From the NCBI RefSeq assembly GCF_041435195.1, contig NZ_CP108106.1:6611501-6675500 (forward strand): 64,000 nucleotides of DNA. Reading direction: 5' to 3'. The DNA is from Streptomyces sp. NBC_00224. Lineage in GTDB: Bacteria > Actinomycetota > Actinomycetes > Streptomycetales > Streptomycetaceae. The translations under genes and the position numbers were made by a program. The notes beneath the pieces are model-generated. The model saw only the letters and a list, made by a program, of their open reading frames with translations, was not told the origin of the DNA and made no database searches. This document shows positions 1-64,000 of this stretch, piece after piece. The stretch's first letter is position 1. Each line of letters begins with the position of its first letter.

Positions 1-253
1 GGTCAGCGTCGACGGCGAGTGCGTCCAGCTCACCCGCAAGGAGTTCGACCTGCTCGCCCTGCTCGCCCAGCGGCCCGGGGTGGTCTTCCGGCGCGAGCAG
101 ATCATCAGCGAGGTGTGGCGGACCAGCTGGGAGGGGACGGGGCGCACCCTCGAAGTGCACGTCGCGTCCCTGCGCTCCAAGCTGCGGATGCCGGCCCTGA
201 TCGAGACCGTGCGCGGCGTCGGCTACCGGCTCGTCGCCCCGGCCGCGCTGTAA
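1..253 (+). CDS. OmpR-family response regulator, C-terminal DNA-binding domain (5' truncated by window)
   Basis: Reading from base 2, the frame encodes a winged-helix Trans_reg_C domain. It shows the family landmarks LTRKEFDLLALLA, the turn RREQIISEVW, the recognition-helix stretch TLEVHVASLRSKL and the wing VRGVGYRLV, and ends at TAA 251-253. The receiver domain lies outside the window. Only 15 bases separate it from the histidine kinase gene that follows, so the two form an operon encoding a two-component system. The domain would bind DNA as the output of that system. The signal and the target genes cannot be read from the sequence. Confidence 0.93.
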   Translation, partial: VSVDGECVQLTRKEFDLLALLAQRPGVVFRREQIISEVWRTSWEGTGRTLEVHVASLRSKLRMPALIETVRGVGYRLVAPAAL

Positions 254-268
254 GGCCCGACGCCCCCG

Positions 269-1669
269 GTGCGTACGCGACTCCTGCCGCTGCTGATCTT
301 CCTGCTCGCCCTCGTCCTGATGGCGCTGGGCTTCCCGCTCGCGATCAGCGTCGCCTCCGCCCAGCAGCAGAAGGTCGTCGTCGACCGCATCGACGACACC
401 GCACGCTTCGCGGCGCTCGCCCAGTTCGTCACCGCCGCCGACGACAAGGACACCAGCAGCAAGGAGCGCCTGGCGACCCTGGAGGAGGAACTCGCCCGCT
501 ACCACGAGCTGTACGGGATCCGCGCGGGCGTCTTCTTCCGCAACGGCGTCGCCATGGCGAGCGCCCCCAGGGGCTGGGGCGTGCCGGACGACGGCAAGGG
601 CGGCGACGCCTTCCAGGAGGCGCTGGCGGGCCGCAGGAGCCACGATCCGCCCCAGGTCTGGCCGTGGCAGCGCGGACGGCTCGTGGTGGCCTCTCCGGTG
701 GTGCGCGAGGGCGATGTGATCGCCGTGGTGGTCACCGACTCGCCCACCGGGCACATGCGTTCGCGGGTGCTGCGCGGCTGGCTGCTGATCGCGGCGGGCG
801 AGGTGGCGGCGATGCTGCTCGCGGTCGGTGCGGCCTTCCGGCTCACCAGCTGGGTGCTGCGGCCCGTACGCGTCCTGGACGCGGCCACCCACGACATAGC
901 GACCGGGCGCATGAAGTCACGGGTCGCGGTCGCCGGCGGACCCCCGGAACTAAGAAGGCTGGCCCGGTCGTTCAACGAGATGGCGGACAACGTCGAGGAC
1001 GTGCTGGACCAGCAGCGCGCCTTCGTCGCCGACGCCTCCCACCAGTTGCGCAACCCGCTCTCCGCCCTGCTGTTGCGCATCGAACTCCTCGCGCTCGAAC
1101 TGCCCGAAGGGAACGAGGAGATCGCCTCCGTGCGCGCCGAGGGCAAGCGCCTCGCCCAGGTGCTCGACGACCTGCTGGGCCTGGCGCTGGCCGAGCACGC
1201 CGAGGCGGACCTCCATCTCACCGACATCGGCGCGCTGGCGGGCGAGCGGGTGGGGGCCTGGCGTCCGCTCGCCGAGGACAAGGGCGTGCGGCTCACCGAG
1301 CAGCGGGCCGCCGTCACCGCCTGGGTGGACCCGGTGGCGCTCTCCAGCGCCCTGGACGCCGTCATCGACAACGCACTGAAGTTCACGCCGGAGGGGGAGG
1401 AGGTCACGGTCGCCGTCGCCGCCGACGGCGATTACTCGAAGATCACCGTCACCGATCGCGGACCCGGCCTGACCGACGACGAACTGAGCCGGATCGGGGA
1501 CCGGTTCTGGCGCTCGGGCCGGCACCAGAACATCAAGGGATCGGGCCTCGGCCTGTCCATCTCGCGGATCCTGCTCGCGGCGGGCGACGGCACCATCACG
1601 TACGCCCACCACGAGCCGCACGGCCTGCGGGTGACGCTCAGGGTGCCGCGCACCTCCCCGACGGGCTGA
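269..1669 (+). CDS. HAMP-containing sensor histidine kinase
   Basis: This 466-residue membrane sensor kinase autophosphorylates and passes phosphate to the regulator encoded just upstream. A transmembrane segment lies near residues 5-28, followed by an extracytoplasmic sensor loop to about residue 160, a second membrane segment around 170-192 and a HAMP linker. The dimerisation/phosphoacceptor box DASHQLRNPLSALLLRIEL has His258 as the likely phosphorylated residue. The HATPase domain shows the N box VIDNALKF, the G1 box DRGPGLTDDEL and the G2 box GSGLGLSI. The GTG start at 269 puts the hydrophobic helix at the N terminus. The extracytoplasmic domain has no motif I recognise, so the stimulus is unknown. 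Confidence 0.93.
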   Translation: MRTRLLPLLIFLLALVLMALGFPLAISVASAQQQKVVVDRIDDTARFAALAQFVTAADDKDTSSKERLATLEEELARYHELYGIRAGVFFRNGVAMASAPRGWGVPDDGKGGDAFQEALAGRRSHDPPQVWPWQRGRLVVASPVVREGDVIAVVVTDSPTGHMRSRVLRGWLLIAAGEVAAMLLAVGAAFRLTSWVLRPVRVLDAATHDIATGRMKSRVAVAGGPPELRRLARSFNEMADNVEDVLDQQRAFVADASHQLRNPLSALLLRIELLALELPEGNEEIASVRAEGKRLAQVLDDLLGLALAEHAEADLHLTDIGALAGERVGAWRPLAEDKGVRLTEQRAAVTAWVDPVALSSALDAVIDNALKFTPEGEEVTVAVAADGDYSKITVTDRGPGLTDDELSRIGDRFWRSGRHQNIKGSGLGLSISRILLAAGDGTITYAHHEPHGLRVTLRVPRTSPTG

Positions 1670-1734
1670 AGGCGCCTGCGGCCCCGGGACGGGCCGGCTG
1701 AGGCGGGCGGCCGCCCGCCGGTGGCAGCCCCGGG

Positions 1735-2730
1735 TCAGGGCTTGGTCGAGAGGTAGTAGCGGCGCGCGCCGTCGTGCAGCGGCAGCGGCTCCGTGTAGAT
1801 CGCGGTGCGCAGATCCACCAGCTGCGCGGCGTGCACCTCGCGACCGATGGCGTCACGGCTGCGGATCACCGTATGGGTGAACTCCTCGGTCAGGCCCCGG
1901 TCCGTACGGTCCGTGGTGACCAGCAGGTTCGCCACCGCGATCGTCGGTACGGCGACGCCCCGCTGCGCCTGCGGATAGGCGTCGGCGGGCATGGTCGCCG
2001 CCCGGTAGAAACCGGTGGGGCCGTCCTCGCGGTGCAGCGCGGTGACCAGGTCGCCCAGCGGCACCAGGCGGATCTGGTCCTGCTCGGACAGCCGCAGCAC
2101 CGCCGTGGTGGGCAGCCCGCCCGACCAGAAGAACGCGTCGATCTTCCCGGTCCGCAGCAGCTCCGGCATGGTGTCGATGCCCGCCGACACCGGAGTGATG
2201 TCATGCGCCGGATCCAGCTTGGCGGCGGTCATCAGCCGCTCCGCGAGCAGCCGCACCCCCGACCCGGGCTGGCCTATGCCGACGCGCTTTGAGCGCAGGT
2301 CCGCCGTCGTGCGCACCGACGAGTCGCGGCCCACGACGAGCTGGACGTAGTCGTCGTAGAGGCGGGCGCAGCCGCGCAGCCGGTCGGCCCCGACGGAGCC
2401 GTCGCGGAGATACTTGGCCACCGCGTCGGCGGTCGCGATGGTGAAGTCGGCCTGCCCGGTGGCCACCCGCTTCAGGTTCTGCTGCGAGCCCTCGCTGGTC
2501 TGGAGCCGGACGTCCACCTCGGGCAGATCGTCGGCCAGCGCCCGCTCCAGCAGCTCGCCGTACCGCTGGTACACCCCGGTCCGCACGCCCGTACTGAACG
2601 TGATCGTCCCCGACGGCCGCGAGGCCCCCAGCGACAGCAGCCACCACAGCAGCAGCCCGAACACCACCAGGGCCGCGACCGCCCCCTGGAGGGCACGACG
2701 GCGACTGACACGGGGGAGGGCCTGGAGCAT
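1735..2730 (-). CDS. TAXI-family TRAP transporter solute-binding protein, membrane anchored
   Basis: This 331-residue protein has an N-terminal hydrophobic anchor (around residues 17-40) and no lipobox cysteine. The mature part begins with the TAXI-type segment [20 protein letters not shown], with [10 protein letters not shown] and [11 protein letters not shown] further on. Such proteins bind small organic anions for tripartite (TRAP) carriers, but no TRAP membrane subunits lie nearby. The protein may instead be a sensory partner of the adjacent kinase, which is inference. I chose ATG 2730 because AGGA sits about 9 bases upstream; a GTG at 2751 would add seven residues but has a poorly placed ribosome site. 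It is convergent with the kinase gene and divergent from miaB. Confidence 0.85.
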
Positions 2731-2828
2731 GGCGCGATCCTGCCAGCTCACTCCCCGTGATGGCCAGGCCCGGGGTCGGGGGAAGGCGGGGCGGCGTGCC
2801 GGTACGACCTCGTACCCTGGTGTACGAG

Positions 2829-4325
2829 ATGAGCGAGGTAGAGGGTTTGAAAACGTACGAGGTGCGCACCTACGGGTGCCAGATGAACGTGCACGACTCC
2901 GAGCGGCTGTCCGGCCTCCTGGAGGGCGCGGGCTACGTACGCGCGCCCGAGGGCAGCGACGGTGACGCCGACGTCGTCGTCTTCAACACCTGCGCGGTGC
3001 GCGAGAACGCCGACAACAAGCTGTACGGCAATCTCGGCCGGCTCGCCCCGATGAAGACGAAGCGGCCCGGGATGCAGATCGCCGTCGGCGGCTGTCTGGC
3101 CCAGAAGGACCGCGACACCATCGTCCGGCGGGCGCCCTGGGTGGACGTCGTCTTCGGCACGCACAACATCGGCAAGCTGCCGGTGCTCCTTGAGCGCGCC
3201 CGCATCCAGGAAGAGGCGCAGGTCGAGATCGCCGAGTCGCTGGAGGCGTTCCCCTCGACGCTGCCGACCCGGCGCGAGTCCGCCTACGCGGCCTGGGTCT
3301 CCATCTCGGTCGGCTGCAACAACACCTGCACCTTCTGCATCGTCCCCGCGCTGCGCGGCAAGGAGAAGGACCGCCGCCCCGGCGACATCCTCGCCGAGGT
3401 CGAGGCGCTGGTCGCCGAGGGCGTCTCCGAGATCACCCTGCTCGGCCAGAACGTCAACGCGTACGGCTCGGACATCGGCGACCGCGAGGCCTTCTCCAAG
3501 CTGCTGCGCGCCTGCGGCAAGATCGAGGGCCTGGAGCGGGTCCGCTTCACCTCGCCGCACCCGCGCGACTTCACGGACGACGTGATCGCCGCGATGGCCG
3601 AGACCCCGAACGTGATGCCGCAGCTCCACATGCCGATGCAGTCCGGCTCGGACACCATCCTGAAGGCGATGCGCCGCTCGTACCGGCAGGAGCGTTTCCT
3701 CGGGATCATCGAGAAGGTCCGCGCCGCCATTCCGCACGCTGCCATCTCCACCGACATCATCGTGGGCTTCCCCGGCGAGACCGAGGAGGACTTCGAGCAG
3801 ACCATGCACGCGGTCCGCGAGGCCCGCTTCGCGAACGCCTTCACCTTCCAGTACTCCAAGCGCCCCGGCACCCCCGCGGCGACCATGGAGGGACAGATCC
3901 CCAAGGAGGTCGTGCAGGCGCGCTACGAGCGTCTGGTGGCCCTCCAGGAGGAGATCTCCTGGTCGGAGAACAAGAAGCAGGTCAGCCGCACCCTGGAGGT
4001 CATGGTCGCCGAGGGCGAGGGCCGCAAGGACGGCAGCACGCACCGGCTCTCCGGCCGCGCCCCCGACAACCGCCTGGTGCACTTCACCAAGCCGGAGCAG
4101 GACGTGCGCCCCGGCGACGTGGTGACCGTCGAGATCACCTACGCCGCCCCGCACCACCTGCTGGCCGAGGGCCCGACGGGCGCCGTGCGCCGCACCCGCG
4201 CGGGCGACGCCTGGGAGAAGCGCAACGCGGCCCCGGCACAGCCCGCCGGAGTGCTGCTCGGCCTGCCGAAGATCGGTGTCCCCGAGCCGCTGCCGGCCGC
4301 GACGGGCGGATGCAGCGTCGTCTGA
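2829..4325 (+). CDS. miaB: tRNA-2-methylthio-N6-dimethylallyladenosine synthase MiaB
   Basis: This radical-SAM methylthiotransferase of about 498 residues converts i6A37 to ms2i6A37 in tRNA. It acts after MiaA, whose gene lies 1.9 kb downstream. The N-terminal UPF0004 domain starts [20 protein letters not shown], with auxiliary-cluster cysteines in [21 protein letters not shown] and VGGCLAQKD. The radical-SAM CxxxCxxC motif is [10 protein letters not shown], preceded by SVGC. A TRAM domain is C-terminal ([15 protein letters not shown]). I chose ATG 2829, giving [12 protein letters not shown], because the open frame upstream to 2757 lacks family similarity. The length is normal. Confidence 0.96.
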
Positions 4326-4333
4326 TCGCCCCT

Positions 4334-4446
4334 CCACGCGCGCGTGGACGAAGCCACTCGCGGGTGGCCCGTTGACGCGCGCGTGGCAGGCTCCGGCTCG
4401 TGGCGCGGATGAGTTGCCCGTACGGGCTCCGCTCACGCGCGCGTGG
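4334..4446 (+). repeat. Three spaced copies of an ACGCGCGCGTGG palindrome-core repeat
   Basis: The miaB-to-next-gene gap (4326-4562) carries ACGCGCGCGTGG at 4336-4347, 4375-4386 and 4435-4446. The first copy is extended to the perfect 14-base palindrome CCACGCGCGCGTGG (4334-4347). A degenerate fourth copy, CGCGCGTATGGCCGGTT, starts near 4495 and shares GGCCGGTT with the sequence after the third. The copies are 39 and 60 bases apart. I see no gene in this gap. The function is unknown; possibilities are a regulator site, a nucleoid protein site or a small repeat family. Confidence 0.6.
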
Positions 4447-4562
4447 CCGGTTCATCGGTAAGCGCGCCGCCGTCCGGATCGCCTTCGCTCCGCTCGCGCG
4501 TATGGCCGGTTCGTGGCGCCGGTGCGGGGCCGAAGCCGGGCGCACCCACTACGCTGCGGATC

Positions 4563-5285
4563 ATGCTCGTAGCCGCCGCCGTCTGCCCCTGTCCGCCGCT
4601 ACTGGTGCCCGCGGTCGCCTCCGGCGCCGCGCCGGAGCTCGATGCCGCGCGGGACGCCTGCGCCGACGCCGTGGGGCTGCTGGCCGCCTCCCGGCCCGAT
4701 CTGCTCGTCGTGGTCGGCCCCGCCGACCAAGCGGCGCGCGGCCCCCACCCCCAGGGCGCACCCGGGTCCTTCGCGGGCTTCGGGGTGGACCTTCCCGTAC
4801 GGCTCGGCCCGGCACCGACCGACGGTGACGCGCGCGAGGAGCGAGAGCTGCCGCCCTCGCTCGCTGTCGGCGCGTGGCTGCTGGAACGGTCCGGCTGGTC
4901 GGACGCCCCGGTAGAGGGGCTGGGAGTGGGCGAGCCGCTGGAGGCCGCACACTGCGCCGACGCGGGGCGGGGCCTGGGCGCCAGGGCCGACCGTGTCGCT
5001 CTCCTGGTGATGGGCGACGGCAGCGCCTGCCGCACCCTCAAGGCCCCCGGCTACCTCGACGAGCGCGCCACCGCCTTCGACGAGGGCGTGGCGAGCGCGC
5101 TGGGCGCCGCCGACACGCGCGCGTTGCTGGAGCTGGACGCGGAGCTCGCGTACGAACTCAAGGCGGCCGGCCGGGCACCCTGGCAGGTGCTTGCGGGCGC
5201 CGCCGAGGGGGCGGGCCTGGCGGGCCGGATGCTGTACGAGGACGCGCCGTACGGCGTGGGGTACTTCGTCGCCGTCTGGTCCTGA
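4563..5285 (+). CDS. Class III extradiol dioxygenase LigB-like protein, function unknown
   Basis: This 240-residue protein has an N terminus (MLVAAAVCPCPPLLVPAVAS) and overall layout matching the actinobacterial family annotated as class III extradiol ring-cleavage dioxygenase subunit B-like. Other recognisable stretches are LLVVVGPAD, LGVGEPLEAAHCADAGR and LLVMGDGSACRTLKAPGYLD. A conserved, possibly metal-binding His lies in the AAHC segment. No ring-cleavage substrate pathway is encoded nearby, so the enzymatic role is unproven. The gene sits between miaB and miaA, as commonly seen in Streptomyces. ATG 4563 is the first start that gives the family N terminus. Confidence 0.8.
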   Translation: MLVAAAVCPCPPLLVPAVASGAAPELDAARDACADAVGLLAASRPDLLVVVGPADQAARGPHPQGAPGSFAGFGVDLPVRLGPAPTDGDAREERELPPSLAVGAWLLERSGWSDAPVEGLGVGEPLEAAHCADAGRGLGARADRVALLVMGDGSACRTLKAPGYLDERATAFDEGVASALGAADTRALLELDAELAYELKAAGRAPWQVLAGAAEGAGLAGRMLYEDAPYGVGYFVAVWS

Positions 5286-5366
5286 GCGACACCGGATCCC
5301 GGCCGGGCCGACCCGAAGCAGCGCACGCGGGGCGGCGCACAAGGCCGCGACGCCGCGACACCACAC

Positions 5367-5406
5367 GGGGACGGCCGTGGAGCTTGAGCGCTCCACGGCC
5401 GTCCCC
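5367..5406. terminator. Bidirectional hairpin terminator
   Basis: A 17-base perfect stem (GGGGACGGCCGTGGAGC pairing with its complement) closes a TTGA-containing loop. It lies between convergent genes ending at 5285 (+) and 5414 (-). It has no long T tract, as is usual in Streptomyces. Confidence 0.8.
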
Positions 5407-5413
5407 GAGGTGA

Positions 5414-5653
5414 TCAGGCCGTCGGTGGCGGAGTGCCGCCGTCGCCCTTGTGCGAGATCCGGTCCAGGGCGTCCTTGGCCTTCCCCGTACCCGTTTGGAT
5501 CTTGTCGCTGTACTTGCCCTTGGTCTTTTCGTCGACGGTCTTGGCGACCTTGTCCAGCCCCTGTCCGATCTTGGCCTCGTGCTGCTGTGCGAAGTCGGAC
5601 ACCTTGTCCTTGGCGGGGGCCAGTTTGTCCTTCAGGCTCTCCAAGAAGCCCAT
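5414..5653 (-). CDS. Rv0909/MT0933-like antitoxin-family small protein
   Basis: This 79-residue lysine-rich, mostly helical protein begins MGFLESLKDKLAPAKDKVSD and continues with KIGQGLDKVAKTVDEKTKGK and YSDKIQTGTGKAKDALDRI. It belongs to the small actinobacterial family named after the M. tuberculosis MT0933 antitoxin. A ribosome site (GAAGG) lies just upstream of ATG 5653. No toxin gene is adjacent, so an orphan or a stress-related role is as likely as a toxin-antitoxin function. The fold assignment rests on sequence resemblance only. Confidence 0.8.
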   Translation of the reverse strand: MGFLESLKDKLAPAKDKVSDFAQQHEAKIGQGLDKVAKTVDEKTKGKYSDKIQTGTGKAKDALDRISHKGDGGTPPPTA

Positions 5654-5735
5654 GTGGTCACCTTCCCTCTGCCCTCATCTCGGGAACTGCGCGCCCTCGA
5701 CCAGGGGACCGTACGAAATGCATGCATACGCCACG

Positions 5736-6002
5736 TTACTTCCGGGCGCTCTCGCCCGCCTCGTTGTCCGCCGCTTCCTCCGCCGACTGCTGCTTGGGAA
5801 TCTCCACGCCCTCGGCGGCGGCGGCTTCGGCGGACTCCTCCGCCGTGGCCTCCGCGGCAGGCTCGGAACCCTCCGTGGCGGCGGTCTCCGCCTCGCCCTC
5901 CGCGGCCTCCCCCTCGGCCGTCAGGGTGGCGGACTTCGCCTCCTCGGTTGACTCCGCTACAGCCTCCTCGGCCTTACGGCGAAACCTTGAAAAAACACCC
6001 AT
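5736..6002 (-). CDS. Small acidic Ala/Glu-rich protein (often labelled gliding motility protein in Streptomyces)
   Basis: This 88-residue protein has a basic N terminus (MGVFSRFRRKAEEAV) followed by a low-complexity Ala/Glu tract. It closes with the conserved tail VEIPKQQSAEEAADNEAGES. The conserved ends and the position next to miaA match a family found across Streptomyces that is labelled gliding motility protein without experimental support. The middle is probably disordered. The function is unknown. It is divergent from miaA. Confidence 0.75.
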   Translation of the reverse strand: MGVFSRFRRKAEEAVAESTEEAKSATLTAEGEAAEGEAETAATEGSEPAAEATAEESAEAAAAEGVEIPKQQSAEEAADNEAGESARK

Positions 6003-6180
6003 ATCTACTCCATAGCGTACTCGTGTGGGCGAAATCCCGCCCCCATCCGGAGCGCCTCATTGCGTCGCCCGGGGGCACCGGTTCGGCAAACCGGCGGTCG
6101 GAACCTCGCAACAGGCAACGAACCCGCATGCACCCCGTCACGTAGCTCGTTCGGGGACGGTGGCCGAGGTTTGCGAGACT

Positions 6181-7125
6181 GTGACAGTGAGAACTGCAGC
6201 TCCCGCACCGCGGGTCATCGCCGTCGTCGGCCCCACAGCGGCCGGAAAGTCCGATTTGGGTGTCTTCCTGGCCCAGCAGCTCGGCGGCGAGGTCGTCAAC
6301 GCCGACTCGATGCAGCTCTACCGGGGGATGGACATCGGCACCGCCAAGCTGACGCTCGACGAGCGCGGCGGAGTGCCCCACCACCTCCTGGACATCTGGG
6401 ACGTGACCGAGCCCGCCAGCGTCGCCGAGTACCAGAAGCTCGCCCGCGCCGAGATCGACCGGCTGCTCGCCGAGGGCCGCACGCCGGTCCTCGTCGGCGG
6501 CTCCGGCCTCTACGTGCGCGGCGCGATCGACGTGCTCGACTTCCCCGGAACCGACCCCGAGGTGCGCGCGCGTCTCGAACGCGAGCTGGAGCAGGACGGG
6601 CCCGGCGCGCTGCACCGGCTCCTGGCCGAGGCCGACCCCGAGGCGGCGCGCGCGATCCTGCCCAGCAACGGCCGCAGGATCGTGCGGGCCCTGGAGGTCA
6701 TCGAGATCACCGGCAAGCCGTTCACGGCCAACCTGCCCGGCCACGACTCCGTGTACGACACCGTGCAGATCGGCGTCGACGTCGGCCGCCCCGAGCTCGA
6801 CGAGCGGATCGCCGTCCGGGTCGACCGGATGTGGGAGGCGGGCCTGGTGGACGAGGTGCGCGCGCTGGAGGCCCAGGGGCTGCGGGAGGGGCGTACCGCA
6901 TCGCGCGCGTTGGGCTACCAGCAGGTGCTCACGGCGCTCGCGGGGGAGTGCACCGAGGACGAGGCGCGCGCCGAGACCGTCCGTGCCACCAAGCGCTTCG
7001 CGCGCCGCCAGGACTCCTGGTTCCGCCGGGACCCGCGCGTGCACTGGCTGAGCGGCGCCGTCGAGCACCGAGGGGAACTCCCGGGGCAGGCGCTGGCGTT
7101 GGTCGAACGAGCGGTTACAGCCTGA
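6181..7125 (+). CDS. miaA: tRNA dimethylallyltransferase MiaA
   Basis: This 314-residue enzyme transfers dimethylallyl from DMAPP to N6 of A37 in tRNAs reading UNN codons, making the substrate for MiaB. It shows the P-loop VVGPTAAGKSDLG, the DSMQLYRGMDIGTAK loop, PHHLLDIW, the GGSGLYVR motif, NGRRIVRALEVIEITGKPF and the C-terminal RFARRQDSWFRRDPRVHWL. The start is GTG 6181, with GAGG at 6166-6169 about 11 bases upstream; GTG 6187 is an in-frame alternative that is poorly spaced. In Streptomyces, tRNA modification at A37 affects bldA-dependent (TTA) translation. That is relevant because the polyketide regulator at 59746 contains a TTA codon. Confidence 0.96.
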   Translation: MTVRTAAPAPRVIAVVGPTAAGKSDLGVFLAQQLGGEVVNADSMQLYRGMDIGTAKLTLDERGGVPHHLLDIWDVTEPASVAEYQKLARAEIDRLLAEGRTPVLVGGSGLYVRGAIDVLDFPGTDPEVRARLERELEQDGPGALHRLLAEADPEAARAILPSNGRRIVRALEVIEITGKPFTANLPGHDSVYDTVQIGVDVGRPELDERIAVRVDRMWEAGLVDEVRALEAQGLREGRTASRALGYQQVLTALAGECTEDEARAETVRATKRFARRQDSWFRRDPRVHWLSGAVEHRGELPGQALALVERAVTA

Positions 7126-7231
7126 TCACGTGATGGCATCGGGACGCACCGCCGGTCATTCCGGCACCCGCGCGCGTGCCATCATCGACCTCGATCGACC
7201 AGTGGAGTCCGAGTTGGGAGGGCGCGTGGCG

Positions 7232-7816
7232 ATGGAGGCCGGCCCTCGCGACAGAGAGCACGGAACGCGGGACGAGCCCGCGCAACCGGGTCCTTCGGAA
7301 GTGGCAGCAGTGTCGGAAGGGCCGGACGTGAGCGACGCCGGACGGGAGCCCGCCCACCGCGACGCCCCGGAGCCGAGCCCCGCGGAGCTGAGCGTCGGCG
7401 CCCTGGGCCCGGCCGTGCCGGGAGCCGTCGGGCTCACCCCCGACGGACCGCAGGACGACGGCGTGCTCGCCGAGGGCGGCGAGGTCGAGGTCGAGATCCG
7501 CCCGCAGCGCAGGCTGCGGATCTGGCAGCTCGCGCCGATCGTGATGCTCGCGGCCATGGGCTCGCTGATGTTCGCCTTCCCGCTCGCCTTCGAGTTCGGC
7601 GACGGCGGCCCGGTCGTGGCCATGCTCGGCCTCCTGATCAGCTGCTGCGCCGCCGGCTGGGGCATGATGGCCGCCCGCCGGGTCGGCTACACCTGGCCGG
7701 GGCTGCCCGCGCGCGGATCGGGCGAGCGGCCCGACTGGCGGGTGATCGGGCTGTACGTGGGCGGCCTGGCCGTGGCGGTGGCACTGGCCGTCTGGCGCGT
7801 CGCCCGGCTGCGCTGA
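7232..7816 (+). CDS. Integral membrane protein with acidic disordered N terminus, function unknown
   Basis: This protein of about 194 residues has an N-terminal half rich in Glu, Pro and Ala, probably disordered and cytoplasmic. The second half carries three likely membrane helices: APIVMLAAMGSLMFAFPLAF, VVAMLGLLISCCAAGWGM and VIGLYVGGLAVAVALAVW. I recognise no enzymatic motif. GGGAGG at 7217-7222 sits 9 bases before ATG 7232 and only 3 before GTG 7226, so I chose the ATG. The gene lies between miaA and dapF, a conserved position, which suggests a genuine but uncharacterised core protein. Confidence 0.72.
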   Translation: MEAGPRDREHGTRDEPAQPGPSEVAAVSEGPDVSDAGREPAHRDAPEPSPAELSVGALGPAVPGAVGLTPDGPQDDGVLAEGGEVEVEIRPQRRLRIWQLAPIVMLAAMGSLMFAFPLAFEFGDGGPVVAMLGLLISCCAAGWGMMAARRVGYTWPGLPARGSGERPDWRVIGLYVGGLAVAVALAVWRVARLR

Positions 7817-7862
7817 GCGCCGCGGCCCGGCGTGACCCGGCGGCGCCCGCCGACTCCGACGA

Positions 7863-7945
7863 GGACCCATCGACCCGGCCCCCCCGCCCGGGACCCATCG
7901 ACGCAGCCCCTCCCCGCCCAGGACCCGTCGTCCCGGAGCGCCCCG
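7863..7945 (+). repeat. Three imperfect tandem repeats (28-30 bp) upstream of dapF
   Basis: Units begin GGACCCATCGACCC (7863), GGACCCATCGACGC (7891) and GGACCCGTCGTCCC (7921), each followed by a C-rich run. The spacing is 28 and then 30 bases. They fill most of the gap before dapF and end about 35 bases before its start codon. The role is unknown. Confidence 0.55.
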
Positions 7946-7980
7946 GCCCGTTGTCGGTGGGCACCCGTACGATTGACGGC

Positions 7981-8865
7981 GTGAACAACACCTCGCCGCT
8001 CACCTTCCTCAAGGGCCACGGGACCGAGAACGACTTCGTGATCCTCCCCGACCCGGACAACGCCCTCGACCTGCCCGCCTCGACCGTCGCCCGCCTCTGC
8101 GACCGCCGGGCCGGCATCGGCGGCGACGGGCTGCTCCACGTCGTGCGCAGCGCCGCGCACCCCGAGGCGAAGACCATGGCCGGCGAGGCCGAGTGGTTCA
8201 TGGACTACCGCAACTCGGACGGCTCGATCGCCGAGATGTGCGGCAACGGGGTGCGCGTCTTCGCCGGGTACCTCCAGCGCGCCGGGCTCGTCGAGGAGGG
8301 CGACCTGGCGATCGCCACTCGCGGCGGGGTCAAGAAGGCGCACATCTCCAAGAGCGGCGACATCACGGTCTCCATGGGCCGCGCCGTGCTGCCGGACGAG
8401 GGCGTCACGGTCGCGGTCGAGGGCCGCAGCTGGCCCGCCCGCAACGTCAACATGGGCAACCCGCACGCGGTCGCCTTCGTCGAGGACCTGGCCCACGCGG
8501 GCGAACTGCGCTCGGTGCCGCCGTACAGCCCGGCCGCCGTCTACCCGGAGGGTGTGAACGTCGAGTTCGTCGTCGACCGGGGCCCCGGCCATGTGGCGAT
8601 GCGCGTGTACGAGCGCGGCTCCGGCGAGACCCGCTCCTGCGGCACGGGCGCGTGCGCGGTCGCCGTGGCGGCGGCGCGCAGGGACGGCGCGGACCCCGCC
8701 CTCACCGGCGCTCCCGTGACGTACACGGTGGACCTCCCGGGCGGGACTCTGGTGATCACGGAGTTCCCCGACGGCGAGATCGAGATGACCGGCCCCGCCG
8801 TGATCGTCGCCGAAGGCGTGATCGACCCGGTGCTCCTCGAAACGGTTGAAACGGCCATGGCCTGA
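7981..8865 (+). CDS. dapF: Diaminopimelate epimerase DapF
   Basis: This 294-residue enzyme interconverts LL- and meso-diaminopimelate for lysine and peptidoglycan synthesis in the cytoplasm. The two catalytic cysteines are visible in EMCGNGVRVFAGYL and TRSCGTGACAVAVA. The N-terminal KGHGTENDFVILPD and the central MGNPHAVAFVEDL and EGVNVEFV blocks are typical. GTG 7981 is chosen because the frame upstream (MSVGTRTIDG) lacks family similarity and would extend into the repeat region. The length is normal. Confidence 0.96.
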   Translation: MNNTSPLTFLKGHGTENDFVILPDPDNALDLPASTVARLCDRRAGIGGDGLLHVVRSAAHPEAKTMAGEAEWFMDYRNSDGSIAEMCGNGVRVFAGYLQRAGLVEEGDLAIATRGGVKKAHISKSGDITVSMGRAVLPDEGVTVAVEGRSWPARNVNMGNPHAVAFVEDLAHAGELRSVPPYSPAAVYPEGVNVEFVVDRGPGHVAMRVYERGSGETRSCGTGACAVAVAAARRDGADPALTGAPVTYTVDLPGGTLVITEFPDGEIEMTGPAVIVAEGVIDPVLLETVETAMA

Positions 8866-9004
8866 ACCTTCGCTCGAATGGGTGATCCGGTTCACGCTGA
8901 GCGAGAGCCGGACTGCGCCACGTGGTGGGGTCGGTAGCATCAAGCACCGGCCCGGAGGGCACGCCTGCCTTTCCACCGCCGGTCGATGCTGCCGGAGGTG
9001 CCCC

Positions 9005-11092
9005 ATGAGTGCAGAGGCCACGAATCCTGACGCGCAGAGTCGCCGACGCGGACTCCCCAGGATCGACCTCCGCAGGCTGGGCCGGGCCGCCCTGCTGGGC
9101 CCCACGTCGCGCGACCGGCTGCCCGACGCCATCGGGCACGTCGCCGAGGCGCACCGGGCCCACCACCCCGACGCCGACTTGGCGGTGCTGCGGCGCGCGT
9201 ACGTACTCGCGGAAACGTCCCACCGGGGCCAGTTCCGCAAGAGCGGCGAGCCGTACATCACGCATCCGCTGGCCGTCACCCTCATCCTCGCCGAACTGGG
9301 CGCCGAGACCACCACGTTGACGGCCTCGCTGCTGCACGACACCGTCGAGGACACCGAGGTGACACTCGATCAGGTACGGGCGGAGTTCGGCGAGGGAGTC
9401 ACCTATCTGGTGGACGGCGTCACCAAGTTGGAGAAGGTCGAATACGGCGCGGCGGCCGAGCCCGAGACCTTCCGCAAGATGCTCGTCGCCACCGGCAACG
9501 ACGTACGCGTGATGTCGATCAAACTCGCCGACCGGCTGCACAACATGCGCACCCTGGGCGTGATGCGCCCGGAGAAGCAGGCGAGGATCGCCAAAGTCAC
9601 CCGTGACGTGCTGATTCCACTGGCCGAACGGCTGGGGGTGCAGGCCCTCAAGACCGAACTGGAGGATCTGGTTTTCGCCATCCTCCACCCCGAGGAGTAC
9701 GAGCACACCCGGGCCCTGATCGCGGCCAACTCGGGCTCCGAGGACCCGCTGACCGCCATCGCGGACGGCGTCAGGGCCGTGCTGCGCGAGGCCGGCATCA
9801 GCGCCGAAGTCCTCATCCGGCCACGGCACTTCGTCTCCGTCCACCGCGTCCAGCTCAAACGCGGAGAGCTGCGCGGCACCGACCTCGGCCGGCTGCTCGT
9901 CCTGGTCGCCGAGGACGCCGACTGCTACGCCGTCCTCGGTGAGCTGCACACCTGCTTCACCCCGGTGATCTCCGAGTTCAAGGACTTCATCGCCGCTCCC
10001 AAGTTCAACCTGTACCAGTCGCTGCACACGGCGGTGGCGAGCTCCGACGGCGCGGTGGCCGAAGTCCTCATCCGCACCCACCAGATGCACAAGGTCGCCG
10101 AGGCCGGCGTCATCGCCCTCGGGAACCCGTACGCCGGGGGCGGGCCCGGCGACGGCGCCGACCCGGCGGCCGACGAGCGCGAGGACCCCACCCGGCCCGG
10201 CTGGCTCTCCCGCCTCCTGGACTGGCAGCAGAACGCGCCGGACCCCGACACCTTCTGGTCCTCCCTACGGGAGGAACTGGCGCAGGACCGCGAGATCACC
10301 GTCTTCGGCGCCGACGGCCGCACCCTGGACCTGCCGGCCGGAGCGAGCTGCGTGGACGCCGCGTACGGCCAGTACGGCGAGGCCGCCCACCGCTGCATCG
10401 GCGCGCGCGTCAACGGCCGTCTGGCGACGCTCAGTACGGTGCTGAGCGACGGCGACACCGTGCAACTGCTGCTCGCCCAGGACGCCGCCTCCGGGCCGTC
10501 CCCGGACTGGCTCGACCACGCCAGGACCCCGGCCGCGCGGATCGCCATCACCGGCTGGCTGGCCGACCACCCCGAAGGGGTCAAGATCCCGGCGGCCGCG
10601 CCCCGCCCGCAGGTCACCTTCACCACCGACCGGCGCAGCGCCGCCAACGCCGTCACCGACCTGCCGGACGCGACGGTACGGCTCGCGGGGTGCTGTACGC
10701 CGGTGCCGCCGGACGCGGTCACCGGCTTCGCGGTGCGCGGCGGCGCCGTGACCGTCCACCGCGAGGAGTGCCCGGCGGTGGCCCGTATGACGACCCTCGG
10801 ACGGGCCAGGGTCGGGGTGCGCTGGGGCGACACCGCCGCCTGCCGGGTCACGCTGGTCGCCGAGGCGTTCGGGCGCCCGCGCCTGCTCGCCGACCTCACC
10901 GAGGCCATCGCCACCGCGGGCGCCGCGATCGTCTCCGCCACCGTCGAGCCCCCCAGCGAGCAGCGGGTGCGGCACACCTACACCCTCCAGCTGCCCGACG
11001 CCGCCGAGCTGCCCGCCCTGATGCGCGTGATGCGCGATGTGCCGGGCGTGTACGACGTGACCCGCGCGCAGCACCCGGCCGCGGCCGGCTGA
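9005..11092 (+). CDS. RelA/SpoT homologue: (p)ppGpp hydrolase with degenerate synthetase domain
   Basis: This 695-residue RSH protein has an intact N-terminal HD hydrolase domain: ITHPLAVTLILAELG, LLHDTVEDTEVTLDQV and SIKLADRLHNMRTL. The synthetase domain keeps FKDFIAAPKFNLYQSLHTAV and AEVLIRTHQMHKVAEAG. However, the usual K-x-x-SIYxKM segment reads RHFVSVHRVQLKRG and DLVGVRVLV reads DLGRLLVLV, so synthesis may be weak or absent. TGS (ITVFGADGRTLDLPAG), Cys-rich (LAGCCTPVPPD) and C-terminal ACT domains follow. It is the second RSH type found beside dapF in Streptomyces (rshA-like). ATG 9005 has GGAGG at 8994-8998. Confidence 0.9.
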   Translation: MSAEATNPDAQSRRRGLPRIDLRRLGRAALLGPTSRDRLPDAIGHVAEAHRAHHPDADLAVLRRAYVLAETSHRGQFRKSGEPYITHPLAVTLILAELGAETTTLTASLLHDTVEDTEVTLDQVRAEFGEGVTYLVDGVTKLEKVEYGAAAEPETFRKMLVATGNDVRVMSIKLADRLHNMRTLGVMRPEKQARIAKVTRDVLIPLAERLGVQALKTELEDLVFAILHPEEYEHTRALIAANSGSEDPLTAIADGVRAVLREAGISAEVLIRPRHFVSVHRVQLKRGELRGTDLGRLLVLVAEDADCYAVLGELHTCFTPVISEFKDFIAAPKFNLYQSLHTAVASSDGAVAEVLIRTHQMHKVAEAGVIALGNPYAGGGPGDGADPAADEREDPTRPGWLSRLLDWQQNAPDPDTFWSSLREELAQDREITVFGADGRTLDLPAGASCVDAAYGQYGEAAHRCIGARVNGRLATLSTVLSDGDTVQLLLAQDAASGPSPDWLDHARTPAARIAITGWLADHPEGVKIPAAAPRPQVTFTTDRRSAANAVTDLPDATVRLAGCCTPVPPDAVTGFAVRGGAVTVHREECPAVARMTTLGRARVGVRWGDTAACRVTLVAEAFGRPRLLADLTEAIATAGAAIVSATVEPPSEQRVRHTYTLQLPDAAELPALMRVMRDVPGVYDVTRAQHPAAAG

Positions 11093-11172
11093 ACCGACGG
11101 GCCGACGCTCGTTCGGGTGGGGGTGGTGCGCGTCGGCCCCGCCCTCGCACGGTGTGCTGGTAGCGGTAGGGC

Positions 11173-12621
11173 ATGCTGCTCTCCTCACGCCGTATGCGTG
11201 CCGCTCTGCTGGCCACCGCAGCCGCCTGTGTCCTGGCCGCCGCTCCGCCGCCGCCCGCCCCGGCCGGAATCGGCGACCCGCTCTTCCCGCGTCTGGGCAA
11301 CCCCGGGTACGACGTCCTCTCGTACGACATCGGATTCACCTATCAGGGCGACAACAGCAAGCCGCTGGAGGCCGTCACCACCATCGACGCCCGCGCCACC
11401 GACTGGCTCGACCGGATCAACCTGGACTTCGCGCGCGGCACCGTCCACGGCGTCGAAGTCAACGGGAAGCAGGCCGAGTTCGCGAGCGCCGACGAGGACC
11501 TGGTGATCACCCCGCGCCACCCGGTGTACGGGGGAGAGAAGCTGCGGATCACCGTCCGGCACACCAGCGACCCGCGCGGCGCCGAGGACGGCGGCTGGGT
11601 GCGCACCACCGACGGCCTGGTGATGGCCAACCAGGCCGACGCCGCGCACCGCGTGTTCCCGTGCAACGACCACCCCTCCGACAAGGCGCTGTTCACCTTC
11701 CGGGTGGACGCCCCCAAGGAGTACACGGTCGTCGCCAACGGGCTGGAGACCGGCTGGACGAGGGCGGGCGGCCGGGCCGTCTCCACGTACCGCACCGAGC
11801 ACCCGATGGCGACCGAGCTCGCCCAGGTCTCCATCGGCCGCTCGGCCGTGGTGCGCCGCCAGGGGCCGCACGGGCTGCCCTTGCGCGACGTCGTCCCGGC
11901 GGCCGACCGGCAGCAGCTGGAGCGCTGGCTGAAGAAGACGCCGGCCGAGATCGCGTGGATGGAGAACCAGGTCGGGCCGTACCCGTTCGAGACGTACGGC
12001 GTCCTCATCGCCGGCGCCGACACCGGGTTCGAGCTGGAGACCCAGACGCTGTCGCTCTTCGAGCGCTCGCTGTTCCTGCGCTCCGGGTACCCCGAGTGGT
12101 ACGTGGACTCGGTGATGGTGCACGAGCTGGCGCACCACTGGTTCGGCGACAGCGTCTCCCCGCGCGCGTGGTCCGACCTCTGGCTCAACGAGGGGCACGC
12201 CACCTGGTACGAGGCGCTGTACGCGCAGGAGCACGGCAAGCGGCCGATGGAGACGCGGATGCGCGAGGCCTACCGACAGTCCGACGCCTGGCGTGCCGCG
12301 GGCGGGCCGCCTGCGGCCCCCAAGCCGCCCGCCCCCGGCCAGAAGATCAGCATCTTCCGTCCGGTCGTCTACGACGGGAGCGCGCTGGTGCTGTTCGCGC
12401 TGCGGCAGGAGATCGGAGCGGCGAGGTTCGGCGAGCTGGAGCGGCGCTGGGTGAGCGACCACGAGGACGGGACGGCCGCCACCGCCGACTTCGTCGGCCT
12501 GGCGTCCGAGGTCGCCGGGCGCGACCTCGCCGGGTTCTTCCAGGGCTGGCTGTACGGGGCGAAGACGCCGCCGATGCCCGGACACAAGGACTGGCGCAGC
12601 GCCGCACCCCGGCACGCCTAG
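11173..12621 (+). CDS. Secreted M1-family zinc metallopeptidase
   Basis: This 482-residue protein has a Sec signal peptide (positively charged MLLSSRRMRAALLA, then an Ala-rich core ending near residue 33). The gluzincin site is VMVHELAHHWFGDSV, with the third zinc ligand Glu in WLNEGHATWYEAL 18 residues later. The exopeptidase motif is replaced by GADTGFELETQTLS. It is shorter than classical M1 aminopeptidases, lacking the large C-terminal ERAP-like domain, as in other streptomycete secreted M1 proteins. It probably cleaves peptides outside the membrane. The gene is monocistronic between the RSH gene and hflX. Confidence 0.9.
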   Translation: MLLSSRRMRAALLATAAACVLAAAPPPPAPAGIGDPLFPRLGNPGYDVLSYDIGFTYQGDNSKPLEAVTTIDARATDWLDRINLDFARGTVHGVEVNGKQAEFASADEDLVITPRHPVYGGEKLRITVRHTSDPRGAEDGGWVRTTDGLVMANQADAAHRVFPCNDHPSDKALFTFRVDAPKEYTVVANGLETGWTRAGGRAVSTYRTEHPMATELAQVSIGRSAVVRRQGPHGLPLRDVVPAADRQQLERWLKKTPAEIAWMENQVGPYPFETYGVLIAGADTGFELETQTLSLFERSLFLRSGYPEWYVDSVMVHELAHHWFGDSVSPRAWSDLWLNEGHATWYEALYAQEHGKRPMETRMREAYRQSDAWRAAGGPPAAPKPPAPGQKISIFRPVVYDGSALVLFALRQEIGAARFGELERRWVSDHEDGTAATADFVGLASEVAGRDLAGFFQGWLYGAKTPPMPGHKDWRSAAPRHA

Positions 12622-12811
12622 GCGCACGGGCGCCGCGGGACCTGCCCCCGGTGCCGCCCAGAGCCGGAAAACCGGGGTGACGGGCCCGGTGGCACCGTGC
12701 GACCATCGACGGGTCGGCGGCGCTGCCGGGGCCGGATTCCACTCGGGAATCTTTCGGGTCCATTACGCGTTGTGACCGACGTAACCGCAATTCCAACGAC
12801 GTAAGGATCCA

Positions 12812-14317
12812 ATGACCTCCTCTTCTTCCCCTTCCCAGGACGAGCAGAGCTTCGCGGAGAAGAACCGCACCGAGAGCCTTCGGGCCGATGCCCTGATGGA
12901 AGAGGACGTCGCCTGGAGCCACGAGATCGACGGCGCGCGGGACGGCGAGCAGCTAGACCGCTCCGAGCGTGCCGCCCTGCGGCGCGTGGCGGGCCTCTCC
13001 ACCGAGCTCGAAGACGTCACCGAGGTCGAGTACCGCCAGCTGCGCCTGGAGCGCGTCGTGTTGGTGGGCGTCTGGACCACGGGCACGCTCAAGGACGCGG
13101 AGAACTCCCTGGCGGAGCTCGCCGCACTCGCCGAGACGGCGGGCGCGATGGTGCTCGACGGCGTGTACCAGCGCCGTGACAAGCCCGACCCGGCAACCTA
13201 CATCGGCTCCGGCAAGGCGCTGGAGCTGCGGGACATCGTCCTGGAGTCCGGCGCCGACACCGTGGTCTGCGACGGTGAGCTCAGCCCCGGCCAGCTGATC
13301 CATCTGGAAGACGTCGTCAAGGTAAAGGTGGTCGACCGAACCGCCCTGATCCTCGACATCTTCGCCCAGCACGCCAAGTCCCGAGAGGGCAAGGCCCAGG
13401 TCTCGCTGGCCCAGATGCAGTACATGCTGCCCAGGCTGCGCGGCTGGGGCCAGTCGCTCTCCCGGCAGATGGGTGGTGGCGGCTCCGGCTCGTCCGGCGG
13501 CGGCATGGCCACCCGTGGTCCCGGTGAGACCAAGATCGAGACGGACCGGCGGCGGATCCGCGAGAAGATGGCGAAGATGCGCCGGGAGATCGCGGAGATG
13601 AAGACCGGCCGCGAGATCAAGCGCCAGGAGCGCCGTCGCAACAAGGTCCCCTCGGTAGCCATCGCGGGGTACACCAACGCCGGCAAGTCCTCGCTGCTCA
13701 ACCGCCTCACGGGCGCGGGCGTGCTGGTGGAGAACTCACTGTTCGCCACCCTCGACCCGACCGTGCGCCGGGCCGAGACGCCCAGCGGCCGGCTGTACAC
13801 ACTGGCCGACACCGTCGGGTTCGTCCGGCACCTGCCGCACCACCTGGTCGAGGCGTTCCGCTCCACCATGGAGGAGGTCGGCGACTCCGACCTGATCCTG
13901 CACGTGGTGGACGGCTCGCACCCCGCCCCGGAGGAGCAGCTGGCCGCCGTGCGCGAGGTGATCCGCGAGGTCGGCGCGGTCGACGTGCCCGAGATCGTGG
14001 TGATCAACAAGGCGGACGCGGCCGACCCGCTGGTCCTCCAGCGACTGCTGCGGATCGAGAAGCACTCCATTGCGGTCTCCGCCCGTACGGGCATGGGCAT
14101 CGAGCAGCTGCTCGGCATCATCGACGCCGAACTGCCGCGCCCCGAGGTCGAGATCGAGGCCCTCGTGCCGTACACGCACGGACAGCTGGTCTCGCGGGTG
14201 CATGCCGAGGGCGAGGTGATCTCCGAGGAGCACACCCCGGAGGGCACGCTGCTCAAGGCGCGGGTGCACGAGGCGCTGGCGGCGGAGCTCGCTCCGTACG
14301 TACCGGCCAAGCACTGA
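12812..14317 (+). CDS. hflX: Ribosome-associated GTPase HflX
   Basis: This 501-residue protein splits or rescues stalled ribosomes. The glycine-rich linker (GGGGSGSSGGGMATRGPGET) and the HflX signature GETKIETDRRRIREKM precede the G domain. G1 is GYTNAGKSSLLNRL, G2/switch is FATLDPTVRR, G3 is ADTVGFVRHLPHHLVEAF and G4 is VINKAD. An N-terminal extension of about 60 acidic residues before the HflX core is typical of actinobacteria. The ribosome site AAGGA (12802-12806) is correctly placed before ATG 12812. The hairpin at 14359 ends the transcript. Confidence 0.96.
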   Translation: MTSSSSPSQDEQSFAEKNRTESLRADALMEEDVAWSHEIDGARDGEQLDRSERAALRRVAGLSTELEDVTEVEYRQLRLERVVLVGVWTTGTLKDAENSLAELAALAETAGAMVLDGVYQRRDKPDPATYIGSGKALELRDIVLESGADTVVCDGELSPGQLIHLEDVVKVKVVDRTALILDIFAQHAKSREGKAQVSLAQMQYMLPRLRGWGQSLSRQMGGGGSGSSGGGMATRGPGETKIETDRRRIREKMAKMRREIAEMKTGREIKRQERRRNKVPSVAIAGYTNAGKSSLLNRLTGAGVLVENSLFATLDPTVRRAETPSGRLYTLADTVGFVRHLPHHLVEAFRSTMEEVGDSDLILHVVDGSHPAPEEQLAAVREVIREVGAVDVPEIVVINKADAADPLVLQRLLRIEKHSIAVSARTGMGIEQLLGIIDAELPRPEVEIEALVPYTHGQLVSRVHAEGEVISEEHTPEGTLLKARVHEALAAELAPYVPAKH

Positions 14318-14358
14318 CCGCACGCGCGGCCGGGCACCGACCGGCGCGCAGACGCGAA

Positions 14359-14395
14359 CAAGGCCCGCCCCCTCCGTACGAGGGGGCGGGCCTTG
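14359..14395. terminator. Bidirectional hairpin terminator between hflX and serine protease
   Basis: The 15-base stem CAAGGCCCGCCCCCT pairs with AGGGGGCGGGCCTTG around a CCGTACG loop. It lies between convergent genes ending at 14317 and 14418. Confidence 0.9.
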
Positions 14396-14417
14396 TCGTC
14401 GTCAGGTGTCAGCAGTC

Positions 14418-15587
14418 CTACCGGCCGCCGTACTTCTGACTCATCTGGGTGAAGATCTGCTGGGCGCCGGCGCCCAGCTGGGGTCCGGCCAGCCAGCCCG
14501 AAGTGACCGGGCCGATCGAGGTGTTGGAGACCAGCTCCGCCTTGCCGCTCGTGCCGGTGATGAACCAGCCGCCACCGGAGGAACCGCCGGTCATCGTGCA
14601 GCCGATGCGGTACATCGCGGGCGTGCCGGGGCTGACCGAGAGACGGCCGGGGCGGTCGACGCACTTGAACATCTTGAGGCCGTCGTACGGCGGCGCCGCC
14701 GGGTAACCCCAGGCGCCCATCGCGGAGACCGAGTGCGCGGCCGGCGTCGAGAAGTTGACGGTCAGCGCGTTGCCGACGGTCTCCTCAAGCGACTTGGTGC
14801 CGTTCTCCGGCTTCACGTGCAGCACGGAGTAGTCGTACGGGGCGCCGGAGCCGCCGGTGGGCCCGCCGCCAGTGATCCACTCGCCCGACGTGGAGGCCCA
14901 GTCGGCCCAGAACGCGCCGTACGGGGCGACTTCCTGCGGCTGCGCGTTGCGCAGCTGCGCCGCCGACTTGCCCTTGTCGTTGTAGGCCGGGACGAAGGCG
15001 ATGTTGCGGTACCAGCCGCCCTTGGCGCCCGCGTGGACGCAGTGGCCCGCGGTCCAGACGAGGTTGGACTTGCCGGGGTGGGCCGGGTCCTTCACGACGG
15101 TGCCCGAGCACACCATGGAGCCCTCGGGGGAGTCGAAGAACACCTTGCCGACCGGGGCGGCGTAGTTGTGGTACGGCAGACTCTCGGCCTTGGCCTGGAC
15201 CGGCCGCGGCTCCGGGTCGCTGATGCCCTGGTCGCCGTTGACGTCACCGGCGGCCATGGTCTTCTGCGGGTCCTTGGCGGACTTCATCCGCTCGGGCTTC
15301 CACAGGTCCGCGATGACCGGGTTGACGAAGTCCTTGGCGTCACGCAGCCACTTGGATTTGTCCCAGTTCTTCCAGTCGCCGTTCTTCCACTTGTCCAGGT
15401 CGACGCCGTGCTTCTTGAGGGCGCCGGCGACATCGTCGGGAAGACCCTGGTCGCCCTTGCCCTGGGCGGTGCTGGACGCGGACGGCTTGCTGTCCGCGCC
15501 GTCGTCGCCGGGGCCGCACGCGGTGGCCGTCAGCGCGAGTGCCGCCACGAGGCCGGTGGAGGCCAGCAGCGGACGTATGGATCGCAT
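14418..15587 (-). CDS. Lipoprotein trypsin-like serine protease, paralogue 1
   Basis: This 389-residue exported protein begins with signal peptide MRSIRPLLASTGLVAALA and the lipobox LTATAC, so it is probably lipid-anchored. A conserved linker (HGVDLDKWKNGDWKNWDKSK) precedes the chymotrypsin-fold domain. The catalytic triad candidates are His in WTAGHCVHAG, Asp in GAPYDYSVLHV and Ser in GCTMTGGSSGGGWF. AGGGGGAA lies before ATG 15587. It is closely related to the next gene along its full length, so the pair arose by tandem duplication. The substrate is unknown. Confidence 0.88.
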   Translation of the reverse strand: MRSIRPLLASTGLVAALALTATACGPGDDGADSKPSASSTAQGKGDQGLPDDVAGALKKHGVDLDKWKNGDWKNWDKSKWLRDAKDFVNPVIADLWKPERMKSAKDPQKTMAAGDVNGDQGISDPEPRPVQAKAESLPYHNYAAPVGKVFFDSPEGSMVCSGTVVKDPAHPGKSNLVWTAGHCVHAGAKGGWYRNIAFVPAYNDKGKSAAQLRNAQPQEVAPYGAFWADWASTSGEWITGGGPTGGSGAPYDYSVLHVKPENGTKSLEETVGNALTVNFSTPAAHSVSAMGAWGYPAAPPYDGLKMFKCVDRPGRLSVSPGTPAMYRIGCTMTGGSSGGGWFITGTSGKAELVSNTSIGPVTSGWLAGPQLGAGAQQIFTQMSQKYGGR

Positions 15588-15717
15588 GGAAACGATTCCC
15601 CCTGAAATTGCTCGTACCTTGTTCAGTTGCGCGCGCCGGGCAGCACACCGCGAAGGGTGTGTTGCCATGGGCACGTCATCTCGCGAAGCGGGGTCTTCCG
15701 GGACCGCCGTTTCGCAG

Positions 15718-15734
15718 CCCCCCACTATGCCGGT
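15718..15734 (-). promoter_or_regulatory. 17-bp element shared with the upstream region of the paralogous protease
   Basis: The sequence ACCGGCATAGTGGGGGC (minus strand) lies 131 bases upstream of the protease start at 15587. An identical copy lies at 17181-17197, 155 bases upstream of the paralogue start at 17026. CATAGT could be a -10-like hexamer, but no good -35 is visible. It is a candidate promoter core or operator common to both genes. Confidence 0.5.
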
Positions 15735-15756
15735 CGCACGTGGGGGTCTCGCACAG

Positions 15757-15793
15757 GGGTCCGGGAGCTCTCGTGGAGAGAGCTCCCGGACCC
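15757..15793 (-). terminator. Hairpin terminator of protease paralogue 2
   Basis: The 16-base perfect stem GGGTCCGGGAGCTCTC/GAGAGCTCCCGGACCC has a 5-base loop. It begins 9 bases after the stop codon of the gene at 15803-17026 on the minus strand. Confidence 0.85.
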
Positions 15794-15802
15794 GGCCGGG
15801 GC

Positions 15803-17026
15803 CTACTGGCCCGCGTACTTGTTGCTGACCGAGTCGTACACGCCCTTGGCCTCCGGGCCCAGACGCGGACCCGCCAGCCAGCCGGCCGTCACCGGGCCGA
15901 TGGAGGTGTTGGAGACCAGCGCGGGCTTGCCGTCGGCGCCCGCGGCGATCCAGCCGCCGCCGGAGGAGCCGCCGGTCATGGTGCAGCCCAGGCGGTACAT
16001 GGTCGGGCTGCCGGCGTCGAGCGAGAGCCGGCCCGGCTTGTCCTTGCACTGGTACAGCTTCTGGCCGTCGTACGGCGGCGCGGCCGGGTAGCCGTTGGCC
16101 GTCATGCTCGCGATCTTCGGCACGGCCGGGGCGTTGAAGTCCACCGGGAGCGCCGTACCGACCGTCTCCTCAAGGGACTTGCCGCCCTTGCCCTTCTCAA
16201 GGGTGACGTGCAGCACCGCGAAGTCGTACGGAGCGCCCTGGCCGCCGGTCGAGCCGCCCCCCTGGATCCACTGCTGCGACGTCTGCGCCCAGTCGGCCCA
16301 GTACACGCCGTACGGCGCGATCTGCTGCTTGGTCGCCTTCTGCAGCTGCGCGAGCGACATGTCGGCGTTGTTGTACGAGGGCACAAAGGCGATGTTGCGG
16401 TACCAGCCGCCCTTGGCGCCCGCGTGGACGCAGTGGCCCGCCGTCCACACCATGTTGGACTTGCCGGGGTGCGCCGGGTCCTTCACGACGGTCGCGGAGC
16501 AGACCATCGAGCCCTCGGGGCCGTCGAAGAACAGCTTGCCGAGCTCCGGCAGGCTCTGGTGGTACGGAGCCTTCTGAGCCCGGGCCTTGACGGGCGCCGG
16601 GGTCGGGTCCGTCACGCCCTTGTCGCCCGAGATGTCGTTGGGGACGGGCTTCTGCGGGGGCTTGTCGGCCTTCCGCATCCGGTCCGGGTCCCACAGGTCC
16701 TGGATGATCGGGTTGACGAAGTCCCTGGCCTCACGCAGCCACTTGGACTTGTCCCAGTTCTTCCACTCGCCGTTCTTCCACTTGTCCGGGTCGATTCCGT
16801 GTTTCTTGAGCCGGTCCTTGATGTCGTCCGGGAGCTGGAGGCCGTCGTCGCCGGCGGTCGCCGAGGCGGTCGGCTTGGCGTCGGCCTTGTCGTCGCCGCC
16901 CGGACCGCACGCGGTGGCGGTCAGGGCGAGAGCGGCCGTGAGGCCGAGCGCTGCCAGTACGGGGGAGGTCCGGCGAAGTGCGCCCCTCCCACCACGGGCC
17001 GCGGAATTCGGGCGTGTCGGTCGCAT
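15803..17026 (-). CDS. Lipoprotein trypsin-like serine protease, paralogue 2
   Basis: This 407-residue protein has a longer basic N region, a hydrophobic core and the lipobox LTATAC. The linker (HGIDPDKWKNGEWKNWDKSK) is nearly the same as in the neighbour at 14418. Catalytic candidates are His in WTAGHCVHAG, Asp in GAPYDFAVLHV and Ser in GCTMTGGSSGGGWI. GGGGGAT precedes ATG 17026. Each copy has its own terminator and shares a 17-base upstream element, so they are probably separately transcribed but co-regulated. It is likely an envelope-attached protease of unknown target. Confidence 0.88.
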   Translation of the reverse strand: MRPTRPNSAARGGRGALRRTSPVLAALGLTAALALTATACGPGGDDKADAKPTASATAGDDGLQLPDDIKDRLKKHGIDPDKWKNGEWKNWDKSKWLREARDFVNPIIQDLWDPDRMRKADKPPQKPVPNDISGDKGVTDPTPAPVKARAQKAPYHQSLPELGKLFFDGPEGSMVCSATVVKDPAHPGKSNMVWTAGHCVHAGAKGGWYRNIAFVPSYNNADMSLAQLQKATKQQIAPYGVYWADWAQTSQQWIQGGGSTGGQGAPYDFAVLHVTLEKGKGGKSLEETVGTALPVDFNAPAVPKIASMTANGYPAAPPYDGQKLYQCKDKPGRLSLDAGSPTMYRLGCTMTGGSSGGGWIAAGADGKPALVSNTSIGPVTAGWLAGPRLGPEAKGVYDSVSNKYAGQ

Positions 17027-17180
17027 GTTCTTGATCCCCCTGGGACTTCGGTACTGAAGCTGCTGATGCGCGGTGCAGCCACCGTTGCTCCACCGCTTGT
17101 GGTTACTGAAGCGAACCCGTCGGCTTCCTCGAAGCCGTCGGCCCACCTCGCTCCGGCCGGAAAGTACTGGCCGAAGTGCG

Positions 17181-17197
17181 GCCCCCACTATGCCGGT
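17181..17197 (-). promoter_or_regulatory. Second copy of the 17-bp protease upstream element
   Basis: This is identical to 15718-15734 (ACCGGCATAGTGGGGGC on the minus strand). The gap 17027-17418 between the divergent protease and aminotransferase genes otherwise shows no gene. I looked for, but did not find, an iron-regulator box of the TTAGGTTAGGCTAACCTAA type. Confidence 0.5.
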
Positions 17198-17418
17198 GCC
17201 GGTTGGGACGGTGCGCGGCAGGGCCACGGTTCCGCTCCGCAAGGATCTTCGCGCCTGCCCGTGATCCTCCGGCCCCGGCGTCGTTGGTACGTACGGGGGA
17301 CAACACGCCAGCGTTCAGCCCCACCGTTCGCACCGGGCAACGGGCGTGCCACGGAACCGTCACAGGGTCCCGGCGCGGCTGGCACAGCAGAGCGCGCACC
17401 GTGGGAGGACCAGAACTC

Positions 17419-18828
17419 GTGGCCGTGACCGAATCCGCGCCGGTACCACCGCCGGCCGAGCTTCCGACCACATCGCCGCGGACACCGCCCGCCCACGAGG
17501 GAATCCTGCGGCGGCAGTCCCTGCGCGAGTCCGCCGCCCGGACGTACGCCCGCTCGCTGCCGATCGTGCCCGTGCGCGCCCGCGGGCTGACCATCGAAGG
17601 GGCGGACGGGCGGCGTTACCTCGACTGCCTCGCGGGCGCGGGCACCCTCGCCCTCGGGCACAACCACCCGGTCGTCCTCGAAGCCATCCGCAAGGTCCTC
17701 GACTCCGGCGCCCCGCTGCACGCGCTCGACCTGGCCACCCCGGTCAAGGACGCGTTCACCACCGAGCTGTTCACCACCCTGCCGCGCCCCCTGGCCGACC
17801 ACGCGCGGATCCAGTTCTGCAGCCCGGCCGGGACCGACGCGGTCGAGGCCGCGCTGAAGCTGGTCCGCACCGCGACCGGCCGCAGCGGGCTGCTCGCCTT
17901 CACCGGGGCGTACCACGGCATGACGGCGGGCGCCCTCGACGCCTCGGGCGGCGCCTCCAACGCGCGCGTGACGCGGCTGCCCTACCCGCTCAACTACCGC
18001 TGTCCGTACGGCGTGGGAGGCGAACGCGGCGCCGAACTCGCCGCCCGCTGGACCGAGAGCCTGCTCGACGACCCCAAGGGCGGGGTGCCCGCGCCCGCCG
18101 GGATGATCGTCGAGCCGGTGCAGGGCGAGGGCGGGGTGAACCCCGCGCCCGACACCTGGATGCGCCGGATGCGCGAGATCACCGCTGCCCGCTCCATCCC
18201 GCTCATCGCCGACGAGGTGCAGACCGGCGTGGGGCGCACCGGCGCCTTCTGGGGCGTCGAACACAGCGGGATCGTGCCGGACGTGATGGTCCTGTCCAAG
18301 GCCATCGGCGGCTCGCTGCCGCTCGCCGTGATCGTCTACCGCGACGACCTCGACGTCTGGCAGCCCGGCGCCCACGCCGGCACCTTCCGCGGCAACCAGC
18401 TCGCCATGGCCGCGGGCACCGCGACCATCGCCTACGTCCGCGAGAACCGGCTCGCCGAACGCGCCGCCCTGCTCGGCGGCCGGATGCTCGCCCGGCTCCA
18501 GGGCCTGGCGGCGGACCACCCCAGCATCGGCGACGTCCGCGGCCGGGGGCTGATGATCGGCGTCGAACTCGTCGACCCCGAGCGCGAGGACCCCCACACC
18601 GGCACCGCGGCCGCCGCGCCCACGCTGGCCACCGCCGTCCAGCGGGAGTGCCTGCGCCGTGGCCTCATCGTCGAACTCGGCGGCCGTCACTCCAGCGTCG
18701 TGCGACTGCTGCCACCCCTCACCCTCACCGACGAACAGGCGGCCGCCGTGCTCGACCGGCTGGCCGACGCCCTGGCCGCCGCGGAGCGCGCGACCCGCCA
18801 CCGGACCGACGCCGGGCCGTCCCACTGA
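17419..18828 (+). CDS. Class III diaminobutyrate--2-oxoglutarate-type aminotransferase
   Basis: This PLP enzyme of about 469 residues is of the diaminobutyrate/ornithine aminotransferase type. It probably makes L-2,4-diaminobutyrate from aspartate semialdehyde as a siderophore building block. Landmarks are [74 protein letters not shown] and the PLP lysine (about Lys294) in [18 protein letters not shown] (17403-17408) supports GTG 17419. It is the first gene of a four-gene operon with two IucA/IucC synthetases. The 28-base gap to the next gene suggests coupling. Confidence 0.9.
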
Positions 18829-18856
18829 CCCGGTCCACCACACAAGGAAGCCCACC

Positions 18857-20803
18857 GTGAACCGCATCCCCGCGCCCGACGCGCCCGACGGCCCCGGCCG
18901 CCCCACCGCCCCCTGCGGCCCCCTTGTGGCAGAGACGGCGACGGTGCCGCGCCAGAAGGCGGGGATCCACGGCGAACGGCTGCCCGCCGACGATCCGGCC
19001 GAGCACGGCCGCGATCCCCGGAGCCAAGTCCCCGTGAGCCAGGGCCCCCTGGACCCGGACCTCCAGGACCGGGAGCTTCTGGACCACCCGGACCCGGAAG
19101 CCGCCGCCGAGGCCGCGGCCGTCGAGAATCTGCTCCGCTGCTGGGTACGGGAGAACGACCTCGCCGCACCCGAAGGGCCCGTGCTGCGCATCCCACTGCG
19201 CGCCAGCGGCACCGCCCTGCTCGTCCCCGTCCGGTACTGGTCCGCCACCGGCTGGCACCGCTTCGGCATGCCGGAGCTCGACGGTGCCCCGCACGGCGCC
19301 CCGGCCGTGGACGCCGTCACCGTGGCCGCCCTGATCAACCGCGAGTCCGGCCGCAGCGAGGGCGCCGATCTGGTGGGCCGCGTCGCGGATTCGGTCCGGC
19401 ACACCGCGGAGTTCATCGCGGAACGCCGCCGCCACCCCGGCCCCGCCGACGAGGCCGACCTCTTCCTCAGCGCCGAACAGTCCCTGCTCCTAGGTCACCC
19501 CCTCCACCCCACCCCGAAGAGCCGTGAAGGACTCTCCGAGGCCGAAGTGCGCCTCTACTCACCCGAGTTGTTCGGCTCCTTCCCGCTCCACTGGATGGCC
19601 GTCGACCGCACCGTCCTCGCCGCCGACTCGGCCTGGACGGACGGCGGCCGCCCGGTCGCCGCCGACGAACTCACCGCCCGGCTCGCCGCCGGACTCCACG
19701 TCCCGGCGAACACCGTGGCGCTGCCCCTGCACCCGTGGCAGGCGCGCGAGCTCGCCCACCGGCCGGCCGTCGTCGAACTGCTCGACGCCGGGTTCCTGCG
19801 CGACCTCGGCCCGTACGGCGAACCCTGGCACCCCACCTCCTCCGTCCGTACCGTGCACCGGCCCGGCGCCGACGCCATGCTCAAGCTCTCCCTCGGCCTG
19901 CGCATCACCAACTCCCGCCGGGAGAACCTCCGCAAGGAACTCCACCGAGGCGTGGAGGTCCACCGGCTGCTGCGCACCGGCCTCGCCGAGCAGTGGCAGG
20001 CGGCGCACCCCGGATTCGACATCGTCCGCGACCCGGCCTGGCTCGCCGTCGACGCCCTGGACGGCCAGCCGGTCCGCGGGCTCGACGTGATGATCCGCCA
20101 CAACCCGTTCGGCCCCAGTGACGACGCCGTCTGCATCGCCGCCCTGACCGCGCCGCGCCCCCTGCCCGGCCGCCCCGGGACCGCGATGCACTCGCGCCTC
20201 GCGGACATCGTGGCCAAGCTCGCCGCCCGAACCGGCCGTCCGACCCCGGCCGTGGCCGCCGAGTGGTTCCTGCGCTACCTCGACCAGGTCGTCCGCCCCG
20301 TGCTCTGGCTGGACGCCACGGCGGGGATCGCGCTCGAAGCCCACCAGCAGAACACGCTGGTGCTGCTCGACCCCGACGGCTGGCCCGTCGGCGGCCGCTA
20401 CCGCGACAACCAGGGCTACTACTTCCGCGAGTCCCACCGGGACGCCCTCGAACGCCGACTGCCCGAAGTCGGCGCCGCCAGCGACACCTTCGTCTCCGAC
20501 GCCGTCACCGACGAACGCTTCGCCTACTACCTCGGCATCAACAACGTCCTCGGCCTCGTCGGGGCCTTCGGGGCCCAGCGCCTGGCCGACGAGCGCGTGC
20601 TCCTCGCCGCCCTGCGGCAGTTCCTGGCCAAGGCCACCGCCCTCGGCTCACCGCTGCCCGCGTACCTGCTGGACAGCCCGACCCTGCGCTGCAAGGCCAA
20701 CCTCATGACCCGGCTGCACGGCCTCGACGAACTCGTCGGCCCGGTCGACACCCAGTCCGTCTACGTCACCATCGCCAACCCCCTCCACACCAACGGAACT
20801 TGA
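18857..20803 (+). CDS. IucA/IucC-family NRPS-independent siderophore synthetase
   Basis: This 648-residue ATP-dependent synthetase joins a carboxylate (often citrate) to an amine or hydroxylamine. The N-terminal 90 residues are low complexity. The catalytic IucA/C fold then shows LPLHPWQARELA, the TSSVRTV loop, KLSLGLRITNSRRENLR and EAHQQNTLVLLD, followed by the FhuF-like C-terminal domain (RDNQGYYFRESHRDAL, YLGINNVLGLVGAFG, KANLMTRLHG). GTG 18857 has AAGGAAG at 18844-18850. It pairs with the second synthetase at 22040 in the same operon; two synthetases usually act on the two ends of one dicarboxylic core. Confidence 0.92.
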   Translation: MNRIPAPDAPDGPGRPTAPCGPLVAETATVPRQKAGIHGERLPADDPAEHGRDPRSQVPVSQGPLDPDLQDRELLDHPDPEAAAEAAAVENLLRCWVRENDLAAPEGPVLRIPLRASGTALLVPVRYWSATGWHRFGMPELDGAPHGAPAVDAVTVAALINRESGRSEGADLVGRVADSVRHTAEFIAERRRHPGPADEADLFLSAEQSLLLGHPLHPTPKSREGLSEAEVRLYSPELFGSFPLHWMAVDRTVLAADSAWTDGGRPVAADELTARLAAGLHVPANTVALPLHPWQARELAHRPAVVELLDAGFLRDLGPYGEPWHPTSSVRTVHRPGADAMLKLSLGLRITNSRRENLRKELHRGVEVHRLLRTGLAEQWQAAHPGFDIVRDPAWLAVDALDGQPVRGLDVMIRHNPFGPSDDAVCIAALTAPRPLPGRPGTAMHSRLADIVAKLAARTGRPTPAVAAEWFLRYLDQVVRPVLWLDATAGIALEAHQQNTLVLLDPDGWPVGGRYRDNQGYYFRESHRDALERRLPEVGAASDTFVSDAVTDERFAYYLGINNVLGLVGAFGAQRLADERVLLAALRQFLAKATALGSPLPAYLLDSPTLRCKANLMTRLHGLDELVGPVDTQSVYVTIANPLHTNGT

Positions 20804-20842
20804 TCCCCACGAACAGCTGAATGACGAGAGAGGAGCGTCGCC

Positions 20843-21979
20843 GTGCCTCCCACCGATGCGAGCACCGACGCCGACGCCGGAGCCGGTCCCTCCCCCCAGC
20901 CCGGCGGCGCCGAGGACACGCTGGACATGCGGCTGCCCTACGAACTCATCGCGCTGTTCGGAGAGTCGAGGACGGCCGGGACCGGCGCGGCAGAGGTGGG
21001 CGGCGACAGTGCGAGAGAGGGCAGTGCGGGAGAGGGCAGCGGTGAGGATGGCGATGAGGACGGCGTCCCGGGCTCCGGTGCGCCGGACCGCGGGGCTCCA
21101 GCGTCGGGTGTCCCGGACTCCCGGGCCTCCGACTCCGGTGTGCCGGACTCCGCGCCCCTCGGCTCCGGGACCCCCGACGCCGGAGTCCCGGGCCGTGGAA
21201 CCCCCGACCCCGACGCGGCCGAGCCCGCGACGGCGGGTGCGGAAGCGGGCGCCCGCACCCCGTCACATTTCCAGCCCGAGGCCGACCGCTCCGATGCGGC
21301 CCTTCGTACCACCCACTCGTACGGCGCGATCGGCGCATCCCACATCGCCTCTCAACCCGTCGGCGCATCCCGCATCGCTTCCCGCATCGCCTCCCACCCC
21401 GGCGGGGACGACCTGCTCGACTGTCCCGGGGCATGGGGACCGGTCACCACACCCCTCGGCGTCTTCCAGCTCGTACCCGCTCGTGTCGAACGTGACCTCT
21501 CCCTTCTGAGTACCTGGATGAACGATCCCGCCGTGGCCGCCTTCTGGGAGCTGGCCGGGCCCGAGTCGGTCACGGCGGCCCATCTCCGTCCCCAACTCGA
21601 CGGCGACGGGCGGAGCGTGCCGTGCCTCGGCCTGCTGGACGGCGTCCCCATGAGCTATTGGGAGATCTACCGGGCCGATCTCGACCCGCTGGCCCGGCAC
21701 TATCCGGCGCGTCCGCACGACACCGGTATCCACCTCCTCATCGGCGGTGTCGCCGACCGCGGGCGCGGGACCGGGACCGCACTGCTCCGGGCCGTCGCCG
21801 ATCTCGTCCTCGACAACCGGCCGCAGTGTCCCCGTGTGGTCGCTGAACCCGATCTGCGCAACACCCCCTCCGTCTCCGCCTTTCTGAGCGCCGGCTTCCG
21901 GTTCTCCGCGGAAGTCGACCTTCCCGACAAGCGGGCCGCCCTCATGGTTCGTGATCGCGCGCTCAGGCACCTGCTGTGA
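20843..21979 (+). CDS. GNAT acyltransferase (IucB/RhbD-type, AlcB domain) with long repetitive N terminus
   Basis: This 378-residue protein has a C-terminal third that is a siderophore-type acyltransferase: VFQLVPARVERDLSLLSTWM, FWELAGPES, YWEIYRADLDPLARHY, the acyl-CoA loop VADRGRGTGTALLRAV, and EPDLRNTPSVSAFLSAGFRF. It should acylate an amine or N-hydroxylamine of the diaminobutyrate-derived unit. The first 200 residues are a low-complexity, probably disordered region with degenerate GVPD/GTPD units and a short GAS-HIAS/RIAS repeat. GTG 20843 has AGGAG at 20830. The long tail is unusual for this family. Confidence 0.85.
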   Translation: MPPTDASTDADAGAGPSPQPGGAEDTLDMRLPYELIALFGESRTAGTGAAEVGGDSAREGSAGEGSGEDGDEDGVPGSGAPDRGAPASGVPDSRASDSGVPDSAPLGSGTPDAGVPGRGTPDPDAAEPATAGAEAGARTPSHFQPEADRSDAALRTTHSYGAIGASHIASQPVGASRIASRIASHPGGDDLLDCPGAWGPVTTPLGVFQLVPARVERDLSLLSTWMNDPAVAAFWELAGPESVTAAHLRPQLDGDGRSVPCLGLLDGVPMSYWEIYRADLDPLARHYPARPHDTGIHLLIGGVADRGRGTGTALLRAVADLVLDNRPQCPRVVAEPDLRNTPSVSAFLSAGFRFSAEVDLPDKRAALMVRDRALRHLL

Positions 21980-22039
21980 ACCACCCGCTGCCCTACATAC
22001 ACCGCTCGAACCACATCGGTTCCACCCCGAGGAGTCGCC

Positions 22040-23995
22040 TTGCCGAATCCGCTTGTCCCCGATGATTTCGACGAACGGGAGGAGCCGCCCACACCGCCTG
22101 GGCTGTCCACACCACCAGCGCCACCCACACTGCTCGCCCCGCCCGAGCTGAACCGCGAAGCCTGGGACCGCGCAGCCCGTCGGCTGCTCGCCAAGATGCT
22201 CGGCGCCTTCGCGTACGAAGGGATCATCGAGCCGGTCCCGCAGTGGGGCGGCGGCAGCGAGGACCTCCGACCGGAAGACACCCCGGGGCGGGACGACGCC
22301 TCCCACGGTGCCCCGCACGCCGCCGCCCACGGCACCCCCCGCCGCCCCCGTGCCCACTACACCCAGCCCCTGGACGACGGCTCCGCCCTCTCCTTCCGGG
22401 CCCGGCGCGGCTCGTACGACGACTGGCTCGTCGACGCCGACTCCGTCAGCCACGGCGGGCGGCCCTTCACCGACCCGCTCGCCTTCCTCGTGCGGGCCCG
22501 CCGCACGCTCGGGCTCGACGGCGCCACCTTCGGCCACCTCGTCGGCGAGCTCACGGCCACGCTCACCGCCGACACCCGCCTCGACCACACCGCGCTGCCC
22601 GCCGCCCGCCTCGCGGAGCTCGGGTACGCGGAGCTGGAAGGCCACCAGACCGGACACCCCTGGCTCGTCCTGAACAAGGGGCGGCTGGGGTTCTCGGCCG
22701 TCGACGCCGCCCGATGGGCCCCCGAGGCCCGCAGGCCCGACCGGCTGCCCTGGATCGCCGTCCGCACCGACCTCGCCCGCTACCGGGGCGTCGGCGCGCT
22801 CGCCACGCCCGACCGGCTCTACACCCGGGAGCTCGACCCGGCGGTCCGCGAGGGCTTCGCCGCCGCGCTACGCGCGCGTGGTCTCGCCCCGGACGACTAC
22901 CTCTACCTGCCCGTGCACCCCTGGCAGTGGGACGAGGTGGTGCTGCCGCTCTTCGCCCCGGCCGTCGCCGACGGCGCGATCGTCCCGCTGCCGGGCGACG
23001 CCGACCTCCGGCTGCCGCAGCAGTCCATCCGGACCTTCCTCAACACCTCGCGCCCCGACCGGCACACAGTGAAGCTGCCGCTCTCGATCCTGAACACGCT
23101 GGTCTGGCGAGGGTTGCCGACGGAGCGCACCCTCGCCGCCCCGGCCGTCACCGCCTGGGTCCACGCCCTGCGCGACGCCGATCCGTTCCTGCGTGACGAA
23201 TGCGGGGTGATCCTGCTCGGAGAGGTGGCCTCCGTGGCGGTCGAGCACCCGCTGTACGACCACCTCGCCGAGGTTCCGTACCAGTACAAAGAGCTGCTCG
23301 GGGCGATCTGGCGCGAGCCGCTGCAGACCCGCCTCGCGGTGGGCGAACGCGCGCGTACCCTCGCCGCGCTGCTCCACACCGATCCGCAGGGACGTGCCTT
23401 CACCGCCGAACTCGTCGCCCGCTCGGGCCTCGCCCCCCAGGTCTGGCTGCGCCGCCTGTTCGCCGCGCTGCTGCCGCCGCTGCTGCGGTTCCTCTACCGC
23501 TACGGGACGGTCTTCTCGCCGCACGGCGAGAACGCCATCGTCGTCTTCGACGACCACGACGTGCCCGTACGCCTGGCGATCAAGGACTTCGTGGACGACG
23601 TCAACATCAGCGCGGAGTCGCTGCCCGAGCACGACTCCATGCCCGACGACGTCCGGGACGTCCTGCTGACCGAGCCGCCCTCCTTCCTCACCCAGTTCAT
23701 CCACTCCGGTCTCTTCGTCGGGGTGTTCCGCTATCTCGCGCCGCTGTGCGAGGAGCAACTGGACGTTCCGGAGTGCGACTTCTGGGCGCTGGTGCGCGAC
23801 GAGATCCTGCGCCACCAGGCGCGGTTCCCCGAGCTCAAGGAGCGCTACGAGACGTTCGACCTGCTCACGCCGCGTATCGAGCGGCTCTGTCTGAACCGGA
23901 ACCGGCTGCATCTGGACGGCTACCGGGACCGCCCCGAGCGCCCGCACGCGGCCGTCGCGGGTACCGTCCCGAACCCGCTCGCACCGCCGACGTGA
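22040..23995 (+). CDS. IucA/IucC-family NRPS-independent siderophore synthetase
   Basis: This 651-residue protein is the second synthetase of the operon. The TTG start at 22040 is supported by CGAGGAG just upstream. A Pro-rich leader and an acidic insert (about residues 75-105) precede the core: LPVHPWQWDEVVLPLF, RTFLNTSRPDRHTVKLPLS, EVPYQYKELLGAIWRE, FSPHGENAIVVFDD and the metal/ATP motif IKDFVDDVNIS. It is clearly distinct from the first synthetase, so this is not a recent duplication. Neither transporter, esterase, hydroxylase nor decarboxylase is encoded beside it. Confidence 0.92.
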   Translation: MPNPLVPDDFDEREEPPTPPGLSTPPAPPTLLAPPELNREAWDRAARRLLAKMLGAFAYEGIIEPVPQWGGGSEDLRPEDTPGRDDASHGAPHAAAHGTPRRPRAHYTQPLDDGSALSFRARRGSYDDWLVDADSVSHGGRPFTDPLAFLVRARRTLGLDGATFGHLVGELTATLTADTRLDHTALPAARLAELGYAELEGHQTGHPWLVLNKGRLGFSAVDAARWAPEARRPDRLPWIAVRTDLARYRGVGALATPDRLYTRELDPAVREGFAAALRARGLAPDDYLYLPVHPWQWDEVVLPLFAPAVADGAIVPLPGDADLRLPQQSIRTFLNTSRPDRHTVKLPLSILNTLVWRGLPTERTLAAPAVTAWVHALRDADPFLRDECGVILLGEVASVAVEHPLYDHLAEVPYQYKELLGAIWREPLQTRLAVGERARTLAALLHTDPQGRAFTAELVARSGLAPQVWLRRLFAALLPPLLRFLYRYGTVFSPHGENAIVVFDDHDVPVRLAIKDFVDDVNISAESLPEHDSMPDDVRDVLLTEPPSFLTQFIHSGLFVGVFRYLAPLCEEQLDVPECDFWALVRDEILRHQARFPELKERYETFDLLTPRIERLCLNRNRLHLDGYRDRPERPHAAVAGTVPNPLAPPT

Positions 23996-24032
23996 TCGGA
24001 TTGTCAGTGGTGCCCTTTAGGGTGGACAGGCT

Positions 24033-26003
24033 ATGACGAAGCCATCTCTCCCCGAGCTCCTGCACGCCGCCGTCTCCGCCGTCGGCGGTCTTGAGCGCCC
24101 CGGCCAGGTCACCATGGCCACGGCTGTCGCCGACGCCATCGACGGCGGTTCCCACCTGCTCGTCCAGGCCGGCACCGGCACCGGAAAGTCCCTGGGCTAT
24201 CTGGTGCCGGCGCTGGCGCACGGCGAGCGCGTCGTGGTGGCCACGGCGACCCTGGCGCTCCAGCGGCAGCTCGTGGAGCGCGATCTTCCGCGTACGGTCG
24301 ACGCGCTGCACCCGCAGCTGCGCCGCCGCCCGGAGTTCGCCATGCTCAAGGGCCGCTCGAACTACCTCTGTCTGCACCGCCTCCACGAGGGGGTGCCGCA
24401 GGAAGAGGAGGAGGGTCTCTTCGACCAGTTCGAGGCGGCCGCGCCCACCAGCAAGCTCGGGCAGGACCTGCTGCGGATGCGGGACTGGGCCGACGAGACG
24501 GAGACGGGCGACCGGGACGACCTGACGCCCGGCGTCTCGGACCGCGCCTGGGGCCAGGTGTCCGTCTCCTCCCGGGAGTGCCTGGGCGCCTCGAAGTGCG
24601 CGTACGGGGCGGAGTGCTTCGCGGAGATGGCCCGCGAGCGCGCCAAACTCTCGGACGTCGTGGTCACCAACCACGCCCTGCTCGCCATCGACGCCATCGA
24701 GGGCGCCCCGGTGCTCCCGCAGCACGAAGTGCTGATCGTCGACGAGGCGCACGAGCTGGTCTCCCGGGTCACCGGAGTCGCCACCGGAGAGCTCACCCCG
24801 GGGCAGGTCAACCGGGCCGTGCGGCGGGCCGCCAAGCTCGTCAACGAGAAGGCGGCCGACCAGCTCCAGACCGCCGCCGAGGGCTTCGAGCGGCTGATGG
24901 AGCTGGCGCTGCCCGGCCGTCTGGAGGAGGTCCCGGAGGACCTCGGGTACGCCCTGATGGCGCTGCGCGACGCGGCTCGTACGGTGATCTCGGCGCTCGG
25001 CTCCACCCGCGACAAGTCCGTCCAGGACGAGGACGCGGTGCGCAAGCAGGCCCTCGCGGCGGTCGAGAGCGTCCACGGGGTGGCCGAGCGGATCTCCAAC
25101 GGATCCGAGTACGACGTCGTCTGGTACGAGCGGCACGACCGCTTCGGCGCCTCCCTGCGGGTCGCCCCGCTCTCCGTGTCGGGGCTGCTGCGGGAGAAGC
25201 TCTTCGCCGACCGTTCGGTGGTGCTCACCTCGGCCACGCTCAAGCTCGGCGGTGACTTCAACGGGGTCGGCGCGTCGCTGGGCCTCGCGCCGGAGGGCAC
25301 CGAGGGCGAGGACGTCCCGCAGTGGAAGGGGATCGACGTCGGCTCGCCCTTCGACTACCCCAAGCAGGGCATCCTCTACGTCGCCCGGCATCTGGCCACC
25401 CCGGGCCGTGAGGGCTCGCGCGGCGACATGATGGACGAGCTGGCGGAGCTGGTCGAGGCGGCCGGTGGCCGGACGCTGGGCCTGTTCTCGTCGATGCGGG
25501 CCGCCCAGGCCGCCGCCGAGGAGCTGCGCGGCCGCCTTGACAGGCCGATCCTGCTCCAGGGTGAGGACACGCTGGGCGAGCTGATCAAGACCTTCTCGGG
25601 TGACCCGGAGACCTGTCTGTTCGGCACGCTCTCCCTCTGGCAGGGCGTGGACGTGCCGGGCGCGAGCTGCCAGCTGGTGGTCATGGACCGGATCCCGTTC
25701 CCCCGGCCCGACGACCCGCTGATGAGCGCCCGCCAGAAGGCGGTGGAGGAGGGCGGCGGCAATGGCTTCATGGCGGTGGCCGCGACTCATGCCGCGCTGC
25801 TGATGGCCCAGGGCGCGGGCCGTCTGGTCCGGGCGACGGGGGACCGGGGTGTCGTCGCCGTGCTCGACCCCAGGCTGGCCAACGCGCGCTACGGCAGCTA
25901 TCTGCGGGCCTCGCTGCCGGACTTCTGGTACACCACGGACCGCAATCAGGTGCGCCGCTCGCTCTCCGCGATCGACGCGGTCGCCAAGGCCGACGGGAAG
26001 TAG
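24033..26003 (+). CDS. DinG/XPD-type ATP-dependent DNA helicase
   Basis: This 656-residue superfamily 2 helicase is of the iron-sulfur type. Motif I is QAGTGTGKSLGYLVPAL, the DEAH box is LIVDEAHELVSR, and late motifs include LTSATLKLGG, LFSSMRAAQAAAEEL, LFGTLSLWQGVDVPG and LVVMDRIPFPRPDDP. Four cysteines fit the 4Fe-4S site: SNYLCLHR, then ECLGASKCAYGAECF. It unwinds DNA, probably in repair. It is convergent with lexA, a conserved pairing in Streptomyces. I saw no SOS box upstream of its ATG at 24033, so the neighbourhood does not prove LexA control. Confidence 0.92.
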   Translation: MTKPSLPELLHAAVSAVGGLERPGQVTMATAVADAIDGGSHLLVQAGTGTGKSLGYLVPALAHGERVVVATATLALQRQLVERDLPRTVDALHPQLRRRPEFAMLKGRSNYLCLHRLHEGVPQEEEEGLFDQFEAAAPTSKLGQDLLRMRDWADETETGDRDDLTPGVSDRAWGQVSVSSRECLGASKCAYGAECFAEMARERAKLSDVVVTNHALLAIDAIEGAPVLPQHEVLIVDEAHELVSRVTGVATGELTPGQVNRAVRRAAKLVNEKAADQLQTAAEGFERLMELALPGRLEEVPEDLGYALMALRDAARTVISALGSTRDKSVQDEDAVRKQALAAVESVHGVAERISNGSEYDVVWYERHDRFGASLRVAPLSVSGLLREKLFADRSVVLTSATLKLGGDFNGVGASLGLAPEGTEGEDVPQWKGIDVGSPFDYPKQGILYVARHLATPGREGSRGDMMDELAELVEAAGGRTLGLFSSMRAAQAAAEELRGRLDRPILLQGEDTLGELIKTFSGDPETCLFGTLSLWQGVDVPGASCQLVVMDRIPFPRPDDPLMSARQKAVEEGGGNGFMAVAATHAALLMAQGAGRLVRATGDRGVVAVLDPRLANARYGSYLRASLPDFWYTTDRNQVRRSLSAIDAVAKADGK

Positions 26004-26091
26004 CCGTCCCTCCGGCAGTGCAGTAGGCCCGGGCGCTCGGACGGGCAGTGACGCAGCCCCCTGCGGAGGATCCGGCACCCGGACACAACAG

Positions 26092-26124
26092 GGCCCCGGG
26101 ACCGGCGCAGGGGGTCCCGGGGCC
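26092..26124. terminator. Convergent helicase/lexA hairpin terminator
   Basis: The stem GGCCCCGGGACC/GGTCCCGGGGCC (12 bp) encloses a 9-base loop between stop codons at 26003 (+) and 26145 (-). Confidence 0.85.
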
Positions 26125-26144
26125 GGTCCTGGCCGGCGGGTCGG

Positions 26145-26939
26145 TCAGACCCGCCGCAGCACCGCCACCACCTTGCCGAGGATGGTGGCCTCGTCACCGG
26201 GGATGGGCTGGTACGCGGAGTTGTGCGGGAGCAGCCAGATGTGGTTGTCCTCGCGCTTGAACCGCTTCACTGTGGCTTCGCCGTCCAGCATCGCCGCGAC
26301 GATGTCGCCGTTCTCCGCGACCGGCTGGCGGCGCACGGTGACCCAGTCGCCGTCGCAGATCGCGGCCTCGATCATCGAGTCACCGACGACCTTCAGGACG
26401 AAGAGCTCGCCGTCGCCGACCAGCTGGCGGGGCAGCGGGAAGACGTCCTCGACCGACTCCTCGGCGAGGATGGGGCCACCGGCGGCGATCCGGCCGACCA
26501 GCGGCACATAGGAGGCCGCGGGCTTGCCGGTGGTGTCGGTCGGCTGGCTGCTCGGCTGGTCCGAGCCGCGCACCTCGTACGCCCGCGGGCGGTGGGGGTC
26601 GCGGCGGAGGAAGCCCTTGCGCTCCAGGGCCATGAGCTGGTGGGCGACGGAGGACGTGCTGGAGAGACCCACCGCCTGACCGATCTCCCGCATCGACGGC
26701 GGGTACCCCCGGCGCTGGACGGAGTCCCGGATGACCTCGATGACCCGCCGCTGCCGGTCGGTGAGACCGGAGCTGTCCGCCCTGATGCCCGGAGGTCGGC
26801 CGGGCAGCGAGCGTGTGGCCCGCGCTGGGTCGCCGCCCTCCTGGTTCGTGACTGCGTCATTCATGGCATGCACCGGCTCAAGTCGGGTCTGGGAGCGGTC
26901 CTGGGCAGTGATGGTGGCACTGTCTGCGGTGGTGGTCAC
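26145..26939 (-). CDS. lexA: SOS repressor LexA
   Basis: This 264-residue repressor cleaves itself when RecA is activated by DNA damage. The N-terminal winged helix is typical ([40 protein letters not shown]). The cleavage site is Ala-Gly in [11 protein letters not shown]; the serine is in [11 protein letters not shown] and the lysine in [14 protein letters not shown] 26939 ([20 protein letters not shown]) is chosen from the remembered Streptomyces N terminus. A later ATG (26864, [11 protein letters not shown]) is possible and would drop a tail of about 25 residues. The open frame extends to 27341, but that part overlaps the operator and is not coding. Transcription starts from the promoter overlapping the SOS box. 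Confidence 0.94.
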
Positions 26940-26975
26940 GTCGGCCCCTCTCGAAATGGTCTCCCTAGCTGGACA

Positions 26976-27005
26976 ACGGTAGTTGCTTTCGAAAGGTTGC
27001 GCCAA
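26976..27005 (-). promoter_or_regulatory. Candidate lexA promoter
   Basis: On the minus strand, TTGGCG (27005-27000) and TACCGT (26981-26976) are separated by 18 bases. The predicted start is about 30 bases upstream of GTG 26939. The -35 overlaps the SOS box, which fits autorepression. The spacer contains the 10-base palindrome CTTTCGAAAG. Confidence 0.55.
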
Positions 27006-27017
27006 ACACACGTTCGA
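27002..27017. promoter_or_regulatory. SOS (LexA) box upstream of lexA
   Basis: CCAAACACACGTTCGA matches the Gram-positive/actinobacterial consensus TCGAAC-N4-GTTCGA in 14 of 16 positions, with a perfect right half. It lies 63 bases upstream of the lexA start and overlaps its predicted -35 element. Confidence 0.8.
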
Positions 27018-27388
27018 GTGAAAAATCGCAGAAAGCGTGACGTGATGATGGGGCCGGGTGTATGCGGGCACCCTTGACGGGGCCGGTCGGCAGGCAATTC
27101 GGTCGATTACGGTACCCTTCACCGCTGAGGCCGGAGCCCGAAGGCGCCGCCCGGGAGCGTCGCCGACAGCCACCGGACCGTGCGTACGTACGACCGCGAC
27201 GCGATGGCCGGTACCGGGCTCCCAGTCTGCCATCCGGTCGCCCGGAAACGGGGGCGGGCGCGCCCGCCCCGGCGTCCCCGATCCGGCGTTCCGTCGGATG
27301 TTCGTCGGGTGGTTCGTCGCCCTCCGGGCCCGCCCGGACACGGGCCGGAACCAAGCCCCTCGGCGCGGTTCCCTGCGCTACCGATCCG

Positions 27389-27435
27389 CGACACGCGGTA
27401 GTGGGCAGTTGGCGGCAAAACCCCAGATCTAGTGG
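27389..27435. promoter_or_regulatory. Two NrdR boxes, 31 bp apart, upstream of nrdR-nrdJ
   Basis: ACCCCAGATCTAGTGG (27420-27435) and CGACACGCGGTAGTGG (27389-27404) resemble the 16-base NrdR consensus acaCwAtATaTwGwgt. The downstream box is better, and both share TAGTGG at the same offset. They start exactly 31 bases apart, three helical turns, as known for paired NrdR sites. They lie 141-187 bases upstream of the nrdR ATG. The rest of the 26940-27575 gap shows no gene. Confidence 0.68.
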
Positions 27436-27575
27436 TTGGATTGGCACCGCCACCCAGAAGTTGTGGTCGTTGGTCCTCCGGACTGCGGCCATCGCCTATG
27501 CTTGTGGCTGCTTCGCGGGGCCTGTTCAGGCCTGTCGAGGCTATTCGGTCGTGCTGCGAAGGAGGGTTGGGTTTC

Positions 27576-28097
27576 ATGCACTGCCCCTTCTGCAGGCACC
27601 CCGACAGCCGTGTCGTCGACAGTCGGACCACCGACGACGGCACGTCGATCCGCAGGCGCCGTCAGTGCCCCGACTGCTCCCGTCGTTTCACGACGGTGGA
27701 GACGGCCTCGCTGATGGTGGTCAAGCGGTCGGGCGTCACTGAACCTTTCTCTCGCACCAAGGTCATCTCTGGCGTCCGCAAGGCGTGCCAGGGGCGGCCG
27801 GTCACCGAGGACGCCCTCGCCAAGCTCGGCCAGCGGGTCGAGGAGGCGGTGCGCGCCACCGGCAGCGCCGAGCTGACCACCCATGACGTGGGTCTGGCCA
27901 TACTCGGCCCGTTGCAGGAGCTCGACCTCGTCGCGTACCTGCGCTTCGCGTCCGTGTACCGGGCATTCGACACCCTTGAAGACTTCGAGGCCGCCATCGC
28001 GGAACTCCGCGAACAACGGCCTCCCGCGGACGACGCGGACGCGCGCGTGGCCGGAGTGACCCCCGAGGTCCCCGTGCCCGCCACCGCTGCCGACTGA
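27576..28097 (+). CDS. nrdR: Transcriptional repressor NrdR
   Basis: This 173-residue repressor senses ATP/dATP and controls ribonucleotide reductase genes. The zinc ribbon is [17 protein letters not shown] with [10 protein letters not shown], followed by the ATP-cone ([44 protein letters not shown]). AAGGAGGG (27559-27566) gives a strong ribosome site for ATG 27576. The disordered C-terminal tail is common in Streptomyces. It is co-directional with nrdJ after a 141-base gap and probably co-transcribed with it under autorepression through the paired boxes. Confidence 0.97.
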
Positions 28098-28238
28098 CCG
28101 GCGGACTCCGGTCGCGATCGGCGGCAATCCAGGACCTGTCACGGGCGCTCTGCGCGGCGTCCGGGGCACCAGACAAACACCGTGCCACGGGAACATTCGG
28201 GCACTTTTGGGCGTTTTCGCCCGCGTATGGGAGGCGGC

Positions 28239-31133
28239 ATGACAGAGACGACGAGCGGCCCGGCACGAGGATCCCGCACCAAGGGTTCCAAGGCGAGCAA
28301 GGGTCTGCGTATCGAGCGCATCCACACCACCCCCGGCGTGCATCCGTACGACGAGGTGACGTGGGAGCGCCGTGACGTCGTCATGACCAACTGGCGCGAC
28401 GGCTCGATCAACTTCGAGCAGCGTGGCGTCGAGTTCCCCGACTTCTGGTCGGTGAACGCGGTCAACATCGTCACCAGCAAGTACTTCCGCGGGGCCGTCG
28501 GCACCCCGCAGCGCGAGACCGGTCTGAAGCAGCTGATCGACCGGATCGTGAAGACCTACCGCAAGGCAGGCGAGGACTACAGCTACTTCGCCTCGCCCGC
28601 GGACGCCGAGATCTTCGAGCACGAGCTGGCGTACGCCCTCCTGCACCAGATCTTCAGCTTCAACAGCCCCGTGTGGTTCAACGTGGGCACCCCGCAGCCC
28701 CAGCAGGTCTCCGCCTGCTTCATCCTGTCCGTCGACGACTCCATGGAGTCGATCCTCGACTGGTACAAGGAAGAGGGCATGATCTTCAAGGGCGGCTCCG
28801 GCGCCGGCCTGAACCTCTCCCGCATCCGCTCCTCCAAGGAGCTGCTCTCCTCCGGCGGCAACGCCTCCGGCCCGGTCTCCTTCATGCGCGGTGCCGACGC
28901 CTCCGCCGGAACCATCAAGTCGGGCGGCGCCACCCGCCGCGCGGCCAAGATGGTCATCCTCGACGTCGACCACCCCGACATCGAGAACTTCATCGAGACC
29001 AAGGTGAAGGAGGAGGAGAAGATCCGCGCGCTGCGCGACGCGGGCTTCGACATGGACCTGGGCGGCGACGACATCACGTCCGTCCAGTACCAGAACGCCA
29101 ACAACTCGGTCCGGGTGAACGACGAGTTCATGAAGGCCGTCGAGACCGGCGGCAAGTTCGGGCTGCGCGCCCGGATGACCGGTGACGTCATCGAAGAGGT
29201 CGACGCCAAGTCGCTCTTCCGCAAGATGGCCGAGGCGGCGTGGGCCTGCGCCGACCCGGGCATCCAGTACGACGACACGATCAACCACTGGCACACCTGC
29301 CCGGAGTCCGGCCGCATCAACGGCTCGAACCCGTGCAGCGAGTACATGCACCTGGACAACACGTCCTGCAACCTCGCCTCGCTGAACCTCATGAAGTTCC
29401 TCAAGGACGACGGCGAGGGCCACCAGTCCTTCGAGGTCGAGCGGTTCGCCAAGGTCGTCGAGCTGGTCATCACCGCGATGGACATCTCCATCTGCTTCGC
29501 GGACTTCCCGACCCAGAAGATCGGCGAGAACACCCGCGCCTACCGCCAGCTGGGCATCGGCTACGCCAACCTCGGCGCCCTGCTGATGGCCACCGGCCAC
29601 GCGTACGACTCGGACGGCGGCCGCGCGCTCGCCGGTGCCATCACCTCGCTGATGACCGGCACCTCGTACAAGCGCTCCGCCGAGCTGGCCGCGGTCGTCG
29701 GCGCGTACGACGGCTACGCCCGCAACGCCGAGCCGCACCAGCGCGTCATGAAGCAGCACGCCGACGCCAACACGACGGCCGTGCGCATGGACGACCTGGA
29801 CTCGCCGATCTGGGCCGCCGCCACGGAGGCCTGGCAGGACGTGGTCCGCCTGGGCGAGAAGAACGGTTTCCGCAACGCTCAGGCGTCGGTCATCGCCCCG
29901 ACCGGCACCATCGGTCTCGCGATGTCCTGCGACACCACCGGCCTGGAGCCCGACCTCGCGCTGGTCAAGTTCAAGAAGCTGGTCGGCGGCGGCTCGATGC
30001 AGATCGTCAACGGCACGGTGCCGCAGGCGCTGCGCCGCCTCGGCTACCAGCCGGAGCAGATCGAGGCGGTCGTCGCCCACATCGCCGAGAACGGCAATGT
30101 GATCGACGCCCCCGGTCTGAAGACCGAGCACTACGAGGTCTTCGACTGCGCCATGGGCGAGCGCTCCATCTCCGCGATGGGCCACGTCCGCATGATGGCG
30201 GCCATCCAGCCGTGGATCTCGGGCGCCCTCTCCAAGACGGTCAACCTGCCGGAGACGGCGACCGTCGAGGACGTCGAGGAGGTCTACTTCGAGGCGTGGA
30301 AGATGGGCGTCAAGGCGCTCGCGATCTACCGCGACAACTGCAAGGTCGGCCAGCCCCTCTCCGCGAAGACCAAGGAGAAGGAGAAGGTCGAGGTCACCGA
30401 GAAGACCGAGGCCGAGATCCGCAAGGCCGTCGAGAAGGTCGTCGAGTACCGCCCGGTCCGCAAGCGCCTGCCCAAGGGCCGTCCGGGCATCACCACCTCC
30501 TTCACGGTCGGTGGCGCCGAGGGCTACATGACCGCCAACTCCTACCCGGACGACGGCCTGGGTGAGGTCTTCCTGAAGATGTCCAAGCAGGGCTCGACCC
30601 TCGCGGGCATGATGGACGCCTTCTCGATCGCCGTCTCGGTCGGTCTGCAGTACGGCGTTCCGCTGGAGACGTACGTCTCGAAGTTCACCAACATGCGCTT
30701 CGAGCCGGCCGGCATGACGGACGACCCGGACGTGCGGATGGCGCAGTCGATCGTCGACTACATCTTCCGCCGCCTGGCGCTGGACTTCCTGCCGTTCGAG
30801 ACCCGCTCGGCGCTCGGCATCCACTCCGCCGAGGAGCGTCAGCGCCACCTGGACACCGGTTCGTACGAGCCGACCCTGGACGACGAGGAGATGGACGTCG
30901 AGGGCCTGGCCCAGTCCGCCCCGCGTCAGACGGAGACGCTGAAGGCCGTCGCCGCGCCCAAGCCGGCGGTCGTCGAGCCCCCGAAGGCCGTGCACAACTC
31001 GGCCGAGCTCGTCGAGATGCAGCTCGGCGTCAGCGCCGACGCGCCGCTCTGCTTCTCCTGCGGCACCAAGATGCAGCGGGCCGGCTCCTGCTACATCTGC
31101 GAGGGCTGCGGCTCGACCAGCGGCTGCAGCTGA
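28239..31133 (+). CDS. nrdJ: Vitamin B12-dependent (class II) ribonucleotide reductase NrdJ
   Basis: This 964-residue enzyme reduces ribonucleotides to deoxyribonucleotides using adenosylcobalamin, with or without oxygen. It shows NSPVWFNVGTPQPQQVSACF, the loop GGSGAGLNLSRIR, NPCSEYMHLDNTSCNLASLN (redox and active-site Cys region), TGTIGLAMSCDTTGLEPDLA and the cysteine-rich C terminus CFSCGTKMQRAGSCYICEGC, which shuttles electrons from thioredoxin. GGGAGGC precedes ATG 28239; an upstream in-frame ATG at 28182 lacks this. No cobalamin riboswitch was recognised upstream. Codon bias is extreme (C/G third positions), which indicates high expression. Confidence 0.97.
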   Translation: MTETTSGPARGSRTKGSKASKGLRIERIHTTPGVHPYDEVTWERRDVVMTNWRDGSINFEQRGVEFPDFWSVNAVNIVTSKYFRGAVGTPQRETGLKQLIDRIVKTYRKAGEDYSYFASPADAEIFEHELAYALLHQIFSFNSPVWFNVGTPQPQQVSACFILSVDDSMESILDWYKEEGMIFKGGSGAGLNLSRIRSSKELLSSGGNASGPVSFMRGADASAGTIKSGGATRRAAKMVILDVDHPDIENFIETKVKEEEKIRALRDAGFDMDLGGDDITSVQYQNANNSVRVNDEFMKAVETGGKFGLRARMTGDVIEEVDAKSLFRKMAEAAWACADPGIQYDDTINHWHTCPESGRINGSNPCSEYMHLDNTSCNLASLNLMKFLKDDGEGHQSFEVERFAKVVELVITAMDISICFADFPTQKIGENTRAYRQLGIGYANLGALLMATGHAYDSDGGRALAGAITSLMTGTSYKRSAELAAVVGAYDGYARNAEPHQRVMKQHADANTTAVRMDDLDSPIWAAATEAWQDVVRLGEKNGFRNAQASVIAPTGTIGLAMSCDTTGLEPDLALVKFKKLVGGGSMQIVNGTVPQALRRLGYQPEQIEAVVAHIAENGNVIDAPGLKTEHYEVFDCAMGERSISAMGHVRMMAAIQPWISGALSKTVNLPETATVEDVEEVYFEAWKMGVKALAIYRDNCKVGQPLSAKTKEKEKVEVTEKTEAEIRKAVEKVVEYRPVRKRLPKGRPGITTSFTVGGAEGYMTANSYPDDGLGEVFLKMSKQGSTLAGMMDAFSIAVSVGLQYGVPLETYVSKFTNMRFEPAGMTDDPDVRMAQSIVDYIFRRLALDFLPFETRSALGIHSAEERQRHLDTGSYEPTLDDEEMDVEGLAQSAPRQTETLKAVAAPKPAVVEPPKAVHNSAELVEMQLGVSADAPLCFSCGTKMQRAGSCYICEGCGSTSGCS

Positions 31134-31184
31134 TCACGGGCGCTCGAAGCCCGAGCGCTTCTGAGGGCTGAGAGGCCCTGCCCT

Positions 31185-31213
31185 GTGGGGACCGGTGAAC
31201 TGCCGGTCCCCAC
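31185..31213. terminator. Hairpin terminator after nrdJ
   Basis: GTGGGGACCGG pairs with CCGGTCCCCAC around a 7-base loop. An additional small stem, GCGCTCG/CGAGCGC, lies just after the stop codon. It is placed between convergent nrdJ and the TerD-type gene. Confidence 0.8.
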
Positions 31214-31274
31214 TTGGGCGTTCGGGGGCAGGCGCACGCCCTCGTCCTTCACCTACGTACTACGTACGCAGGTG

Positions 31275-31805
31275 TCAGAGGGACCGTGCGCCCATCGCGG
31301 CGGTGAAGGCGTCCGGGTCCAGGTCGAAGCCGTGCACGGCCGGGTGGAACTCCCAGGCGCCGCCCGAGGTCCGGACGAACTCCGCGACCGTCGCGGCCGT
31401 GCTGTGCGCGACGCCGGAGAAGTCGTCGCTCGCCAGTACCGTGTAGCCCTCGCGGATGTGCACCTCGGGGTTGGCGATGTCCGCGAAGACGAGCCGGTCC
31501 GGGCGCTGTTGGATGACCACGCCGACCACGATCCGGGCGTGGGCGTCCGGCTGGCGGGCGAACTCCAGCGTCAGCACCTCGTCGTCCCCGAAGCCCTTTC
31601 CGGTGGTGCTGTCGCGGCTCAGATAGACCGTGCCGTCGGGGGAGCGGCTGTCGAAGTGCACCAGATAGGCGGGGCTGCCGTACGGATCGGACGCCGGGTA
31701 GACCGCGGCGATGACATCCAGGTCGTGGGGCGGGGAGCCGAACGGGCTCGGGTCCCACCGCAGTGCCACCTCGACCTTGTCGAGCCCCTTGCTGAAGCCG
31801 CTCAT
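31275..31805 (-). CDS. TerD-family stress protein
   Basis: This 176-residue protein matches the TerD/CABP calcium-binding fold: GLDKVEVALRWDPSP, the DLDVIAAVYPASD acidic loop, DSRSPDGTVYLSRDSTTGKG, DDEVLTLEF, VVGVVIQQ and VHIREGYTVLASDDFSGV. Such proteins bind Ca2+ through conserved aspartates and are linked to tellurite or general stress tolerance and to membrane-associated complexes. Here it stands alone, without other ter genes. ATG 31805 is preceded by GGAGGGG; the TTG two codons upstream is less well placed. Confidence 0.85.
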   Translation of the reverse strand: MSGFSKGLDKVEVALRWDPSPFGSPPHDLDVIAAVYPASDPYGSPAYLVHFDSRSPDGTVYLSRDSTTGKGFGDDEVLTLEFARQPDAHARIVVGVVIQQRPDRLVFADIANPEVHIREGYTVLASDDFSGVAHSTAATVAEFVRTSGGAWEFHPAVHGFDLDPDAFTAAMGARSL

Positions 31806-31929
31806 CGCCAAACCCCTCCCCGTGACTGCCCGTTGTCAGCCGCTCACCGACCATGCTGCCACGCGCGCGGGGCGAACCGGTCCGCCGGAGTGGGACCGGC
31901 GCCGTGGGCGCGGGCCGTACGATGGCGCG

Positions 31930-32535
31930 GTGCTGGTCAAGTGGATTCGCTGCACTGTGGTCGACCGTCCCGGCTTCGACCGGGGGCAGCGGAAGTGGGC
32001 GGGACTGCTGGGGGAGCCGGGATTCAGAGGCCAGGGCGGCGGGTGGAGCCGGGGGCGGCCCGATGTCGCGCACGTCTTCACGTTCTGGGAAAGCCGCCCG
32101 TTCTACGACTCCTTCATGGCGCGCGCCCACGACCGCCTCGCCGCCGCGCAGTCCGGCACGTACAGGGACGCGCGCGCCAAGCTGTTCGACCACCGCTTCG
32201 ACGTGAAGACCGGCTTCGAGCCGCGCTTCACCGACGCCGATGTGGTGCGGGTGGCGAACTGCCGGGTGCACGCCGACCGCGTCGAGCACTTCGCGTCGGC
32301 GCAGGAGCGGATCTGGAACCCGGCGATGGCCGGGTCGCCGGGGATGCTGCGCGGGGTGTTCGGGGAGGCGCCGGGCAACGAGTTCCTGGTGCTCTCCATG
32401 TGGCGGTCGGCGGCCGAGCACGGCAAGTACCGGGCCGACCGGGTGGAGCGGCTGTCGCTGCGCGCGGGGACGGAGGCCGACGTCGCGGGCCTGACCGGGG
32501 CCGTCGTCGACCTGAACCCCAGCTGGACGGTGTGA
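31930..32535 (+). CDS. YdbC/DUF4937-type protein with two ABM-like halves
   Basis: This protein of about 201 residues is a streptomycete homologue of the DUF4937/YdbC family. The N-terminal half starts MLVKWIRCTVVDRPGFDRGQ and contains HVFTFWESRPFYDSFMARAH. The second half contains CRVHADRVEHFASAQERIWN and EFLVLSMWRSAAEHGKY. The two halves look like ferredoxin-fold (antibiotic monooxygenase-like) modules. GTG 31930 is chosen because the longer frame (to 31711) has no similarity and overlaps the divergent TerD-type start. The function is unknown. Confidence 0.75.
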   Translation: MLVKWIRCTVVDRPGFDRGQRKWAGLLGEPGFRGQGGGWSRGRPDVAHVFTFWESRPFYDSFMARAHDRLAAAQSGTYRDARAKLFDHRFDVKTGFEPRFTDADVVRVANCRVHADRVEHFASAQERIWNPAMAGSPGMLRGVFGEAPGNEFLVLSMWRSAAEHGKYRADRVERLSLRAGTEADVAGLTGAVVDLNPSWTV

Positions 32536-32599
32536 GCGATACGCCGGATGGCGGCCGGACGGCTGCTCGGATGTCAGACCGGCGATCTAGGGTTTACGC

Positions 32600-33259
32600 A
32601 TGGCAAGACCGCGTCGCATCGTCCTCGTCCGGCACGGCGAGTCGGAGGGGAACGCCGATGACACCGTGTACGAGCGCGAACCCGACCACGCGCTGCGGCT
32701 CACCGAGGCCGGGCTGCGCCAGGCCCGCGCGACCGGCACGGGGCTGCGCGAGATATTCGGGCGCGAGCGCGTCAGCGTCTACGTCTCGCCGTACCGGCGC
32801 ACCCATGAGACGTTCCGGGCGTTCGGGCTCGATCCGGAGCTCGTGCGGATCAGGGAGGAGCCCAGGCTCCGCGAGCAGGACTGGGGGAACTGGCAGGACC
32901 GCGACGACGTACGCCTGCAGAAGGCCTACCGGGACGCGTACGGACACTTCTTCTACCGCTTCGCCCAGGGCGAGTCGGGGGCGGACGTGTACGACCGGGT
33001 GGGGTCGTTCCTGGAGAGCCTGCACCGCAGCTTCGAGGCGCCGGACCACCCGCCGAACGTTCTGCTCGTCACCCACGGCCTGACGATGCGGCTGTTCTGC
33101 ATGCGCTGGTTCCACTGGACGGTGGCGGACTTCGAGTCGCTCTCCAATCCGGGGAACGCGGAGAGCAGGACACTGCTGCTCGGCCCGGACGGGCGGTACA
33201 CACTGGACCGGCAGTTCGCGCGGTGGCGCGTCCCCGAGCCGTACGGCATCACCGGTTAG
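32600..33259 (+). CDS. Histidine phosphatase (phosphoglycerate mutase-like) family protein
   Basis: This 219-residue protein has the catalytic phospho-His motif IVLVRHGESEGN at the N terminus. The partner elements are YVSPYRRTHETFRAFG (Arg), EEPRLREQDWGNWQ (proton donor Glu) and LLVTHGLTMRLF (second His). It is a cytoplasmic phosphatase of unknown small-molecule substrate. Spacing to the ADP-ribosylglycohydrolase gene is 12 bases, so the two are co-transcribed and may act together in nucleotide or ADP-ribose metabolism, which is inference. Confidence 0.9.
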   Translation: MARPRRIVLVRHGESEGNADDTVYEREPDHALRLTEAGLRQARATGTGLREIFGRERVSVYVSPYRRTHETFRAFGLDPELVRIREEPRLREQDWGNWQDRDDVRLQKAYRDAYGHFFYRFAQGESGADVYDRVGSFLESLHRSFEAPDHPPNVLLVTHGLTMRLFCMRWFHWTVADFESLSNPGNAESRTLLLGPDGRYTLDRQFARWRVPEPYGITG

Positions 33260-33271
33260 AGTGGGTGTGCG

Positions 33272-34183
33272 ATGACCGCTGACTCCACACTCGACGCACG
33301 CTTCGAACGCGCGCTGGGCAGCCTGCGCGGGCTGTCCGTGGGAGACGCCCTGGGCTCCCAGTTCTTCGTCCCCGCCCACTATCCGCTGCTCAAACGGCGT
33401 CGGCTGCCCGACGGCCCGTGGCAGTGGACCGACGACACCGAGATGGCCTGCTCGGTCCTGGCCGTACTGGCCGCGCACGGCCGCATCGACCAGGACCGGC
33501 TCGCCCGCTCCTTCGCCGAGCACCACGACTTCGACCGGGGGTACGGCCCGGCCGTCAACCGGATGCTGCGGCTGATCCGGGAGGGCGGGGACTGGCGGGA
33601 GCTGGCCGCCGCGCTCTTCAACGGGCAGGGCTCCTGGGGCAACGGCTCCGCGATGCGGATCGCGCCCCTGGGTGCCTGGTACGCGGACGACCCGGAGCAG
33701 GCCACCCACCAGGCCGAGATCTCCTCGTACACCACCCACCAGCACCGCGAGGCCGTGGTGGGCTCGATGGCGGTGGCGGCCGCCGCCGCGCTGGCCGCCG
33801 CTCCGGCGGGCCCGCCGACCCCGGCGGAGCTGCTCGACGGCGTCGTTGCGCTGGTGCCGCGCAGCGCGGTCGGTGCGGGGCTGCGGCGGGCGCGGGACAT
33901 GCTGGACTACGGGGACGCGGGCACGGTGGCCGCGGTGCTCGGGTGCGGGCGGCGGACCAGTGCGCACGACACGGTGCCGTTCGCGCTGTGGTCGGCGGCG
34001 CGGGGGCTCGGGGACTTCGAGAAGGCGTTCTGGACGACCGCGCAGGCGGGCGGCGACGTCGACACCACCTGCGCGATCGTCGGCGGGGTGATCGCGGCCG
34101 GCAAGGCCGGGGCGCCCCCGGCCGAGTGGCTGGCGCGGACCGAGGAGCTGCCGGGCTGGGTCCCGGCGACGGCTCCGCGCTGA
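33272..34183 (+). CDS. ADP-ribosylglycohydrolase family protein
   Basis: This 303-residue protein has the DraG/ARH-type metal-site motifs LSVGDALGSQF, WTDDTEMACSVLA, GSWGNGSAMRIAPLG and GGDVDTTCAIVGGV. These coordinate two Mg2+ ions and remove ADP-ribose from proteins or release it from small molecules. The gene is 12 bases downstream of the phosphatase gene and converges on the MFS gene at 34205, with only 21 bases between stops. The target is unknown. Confidence 0.9.
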   Translation: MTADSTLDARFERALGSLRGLSVGDALGSQFFVPAHYPLLKRRRLPDGPWQWTDDTEMACSVLAVLAAHGRIDQDRLARSFAEHHDFDRGYGPAVNRMLRLIREGGDWRELAAALFNGQGSWGNGSAMRIAPLGAWYADDPEQATHQAEISSYTTHQHREAVVGSMAVAAAAALAAAPAGPPTPAELLDGVVALVPRSAVGAGLRRARDMLDYGDAGTVAAVLGCGRRTSAHDTVPFALWSAARGLGDFEKAFWTTAQAGGDVDTTCAIVGGVIAAGKAGAPPAEWLARTEELPGWVPATAPR

Positions 34184-34204
34184 GACGGGCCTTCGCGCCG
34201 GGCC

Positions 34205-35827
34205 TCAGCCGGTGGCCGTGGGGCCTTCCCGGGCGCCCCGGACCGGTGGGCGCCCGGACCGGTGGGTGTCACCCGCCGGCACGCCCGCCTTGCCGCTCAG
34301 CGCCTCCAGATCGCTCTTGCGTACCTGGATGACGAAGACGGCGACCAGCGCGGCGAGGGACACCAGGGCCACGGCGGCGATGAAGGCCGTGCCGATGCCG
34401 TGGGCGAGGACCTCGTCGCTCCAGGGCGCGGGCAGCTGGTGGGACTTGGCGAAGGCCGCCTTCTGCTCGGGTGAGCCGTGCGCGAGGAAGTCCTGGAGCT
34501 GGGTCCTGCCCTCGTTGCGGCTCGCGGTGCCGAAGACCGTGGTCAGGATGGACAGGCCGAGCGCGCCGCCGACCTGCTGGGTGGTGTTGAGCAGGCCGGA
34601 CGCGGCCCCCGACTCGCTGTCGGCGATGCCGGAGACCGCGGTCAGGGTGAGCGTGACGAAGTTGAGGCCCATGCCGAAGCCGAAGAGCAGCAGCGGGCCG
34701 ATGATCCCGCCGGTGTAGGTGCTGTCCGGGTCGATCAGGGTCAGCCAGGCCATGGCGCCCGCGGTGATCAGTGTCCCGGTGACCACGATGGGCTTGGGAC
34801 CGATGCGGGGCAGCAGGTTTGTGGCGAGGCCCGCCGCGAGGACGATGGCCAGGGTCGAGGGGAAGAAGGCGACTCCTGCCTTGACCGGGCTGTAGTGCAG
34901 CACGTTCTGCACGAAGAGCACGATGAAGAAGAACATGCCGAACATGGCCGCGGCGAGGCTCAGCATGATCACGTACGTACCGGAGCGGTTGCGGTCGGCG
35001 AACATCCGCAGCGGGGTGATCGGCTGCGGGGAGCGCCGCTCCACCGCCACGAAGGCGAGGAGCAGGACGACTGCCACGCCGAAGGAACCCAGGGTCAGGC
35101 CGTCGCGCCAGCCGTCGCTCGCGGCCCGGATGAACCCGTAGACCAATGCCGCCATGCCGCCGGTCGAGGTGAACGCGCCGGCCAGGTCGAAGCTGCCGGG
35201 GTGACGTTGCGACTCCCGGATGTAGCGGGGCGCGAGTGCGGCGATGACCAGGCCGATGGGGACGTTGACGAAGAGTACCCAGCGCCAGTTGAGCCAGTCG
35301 GTGAGCATGCCGCCCGCGATCAGACCGATGGCGCCGCCGCCCGCGGAGACCGCCGAGAAGACGCCGAACGCCCGGTTGCGCGCGGGGCCTTCGGGGAACG
35401 TGGTCGCGATCAGGGCGAGCGAGGTGGGGGAGGCGATCGCGCCGCCGATGCCCTGGAGGGCGCGGGCGGCGAGCAGCTGCCAGGGTTCCTGGGCGAAGCC
35501 GCCGAGGAGCGAGGCGAGCGTGAAGACCAGGATGCCGGTGATGAACATCCGGCGCCGGCCGAGGAGGTCGCCGGCCCGGCCGCCGAGCAGGAGCAGCCCG
35601 CCGAAGGTCAGCGCGTAGGCGTTGATGACCCAGGTCAGGTCGCTGGTGGAGAAGCCGAGGGAGGTCTGGATGTGGGGGAGCGCGATGTTCACGATCGTCG
35701 CGTCCAGGACCACCATCAGCTGGCACATCGCGATGACCGCGAGGGCGATGCCGGGGCGGTCCGGGCGTGGGGGGTGCGGTTCGGGAGTGTGGGCGCCGGG
35801 CTTCGCGTCTATCTGATCTGACGTCAT
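34205..35827 (-). CDS. MFS drug transporter, DHA2 (EmrB/QacA) type
   Basis: This 540-residue, 14-helix proton-driven efflux pump shows MCQLMVVLDATIVNIALPHI (motif D1), WVINAYALTFGGLLLLGGRA, GDLLGRRRMFITG (motif A), ALQGIGGAIASPTSLALI, and motif C-like GVFSAVSAGGGAIGLIAGGM. The C-terminal 60 residues are cytoplasmic. AAGGGGAC precedes ATG 35827. It is divergent from a TetR gene with operator half-sites between them, a standard local repressor-pump arrangement. The substrate cannot be read from the sequence. Confidence 0.92.
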   Translation of the reverse strand: MTSDQIDAKPGAHTPEPHPPRPDRPGIALAVIAMCQLMVVLDATIVNIALPHIQTSLGFSTSDLTWVINAYALTFGGLLLLGGRAGDLLGRRRMFITGILVFTLASLLGGFAQEPWQLLAARALQGIGGAIASPTSLALIATTFPEGPARNRAFGVFSAVSAGGGAIGLIAGGMLTDWLNWRWVLFVNVPIGLVIAALAPRYIRESQRHPGSFDLAGAFTSTGGMAALVYGFIRAASDGWRDGLTLGSFGVAVVLLLAFVAVERRSPQPITPLRMFADRNRSGTYVIMLSLAAAMFGMFFFIVLFVQNVLHYSPVKAGVAFFPSTLAIVLAAGLATNLLPRIGPKPIVVTGTLITAGAMAWLTLIDPDSTYTGGIIGPLLLFGFGMGLNFVTLTLTAVSGIADSESGAASGLLNTTQQVGGALGLSILTTVFGTASRNEGRTQLQDFLAHGSPEQKAAFAKSHQLPAPWSDEVLAHGIGTAFIAAVALVSLAALVAVFVIQVRKSDLEALSGKAGVPAGDTHRSGRPPVRGAREGPTATG

Positions 35828-35866
35828 AAAGGGTCCCCTTGAGCAGCCGTGCTAGGAAACGCCACC

Positions 35867-35919
35867 GTTCACTATGGAAGACCCTAGCGAGCCGGAGAGA
35901 GTGAACACAAGCGTTCACT
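35867..35919. promoter_or_regulatory. Probable TetR operator in the MFS/TetR intergenic region
   Basis: AGTGAACACAAGCGTTCACT (35900-35919) is an inverted repeat of AGTGAAC with a 6-base spacer. A third half-site, GTTCACT, lies at 35867-35873, 39-40 bases upstream of the MFS start. The right half-site and this copy are spaced 46 bases apart. Confidence 0.75.
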
Positions 35920-36066
35920 AAGGGGAGTTGGGGCAGGCGGGCGGTGGGATGGCGGGACCCGTACGGGGTGTTCGGGGATGCCGTGCCTGGTCAAACGGAT
36001 GGCGGGCGACCACCATGGGGGCAGACCCGTCCGCCCCGCGGACCCGTCCCCAACGGAGAGAAGACG

Positions 36067-36693
36067 ATGGCTACTTCGCGCCTGACTGCTGCCGACGAGG
36101 CCCCGCAGGTCTCGCCGCGCCGCCGGGGACCCGTCCTGGAACGGGCGATCCTCGACGCGGCCCTTGAGCAGTTGAGCACGGTCGGCTGGAACGCCCTCAC
36201 CATGGAGGGCGTGGCCGCCGGAGCGCAGACCGGGAAGGCCGCGGTGTACCGGCGCTGGTCCTCCAAGGCGGAGCTGGTGGCCGACGCGCTGCGGAACGGG
36301 CTGCCGGATCTGGACCGGGCCGACGACCACGGCTCGGTGCGCGAGGACCTCTACCAGCTCTGTCTGCGGCTGCGGGAGGCGATGTACTCGCGGTCGGGGT
36401 TCGCACTGCGCTCGGTGCTTTACGAGTGCGACGCCGCCAGCGCCGAACGGTTCCACGGGATGGTGCTGCGGCGCCTGGTCGAGCCCGCCCAGCGGCTCTT
36501 CCGGGAGGCCGTGCAGCGCGGAATCGAGCGGGGTGACGTGCGGTCCGACGCCACGGCGGAGGTGATCTTCGATGTCATTCCCGGGCTGATGATGTTCCGG
36601 GCGAAGGTGCGCGGAAGCGAATGGCCGGACGAGGCGGTCGCGGAGATGATCGATCACGTGATGGTGCCGCTGCTGCGGGCCGGGTCTGCTTGA
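36067..36693 (+). CDS. TetR/AcrR-family transcriptional regulator
   Basis: This 208-residue protein has an N-terminal helix-turn-helix: ILDAALEQLSTVGWNALTME and GVAAGAQTGKAAVYRRWSSK. The ligand domain is of the TetR_C type found with EmrB/QacA pumps. It is divergent from the MFS gene and so is presumably its repressor, acting at the inverted repeat 35900-35919. GGAGAG precedes ATG 36067. The stop codon falls inside the first unit of a 22-bp tandem repeat. Confidence 0.9.
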   Translation: MATSRLTAADEAPQVSPRRRGPVLERAILDAALEQLSTVGWNALTMEGVAAGAQTGKAAVYRRWSSKAELVADALRNGLPDLDRADDHGSVREDLYQLCLRLREAMYSRSGFALRSVLYECDAASAERFHGMVLRRLVEPAQRLFREAVQRGIERGDVRSDATAEVIFDVIPGLMMFRAKVRGSEWPDEAVAEMIDHVMVPLLRAGSA

Positions 36694-36794
36694 CCACGGT
36701 GCAGGGTCTGCTTGACCACGGTGCAGGGTCTGCCTGATCACGGTGTCGGGCCTGCCTGATCACGGTGCCGGGTCTGTCCGATCGTGTGGTCCGG
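36685..36794 (+). repeat. 22-bp tandem repeat, four clear copies plus one degenerate
   Basis: Units start at 36685, 36707, 36729 and 36751 with an exact 22-base period. The first two begin TCTGCTTGACCACGGTGCAG and the next two carry TGCCTGATCACGGTG. A fifth, diverged unit starts at 36773. The array covers the last three codons of the TetR gene and most of the gap to rnhB. Copies 1-2 and copies 3-4 form subfamilies. Confidence 0.85.
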
Positions 36795-36888
36795 ACTCCC
36801 CGCTCACCGGGTTCGCGCGGCCCGACCGCGCGGTACGGGGTGGCCGGGGTGTCATCGGCGTCCCGGGCGGCGTAACCTTGCTGACGCC

Positions 36889-37599
36889 ATGCCGTACGAA
36901 CCACCCACCCACACCGTCGAGCGCTCGATTCGCGCCACCACCGGATGCAAGATCATTGCCGGTGTCGACGAGGTCGGACGCGGGGCGTGGGCCGGTCCCG
37001 TCACGGTGTGCGCCGCCATCACGGGGCTGCGCCGGCCGCCCGAGGGCCTGACCGACTCCAAACTGATCAGCCCCAAGCGCCGCCTCGAACTGGCCGGGAT
37101 CCTGGAGTCCTGGGTGACGTCGTACGCGCTCGGGCACTCCTCGCCACAAGAGATCGACGAGCTCGGAATGACCGCCGCGCTCCGTCTCGCCGCCGTCCGC
37201 GCACTGGACGCGCTTCCGGTACGGCCGGAGGCGGTGATCCTCGACGGCAAGCACGACTACCTCGGCGACCCGTGGCGGGTCCGTACCGTCATCAAGGGGG
37301 ACCAGTCCTGCATCGCGGTCGCGGCCGCCTCGGTGATCGCCAAGGTGCGCCGGGACGCGATGATGGCCGAACTCGGGGGAGCGGCGGGGGAGTACGAGGT
37401 GTTCGGCTTCGCCGACAACGCCGGCTACCCCTCGCCCACGCACAAGACGGCACTGGAGGACCGGGGGCCGACCCCGTACCACCGGCTGTCCTGGGCGTAC
37501 CTCGACGCGATGCCGCGCTGGCGGCACTTGAAGAAGGTCCGGGTCTCCGCGGCGGCGGCCGCGCTGGAAAGCGGGGGCCAGCTCGGCTTCGACTTCTGA
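36889..37599 (+). CDS. rnhB: Ribonuclease HII
   Basis: This 236-residue enzyme removes ribonucleotides from RNA/DNA hybrids and misincorporated rNMPs from DNA. The catalytic acidic residues are in [16 protein letters not shown] (DE), [14 protein letters not shown] loop [11 protein letters not shown], and the later Asp in [20 protein letters not shown] is also typical. The longer open frame from 36784 runs through the tandem repeat and is rejected; ATG 36889 gives the normal start [16 protein letters not shown]. Confidence 0.95.
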
Positions 37600-37704
37600 A
37601 ATCCCTGGACTTTCCCCGCCCTTAACGGGGAGACTCCGCCCCGATCGCACTTTTGTGCCCACCTGGTGGTGCCCCATTCACCGGCGTTTGATAGACCTTT
37701 ACCC

Positions 37705-38319
37705 ATGCCTCTCATCCCCGAGGAGCCTCAGATTCACGAGAGCGCCCAGGGTCCCCGCGTCACTCCGGCCGCCGGCCGCACCGCGCCGACCCCCCGTCCC
37801 GTTCCTGGTCCGCGTACCGCGGCCGCACCGCGTCCCGGCACCCCGGGCCCCGGTCCTGCCCGGCCCACGCCCCCCGCGCAGCGCACGCACACCGCCGCGC
37901 AGCCCCAGGCACCCCGTCCGGAGACCGCTTCCGGGCCGCAGATCCAGCTGATCCCGGCCCCGGCCGACGGCGCGCTCGACGCCGCGGGCGAGGCGGTGGA
38001 CCTGCTGCTCGACACCGGCCGCGCGCCGGGCGAGATCCTGGTCCTCACCACCGGTGACCCGCACCCGTGGGCGGCGCACGAGCTGTCCTTCGGCGAGGAG
38101 CCGTACTGGGCGCAGCACGACGCGCGCGACGACGTCTTCTACGCGGACGCGGCGAACGCCGCCCGTGCGGCCGCCCGGCCCGTGGTGATCGTCGCAGTCA
38201 ACGGCGGGGATGACGCGGCTCTGGCCGCGCTGCCGGTCGCGCGCGAGCGCGCGCGGGCGCTGCTGATCGTCTGCGGTGACCCGCAGCGGATCAACGCGGC
38301 GCTCAGCGCGGGCGTCTGA
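37705..38319 (+). CDS. Conserved streptomycete protein with Pro/Ala-rich N terminus, unknown function
   Basis: This 204-residue protein has residues 1-90 rich in Pro, Ala, Arg and Thr (disordered). The rest forms a compact alpha/beta region: LIPAPADGALDAAGEAVDLL, GEILVLTTGDPHPWAAHELS, YWAQHDARDDVFYADAA, VVIVAVNGGDDAALAALPVA and ARALLIVCGDP. The C-terminal part is reminiscent of the last RecA-like subdomain of UvrD-type helicases, but no ATP-binding motif is present. It lies between rnhB and recQ, a conserved neighbourhood. ATG 37705 is the family start. Confidence 0.7.
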   Translation: MPLIPEEPQIHESAQGPRVTPAAGRTAPTPRPVPGPRTAAAPRPGTPGPGPARPTPPAQRTHTAAQPQAPRPETASGPQIQLIPAPADGALDAAGEAVDLLLDTGRAPGEILVLTTGDPHPWAAHELSFGEEPYWAQHDARDDVFYADAANAARAAARPVVIVAVNGGDDAALAALPVARERARALLIVCGDPQRINAALSAGV

Positions 38320-38359
38320 GGGCGGGCTCTCTGGGTGCGGGTCGTTTTGGGCTGATCGC

Positions 38360-38403
38360 GCAGTTCCCCGCGCCCCTGGGTGGCCAGGGGCGCGGGGAAC
38401 TGC
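38360..38403. terminator. 20-bp-stem hairpin of a Streptomyces repeat family
   Basis: The arm GCAGTTCCCCGCGCCCCTGG (38360-38379) pairs perfectly with 38384-38403 around GTGG. The left flank and arm (38351-38377) recur at 54117-54143 with one difference in 27 bases. It lies between convergent genes ending at 38319 and 38459. Confidence 0.85.
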
Positions 38404-38458
38404 TCGCCCAGCCACCCACGGTCCGCAGACGATACTCAGCTCAAGGCGTTGCGACGCG

Positions 38459-39085
38459 CTAGCGGGCCGCCACCCTGCGGAGGGTTTCCGCAGGGCCGCT
38501 GCGCAGGGGCAGGGGAGCGAGGTCGGGGTCGCCCAGGGAACCCGGGCGGGTCGCGGAGTTGGGTTGGCGGCCGCCGCGGCCCTCGCCCAGCACCTGCCAG
38601 CCGCCGCGCGTCAGCGTGATGTACGCGCCGCAGCGCAGCCCGTGCAGGGTGCAGGCGTCCCGCAGGCCCCACATCCAGGCGCCGTCCTCCTCGGTCCAAC
38701 GCTCGTCGCCGTCACGGCAGTAGAGCAGTACGGCGGTGCGCACCGGGGTCCGGCGGCGCAGGTCGTGCGGGAGCACCCTGCGCAGGTGTGCGAGGAGCGC
38801 GTTGCGGAACTCCCAGCCGTCGGCGGCGACCGGGCGCCGGACGAACGAGGCGCTGGCGGCCAGCCGTTCCTCGTGGTCCAGGACGGCGATCACGGCGGTC
38901 GACAGGGTCGGGCGGTGCCTGCTGTGCAGCCCGCTGACCACCTCGCGGGGGTTGCGCAGCAGCGGGATCCCCGCCGAGGCCCACTCCGCGGGCTCCAGCA
39001 TCCTGGCGAGGCGGTTCGCCGAGGCCGCCGACATGAGGGACGACGCGCCTGCCGAGGCTGCGGACGGAGCGAATCCGAAGGTCAC
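38459..39085 (-). CDS. Conserved actinobacterial protein of DUF4192-like type, unknown role
   Basis: This protein of about 208 residues starts MTFGFAPSAASAGAS. Recognisable blocks are WASAGIPLLRNPREVVSGLH, TAVIAVLDHEERLAASASFV, TAVLLYCRDGDERWTEEDGA and WGLRDACTLHGLRCGAYITL. These give alternating strand/helix character and no catalytic motif I can name with certainty. GTG 39085 has GGGAGG upstream. The gene lies downstream of recQ on the same strand, with an inverted repeat in the 224-base gap. Confidence 0.65.
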   Translation of the reverse strand: MTFGFAPSAASAGASSLMSAASANRLARMLEPAEWASAGIPLLRNPREVVSGLHSRHRPTLSTAVIAVLDHEERLAASASFVRRPVAADGWEFRNALLAHLRRVLPHDLRRRTPVRTAVLLYCRDGDERWTEEDGAWMWGLRDACTLHGLRCGAYITLTRGGWQVLGEGRGGRQPNSATRPGSLGDPDLAPLPLRSGPAETLRRVAAR

Positions 39086-39180
39086 GGTCCTCCCTTCCGG
39101 ATACGCGCCCACAGTGCGGGCAGGGTCGGGTGAGGGCGCAGCACGGCAGGGCCCCGGACACCGGGTCCGCCGTTGAGGCG

Positions 39181-39233
39181 CGGCTCCAATTCTCGCTGGC
39201 CGACGGGCACGCGGCAACGAGCAATTGGAGCCG
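39181..39233. promoter_or_regulatory. Inverted repeat between recQ and the downstream gene
   Basis: CGGCTCCAATT (39181-39191) and AATTGGAGCCG (39223-39233) are perfect 11-base arms separated by 31 bases. It could be the recQ terminator region or a pair of operator half-sites for the gene starting at 39085. Confidence 0.5.
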
Positions 39234-39309
39234 CTGACTGGAATCGGAGGGTATGGCGCTCATATCCCTGCCCAGTCGCACCCCGGGTCACGCCCCGGAC
39301 TCCCAGCGG

Positions 39310-41481
<2,172 letters not shown>

Positions 41482-41562
41482 GCCCCCATACAACAGGACG
41501 GGTCTGACATCCGGCCCGTCCACGGGCGCCCCCGGCCCCGCCGCACGCCCCCGGGCCGGCCG

Positions 41563-42156
41563 CTACGGCGTGATGTGGTCCGAGCGCAGGCCGTCGAGCA
41601 CGATGTCGATGTAGCGTCGCCAGTCGCCGGTGCGGCGGTGCACGATCGAGGTGAGGCCGCAGGTCAGGGCGAGGATGTCGACGCCCGCGATGTCGCGCCG
41701 GATGGAGCCGGTCGCCTGGCCCTTGCCTACCAGGTCCACGAGCTCGGCCTCCAGGTCGGCCCGCATGGTGCTGGGCGGGCCCTCGGAGCCGAGCGTGCCG
41801 CCGACGACGCTGGCGAAGCCGCGGTCGCGGGCCTCCACCTCGCCGACCCGGGTGAGCAGCATCTGGAGCGCTTCGAGCGGCTCGGCCGACTCGCGGCACA
41901 CCGTGCGGTAGTACGTGAGGATCTCGCCGAAGCGCTGCTGGGAGGCCGCCACGACCATGGCTTCCTTGGTGGGGAAGTGGCGGTAGAGCGTGCCCACGCC
42001 GACCTCGGCGTGCCGGGCCACCTCGTCCATGGACACGTTGGCGCCGCGTTCCGCGAAGAGCTCGCGCGCCGCGTTCAGGACCCGGGCCCGGTTGCGCTCC
42101 GCGTCAGCCCGGAGCCGGCGGGGACCGCTCTCACTGACTGGCGTTGACGTTGGCAT
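41563..42156 (-). CDS. TetR/AcrR-family transcriptional regulator
   Basis: This 197-residue protein has the helix-turn-helix RVLNAARELFAERGANVSMD and VARHAEVGVGTLYRHFPTKE. The C-terminal domain, with ALQMLLTRVGEVEARDRGF and an SBP/TetR_C profile, is seen in many repressors of flavin or F420 enzymes. It is divergent from the PNPOx-like gene at 42328 and may control it and itself. The nearby polyketide cluster begins only 700 bases away, but I see no evidence linking them. Confidence 0.88.
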   Translation of the reverse strand: MPTSTPVSESGPRRLRADAERNRARVLNAARELFAERGANVSMDEVARHAEVGVGTLYRHFPTKEAMVVAASQQRFGEILTYYRTVCRESAEPLEALQMLLTRVGEVEARDRGFASVVGGTLGSEGPPSTMRADLEAELVDLVGKGQATGSIRRDIAGVDILALTCGLTSIVHRRTGDWRRYIDIVLDGLRSDHITP

Positions 42157-42327
42157 ACGGAACCTCCCTCCGTTTGACTCTACTATGCCCTGCCGTTACC
42201 TACTGAACCAGCCCCGACTTCACGCCAGTTGGGGTATGCGGTTCGCAGTTGCCCAGTCTGTTCCAAAGGTCGGCCCCGGGTGTTGACAATGGCCTGGTAG
42301 CCGGAGTGAGACGGAAGGAAGAACACG

Positions 42328-42744
42328 ATGTCGTTGCCCCTGGGGCGTACGAGTGCGCCGGAGGTGTCGGCGTCGGTGGAGGCATTCCTGGCGGAGCCGC
42401 ACATCGGCACGCTGACCACCATCCGGCCCGACGGGTCCCCGCACGTGGCACCGGTGCGGTTCACCTGGGACGCGGAGGCGGGGCTCGCCCGGGTGATGAC
42501 GGTGTCCTCGTCCCGCAAGGCCCGCAACCTGATCGCCACGGCGGGCGGCCGGGTCGCCATCTGCCAGGTTGCCGGGTTCAGTTGGGTCACCCTGGAGGGC
42601 GCGGCCGCGGTCGTCGACGAGCCCGCACGGGTCACCGAGGGCGCGCGCCGCTACGCCCGGCGCTACCGCTCCGGCCCGCCCAACCCGCCCGGCCGCGTGG
42701 TGGTCGAGATCCGGGTCGACCGCGTGCTGAGCCTGAACGTGTAG
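42328..42744 (+). CDS. Pyridoxamine 5'-phosphate oxidase-like (split-barrel) flavin/F420-binding protein
   Basis: This 138-residue split-barrel protein is typified by FLAEPHIGTLTTIRPDGSPH, VAPVRFTWDAEAG and SSSRKARNLIATAGGRVAIC. This set resembles the actinobacterial F420H2-dependent reductase or heme/biliverdin-acting subfamily more than true PdxH. It binds FMN, F420 or heme; the substrate is unknown. AAGGAAG precedes ATG 42328. It is divergent from a TetR gene, so it is probably under local repression. Confidence 0.82.
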   Translation: MSLPLGRTSAPEVSASVEAFLAEPHIGTLTTIRPDGSPHVAPVRFTWDAEAGLARVMTVSSSRKARNLIATAGGRVAICQVAGFSWVTLEGAAAVVDEPARVTEGARRYARRYRSGPPNPPGRVVVEIRVDRVLSLNV

Positions 42745-42799
42745 GGAAGGCCGTACGGCGAAGGCCGAGCGGCAACTGCCGAGCGGCAACCGCCAAGCA

Positions 42800-42842
42800 G
42801 AGCGCGGCGGTACGGGGAGTGTTTCCCCGTACCGCCGCGCTC
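42800..42842. terminator. Hairpin terminator at the left edge of the polyketide cluster
   Basis: The 19-base stem GAGCGCGGCGGTACGGGGA/TCCCCGTACCGCCGCGCTC has a 5-base loop. It separates the PNPOx-like gene from the convergent SnoaL-like gene and so insulates the cluster. Confidence 0.9.
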
Positions 42843-42859
42843 TTGTTCGTCGTGGGCGC

Positions 42860-43306
42860 TCAGCCCTTGCGGGGCGGGGTGCCGGTCACCCAGATCATGC
42901 GCAGCGACAGCAGGCTCAGCCGCCAGCCGTCCGGGGTGCGGCGGGCCTTCGCGCTCACCAGGCTGCCGTTCGCGAATATCGGAGCGCGGTCGGCGTCCTC
43001 CGGATGGTCGGAGGGGTGGTGCACGTGGGTGGAGACGATGTTGGCGCGCAAAGAGGCGTGGTCGCCGTCGATTTCGACCACGGCGGGCGAGTTGATGTGC
43101 TGGGTGAGGGCGAACGCCGCCAGCGCCGTGCTGTGGTACTCGGCGAGGCCCGCGATCCCCTCGTGCCGGCTCATCGGGAACTCGACGACGGCGTCCTCGG
43201 TGAACAGCCCCCGGGCCCAGGCGTCATCGAGCTTGTCGTCGTCCAGATTGATCAGGTAGCGGTCGAGCAGTCCCGCCACATCGGCGGTGGATTGGCTTGA
43301 GGTCAT
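42860..43306 (-). CDS. SnoaL-like (NTF2-fold) protein, first gene of polyketide cluster
   Basis: This 148-residue SnoaL_4/NTF2-fold protein contains LLDRYLINLDDDKLDDAWAR, LFTEDAVVEFPM, GIAGLAEYHSTALAAF, TQHINSPAVVEIDGDHASLR and GWRLSLLSLRMIWVTGTP. Family members act as polyketide cyclases, hydroxylases (with a partner) or dehydratases on small aromatic substrates. It is transcribed divergently from the first flavin monooxygenase gene, and the two promoters overlap. It is therefore likely part of the pathway. The exact step is unknown. Confidence 0.82.
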   Translation of the reverse strand: MTSSQSTADVAGLLDRYLINLDDDKLDDAWARGLFTEDAVVEFPMSRHEGIAGLAEYHSTALAAFALTQHINSPAVVEIDGDHASLRANIVSTHVHHPSDHPEDADRAPIFANGSLVSAKARRTPDGWRLSLLSLRMIWVTGTPPRKG

Positions 43307-43323
43307 GGTTGAGGATGACTCCG

Positions 43324-43387
43324 GTACAGGCCTCTGACCAAGACTCCTTGTAGCGGAGTTGACGTACTTGTCAAAGGCCTGTACTAG
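43324..43387. promoter_or_regulatory. Overlapping divergent promoters with two nested inverted repeats
   Basis: Outer arms GTACAGGCCT (43324-43333) and AGGCCTGTAC (43375-43384) are perfect inverted repeats. Inside them, TTGAC-N6-GTCAA spans 43359-43374. The plus-strand promoter reads TTGACG (43359-43364), 17 bases, then TACTAG (43382-43387). The minus-strand promoter reads TTGACA (43374-43369), 16 bases, then TACAAG (43352-43347). A regulator bound at the arms would block both promoters. Confidence 0.65.
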
Positions 43388-43449
43388 CAGCTATTTACGC
43401 TCGGTTGCCCCCTCGGGATACTGGAGAAACGCCAGTCGGAAGAGGGTAG

Positions 43450-44919
43450 ATGTCTAACTTTGACGCGGACGTAATTATCGCGGGAGCCGGCCCCACTGGA
43501 CTCATGCTCGCAGGCGAACTGCGCCTGAACGGCGTGTCCGTGATTGTCGTCGATCGCCTTGCCGAGCCGATACAGCAGTCGCGTGCTCTGGGATTCTCGG
43601 CGCGTACCATCGAGGAATTCGGCCAGCGTGGACTGCTGGAGCGTTTCGGTGGTGTGGACGTCATTCCGGTCGGCCATTTCGGCGGAGTGTCCATCGATTA
43701 CCGGTTGGTCGAGGGCGGTTCGTACGGGGCTCGGGGCATCCCCCAGTCGCGCACCGAGGGCGTGCTGGCCGGCTGGGCCGGGCAGCTGGGCGCCGAGGTC
43801 CGCCGCGGGGTCGAGGTCACCGGCCTGGAGGACGGCGCCGACGGGGTCACCGTGGAGGTCTCCACGCCCGACGGGCCGGCCACGCTGCGCGGCCGTTACC
43901 TGGTGGGCGCGGACGGCGCCCGCAGTGTGGTGCGCAAGCTCGCGGGCATCGACTTCCCGGGCACCGACCCGGCCATCGAGCTCCGGTTCGCCGACATCAG
44001 CGGGGTGCCGTTGCGCCCGCGCTTCAGCGGCGAGCGGGTGCCCGGCGGCATGGTCATGGTGCTGCCGCTCGGCCCGGAGCGCTGCCGGATCGTCTACTTC
44101 GACCGGAGCGAGCCGCTCCGCAAGAGCCCGGACCCGATCACCTTCGACGAGGTGGCCGAGACGTTCAAGCGCCTGTCCGGTGAGGACATCAGCGGCGCCA
44201 CGGTGCACTGGGTCTCCACCACCACCGATGTGAGCCGCCAGGCCGCCGAGTACCGCAAGGGCCGGGTCTTCCTGGCCGGCGACGCCGCGCACATCCACCT
44301 GCCCATCGGAGCCCAGGGAATGAGCGCCGGAGTGCAGGACGCGGTGAACCTCGGCTGGAAGCTCGCCCTGGAGATCAAGGGCCAGGCCCCCGAGGGCCTG
44401 CTCGACACGTACCACTCCGAGCGCCACCCGGTCGGTGCCCGGGTGCTCACCAACACGCTCGCCCAGCGGATCCTCTATCTGGGCGGCGACGAGATCACCC
44501 CGCTGCTCGATGTCTTCACCGAGCTCACCGGGTTCGAGGACGTCCAGAAGACGCTGATCGGGATGGTCACCGGACTGGACATCCGGCACGACGTGGGCGA
44601 GGGCGACCATCCGCTCCTCGGCCGCCGTCTCAAGGACGAGGAACTGGTGGTCGACGGCAAGAAGACCACCAACTTCGAGCTGCTGGCGGCCGGCAAGGCC
44701 GTCCTGTTCGACCTCACCGACGACTCCCACCTGCGAGAGCTCGCCGCGGGCTGGGCCGACCGTGTCACCACGGTCACCGCAGAGCAGCACGACTGCGACT
44801 CGGGCCTGGACGCCTTCCTTGTGCGTCCCGACGGCTACGTCGCCTGGGTCGCCCCCTCCGCCTCGCGCACGGAGGGGCTCGCCGAATCCCTCAACCGATG
44901 GTTCGGCCGAGCCAACTGA
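43450..44919 (+). CDS. FAD-dependent aromatic polyketide hydroxylase (PgaE/JadH/AlpK-like)
   Basis: This 489-residue flavoprotein hydroxylase of the UbiH/PHBH fold shows FAD GxGxxG VIIAGAGPTGLMLAGELRL, the DG motif GRYLVGADGARSVVRKLAG and the GD motif GRVFLAGDAAHIHLPIGAQG, with a thioredoxin-like C-terminal domain ending FLVRPDGYVAWV. It hydroxylates a tetracyclic angucycline core using NAD(P)H and O2. It lies directly before the tandem-ABM oxygenase gene. By analogy with the kinamycin AlpK/AlpJ pair it may be the hydroxylase acting alongside ring opening, which is inference. It has the promoter described at 43359-43387. Confidence 0.92.
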   Translation: MSNFDADVIIAGAGPTGLMLAGELRLNGVSVIVVDRLAEPIQQSRALGFSARTIEEFGQRGLLERFGGVDVIPVGHFGGVSIDYRLVEGGSYGARGIPQSRTEGVLAGWAGQLGAEVRRGVEVTGLEDGADGVTVEVSTPDGPATLRGRYLVGADGARSVVRKLAGIDFPGTDPAIELRFADISGVPLRPRFSGERVPGGMVMVLPLGPERCRIVYFDRSEPLRKSPDPITFDEVAETFKRLSGEDISGATVHWVSTTTDVSRQAAEYRKGRVFLAGDAAHIHLPIGAQGMSAGVQDAVNLGWKLALEIKGQAPEGLLDTYHSERHPVGARVLTNTLAQRILYLGGDEITPLLDVFTELTGFEDVQKTLIGMVTGLDIRHDVGEGDHPLLGRRLKDEELVVDGKKTTNFELLAAGKAVLFDLTDDSHLRELAAGWADRVTTVTAEQHDCDSGLDAFLVRPDGYVAWVAPSASRTEGLAESLNRWFGRAN

Positions 44920-44967
44920 GCTGGGCTTACTCCCTTTCCACCCGTACACCCGAAGGAAGCGAAGAAC

Positions 44968-45657
44968 ATGCCCAAGATTTCCTCCGATGACCAGAACCTG
45001 ACCGTCCTCAACCTCTTCTCCACGGACGCCCCGGAGAAGCAGGAGGGCCTGCTCGGCGCGATGCGCGAGATCGTCGACTCGGCCGCCTACCCGGGCTGGA
45101 TGTCCTCCACCGTGCACGCCGGTGTGGACAAGCCGGGCACGGCCAACTTCATCCAGTGGCGCAGCCGCGCCGACCTGGAGGAGCGGTACGACGGCGAGGA
45201 GTTCAAGCACCGTACGCTGCCGCTCTTCGGCGAGCTGACCACCTCGATCCGCCTGCTGCAGAACGAGATCGGCTACTCGCAGTCCAAGTCGGGCGACGGC
45301 GTCGAGATCTCCCCGGAGCGCACCGACTACACCGTGATCGCGGTCTTCGGTGTCGAGGAGAAGAACCAGGGCGACCTGGTCGACGCGCTCGGCCCGTCGA
45401 TGAAGTTCCTGAACGACGTTCCCGGTTACATCTCCCACACGATCCTCAAGGGCGTCGCCGCCCGCGGGCTTGAGGGCTCCTTCGTGGTCTCCTACTCGCA
45501 GTGGGAGAGCAAGGAGGCGTTCGACGCCTACCAGGCCGTGCCGCAGGGCGACAAGCCCGCCGCCCGCCAGGACGCCGAGAAGCGCACCGGCTCGCTCCTG
45601 ACGTCGGTGGACTCCAACACCTACCGCGTGGTCCACACCCGCGCGGCCGGCGAGTAA
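44968..45657 (+). CDS. Tandem antibiotic-biosynthesis-monooxygenase (JadG/GilOII/AlpJ-like ring-B opening oxygenase)
   Basis: This 229-residue protein has two ABM (ferredoxin-like) modules. Module 1 contains LTVLNLFSTDAPEKQEGLL and KPGTANFIQWRSRADLEERY. Module 2 contains DYTVIAVFGVEEKNQGDLVD and LEGSFVVSYSQWESKEAFDA. The layout and start (MPKISSDDQNL) fit the family that cleaves ring B of angucycline quinones in jadomycin, gilvocarcin and kinamycin synthesis; I recall this similarity and could not align it. GAAGGAAG precedes ATG 44968. Its presence argues that the product is not a simple angucycline but a rearranged one. Confidence 0.85.
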   Translation: MPKISSDDQNLTVLNLFSTDAPEKQEGLLGAMREIVDSAAYPGWMSSTVHAGVDKPGTANFIQWRSRADLEERYDGEEFKHRTLPLFGELTTSIRLLQNEIGYSQSKSGDGVEISPERTDYTVIAVFGVEEKNQGDLVDALGPSMKFLNDVPGYISHTILKGVAARGLEGSFVVSYSQWESKEAFDAYQAVPQGDKPAARQDAEKRTGSLLTSVDSNTYRVVHTRAAGE

Positions 45658-45683
45658 CACCTAGCTCCACCGCAGCACCACGG

Positions 45684-45716
45684 AACGCCCGGCTCCGCTC
45701 CTGGAGCCGGGCGTTT
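45684..45716 (+). terminator. Hairpin terminator after ABM gene
   Basis: AACGCCCGGCTCC pairs with GGAGCCGGGCGTT around a 6-base loop, followed by TTT. It ends the first two-gene transcript. Confidence 0.85.
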
Positions 45717-45832
45717 CGGCGTTCCGGGCCCGAACGGGCAGGGGAGACGCTCCGGTTCGCGACCTGACGACACCTGACGCCGACGTGACACTTCTGCGTC
45801 AGGCACCTGCTCATCGCTGCCGGTTCTCTGAC

Positions 45833-45958
45833 ATGGCTGCGGTGTATTTGCGGAACCTGACCGAACCGGACGTAGACCTGAACCGGGGCGCCTTGAACGG
45901 CGAGCGGGATCAGAAGACCCTTGAATACATGATCCGGGGCGTGGTTCGCCACCGCTGA
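45833..45958 (+). other. Short open frame (41 codons) in the 414-base gap before the PKS operon
   Basis: Between the terminator at 45716 and the cyclase gene at 46072, one open frame from ATG 45833 encodes MAAVYLRNLTEP, then DVDLNRGALNGERD and KTLEYMIRGVVRHR. The start YLRNL recalls ribbon-helix-helix proteins, but it has no convincing ribosome site and the third-position GC bias is weak. It may be a decayed gene fragment or chance. The rest of the gap should hold the promoter of the PKS operon; I found no clear -35/-10 pair there. Confidence 0.25.
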
Positions 45959-46071
45959 TCCTCTCGCTCAACTCCCGTTCATGGCCCTCGTATTCGGGTG
46001 CGTCCGACGTCGTACGCGCCAGGAGCACGGCCAGTGCCGGATCAACCGCAACCGCTGAGGAGCGAAAACGT

Positions 46072-46401
46072 ATGCACAGCACGCTGATCGTCGCCCGCAT
46101 GGAACCCGGTTCGAGCACCGACGTCGCCAAACTGTTCTCCGAGTTCGACGCGACGGACATGCCGCACCTGATGGGAACGCGGCGCCGCCAGCTGTTCTCG
46201 TACCGGGGCCTCTACTTCCACCTGCAGGACTTCGACGCGGACAACGGCGGTCAGCTGATCGAGGCCGCGAAGAACGACCCGCGGTTCATCGGGATCAGCA
46301 ACGACCTCAAGCCGTTCATCCAGGCGTACGACCCGGCCACCTGGCGCTCGCCCGCCGACGCCATGGCCGCCCGCTTCTACAACTGGGAGGCGGGCGCGTG
46401 A
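46072..46401 (+). CDS. TcmI-family polyketide cyclase
   Basis: This 109-residue ABM-fold cyclase is of the TcmI/WhiE-ORFVII family: [70 protein letters not shown] and [18 protein letters not shown]. It guides later ring closure of the aromatic polyketide. GAGGAGC (46057-46063) precedes ATG 46072. The stop TGA overlaps the GTG of KS-alpha (4-base overlap), so translation is coupled. Confidence 0.93.
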
Positions 46402-47672
46402 CAACGCCTCGCAGGGTCGTCATCACGGGGATGGAGGTGCTCGCCCCGGGTGGAATCGGCAGCAAGAACTTCTGGAGCCTCCTCAGCGAGGGCCGCACGG
46501 CGACGCGCGGCATCACCTTCTTCGACCCGACGCCGTTCCGCTCCCGGGTGGCCGCCGAGATCGACTTCGACCCGTACGAGCACGGTCTGAGCCCGCAGGA
46601 GGTCCGCCGCATGGACCGCGCCGGGCAGTTCGCGGTCGTCGCCTCGCGCGGCGCGGTCGCCGACAGCGGCCTGGAGCTCGGCGGACTCGACCCGTACCGC
46701 ATCGGCGTCACCGTCGGCAGCGCGGTCGGCGCGACCATGGGACTCGACGAGGAGTACCGGGTCGTCAGCGACGGCGGCCGGCTCGACCTCGTGGACCACA
46801 AGTACGCGGCCCCGCACCTCTACAACCACCTGGTGCCGAGCTCGTTCGCGGCCGAGGTCGCCTGGGCGGTCGGGGCCGAGGGCCCCAGCACCGTGGTGTC
46901 CACCGGCTGCACCTCCGGCATCGACTCGGTCGGCTACGCCGTCGAGCTGATCCGCGAGGGCTCCGCCGACGTCATGATCGCCGGATCCTCGGACGCGCCG
47001 ATCTCGCCGATCACGATGGCGTGCTTCGACGCGATCAAGGCCACCACGAACCGCTACGACGAGCCCGAGACGGCGTCGCGGCCGTTCGACAACTCCCGCA
47101 ACGGCTTCGTGCTCGGCGAGGGCACCGCCTTCTTCGTGCTCGAAGAGCTGGAGAGCGCACAGAAGCGCGGCGCCCACATCTACGCGGAGATCGCGGGCTA
47201 CGCCACGCGCTCCAACGCGTACCACATGACCGGTCTGCGCCCCGACGGCGCGGAGATGGCCGAGGCGATCCGGGTGGCGCTCGACGAGGCGCGGATGAAC
47301 GGCGACGAGATCGACTACATCAACGCCCACGGCTCCGGCACCAAGCAGAACGACCGCCACGAGACGGCGGCCGTCAAGCGGATCCTCGGCGACCACGCGT
47401 ACCGGACGCCGATGAGCTCCATCAAGTCGATGGTCGGGCACTCGCTCGGCGCGATCGGCTCGATCGAGATCGCCGCCTCCGCGCTCGCCATGGAGTACAA
47501 CGTCGTGCCGCCCACGGCGAACCTGCACACGCCCGACCCCGAGTGCGACCTGGACTACGTGCCGCTGACCGCCCGCGACCGGAAGACCGACGCGGTCCTC
47601 TCGGTCGGCAGCGGCTTCGGCGGTTTCCAGAGCGCCGTGGTGCTCGCCCGTCCCGAGAGGAAGCTCGCATGA
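46398..47672 (+). CDS. Type II PKS ketosynthase alpha (KS-alpha)
   Basis: This 424-residue condensing enzyme of the minimal PKS has its active-site cysteine (Cys171) in [16 protein letters not shown]. Catalytic histidines lie in [15 protein letters not shown] and [14 protein letters not shown]. It forms a heterodimer with KS-beta to build the poly-beta-ketone chain on the ACP. It starts at GTG 46398, overlapping the cyclase gene, and its TGA overlaps the ATG of KS-beta, as in nearly all type II clusters. Confidence 0.98.
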
Positions 47673-48883
47673 CGTCGTCCGTGGTGGTCACCGGCCTGGG
47701 GGTGGCGTCCCCCAACGGGCTCGGCATCCAGGACTACTGGGCGGCGACCGTCGGTGGCAAGAGCGGCATCGGCCGCATCACCCGCTTCGACCCGTCGTCC
47801 TACCCGGCCAAGCTGGCCGGCGAGGTCCCGGGCTTCGTCGCGGAGGACCTGCTGCCGAGCCGGCTGCTCCCGCAGACCGACCGGGTGACCCGGCTCGCGC
47901 TGGTCGCGACCGACTGGGCGCTCGCCGACGCGGGCATCACCCCGGCCGAACTCCCCGAGTTCGACATGGGCGTGGTGACCGCGAGCGCGGCCGGCGGCTT
48001 CGAGTTCGGCCAGGGCGAGCTCCAGGCCCTGTGGTCCAAGGGCAGCCAGTACGTCTCGGCGTACCAGTCCTTCGCCTGGTTCTACGCGGTCAACAGCGGC
48101 CAGATCTCCATCCGCAACGGGATGAAGGGCCCCAGCGGCGTGGTCGTCAGCGACCAGGCCGGCGGTCTCGACGCGGTGGCGCAGGCCCGGCGGCAGATCC
48201 GCAAGGGCACCGCGCTGATCGTCTCCGGCGCCATCGACGCCTCGGTCTGCCCGTGGGGCTGGGTGGCCCAGCTGGCCAGCGACCGGCTCTCCACCAGCGA
48301 GGAGCCGACCCGCGCCTATCTGCCCTTCGACAGCGAGGCGGCAGGTTACGTACCCGGCGAGGGCGGCGCGATCCTGATCATGGAGGACGCCGAGGCGGCC
48401 CGCGCCCGCGGCGCCCGGATCTACGGCGAGGTCTCCGGATACGGCTCGACCATCGACCCGAAGGCCGGCTCCGGCCGTCCGCCGGGGCTGCGCAAGGCCA
48501 TCGAACTCGCCCTGGCCGACGCGGGGGTCGCCCCGGGCGACGTGGACGTGGTCTTCGCCGACGCGGCCGCCGACCCCGAGCTCGACCGCCAGGAGGCCGA
48601 GGCGCTCAACGCGGTCTTCGGCACCCGGGGAGTCGCGGTCACCGCGCCCAAGACGATGACCGGACGGCTCTACTCGGGCGCGGCCCCGCTGGACCTGGCC
48701 GCCGCCTTCCTCGCCATCAAGGACGGGGTCATCCCGCCCACCGTGCACATCGACCCGGCCGCCGAGTACGACCTGGACCTGGTCCTGGGCGAGCCGCGCA
48801 CCGCCGAGGTGCGCACCGCCCTCGTCCTCGCCCGCGGCTACGGCGGGTTCAACTCCGCCGTGGTCGTCCGCGCAGCCGAGTAG
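47669..48883 (+). CDS. Type II PKS chain-length factor (KS-beta)
   Basis: This 404-residue homologue of KS-alpha has the active-site Cys replaced by Gln163 in [15 protein letters not shown], the hallmark of the KS-beta/CLF subunit. It decarboxylates malonyl-ACP and sets chain length. The downstream tailoring set fits a decaketide (C20). It is translationally coupled to KS-alpha through ATGA at 47669-47672. The KS fold is intact, with no truncation. Confidence 0.97.
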
Positions 48884-48948
48884 CCGGTGGGCCGCACCGG
48901 CCCAACGGACAGACGACACGCCGTACTTACTTTGGAAAGGGAAATCCC

Positions 48949-49215
48949 ATGGCCACCACGTTCACCCTCGACGACCTCAAGCGCATCCTCCTTGAGGCAG
49001 CGGGCGCCGAGGAGGGCGTCGACCTGGACGGCGAGATTCTGGACACCGAGTTCGAGGTCCTGGGATACGAGTCGCTCGCGCTCCTGGAGACGGGCGGCCG
49101 GATCGAGCGTGAGTACGGCATCTCGCTGGACGACGACGCGCTGACCGACGCCACCACGCCGCGCGCCCTCATCGACGTCGTCAACGCCCAGCTGTCCTCC
49201 GCGTCCGCCGCCTGA
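48949..49215 (+). CDS. Acyl carrier protein of the type II PKS
   Basis: This 88-residue four-helix ACP is phosphopantetheinylated on Ser42 in the motif LGYESLALLETGGRIE. It carries the growing polyketide. GGAAAGGGAAA precedes ATG 48949. The Sfp-type transferase at 56406 is the likely activating enzyme. Confidence 0.97.
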   Translation: MATTFTLDDLKRILLEAAGAEEGVDLDGEILDTEFEVLGYESLALLETGGRIEREYGISLDDDALTDATTPRALIDVVNAQLSSASAA

Positions 49216-49238
49216 GCCACAGACAAGGAAGAACGACA

Positions 49239-50024
49239 ATGACCGAGAACACCGCACGGGTCGCACTGGTGACGGGTGCCACGAGCGGCATCGGGCTCTC
49301 CGTGGCCCGTCTGCTCGCCTCCCAGGGACACCGGGTCTTCATCGGCGCGCGCAACGCCGACAACGTCACCGAGACCGTCAAGCAGCTCCAGGGCGAAGGC
49401 CTCGATGCCGACGGCTCGGCGCTCGACGTCACCGACGCCGACAGCGTCAAGGCGTTCGTCCAGGCGGCCGTCGACCGCTTCGGCACCGTCGACGTGCTGG
49501 TCAACAACGCCGGCCGGTCCGGTGGCGGCGTCACCGCCGACATCGAGGACGAGCTGTGGGACGCCGTCATCGACACCAACCTGAACAGCGTCTTCCGGGT
49601 CACCCGCGAGGTCCTGAACACCGGCGGCATGCGCCACAAGGACCGCGGCCGGATCATCAACATCGCCTCCACCGCGGGCAAGCAGGGCGTCGTCCTCGGC
49701 GCCCCGTACTCGGCCTCCAAGCACGGCGTGGTCGGCTTCACCAAGGCCCTGGGCAACGAGCTCGCGCCCACCGGCATCACGGTCAACGCCGTCTGCCCCG
49801 GATACGTCGAGACGCCGATGGCGCAGCGCGTGCGCCAGGGCTACGCCGCCGCGTACTCCACCTCCGAGGACGCGATCCTGGAGAAGTTCCAGTCCAAGAT
49901 CCCGCTCGGCCGCTACTCCACCCCGGACGAGGTCGCGGGCCTGGTCGGCTACCTGGCCTCCGACACCGCCGCCTCCATCACCGCGCAGGCGCTCAACGTC
50001 TGCGGCGGCCTCGGCAACTTCTGA
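49239..50024 (+). CDS. Polyketide C9-type ketoreductase (SDR, ActIII-like)
   Basis: This 261-residue short-chain reductase has NADPH motif ALVTGATSGIGLSVARLLAS, NNAGRSGGG and catalytic YSASKHGVVGF. The signature INIASTAGKQGVVLGAPYSA is the ActIII-type C9 ketoreductase stretch. It reduces the first-ring keto group and so fixes the ring pattern of the nascent polyketide. Its position after the ACP is canonical for angucycline-type clusters. Confidence 0.96.
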   Translation: MTENTARVALVTGATSGIGLSVARLLASQGHRVFIGARNADNVTETVKQLQGEGLDADGSALDVTDADSVKAFVQAAVDRFGTVDVLVNNAGRSGGGVTADIEDELWDAVIDTNLNSVFRVTREVLNTGGMRHKDRGRIINIASTAGKQGVVLGAPYSASKHGVVGFTKALGNELAPTGITVNAVCPGYVETPMAQRVRQGYAAAYSTSEDAILEKFQSKIPLGRYSTPDEVAGLVGYLASDTAASITAQALNVCGGLGNF

Positions 50025-50052
50025 TCGCCAAGTTCCTGAAGGAGGAGCGGCT

Positions 50053-50988
50053 ATGACGACCCGTGAGGTCGAGCACGAGATCACCATCGACGCCCCCGCC
50101 GCCGCCGTGTACCGGCTGCTGGCGGAGGTGACCAACTGGCCGCGGATCTTCCCGCCCACGATCTACGTGGACCAGGTCGGCGAGCACGACAACCACGAGC
50201 GCATCCGGATCTGGGCCACCGCCAACGGCGAGGCCAAGAACTGGACCTCGCACCGCGAGCTGGACCCGGAGGGCCTGCGCATCACCTTCCGCCAGGAGGT
50301 CACCACGCCTCCGGTCGCGGCGATGGGCGGCACCTGGATCATCGAGACCCTGGCCGAGAACTCCTCGCGGGTGCGGCTGCTGCACGACTACCGGGCGATC
50401 GACGACGACCCCAAGGGCCTGGCCTGGATCGACGAGGCGGTCGACAAGAACAGCCGCTCGGAGCTGGCCGCGCTCAAGCAGAACGTCGAACTGGCCCACG
50501 CGACCGAGGAGGTGACGTTCTCGTTCACCGACACCGTCATCGTCCAGGGCTCGCCCAAGGACCTGTACGACTTCATCAACGAGGCGGACCTCTGGTCCGA
50601 GCGACTGCCGCACGTGGCCGTCGTCCGGCTCACCGAGGACACCCCCGGGCTCCAGACGCTGGAGATGGACACCCGCGCCAAGGACGGCTCGGTGCACACC
50701 ACCAAGTCGTACCGGGTGACCTTCCCGCACCACAAGATCGCGTACAAGCAGGTCACGCTGCCCGCGCTGATGACCCTGCACACCGGGATCTGGACGTTCG
50801 AGGAGACGCCCGAGGGCACGGCCGCCTCCTCGCAGCACACCGTCACGCTCAACACGGACAACATCGCGAAGATCCTCGGCCCCGAGGCCACCGTCGCGGA
50901 CGCCCGTGAGTACGTGCACACCGCGCTGTCCACCAACAGCACGGCCACGCTCAACCACGCCAAGACGTACGCCGAGCAGAAGGGCTGA
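50053..50988 (+). CDS. Didomain aromatase/cyclase
   Basis: This 311-residue protein has two START/SRPBCC modules. Module 1 contains VEHEITIDAPAAAVYRLLAE and TNWPRIFPPTIYV. Module 2 contains VTFSFTDTVIVQGSPKDLYD and INEADLWSERLPHV. Didomain ARO/CYC enzymes work on C9-reduced chains and aromatise the first ring. With the C9 reductase, this fits a C7-C12 first cyclisation. GGAGGAG precedes ATG 50053. Confidence 0.96.
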   Translation: MTTREVEHEITIDAPAAAVYRLLAEVTNWPRIFPPTIYVDQVGEHDNHERIRIWATANGEAKNWTSHRELDPEGLRITFRQEVTTPPVAAMGGTWIIETLAENSSRVRLLHDYRAIDDDPKGLAWIDEAVDKNSRSELAALKQNVELAHATEEVTFSFTDTVIVQGSPKDLYDFINEADLWSERLPHVAVVRLTEDTPGLQTLEMDTRAKDGSVHTTKSYRVTFPHHKIAYKQVTLPALMTLHTGIWTFEETPEGTAASSQHTVTLNTDNIAKILGPEATVADAREYVHTALSTNSTATLNHAKTYAEQKG

Positions 50989-50995
50989 GCCAGAA

Positions 50996-52468
50996 ATGAC
51001 CCCGGACCGCCTGGACACACAGGTCATCGTCGTCGGCGCCGGCCCCGTCGGGCTTCTGCTCGCCGGTGAGCTGCGTCTTGGCGGCGCCGATGTGGTCGTA
51101 CTGGAACAACGGGCCACGCCCACCACGGAGTCGAGGGCCTCCACGCTGCACGCCCGCACCATGGAGCTCCTCGACAGCCGTGGCCTGCTCGACGTCTTCG
51201 GGACGCCGCCGAACGAGCCGCGCGGCCACTTCGGCGGCATCCCGATGGACCTCACGCTGCCCAGCCCCTTCCCCGGGCAGTGGAAGATGCCCCAGACCCG
51301 GACCGAGGCCCTGCTCCAGGAGTGGGCGCTCTCGCTGGGCGTGGACATCCGGCGCGGCCACGAGCTGCGCGAGGTGTCCGACCGGGGCGACTTCGTCGAG
51401 GCGACGGCGGCCGGGCCCGAGGGCACGGTCGTGGTGCGCGGTGGCTTCCTCGTCGGGTGCGACGGCGAGGACTCCACCGTGCGCCGCCTCACCGGGGCCG
51501 AGTTCCCGGGCAACGACGCCGGCCGCGAGCTGCTGCGCGCGGACGTGGCCGGCGTCACCATCCCCAACCGCCGCTTCGAGCGGCTGTCCGCCGGGCTCGC
51601 CATCGCGGCGACCCGCGACGGGGTGACCCGGGTGATGGTGCACGAGTTCGGCTCCACGGCCGAACCGCGCACCGGCGACCCGGAGTTCGGCGAGATCGCG
51701 GCGGTCTGGAAGCGCGTCACCGGCGAGGACATCAGCGGCGGGACCCCGCTCTGGGCGAACTCGTTCGGCGACGCCAACCGCCAGCTCACCCAGTACCGCA
51801 GCGGCCGGATCCTGTTCGCCGGGGACGCGGCCCACCGCCAGATGCCGATCGGCGGCCAGGCCCTCAACCTCGGCCTCCAGGACGCCTTCAACCTGGGCTG
51901 GAAGCTGGCCCTGCACCTCGCAGAGACGGCCCCCGAGGGCCTGCTCGACACGTACCACACCGAACGCCACGAGGTCGGCCGGCGGGTCCTGTCCAACATC
52001 AGGACCCAGGCCATGCTGCTGCTCGGCGGCCCCGAGGTGGAGCCGGTGCGCTCGGTGCTCACCGAGCTCCTCGTCCACGACGACGTCCGGGCGCACCTCG
52101 CCGGGATGGTCAGCGGTCTCGACATCCGCTACGACGTCGGCGGCCCCGGGCACCCGCTGCTCGGCGCCCGGCTGCCGGACGCGGGCCTGACCACCGGCGA
52201 AGGCCCGGTGAACACGGCCCAGTTGCTGCGCACCGCACGCGGTGTGCTCCTCGATCTGTCCGGCGGCGGTGCGGCGCTGCCGGACACCTCCGGCTGGGCG
52301 GACCGGGTCACGGCGCTGCCGGCCGCGCCGGAGAAGGACGGCGCCCTCGAAGGCGTGGGCGCCGTCCTGGTGCGGCCCGACGGATACGTGGCCTGGGCCG
52401 GCGAGCCGGACACCGACGGCACCGGGCTGCGGGAGGCCCTGGAGCGCTGGTTCGGCCCCGCGCACTGA
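50996..52468 (+). CDS. FAD-dependent polyketide hydroxylase (RdmE/JadF/AlpF-like)
   Basis: This 490-residue flavin hydroxylase has FAD motif VIVVGAGPVGLLLAGELRLG, DG motif GGFLVGCDGEDSTVRRLTG and GD motif GRILFAGDAAHRQMPIGGQA. It is paralogous to those at 43450 and 52560 but more diverged (TRESRASTLHARTMELL-type segment here reads TESRASTLHARTMELLDSRG). Only 7 bases separate it from the ARO/CYC gene, so it belongs to the main operon. By position it would be the early angucycline oxygenase. Confidence 0.9.
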   Translation: MTPDRLDTQVIVVGAGPVGLLLAGELRLGGADVVVLEQRATPTTESRASTLHARTMELLDSRGLLDVFGTPPNEPRGHFGGIPMDLTLPSPFPGQWKMPQTRTEALLQEWALSLGVDIRRGHELREVSDRGDFVEATAAGPEGTVVVRGGFLVGCDGEDSTVRRLTGAEFPGNDAGRELLRADVAGVTIPNRRFERLSAGLAIAATRDGVTRVMVHEFGSTAEPRTGDPEFGEIAAVWKRVTGEDISGGTPLWANSFGDANRQLTQYRSGRILFAGDAAHRQMPIGGQALNLGLQDAFNLGWKLALHLAETAPEGLLDTYHTERHEVGRRVLSNIRTQAMLLLGGPEVEPVRSVLTELLVHDDVRAHLAGMVSGLDIRYDVGGPGHPLLGARLPDAGLTTGEGPVNTAQLLRTARGVLLDLSGGGAALPDTSGWADRVTALPAAPEKDGALEGVGAVLVRPDGYVAWAGEPDTDGTGLREALERWFGPAH

Positions 52469-52559
52469 ATCTCCCGTACCACCCCCCACCCCCGCGCACG
52501 ACCGTACGACTCCTCAGCACGACAGGGCACCACAGGGCACGTCCAGGAAAGGGAACACT

Positions 52560-54065
52560 ATGGAGGGGACAGCCGTGGACACCGATGTCATCATCGTCGG
52601 CGCGGGTCCGACCGGTCTCATGCTCGCCGGCGAGCTGCGCCTCGGCGGGGCGCGGGTCGTCGTCGTCGAACGGCTGGCGGAGCCCACCGGGCAGTCCCGT
52701 GGCCTGGGCTTCACGGCCCGCGCCATGGAGATCTTCGACCAGCGCGGTCTGCTGCCCCGGTTCGGGCAGGGCGAGACGCTGGAGATCAGCCCGATGGGCC
52801 ACTTCGGCGGGGTGCAGTTCGACTACACCGTCCTGGAGGGCGGGCACTTCGGGGCGCGCGGCATCCCGCAGTACAAGACCGAGGCGGTCCTGGAGGAGTG
52901 GGCGGCCGGTCTTGGCGTCGACATCCGGCGCGGCTGGGACTTCCTGGAGCTGACCGACGGCTTCCTGGACGGCGACGACGTCGAGATCACCGTCCAGACG
53001 CCCAACGCGGTACGCAAGCTGCGCGCCTCCTACCTGGTGGGCGCCGACGGCGGCCGCAGCGTGGTGCGCGAGGCCGCCGGGTTCGACTTCCCGGGCACCT
53101 CCGCGACCCGGGCGATGTTCCTCGCCGACGTCACCGGCTGCGAGCTGCGCCCGCGCTTCCTGGGGGAGCGGCTCAACAACGGCATGGTGATGGCGGCCCC
53201 GCTCGCCCCGGGCGTGGACCGGATCATCGTCTGCCCCGACAACGCGCCCGCCCGCGCCAGCGGCGAGTCGGTCTCCTTCGAGGAGGTCGCCGCCGCCTGG
53301 CAGTCGATCACCGGTGAGGACATCTCGCACGGTGGCGCCGAGTGGGTCAGCTTCTTCAGCGACGCCACCCGCCAGGCCTCCGAGTACCGGCGCGGCCGGG
53401 TCCTCCTGGTCGGCGACGCCGCCCACATCCACCTTCCGGCCGGCGGCCAGGGCCTGAGCACCGGTGTGCAGGACGCGGCCAACCTCGGCTGGAAGCTGGC
53501 CGCGGAGGTCGCCGGGACCGCGCCCGAGGGGCTGCTCGACACCTACCACGACGAGCGCCACCCGGTCGGCGCCCGGCTGCTGATGAACACCCGCGCCCAG
53601 GGCATGGTCTTCCTCGGCGGCCCCGAGGCCGACCCGCTGCGCCAGCTCTTCGGCGAGCTCATCCAGTACGACGACGTCAAGCGCCACCTCGCCGGGATCG
53701 TCAGTGGTCTGGACATCCGGTACGAGCTGGGTGACGCGTCGCATCCGCTGGTCGGCCGTCGTGTCGCGCACCGCACGCTGGTGGGTGCGGCGGGTGAGAC
53801 CAGCACCACCGCGCTGCTGCACTCGGCTCGTGGGGTGCTGCTCGATCTGGCCGACTCCGGTGCGGTCCGGGATGCCGCGGCCGGGTGGGCGGGGCGTGTC
53901 GATGTCGTCACGGCCTCCGCCAAGCCGGTGGATGGCGGTACCGACCCGCTCGCGGGTGCGGGTGCCGTGCTCGTACGGCCCGATGGATATGTCGCCTGGG
54001 CCGGGGACGACGTTTCGGCCCTGGAGGCCGCCCTCGGGCAGTGGTTCGGTCCGGCGAGTTCGTGA
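52560..54065 (+). CDS. FAD-dependent angucycline hydroxylase (PgaE/JadH-like)
   Basis: This 501-residue protein has FAD motif VIIVGAGPTGLMLAGELRLG, QSRGLGFTARAMEIFDQRGL, MGHFGGVQFDYTVLEGGHFG, DG motif ASYLVGADGGRSVVREAAG and GD motif GRVLLVGDAAHIHLPAGGQG. These resemble PgaE/CabE/JadH, which hydroxylate C12/C12b of prejadomycin-type intermediates. GGAAAGGG precedes ATG 52560. The third base of this gene near its 3' end (53720-54060) uses more T and G than the rest, which could mark a recombination patch. Confidence 0.9.
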   Translation: MEGTAVDTDVIIVGAGPTGLMLAGELRLGGARVVVVERLAEPTGQSRGLGFTARAMEIFDQRGLLPRFGQGETLEISPMGHFGGVQFDYTVLEGGHFGARGIPQYKTEAVLEEWAAGLGVDIRRGWDFLELTDGFLDGDDVEITVQTPNAVRKLRASYLVGADGGRSVVREAAGFDFPGTSATRAMFLADVTGCELRPRFLGERLNNGMVMAAPLAPGVDRIIVCPDNAPARASGESVSFEEVAAAWQSITGEDISHGGAEWVSFFSDATRQASEYRRGRVLLVGDAAHIHLPAGGQGLSTGVQDAANLGWKLAAEVAGTAPEGLLDTYHDERHPVGARLLMNTRAQGMVFLGGPEADPLRQLFGELIQYDDVKRHLAGIVSGLDIRYELGDASHPLVGRRVAHRTLVGAAGETSTTALLHSARGVLLDLADSGAVRDAAAGWAGRVDVVTASAKPVDGGTDPLAGAGAVLVRPDGYVAWAGDDVSALEAALGQWFGPASS

Positions 54066-54116
54066 CGCCGGAGAGCTCGGTCCGGAGGGCTGTGAAGCGT
54101 CTGCGGGCCGGCTCCG

Positions 54117-54160
54117 GCTGGTCGCGCAGTTCCCCGCGCCCCTCTGGGGGTGCGGGGCGT
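54117..54160. repeat. Second copy of the GC-rich hairpin repeat
   Basis: Bases 54117-54143 repeat 38351-38377 with one difference in 27. The right arm is shorter and imperfect (GGGGTGCGGGG against CCCCGCGCCCC). It acts as a likely weak terminator between the third flavin hydroxylase and the hydrolase. Confidence 0.7.
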
Positions 54161-54210
54161 CGGCCACGTAACAGTCGTCCACTCAACAGCCAACGCAAAC
54201 GGGGGCATTG

Positions 54211-55089
54211 ATGGAAAGCACGCTCGCACCGGCGGTCGTTTCCCAGGGCGTTCGCAGGATCACCCTGGACGCGGGCGGTGTCACCCTGTCCGCGCTGCTG
54301 TGCGAGCCGGAAGGCACCCCCCGCGCGACCGTCGTCGCCGTCCACGGCGGCGGCATGAGCGCCGGGTACTTCGACGGCCAGGCCCACCCCGAGCTGTCCC
54401 TGCTGACGCTCGGCGCCCGGCTCGGCTACACGGTCCTGGCCGTCGACCGGCCCGGCTACGGGCAGTCCGCCGCCCAGCTGCCCGACGGCCTCACCGTCGC
54501 CGACCAGACCGACGTGCTGCGCGCCGGGATCGACGACTTCACCGCCAAGTACCCCACCGGCGCGGGCATCCTGCTCGTCGCCCACTCCTTCGGCGGCAAG
54601 CTGGCGCTCTCCGCCGCCGCCCACTGCACCGGCGACGGCCTCCTCGGCCTCGACATCTCCGGCTGCGGCCACCGCTACGCCGTCACCCCGGGCGTGCTCC
54701 GCAAGGGCCTCAAGCACATCGCCCGGCACTGGGGCCCGCTGCGGCTGTACCCGCCGAACACGTTCCGCAGCAGCGGCTCCGTCGTGGCGCCGATGCCGGA
54801 GCGCGAGGCGGGCGAACTGCCGCGCTGGCCCGAGCTGTTCGCGGCCCTCGCACCGCGCGTCCGCATCCCCGTCCGGCTCACCTTCGCCGAGCACGAGGGC
54901 TGGTGGCTGCACGGTGACAAGGACCTCGCCGACCTCGCCGCGCAGCTGACCGCCGCACCCCGCATCGTCGTCGACCGCCAGCCGGACGCCGGCCACAACA
55001 TCAGCCTCGGCTGGGCGGCCCGCTCCTACCACCTGCGCACGCTCGCCTTCCTGGAGGACTGCATCACCAGGGCGGGACGCGATGCCTGA
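54211..55089 (+). CDS. Alpha/beta hydrolase of the polyketide cluster
   Basis: This 292-residue alpha/beta hydrolase has the nucleophile elbow LLVAHSFGGKLALS, the oxyanion region VVAVHGGGMSAGYFDGQAHP, the Asp/Glu region RLTFAEHEGWW and the catalytic His in PDAGHNISLGW. It could release, hydrolyse or lactonise a pathway intermediate. I cannot assign a step. ATG 54211 is chosen; TTG 54208 is one codon earlier. It starts a new unit that runs through the MFS and PPTase genes with 12- and minus 4-base spacing. Confidence 0.85.
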   Translation: MESTLAPAVVSQGVRRITLDAGGVTLSALLCEPEGTPRATVVAVHGGGMSAGYFDGQAHPELSLLTLGARLGYTVLAVDRPGYGQSAAQLPDGLTVADQTDVLRAGIDDFTAKYPTGAGILLVAHSFGGKLALSAAAHCTGDGLLGLDISGCGHRYAVTPGVLRKGLKHIARHWGPLRLYPPNTFRSSGSVVAPMPEREAGELPRWPELFAALAPRVRIPVRLTFAEHEGWWLHGDKDLADLAAQLTAAPRIVVDRQPDAGHNISLGWAARSYHLRTLAFLEDCITRAGRDA

Positions 55090-55101
55090 CCATCCGAGCC
55101 T

Positions 55102-56409
55102 ATGACCAGCACCTTCGCCCATCCCTTCCGCTCACTGGCGGTCCGTAACTTCCGGCTGTTCGCGGCCGGGCAGGTCGTCTCCGTCGCGGGCACCTGGATG
55201 ATGGTCGTGGCCCAGGACTGGATCGTCCTGGGCCTGGCCGACAACTCCGGCACCGCCCTCGGCGTCGTCACCGCGCTCCAGTTCACGCCGCTGCTGCTGC
55301 TCACCCTGTACGGCGGGCGCCTCGCCGACCGCTACGACAAGCGGCTGCTGCTCACCTGCGCCAATCTGGCGTCCGGTGTGCTGGCCCTGGTCCTGGCGCT
55401 GCTGGCGTTCGCGGACGCCGTCCAGCTGTGGCACATCTGGCTCTGCGCGCTCGGCCTCGGGGTCGTCAACGCCGTCGAGGTGCCGACCCGGATGTCGTTC
55501 GTCAGCGAGCTGGTCGGGCCCGAACTGCTGCCGAACGCCTCGGCGTTGAGCGCCGCCTACTTCAACACCGCCCGGGTGGTCGGCCCGGCCCTCGCGGGGC
55601 TGCTCATCACCGGCTTCGGCACCGGCTGGGTGATGCTGTTCAACTCCGTCAGCTATCTGGCGACCGTGATCGTCCTGCGGATGATGCGGCCCGGCGAACT
55701 TCTGCTCGGCGCGCGGCAGGACACCCGGCCCCGGGTGATCGACGGGCTCAAGTACGTCGCCGCCCACCCGGACCTGAAGCTGCCGCTCGCCCTCGTCGGG
55801 GTGATCGCGCTCTTCGGGCTCAACTTCCAGCTCACGCTGCCGCTGTACGCCAAGACCGTCTTCCACGCCGACGCCGCCTCGTTCGGGCTGCTCACCACCG
55901 GCTTCGCGGCGGGTTCGCTGATCGCCGCGTTCGCCACCACCGCGCGCCGCAGCCGCCCCTCCAGCCGTCTGGTGGTGGGCGCGGCGCTGGTCTTCGCGGT
56001 CCTGGAGACGGTGGCGGGCTGGGCGCCCAGCTTCGCGGCCGCGATCGTGCTGCTCTCGCTCACCGGCGGCGCGACCATCTTCTTCGTCCAGGCCGTCAAC
56101 CACCGCGTCCAGCTCGGCAGCGACCCGCAGTACCGGGGCCGTGTGATGGCGCTGTACACCCTGATCCTCCAGGGTTCGACCCCGCTGGGCTCGCTGCTCA
56201 TCGGCTGGCTCGCCGAACACCTGGGCGCCCGCTCGGGCTTCTACGTCGGCGGCCTGGTCTCGCTGGCGGCGGCGCTCGCCGCGCTGGCGTACGACCGGCG
56301 CGGCGGGCGCGACGCGGGCCTCACCGAGGCCGCCGGGGACGCGGCAGGTGACCCGGAGCAGGGTGACCCGGAGCAGGGCGGCCCCGTCCACGAGGCGGTG
56401 CGCCGGTGA
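55102..56409 (+). CDS. MFS exporter (EntS/MFS_3 type)
   Basis: This 435-residue, 12-helix transporter shows NFRLFAAGQVVSVAGTWMMV, GGRLADRYDKRLLL (motif A), ANLASGVLALVLALLAFADA, FNTARVVGPALAGLLITG and GRVMALYTLILQGSTPLGSL. Its acidic C-terminal tail includes the repeat GDPEQGDPEQGG. It likely exports the polyketide and may confer self-resistance; no other resistance gene is seen. Its TGA overlaps the GTG of the PPTase gene. Confidence 0.9.
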   Translation: MTSTFAHPFRSLAVRNFRLFAAGQVVSVAGTWMMVVAQDWIVLGLADNSGTALGVVTALQFTPLLLLTLYGGRLADRYDKRLLLTCANLASGVLALVLALLAFADAVQLWHIWLCALGLGVVNAVEVPTRMSFVSELVGPELLPNASALSAAYFNTARVVGPALAGLLITGFGTGWVMLFNSVSYLATVIVLRMMRPGELLLGARQDTRPRVIDGLKYVAAHPDLKLPLALVGVIALFGLNFQLTLPLYAKTVFHADAASFGLLTTGFAAGSLIAAFATTARRSRPSSRLVVGAALVFAVLETVAGWAPSFAAAIVLLSLTGGATIFFVQAVNHRVQLGSDPQYRGRVMALYTLILQGSTPLGSLLIGWLAEHLGARSGFYVGGLVSLAAALAALAYDRRGGRDAGLTEAAGDAAGDPEQGDPEQGGPVHEAVRR

Positions 56410-57074
56410 ACGCGACCCGTACGCCGCTGCGGGCGGCCCCCGCGGCGGGACGGCTGCACCTGCTGGTGTTCCGCCCGCCCGCCGAGGAGGTGGCGCAGGT
56501 GTGCCCGCTGATGCGGGCCCTGGACGAGTTGGAGTCGGCGCGCGCGGCGTCCTACGTCTCGGTGCGCGACCGGATCCAGTACGTGGCCGCGCACGCCACC
56601 CTGCGGGGCCTGCTCGCCGCGTACACCGGCCTCGAACCCGGCCGGATCGTGCTCGGCCGCGGCGAGGAGCCGTACGGGAAGCCGCAGTTGATCGATCCGC
56701 CCGTGCCGCTCCACTTCAACCTCTCGCACAGCCACGGCCTGATCGCCATCGGGGTCGCGGCGGACCCGGTGGGCGTCGACGTCCAGCGCGTCCCGTCGCC
56801 CGAGGCCGTCGAGATGGTGCTGCCCCGGCTGCACCCGCAGGAGCGCGAGGAACTGCGCGCGCTGCCCACCGCCGAGCGGACGGTGGCGTTCGCCCGGCTG
56901 TGGACCCGCAAGGAGGCCTATCTCAAGGGCCTGGGCACCGGACTCACCCGCTCACCCGCGGCGGACTACCTGGGCGACCGCAACGCCCGGGGCCGCCCGC
57001 ACGGCTGGACGGTGCGCAATGTGCCCGTACAGCCGGGCTACGCGGCCGCGGCCGCGCTCCGCAACCCGACGTGA
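56406..57074 (+). CDS. Sfp-type 4'-phosphopantetheinyl transferase
   Basis: This 222-residue protein has the Mg/CoA-binding motif GVDVQRVPSPEAVEMV and the catalytic WTRKEAYLKGLGTGL. PLHFNLSHSHGLIAIGVA is also present. It converts apo-ACP to holo-ACP. It is cluster-linked, as in a minority of type II clusters, and has a 4-base overlap with the exporter gene. Confidence 0.94.
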   Translation: MNATRTPLRAAPAAGRLHLLVFRPPAEEVAQVCPLMRALDELESARAASYVSVRDRIQYVAAHATLRGLLAAYTGLEPGRIVLGRGEEPYGKPQLIDPPVPLHFNLSHSHGLIAIGVAADPVGVDVQRVPSPEAVEMVLPRLHPQEREELRALPTAERTVAFARLWTRKEAYLKGLGTGLTRSPAADYLGDRNARGRPHGWTVRNVPVQPGYAAAAALRNPT

Positions 57075-57133
57075 CCGTGAAGGCAGTCGATTCCGCACCA
57101 AGGATCCGCAACCTACAGGGGGAACAGAACATC

Positions 57134-58714
57134 ATGCCGACCACGCCGACCACACAGTCCTCCGCCGAGGTCTCCGACCGGCTGGGCGAACTCAGCGAAC
57201 GCAAGGAGCAGGCTGTCCGCGGCCCGAGCGACAAGGCGACCGAGGCGCAGCACGCCAAGGGCAAGCTGACCGCGCGCGAGCGGATCGAACTCCTTCTGGA
57301 CAAGGGCAGTTTCACCGAGGTGGAGCAGCTGCGCAGGCACCGGGCGACCGGCTTCGGCCTGGAGGCCAAGAAGCCGTACACGGACGGTGTCATCACCGGC
57401 TGGGGCACGGTCGAGGGCCGTACGGTCTTCGTCTACGCGCACGACTTCCGTATCTTCGGCGGCGCCCTGGGCGAGGCTCACGCCTCCAAGATCCACAAGT
57501 TGATGGACATGGCCATCGCGGCCGGGGCGCCGCTGGTGTCCCTGAACGACGGCGCCGGCGCCCGTATCCAGGAGGGCGTCTCGGCGCTGGCGGGCTACGG
57601 CGGCATCTTCCAGCGCAACACCCGGGCCAGCGGGGTGATCCCGCAGATCAGCGTGATGCTCGGCCCGTGCGCGGGCGGCGCCGCCTACTCGCCCGCGCTC
57701 ACGGACTTCGTGTTCATGGTCCGCGAGACCTCGCAGATGTTCATCACCGGCCCGGACGTGGTGCAGGCGGTGACCGGCGAGGAGATCTCCCAGAACGGGC
57801 TGGGCGGCGCGGATGTGCACGCCGGGATCTCGGGTGTGGCGCACTTCGCGTACGACGACGAGGAGACCTGCCTCGCCGAGGTCCGCTATCTGCTCTCGCT
57901 GCTGCCGTCCAACAACCGGGAGATGCCGCCGCTGGCGCAGACCTCGGACCCGGTGGACCGCGAGGGCGCGGCCCTGCTCGACCTGGTGCCGGCCGACGGC
58001 AACCGCTCGTACGACGTGCGCTCGGTGATCGAGGAGCTCGTCGACGAGGGCGAGTACATGGAGATCCACGCCAACTGGGCGCCCAACCTGGTGGTCGCGC
58101 TGGCCCGGCTCGACGGCCACGTCGTGGGCATCGTCGCCAACCAGCCCTCCGCCATGGCGGGCGTCCTGGACATCAAGGCGAGTGAGAAGGGCGCGCGGTT
58201 CGTCCAGTTCTGCGACTCCTTCAGCATCCCGCTGATCACCCTCGTCGACGTCCCCGGGTTCCTGCCGGGCGTCGACCAGGAGCACGACGGCATCATCCGG
58301 CGCGGCGCGAAGCTGCTGTACGCGTACTGCAACGCCACCGTTCCGCGCATCTCGGTAGTGCTGCGCAAGGCGTACGGCGGTGCGTACATCGTGATGGACT
58401 CGCGCTCGATCGGCGCCGACCTCGCCTTCGCCTGGCCCACCAACGAGATCGCGGTGATGGGCGCCGAGGGTGCGGCGAACGTGGTGTTCCGCCGGGAGAT
58501 CGCCGCTGCCGACGACCCCGACGCGATGCGCAAGCAGAAGATCGACGAGTACAAGAACGAGCTGGTGCACCCCTACTTCGCGGCGGAGCGCGGCCTGGTC
58601 GACGACGTCATCGACCCGCGCGAGACCCGCTCGGTGCTGTGCCGCTCGGTCGCGATGCTCATCGCCAAGGACGCCGAACTGCCCCGCCGCAAGCACGGCA
58701 ACCCGCCCCAGTAG
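57134..58714 (+). CDS. Acyl-CoA carboxylase beta (carboxyltransferase) subunit, AccB-type
   Basis: This 526-residue carboxyltransferase has KGKLTARERIELLLDKGSF, SLNDGAGARIQEGVSALAGY, MLGPCAGGAAYSPALTDF, GVAHFAYDDEETCLAEVRYL and VDVPGFLPGVDQEHDGIIRR. The specificity position equivalent to residue 422 of streptomycete PccB/AccB is Ile (RKAYGGAYIVMDSRS) rather than Asp, which is known to allow acetyl-CoA as well as propionyl-CoA. It likely boosts malonyl-CoA supply. The alpha subunit must come from elsewhere. Upstream, ACAGGGGGAACAG gives a ribosome site for ATG 57134. Confidence 0.93.
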   Translation: MPTTPTTQSSAEVSDRLGELSERKEQAVRGPSDKATEAQHAKGKLTARERIELLLDKGSFTEVEQLRRHRATGFGLEAKKPYTDGVITGWGTVEGRTVFVYAHDFRIFGGALGEAHASKIHKLMDMAIAAGAPLVSLNDGAGARIQEGVSALAGYGGIFQRNTRASGVIPQISVMLGPCAGGAAYSPALTDFVFMVRETSQMFITGPDVVQAVTGEEISQNGLGGADVHAGISGVAHFAYDDEETCLAEVRYLLSLLPSNNREMPPLAQTSDPVDREGAALLDLVPADGNRSYDVRSVIEELVDEGEYMEIHANWAPNLVVALARLDGHVVGIVANQPSAMAGVLDIKASEKGARFVQFCDSFSIPLITLVDVPGFLPGVDQEHDGIIRRGAKLLYAYCNATVPRISVVLRKAYGGAYIVMDSRSIGADLAFAWPTNEIAVMGAEGAANVVFRREIAAADDPDAMRKQKIDEYKNELVHPYFAAERGLVDDVIDPRETRSVLCRSVAMLIAKDAELPRRKHGNPPQ

Positions 58715-58742
58715 GCCCGACTCCTCCAGAGAGGTGACCGAC

Positions 58743-59039
58743 ATGAGCGAGATGACCCAGATCACCGAGCCCGCCGCCGAGCCTGCCGCGCCTGCCGAAA
58801 TGACCCTGGAGCACTGCCGTGAGCTGCTGAGAGTGGAGCGCGGTAATCCGGATCCGGAGGAACTGGCGGCGCTGGCCGCGCTGTTCTTCGCACACTTCTC
58901 GGCCATCGAGGCCCGGGAGGAGGCGGCCCGGGTCATGATCCCCAGGCAGCGCCGCTCCGCGAGCTGGCGCCGCACCGACCGGGCGACGGGCTTCGACGGC
59001 CCGCGCACCTGGCGGGCGGGCGGCCCGGTGCTCGCCTGA
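58743..59039 (+). CDS. Acyl-CoA carboxylase epsilon subunit
   Basis: This 98-residue protein has the short epsilon-subunit motif LRVERGNPDPEELAALAALF and the Arg/Trp-rich tail PRQRRSASWRRTDRATGF. Epsilon subunits stimulate streptomycete carboxylase complexes. AGAGAGGTGA precedes ATG 58743. It follows the beta gene by 28 bases and ends the rightward transcript. Confidence 0.9.
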   Translation: MSEMTQITEPAAEPAAPAEMTLEHCRELLRVERGNPDPEELAALAALFFAHFSAIEAREEAARVMIPRQRRSASWRRTDRATGFDGPRTWRAGGPVLA

Positions 59040-59745
59040 CGAAATTCCTGATGGTCCGTCAATTCACGGCCGTCCAGCGCCTTTCCCCTTGTGGGGAGCG
59101 GTGCGCAGCGCCCCGAGCGGGCCGCCCCGACCCGGCGGCCCCGCCCGGGGCGCGCCGCTGTTCAGGGCCCCCGGACTTTACTTGACACAGACTCTCCCGG
59201 ACGACCATTCTGTGCGGTGAATGGGGGTCTTCGTCATGCAGGTGTTGCCGTACTGCAAGCTACAGCCCGATCACAGGGAGCGCTGGGGGGCGCGAGCCGC
59301 GCCCGACTGAGGCGCAGTACCGGCGAATTCAAGCCATCGGCCAGCATGACGCCACTTGGACACCTGTTATTTAACTTGCTGTCAGCAAAGTTGCCTGAAT
59401 TCCGTAAACCTCCAGGCCGATGTGGCGAACATCATGTCATGGCATCGTCAACGTCAGAGGCGCGCCAAGATGGCCGGATTATGTGAGTCGCGGCGAGTTA
59501 CCCTTGGTTGAATCAACGGATCTACCAGTGTTCCGCTTCCGCATGGCGGGCACTGGTTGACGGGGGCTCCCGGCCGTGATCACGTATGGAAACGAAGAGG
59601 GCACCCTGTCCGATCTCGCTCAATAACCGACACAGTTTATTTGTTATTTGCTCGAACCTCTTTGAATTCCGTAGCAGCGGTCTGTAGGTTCGTCGGTGGA
59701 TCCGGATCGGATCTCGTATTGGACTCACTCAGATGGGGGAGGGAC
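59040..59745 (+). promoter_or_regulatory. 705-base AT-richer regulatory gap upstream of the pathway regulator
   Basis: No gene is seen here. The region is clearly less GC-rich (59340-59720) than its surroundings. It contains a TTGACA-N18-CATTCT pair (59182-59211) and a near-palindrome AACTTGCTGTCAGCAAAGTT (59373-59392). Paired repeats TGTTATTT/GAATTCCGTA occur twice (59365/59397 and 59642/59664). The promoter TTGAAT-N17-TAGGTT (59662-59690) lies about 55 bases before the regulator start. The second GAATTCCGTA overlaps that -35. Confidence 0.6.
59662..59690 (+). promoter_or_regulatory. Candidate promoter of the pathway regulator
   Basis: TTGAAT (59662-59667) and TAGGTT (59685-59690) are separated by 17 bases. 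The predicted start near 59697 gives a leader of about 49 bases before ATG 59746. Confidence 0.6.
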
Positions 59746-60546
59746 ATGACTCGCGGGGGAGGCATGACTCAGAGTTCGTCAGAGGCAGTGCTGGAGCCTC
59801 ATATACCTGTCCAGCGTGGTCCAGGTGGACCACACCTGATCGAAGAGGGCGTGTCGGAAGCGGTACGCAGGGTGGCGGGCCTCTCCCGGGGCCGGCGGAT
59901 CCTCGTGGTCGACAGTGACGTCGACGGCGCGGAGTCCCTGGTGTGCCGACTGCGCAGGCACGGCCACGAAGCCATCGGCGTGAAGAGCGGCAGCACCGCC
60001 CTGCAGGCGTACGAGGACGTCGACCTCGTCCTGCTCGACCTCGAACTTCCGGACCTGGACGGCCTGGAGGTCTGCCGGGCCATCCGCTCGGTCAGCGGCA
60101 TCCCGGTCATCATCGTCACGGCCCGCGGCTCCGAGCTCGACTGCGTCCTCGGCCTCCAGGCCGGCGCGGACGACTATGTGGTCAAGCCGTACGGCTTCCG
60201 GGAATTAATGGCACGGATCGAAGCCGTCATGCGACGAGCGAGGTTCCAGCCGCCCGTGGCCAGAGAGATCTTGCACGGGCGGTTGCGCATTGACGTGAGC
60301 TCCCGCGAGGTGAGCCTGGACGGCCGCGAGGTGGGGCTGACCCGCAAGGAATTCGATCTGCTCTGCCTGCTCGCGTCCCATCCGGACACCGTCATTCCGC
60401 GTAAGCGCCTGCTGCAGCAGGTCTGGGGTGACTCATGGTCGCGCCGCACTGTCGACACCCATGTCAGCAGTCTTCGCGGCAAGCTCGGCGACAGCGGATG
60501 GATCATTACCGTGCGAGGGGTCGGCTTCAAGCTGGGCAACGGGTGA
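59746..60546 (+). CDS. Atypical OmpR-type response regulator (JadR1-like), likely pathway activator, with in-frame TTA codon
   Basis: This 266-residue protein has a 48-residue N-terminal extension, then a receiver domain (RRILVVDSDVDGAESL) and a winged-helix output domain (GLTRKEFDLLCLLA, VDTHVSSLRGKLG, VRGVGFKLGNG). Receiver residues are Asp98 (LLDLELPDLDG), Thr125 and Lys147. One of the two usual Mg-binding acidic residues is Ser57 (VVDSD). No histidine kinase is adjacent. This is the pattern of angucycline regulators such as JadR1, which respond to ligands rather than phosphorylation. Codon TTA at 60205-60207 (GFRELMARIE) makes it a bldA target. ATG 59746 is chosen for GGGGGA spacing; ATG 59764 is an alternative. 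Confidence 0.92.
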   Translation: MTRGGGMTQSSSEAVLEPHIPVQRGPGGPHLIEEGVSEAVRRVAGLSRGRRILVVDSDVDGAESLVCRLRRHGHEAIGVKSGSTALQAYEDVDLVLLDLELPDLDGLEVCRAIRSVSGIPVIIVTARGSELDCVLGLQAGADDYVVKPYGFRELMARIEAVMRRARFQPPVAREILHGRLRIDVSSREVSLDGREVGLTRKEFDLLCLLASHPDTVIPRKRLLQQVWGDSWSRRTVDTHVSSLRGKLGDSGWIITVRGVGFKLGNG

Positions 60547-60670
60547 ATCTTCGCCTTTCCGCCCGCCGGGAACAAGAGAAAAACAAGTTGAACAACCGTC
60601 ATAAATCCAGAGAATTCTTTGGTGCGGCAGCCTGGTAATGGCTACCAAGAGTAAGACGGGTTTTCGGCCG

Positions 60671-60705
60671 GGGCCTGCGGGGTAATGACATTACCCCGCA
60701 GGCCC
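60671..60705 (+). terminator. Hairpin terminator after pathway regulator
   Basis: The 16-base stem GGGCCTGCGGGGTAAT/ATTACCCCGCAGGCCC has a 3-base loop. The gap 60547-60861 holds only the two terminators. Confidence 0.9.
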
Positions 60706-60790
60706 CGTCGCTTTACCAGTGATTCCCCGGAATATCAATTCCGTGCAACATCCGCATCTGCACACCCGGAACATCCCGGAACACCCCTCT

Positions 60791-60846
60791 ACACCTGAAA
60801 GGCCCCCGCGACCGGACGAGCCGGACCGCGGGGGCCTTTCAGGTGT
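60791..60846. terminator. 20-bp-stem hairpin terminator facing the GNAT gene
   Basis: Arms ACACCTGAAAGGCCCCCGCG (60791-60810) and its complement (60827-60846) flank a 16-base loop. It terminates the leftward GS/lyase/GNAT operon, whose last stop codon is 15 bases away. Confidence 0.92.
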
Positions 60847-60861
60847 ACTGCCGCCGGTTGC

Positions 60862-61263
60862 CTACGGGTTGAGGACCCATGCGGAGTTGTGCTGGTTGAA
60901 GCCGATGTGCGGGTAGTAGTCCACCGCGGCCGGCGCAGACAGCAGGATGACCTTGGCCTGCGGGGCCTCCTTCTGCGTGGCGTCGATCAGCGCCCGGCCG
61001 ATCCCCGAGCGCTGGTAGTCGCCGCTCACCGCGATGTCCGAGAGGTACGTCGCGTAGCTGAAGTCGGAGATGCTGCGGGCGATGCCGATGAGCCTGCCCT
61101 CCGCACGGGCCACGACCACGAGATTGGCGTTCCGCACCATGGCGGCGAACCGCGTCACGTCCTCGATCGGACGGCGCTCACCGAGCCCGGAGGAGCGGTA
61201 GACCTCAAGGACCTCCTCCAGGTCCAGGTCGGCACCCTCCACACGCTCAATCTTCCAGGTCAC
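60862..61263 (-). CDS. GNAT N-acetyltransferase, candidate hydrazinosuccinate-type acetyltransferase (FzmR/KinN-like)
   Basis: This 133-residue GNAT has acetyl-CoA loop VSGDYQRSGIGRALIDATQK, strands LVVVARAEGRLIGIARSISD and ATYLSDIAV, and the terminal PHIGFNQHNSAWVL. Single-domain GNATs of this size are common. What makes it notable is the 17-base overlap with the lyase gene upstream (GTG 61263) and the GS gene before that. In fosfazinomycin and kinamycin pathways the GNAT acetylates hydrazinosuccinate before the lyase acts. Assignment is by context, not by residue-level proof. Confidence 0.8.
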   Translation of the reverse strand: MTWKIERVEGADLDLEEVLEVYRSSGLGERRPIEDVTRFAAMVRNANLVVVARAEGRLIGIARSISDFSYATYLSDIAVSGDYQRSGIGRALIDATQKEAPQAKVILLSAPAAVDYYPHIGFNQHNSAWVLNP

Positions 61264-62533
61264 GAAGTTGCTCCAATCGATCGAGAATCACGCCGTGGTT
61301 GACGAGGAAACGCTCAGGGCGCAGCTGGCCGATGTCCATGCCCTCCTGGCGCAGCGTGTCCCCGAAGTGCTCGCCGGTGGCGATCGTACGGTTCGCGGCG
61401 GCCTGGACCCCGCGGTAGGCCTTCTCCCGCTCCACCCCGTCCGCCAGCAGGTCGGCGAGGACCGCCGAGCTGTAGACGAGGCCGTCGGTACGGTCGATGC
61501 CCTCGCGCATCCGGTCCGGGAACACCTTGAGGTCACGGACGAGCTGGGTCGCCATGGTGGCCTGGAAGTGGCCCACCGCCAGAGCGTCCGGCAGGATCAC
61601 CCGCTCCACCGACTGGTGCGCCAGATCGCGCTCGTGCCACAGCGCCACGTTCTCCAGGGCGGTGGCCGCGTAACCGCGCAGCAGCCGCGCCAGACCGTTC
61701 AGCCGCTCGCTCGTGGTCGGGTTCCGCTTGTGGGGCATGGCGCTGGAGCCCTGGTACGCGGAGGTGCGCTGCTCCTCCACCTCGCGGACCTCGGTGCGCT
61801 GCAACAGCCGCAGCTCCAGGGCGATCTGCTCGATGCTCGCGCCGAGCAGGGCGACCGCCTGGAGCAGCTGGGCGTGCCGGTCGCGGGCGACGACCTGGCT
61901 CGGCGCCGGCTCGACACCGAGCCCGAGCTCCTCGCAGACGTACGCCTCCACCGAGGGGTCGATCAGCGCGTACGTGCCGACCGAGCCGGAGATGGTGCCC
62001 ACCGCCACGGCCTTGCGGGCCGCCTTGAGGCGGGTGAGCGAGCGGTCCACGGAGAAGGCGAACTGCGCCAGCTTGTGGCCGAACGACGTCGGCTCGGCGT
62101 GCACCCCGTGGGTGCGGCCGACGATCACGGTCTCCCAGTGCTCAAGGGCGCGCTCGACCAGGACCTTGCGCAGCTCCACCCCGGCCGCGAGGACCAGGTC
62201 GGTGGCGCGGGCCAGGTTGTAGCCGAGGGAGGTGTCGACGAGGTCGTAACTCGTCATGCCGAGGTGGACCCAGCGGGCCGACTCGTCGGGGATGCCCTCG
62301 CAGTAGGCGGCGAGGAACGAGAGCACTTCGTGGTCCCGCTCCCGCTCGATCTCCTGCACCCGCTCGGGAGTGGGGACCGAGGCCCGCCGCATGTCCTCGA
62401 CGGCGTCCTCGGGCACCCGGCCCAGGCGCACCTGGGCCTCGGAGGCGAGGATCTCCACCCGGACCCAGGTCGCGTAGCGCGCCCGGTCCGAGAAGATGTC
62501 CGCCATCGCGGGCAGGGTATAGCGGGGAATCAT
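61247..62533 (-). CDS. Adenylosuccinate lyase-family enzyme, candidate hydrazinosuccinate-type lyase (FzmQ/KinK-like)
   Basis: This 428-residue fumarase/aspartase-superfamily lyase starts [20 protein letters not shown] and has [20 protein letters not shown] and signature loop [17 protein letters not shown]. It has the B. subtilis PurB form, not the long actinobacterial housekeeping PurB form, whose sequence is quite different, so it is likely an accessory copy. In N-N pathways such a lyase eliminates fumarate from acetylhydrazinosuccinate. The gap to the GS gene is 52 bases. If not pathway-specific, it could be a second purine lyase. Confidence 0.88.
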
Positions 62534-62585
62534 ATGGGCCAGCACCCCCAGGGTGAGCTTGTCGACAGGTGGTTCGGACGGGGCA

Positions 62586-64000
62586 TCAGTAGGCCTCGAA
62601 GTATTCGCGCTGCTCCCACTCGGTGACCTGGCCCTCGGCCGGCCGCTCCTGGGCGCGCCAGGCCTCGAAGCGGGAGACCTCGCTCTCCTTGAGCTTGGCG
62701 AGCGTGGCGGCCAGCGGCTTGCCGAGCAACTCGGCGCCCTGACCGGCCCGGAAGGCCTCCAGAGCCTCGCCGAGGGACTGCGGCAGGGTCTCGTGCGCGT
62801 CCTCGCCGCCGGCAGGGCGCGGGGCCGCGCCCGGGGTGGCGGTGAGCCCGTCGAAGCCCGCGGAGAGCTGGGCCGCGATGGCGAGGTACGGGTTGGCGGT
62901 GGGCTCGCCGGTCCGGTTCTCGACGTGGGTCGCGGAGCCGCCGCCGACCACGCGGAGCATCACGCTGCGGTCCTCGTAGCTCCAGCCGATCCTGGTCGGC
63001 GAGAGCGAGAAGTCCGAGCTGAGGCGGCGGTAGCCGTTGACCGTGGGCACGGAGAGCAGACACAGGTCGCGGGCGCGGGCCAGCAGGCCGTCGATGTACG
63101 CCTTGCCCTGGTCCGAGATGCCGCCCTCGGCGGCCGCGAAGATGTTGCGGCCGGTCTTCGCGTCCATCACCGACTGGTGCAGGTGCCAGCCGCTCGGGTC
63201 GAAGCTGTCGACGCGCGGCAGCGACATGAAGGTGGCGTGGTAGCCCTGCCGCGTCGCGGTCTGCTTGACCATGGTGCGGAACAGCAGCATCGCGTCGGCG
63301 GTGTCCAGCGCGTGCATCGGGTTGAAGGTCGTCTCGATCTGGCCCGGGCCCGACTCGTGCTCGATCGACCGCAGCGGCAGGCCGAGTTCGAGCAGCTTGA
63401 GGGCGAGCGGGCTGGTGAAGTGGGCGACCGAGTCGTAGTTGGAGTCCAGGTTGAACTGGTAGCCCGAGTTCACCGCCTCGACCTCGGGAGCGGCGCCCTG
63501 GAGGCCGAAGCCGTTGCCCGCGTTTCCGGGGGGACCGGGCAGGCGCTTGGTCAGGTACCACTCGACCTCAAGGCCGAGGACCGGCGTCAGGTCGCGGGCC
63601 GCGTACCGGGCGATGACCTGGCGCAGCACATTGCGCGCGGAGAGCGGGTGCGGGGAGCCGTCGCGCAGGTACTCGTCGCCGAGCACCCAGGCGGTGCGCG
63701 GCCCCTCGTGCGGCAGTATCTGGAAGGTCAGCGGGTCCGGCACCAGGACGAAGCTGCCCGCGCCGGCGATCTCGTCGACGCCGACGCCCGGGTCGGAGAG
63801 GTAGTCGAGCGCGGCCGCGTGGCCGGTGTCGAAGATGAAGGGACCCGAGCTGAAGTCCATGCCGTTGCGCAGGACCGAGCGGAAGGCGTCGACGGTGAGC
63901 GTCTTGGAGCGGGCCAGACCGTGCGGGTCGCCGAAGACCAGGCGGACGAGGTCGACCTCGTCGAGCGACGCCTCGATCTGCTCGGCGGCGGCGGCCTGTT
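62586..64000 (-). CDS. Glutamine synthetase-family enzyme, 5' end beyond window (candidate glutamylhydrazine-forming, FzmN-like)
   Basis: The frame stays open from 62586 to the window edge (47 codons past the internal Met at 63860), reading EVDLVRLVFGDPHGLARSKT just upstream, a normal GS N-terminal domain. So the gene is truncated by the window and does not start at 63860. Catalytic blocks are GLEVEWYLTKR, SIEHESGPGQIETTF, FDPSGWHLHQSVMD, YRRLSSDFSLSPTRIGW and SATHVENRTGEPTANPYLA. The sequence departs from core GlnA, as in GS paralogues that ligate amines or hydrazine to glutamate. It is co-directional with the lyase and GNAT genes. Confidence 0.88.
   Translation of the reverse strand, partial: QAAAAEQIEASLDEVDLVRLVFGDPHGLARSKTLTVDAFRSVLRNGMDFSSGPFIFDTGHAAALDYLSDPGVGVDEIAGAGSFVLVPDPLTFQILPHEGPRTAWVLGDEYLRDGSPHPLSARNVLRQVIARYAARDLTPVLGLEVEWYLTKRLPGPPGNAGNGFGLQGAAPEVEAVNSGYQFNLDSNYDSVAHFTSPLALKLLELGLPLRSIEHESGPGQIETTFNPMHALDTADAMLLFRTMVKQTATRQGYHATFMSLPRVDSFDPSGWHLHQSVMDAKTGRNIFAAAEGGISDQGKAYIDGLLARARDLCLLSVPTVNGYRRLSSDFSLSPTRIGWSYEDRSVMLRVVGGGSATHVENRTGEPTANPYLAIAAQLSAGFDGLTATPGAAPRPAGGEDAHETLPQSLGEALEAFRAGQGAELLGKPLAATLAKLKESEVSRFEAWRAQERPAEGQVTEWEQREYFEAY

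Follow-up and report, generated by a model that had tools for sequence, protein, structure and literature searches.

The locus lies on the host chromosome of Streptomyces sp. NBC_00224, whose 9.18-Mb genome is assembled in three contigs and has S. melanogenes as a near relative. The window, that is, the whole 64,000-nucleotide stretch of DNA analyzed, holds an angucycline-type polyketide synthase (PKS) operon beside a leftward operon of a glutamine synthetase (GS)-like protein, a lyase and a GNAT N-acetyltransferase, which confirms the layout described in the first-pass annotation; positions past 64000 continue the same numbering. The polyketide half (42860–60546) begins with a SnoaL_4 protein on the reverse strand (42860–43306), and its other genes are all on the forward strand. 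The AlpK-like FAD hydroxylase (a monooxygenase; 43450–44919) has as its best PDB match 6j0z (791 bits), titled 'putative angucycline-like polyketide oxygenase', which we take to be AlpK, followed by FlsO1 (686 bits). The adjacent ABM protein of 229 residues (44968–45657) is assigned to the AlpJ/JadG family of ring-opening oxygenases and matches an ABM gene at 49–65% in 14 of the 19 loci compared. It had been described as a tandem-ABM oxygenase; Pfam recognizes a single unit (residues 121–190), and the entire chain aligns at full length, with 280 bits, to the 241-residue 5f9p ('anthrone oxidase-like'). The PDB matches of these two genes are presumed to be relatives of AlpK and AlpJ.

Downstream lie a TcmI-type polyketide cyclase (46072–46401; PF04673, Cyclase_polyket, 145 bits), KS-alpha (46398–47672; NCBIfam fabF family), which is 98–99% identical in S. 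melanogenes, CBMA152 and ERV7, and KS-beta, or chain length factor (47669–48883), assigned by profile match and homology. The ACP is placed by homology at about 48934–49197, with an approximate start and 75% to the ACP of AMCC400023; the open reading frame at 48887–49144 is in the wrong frame and gave no matches. The ketoreductase (49239–50024), the aromatase/cyclase (ARO/CYC; 50053–50988) and an FAD oxygenase in the AlpF position (50990–52468) match FabG (86%), the aromatase/cyclase (79%) and the same-slot gene (66%) of AMCC400023, respectively, and a further FAD hydroxylase in the AlpG/JadH position (52527–54065) matches CabE (648 bits) and PgaE (609 bits); both position labels presume the gene order of alp. 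The alpha/beta hydrolase at 54208–55089 is a possible chain-release thioesterase, judging from the names of its relatives. These are alpha/beta hydrolases, one of them named LanU-like and a few named thioesterase, which disfavors an assignment as the epoxide hydrolase Alp1U. Next come an MFS exporter (55102–56409; TIGR00900, 165 bits) and a 4'-phosphopantetheinyl transferase (56406–57074; top match HetI, 79 bits), each scoring under the cut-off of its profile, and the beta (57134–58714; PF01039, 674 bits) and epsilon (58743–59039; PF13822) subunits of an acyl-CoA carboxylase. An OmpR-type response regulator (about 59770–60546, start approximate, profile match) closes this half; when the closest kin are set aside, 16 loci remain, and 10 of these have counterparts at 66–83%. 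An AlpJ/AlpK-type ring-contraction pair and the minimal PKS, as expected of a kinamycin-class cluster, are present.

A complete hydrazino cassette of six genes in the order kinI-J-K-L-M-N occupies 60862–67825 on a single strand, with gaps of −17 to 40 bp. Read from the polyketide side, it comprises, on the reverse strand, a KinN/FzmQ-type GNAT (60862–61263; 72–79% to a GNAT in 14 of the same 16 loci), a KinM/FzmR-type N-acetylhydrazinosuccinate lyase (61247–62545; TIGR00928, 397 bits; 64–80% to cassette lyases once the closest kin are excluded) and a KinL/FzmN-type GS-like ligase (62586–64091) that runs past the window edge at 64000. On the same strand follow an amidase (64095–65489), which directly adjoins the GS gene beyond the edge as had been foreseen, a KinJ-type heme enzyme ending at 67427 and a ferredoxin ending at 67825. 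As in cassettes of the kin/lom/fzm type, the ligase, amidase, GNAT and PurB-like lyase stand together in one set. The earlier reading of the GS, lyase and GNAT trio as a hydrazine set was right but incomplete, since the N–N-forming heme enzyme and its ferredoxin are encoded beyond the edge. The ferredoxin has an N-terminal extension and two CX2CX2CX3C motifs and would be the expected low-potential partner. The KinJ-type enzyme is 64% identical to SAM23877_7494 of S. ambofaciens and keeps the nine residues named by Kenney 2025 (K356, C468, R497, M498, N501, H504, H541, R551 and R570). Two of the arginines are numbered in that paper as R497/R551 in one passage and as R496/R550 in another; only the former fits, since S occupies position 496 and I position 550 here.

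An AlpH homologue, also anticipated past 64000, is encoded at 87695–88777 (433 bits to AlpH 8h3t; next match 267 bits), about 20 kb past the cassette and parted from the PKS operon. Five of its six substrate-binding residues are kept and the sixth, D271, is replaced by E271; a published D271A change impaired AlpH. Among the tblastn rows, 27 contain the motif KH..H[D/E]W, namely the gene itself three times, ERV7 once and 23 others with D, where some rows represent the same gene twice and six partial or divergent rows gave no motif. In a survey of 392 genomes of the genus, KinJ was also present in 14 of the 15 AlpH-bearing genomes (the AlpH match in genome G204 is of the 47% type only), and 13 of the 14 holding both carry them on one contig, 0.6–20.4 kb apart. 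A C26/GATase gene at 74072–74836 is, by its domain match, a candidate for Alp1W. No epoxide hydrolase or O-acetyltransferase for the A ring was recognized among the genes scanned with Pfam and NCBIfam profiles, which served as queries in place of an Alp1U sequence. Kinamycin D needs A-ring tailoring, and the absence of recognized A-ring enzymes among these genes counts weakly against that compound. Gene-by-gene comparison of loci, based on best matches only, found the single-unit ABM of the cluster matched only in ERV7 among the clusters compared, one NmrA-type reductase at no more than 34% outside ERV7, and matches of at least 57% outside the closest kin only in genome G047 for the MMPL exporter and in G047 and Dactylosporangium for a second NmrA-type reductase. 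The fourth FAD oxygenase, the MMPL exporter and one NmrA-type reductase were rejected as clade-specific because they have matches elsewhere.

The N-hydroxylase and nitrosuccinate lyase (CreE/CreD) that had been expected beyond the edge are indeed encoded side by side in the genome, but at 1.39 Mb on contig C1, 5.3 Mb from the cluster; no Alp2F/Alp2G counterpart was found within the cluster. The pair is 60% and 67% identical to its AMCC400023 counterparts, and the nitrosuccinate lyase scores 806 bits (cut-off 650); the CreE comparison covered, among the matches listed, the same 392 genomes except the fragmented assembly G160. Because most KinJ clusters and genomes are without CreDE (Kenney 2025), an in-cluster pair was not taken as class-defining. 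We infer that nitrite is provided by the CreE/CreD pair in trans, or by cellular nitrite or nitrate.

Read through published work on the homologues, the gene content, gene order, homology and active-site residues observed here would correspond to the following pathway. The type II PKS, ketoreductase and cyclases, with the AlpF/AlpG-type hydroxylases, would produce dehydrorabelomycin or its hydroquinone, the ring B of which would be opened and contracted by the AlpJ- and AlpK-like oxygenases. In parallel, the KinJ–KinI pair would convert nitrite and L-aspartate into hydrazinosuccinate. After acetylation by the GNAT, the lyase would release acetylhydrazine and fumarate, the GS-like ligase would load acetylhydrazine on glutamate, and the amidase would take off the acetyl group to give glutamylhydrazine. 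The AlpH homologue may then join glutamylhydrazine to the ring-opened polyketide in a SAM-independent Mannich reaction, with loss of glutamate and oxidation presumably leading to the diazo group.

Since the window and the 25 kb past its edge carry the known set of hydrazine-building and joining enzymes, the locus is very probably a cluster for a kinamycin-like diazo antibiotic. We assign a probability of roughly 0.8 to its being a diazobenzofluorene (kinamycin-class) biosynthetic gene cluster, predicted to extend from about 42.3 to 91 kb, with kinamycin D or a close congener as its most likely product. A housekeeping or catabolic role for the trio (as PurB, a GlnA-type GS and a generic GNAT), with its place beside the PKS due to chance, is extremely improbable. 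The cassette lyase does exceed the NCBIfam purB cut-off (397 versus 326 bits), but the genome has a separate PurB that outscores it (417 bits; 30% mutual identity) as well as eight other GS-domain matches, and the complete six-gene cassette continues past 64000. In a GS tree of the kind proposed beforehand as a check, a branch with 100/100 support sets the 28 KinJ-linked rows apart from six other GS proteins encoded by this genome; the tree has long branches among the paralogues and took six of the eight other matches, leaving out L140 (scores equal to those of L139) and the weak L144. A lyase tree by a quick method has long branches and a support of 16, does not place PurB, and was given no weight. 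It is likewise very unlikely that a plain angucycline cluster and an unrelated hydrazine cassette for another product are independent neighbors. The PKS operon and cassette do run in opposite directions, the alpH gene is distant, and the ERV7 cluster lies on two contigs. Nevertheless, AlpH, whose reported role is to join both halves, is present; the loci of AMCC400023 and NBC_01244 both combine a PKS core, the cassette and AlpH, the latter locus with other genes in place of the amidase and KinN-type GNAT; and the KS-alpha/GS spacing of about 15 kb is kept in S. melanogenes JCM 4398 and CBMA152.

A fluostatin- or nenestatin-like cluster would share the cassette and benzofluorene core and yield main products without a diazo group or differently tailored. 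Fluostatin clusters carry the cassette, yet their dominant products are without the diazo group; the clear kinamycin A-ring enzymes were not found among the genes scanned, and FlsO1 is the second-best PDB match of the AlpK-like gene. We regard this alternative as unlikely, given the Alp1W candidate here, an alp1W homologue being absent from the fluostatin cluster (Zhao 2023), and a report of kinamycin D from S. melanogenes WPF1 by LC-MS/HRMS, together with a 97% antiSMASH match to kinamycin (PMC12696212). The argument from WPF1 takes its kinamycin cluster to be that of JCM 4398. A more specific reading is that the A ring of the kinamycin-class product is finished in another way throughout the clade (this genome, S. 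melanogenes, ERV7 and CBMA152), the genes with sparse counterparts replacing the Alp1U route, AlpH working with E271, and nitrite coming from the unlinked CreE/CreD or from nitrate; as a whole it is doubtful. The ebo operon that precedes alpH probably lies outside the pathway. A role as a dedicated diazo traffic system is weakened because EboE, the only ebo protein compared, is common (265 of the 392 genomes), has one copy here, and is closer to those of genomes without a KinJ match (83–84%, e.g., G384 and G028) than to the cluster-linked copies of AMCC400023, G248 and G236 (73%). A second angucycline cluster in this genome was also rejected: the second AlpJ-like gene, at 8.376 Mb on C1 (80%), is without the other 49 queried genes in the 36 kb examined there.

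The class is rare and already known, and the pathway is not new; the known kinamycin/lomaiviticin/fluostatin system is confirmed and not changed. The kinamycin/fosfazinomycin-type N–N pathway proposed in the first-pass annotation is borne out by the full cassette and the AlpH homologue, but its suggestion of a possible new congener overstated the novelty, as nothing found here demonstrates one. Diazobenzofluorenes are rare and potently cytotoxic, PMC12181624 listing no more than four Streptomyces species that produce kinamycins, and a complete cluster in a three-contig genome is a further enzyme source. It also supplies a natural D271E variant of AlpH and a clean test of the origin of nitrite for the N–N bond when CreE/CreD are unlinked.

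The closest clusters are those of S. melanogenes JCM 4398, ERV7 and CBMA152, with cassette proteins at 88–99% and DNA at 87–97% over the main pieces compared. The comparison covered about 21 kb around GS and 4 kb around KS-alpha in JCM 4398 (cassette and KS-alpha 96–99% identical) and CBMA152, with contigs matched by number and position; the ERV7 cluster is split at 52.48 kb. The plasmid clusters of AMCC400023, NBC_01244 and NBC_00704 (cryptic) share KinJ, the ferredoxin, GS, the lyase, AlpH and a kin-type PKS operon, the KS pair being found in the first two only. These two differ in having second KS-type, ACAD and aromatase genes and CreE/CreD within the cluster, and NBC_01244 is without the amidase and KinN-type GNAT. 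The lomaiviticin cluster has extra starter-unit genes as well as deoxysugar and glycosyltransferase genes. Here, the AMCC400023 ACAD has no match in the window and the following 60 kb, the single KS pair is the sole match to the second KS pair of AMCC400023, and no sugar genes were recognized among the genes scanned. Fosfazinomycin is a phosphonate, and we know of no PKS or AlpH in its cluster (fzm). The fzm cluster encodes homologues of the GS, the amidase, the heme enzyme, the GNAT and the lyase (Wang 2018) but is without a cluster ferredoxin (Kenney 2025); in the fluostatin system, FlsN3 is the amidase (PMC6470958). Compared with kin (S. murayamaensis) and alp (S. ambofaciens), by individual homologues and published features rather than whole sequences, the locus differs in the separate position of alpH, in E271 and in the unrecognized Alp1U and O-acetyltransferase, as well as from alp in the remote CreE/CreD (alp2F/2G). 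It resembles both in the kinI–N order of the cassette, the KinJ residues, and the homologues of AlpH, AlpK, AlpJ and the minimal PKS.

The sequence on both sides of the window's right edge very probably holds a kinamycin-class cluster, complete and slightly rearranged, which is a further member of an already published cluster type. The window corresponds to G000:C1:6611501-6675500 in a genome of 9.18 Mb and three contigs, and coordinates beyond 64000 continue its numbering into 60 kb fetched downstream. The polyketide half is an operon at 43450-54065, which encodes in order an AlpK-like FAD oxygenase, an ABM oxygenase, a TcmI cyclase, KS-alpha, KS-beta, ACP, KR, ARO/CYC and two FAD oxygenases. 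Behind it lie genes for an alpha/beta hydrolase, an MFS exporter, a PPTase, subunits of an acyl-CoA carboxylase and a response regulator. All gene classes named in the first-pass annotation, which had proposed a candidate diazo- or hydrazine-bearing angucycline pathway, were found in the window. The first FAD oxygenase scores 791 bits to PDB entry 6j0z, which we take to be AlpK, and 686 to FlsO1; the ABM protein of the operon scores 280 bits to 5f9p, and the third FAD oxygenase 648 bits to CabE. Ring B of angucyclines is reported to be opened by AlpJ-family enzymes (PMC11181247). A second AlpJ-like ABM gene, 80% identical, lies 1.7 Mb away (G000:C1:8376160-8376846; locus L189), and the other cluster genes are absent from the 36 kb around it. 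Two listed proteins of this family are present in each of CBMA152 and S. melanogenes.

The hydrazino cassette starts at 60862 and is oriented opposite to the PKS operon. An amidase had been sought past the edge, and one (64095-65489, minus strand, TTG start assumed) directly continues the GNAT-lyase-GS run; a KinJ-type protein of 639 amino acids (65508-67427, minus) and a ferredoxin (67424-67825, minus) containing two CX2CX2CX3C motifs complete the order kinN-M-L-K-J-I, with gaps of -17, 40, 3, 18 and -4 bp. At E 0.001 neither Pfam nor NCBIfam recognises the 639-residue protein. Judged by sequence, it belongs to the KinJ heme family, because it is 64% identical to S. ambofaciens SAM23877_7494 and carries nine residues (K356, C468, R497, M498, N501, H504, H541, R551 and R570) at the numbers reported in Kenney 2025 (PMC12154649). 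Another passage of that paper writes two of these arginines as R496 and R550; positions 496 and 550 here are S and I, adjoining R497 and R551. A divergent cassette in Umezawaea tangerina (L035) has GS at 55%, lyase at 65%, GNAT at 62% and amidase at 49%, with KinJ at only 30%; no ferredoxin or PKS match occurs in its fetched flank, and its product is possibly a non-polyketide hydrazine.

The cassette is followed by a sigma factor, an MMPL exporter (69706-71895), two NmrA-type reductases (71972-72835 and 74843-75670), a C26/GATase protein (74072-74836), a fourth FAD oxygenase (76911-78416) and a single-unit ABM protein (78457-78825). The C26/GATase protein is an Alp1W candidate; loss of Alp1W is reported to have removed most kinamycin (Zhao 2023, PMC10477347). 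The ebo operon, a metabolite-traffic operon at 80692 to about 87614, holds the sole EboE copy of the genome, which is nearer to the common Streptomyces version than to cluster-linked copies; the operon is probably a bystander. Just beyond it lies an AlpH homologue (87695-88777, minus), as had been anticipated past 64000. It is one of two Methyltransf_2 proteins in the genome and matches AlpH (PDB 8h3t) over its full length at 433 bits, the next match scoring 267. Of six AlpH residues reported in Zhao 2023 (PMC10477347), five are conserved (M174, G202, K266, H267 and H270) and the sixth, D271, is replaced by E, a change shared with ERV7; D occupies this position in the 23 other rows in which the motif was located, and a further six rows yielded no motif. 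The D271A mutation is reported to have impaired AlpH (PMC10477347). In five genomes the AlpH homologue is accompanied by a second OMT-like protein at 47-49% (G107:C2:14462, G160:C131:15700, G147:C566:18587, G095:C34:16448 and G257:C3:199659), which in G107, G160 and G257 lies on the same contig, 37-47 kb off.

The co-occurrence of AlpH and KinJ was counted across 392 same-genus genomes, with cut-offs of E <=1e-90 for AlpH-like and E <=1e-20 for KinJ-like proteins. AlpH-like proteins were found in 15 genomes and KinJ-like proteins in 24, with both in 14 (Fisher p 1.6e-18, relatedness not corrected for). Only G147 has AlpH without a KinJ match, and the ten genomes with KinJ alone all carry a more distant KinJ (30-41%). 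AlpH and KinJ share a contig in 13 of these 14 genomes, with 0.6 to 20.4 kb between them; the exception, G081, is a 700-contig assembly that has them on separate contigs. A tree of the glutamine synthetases, proposed earlier to separate cassette from primary enzymes, separated all 28 KinJ-linked rows from the rest by a single branch (100/100), apart from the four unlabelled rows named next; six paralogues from the same genome stand apart, on long branches. Four unlabelled rows fall within the KinJ-linked clade: L013, L027 and L029, for which only 0.2-1.1 kb upstream of GS is covered, and L014, in which KinJ is covered only in part.

The expectation of an N-monooxygenase and a nitrosuccinate lyase past the edge held only in part. 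Both are encoded in the genome, at C1:1.39 Mb and 5.3 Mb from the cassette: the only nitrosuccinate lyase to exceed the cut-off of 650 bits scores 806 and adjoins a CreE-like monooxygenase, 60% to AMCC400023 CreE, and the nine scanned neighbours of CreE show no sign of a diazo cluster. CreE-like proteins are common, occurring in 203 of the 392 genomes at E <=1e-120. Among the matches listed, CreE lies within 37 kb on a KinJ or AlpH contig in eight of the 14 genomes with both (G081, G095, G204, G236, G248, G257, G275 and G289) and elsewhere in five (G000, the present genome, G047, G107, G168, which has a second match besides the one listed, and G184); G160 was left unjudged. In-cluster CreE/CreD is therefore not universal. 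KinJ is also reported to use nitrate in vitro, weakly (Kenney 2025, PMC12154649).

The limits of the cluster were drawn by comparing 50 genes of this genome with 19 loci, 12 of which were covered over at least 50 kb. Many genes in the stretch bounded by PNPOx (42328) and CMD (91034) are shared with other AlpH/KinJ clusters. Upstream, RecQ, RNase HII and TetR35 are matched in none of the 19 loci, and downstream DUF4192 is matched in ERV7 only. Some genes inside the limits, namely those for the single-unit ABM protein and carboxylase epsilon, are shared with the closest kin alone. The nearest named loci are those of Streptomyces melanogenes JCM 4398, Streptomyces sp. ERV7 and Streptomyces sp. 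CBMA152, with DNA identities over the main pieces compared of about 94-97%, 93-96% and 87-93%, respectively. The ERV7 cluster is split precisely at the junction of the second and third FAD oxygenase genes (window 52481-52492 versus L145 and L187), with the PKS part 707 kb into the 1.76 Mb contig C40 and the remainder on C51, reflecting either a translocation or a misassembly.

Related loci outside the window show a different cassette. The KinK amidase and the KinN-type GNAT are both missing from six cassettes (L029-L033 and L128, the NBC_01244 plasmid, at 30096-31744), and all six have a C45-family peptidase (82-96% alike) beside a 202-residue GNAT, a pair present in none of the 25 other loci compared. 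In azaserine biosynthesis, the C45 peptidase AzsT is reported to take N-succinyl off a hydrazinoacetyl intermediate (PMC10445470); since AzsT thus desuccinylates a hydrazine intermediate, the hydrazine in these cassettes may, by analogy, be protected by succinyl and not acetyl. The terms C45 and peptidase are both absent from the main text of Kenney 2025 (PMC12154649), and a search of open-access literature returned no paper linking a C45 peptidase to the kin cassette. On the NBC_00704 plasmid (L127, 9065-9783), TcmI comes directly after ACP in a kin-type operon; neither KS-alpha nor KS-beta is listed at the operon, and tblastn matched neither of them in 5001-97428. A KS match was likewise missing from the CHD11 contig (L172-L175) over its first 80 kb.

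As to the product, annotation of the cluster genes recognised neither an Alp1U-like epoxide hydrolase nor an O-acetyltransferase, which counts weakly against kinamycin D as the exact product; the absence of Alp1U carries little weight because Alp1U and Lom6 are reported to share only 25% similarity (Wang 2015, PMC4506494) and no Alp1U sequence was available to compare. Searches of open-access literature returned no paper on the cluster of this strain. Kinamycin D, for which PMC12181624 gives m/z 455.1085 [M+H]+, is reported from S. melanogenes WPF1, together with a type II PKS cluster whose similarity to kinamycin is put at 97% (PMC12696212). The comparison with that species runs through JCM 4398 and not the WPF1 sequence, over about 21 kb around GS and 4 kb around KS-alpha. 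The same cluster type has clearly been published already.
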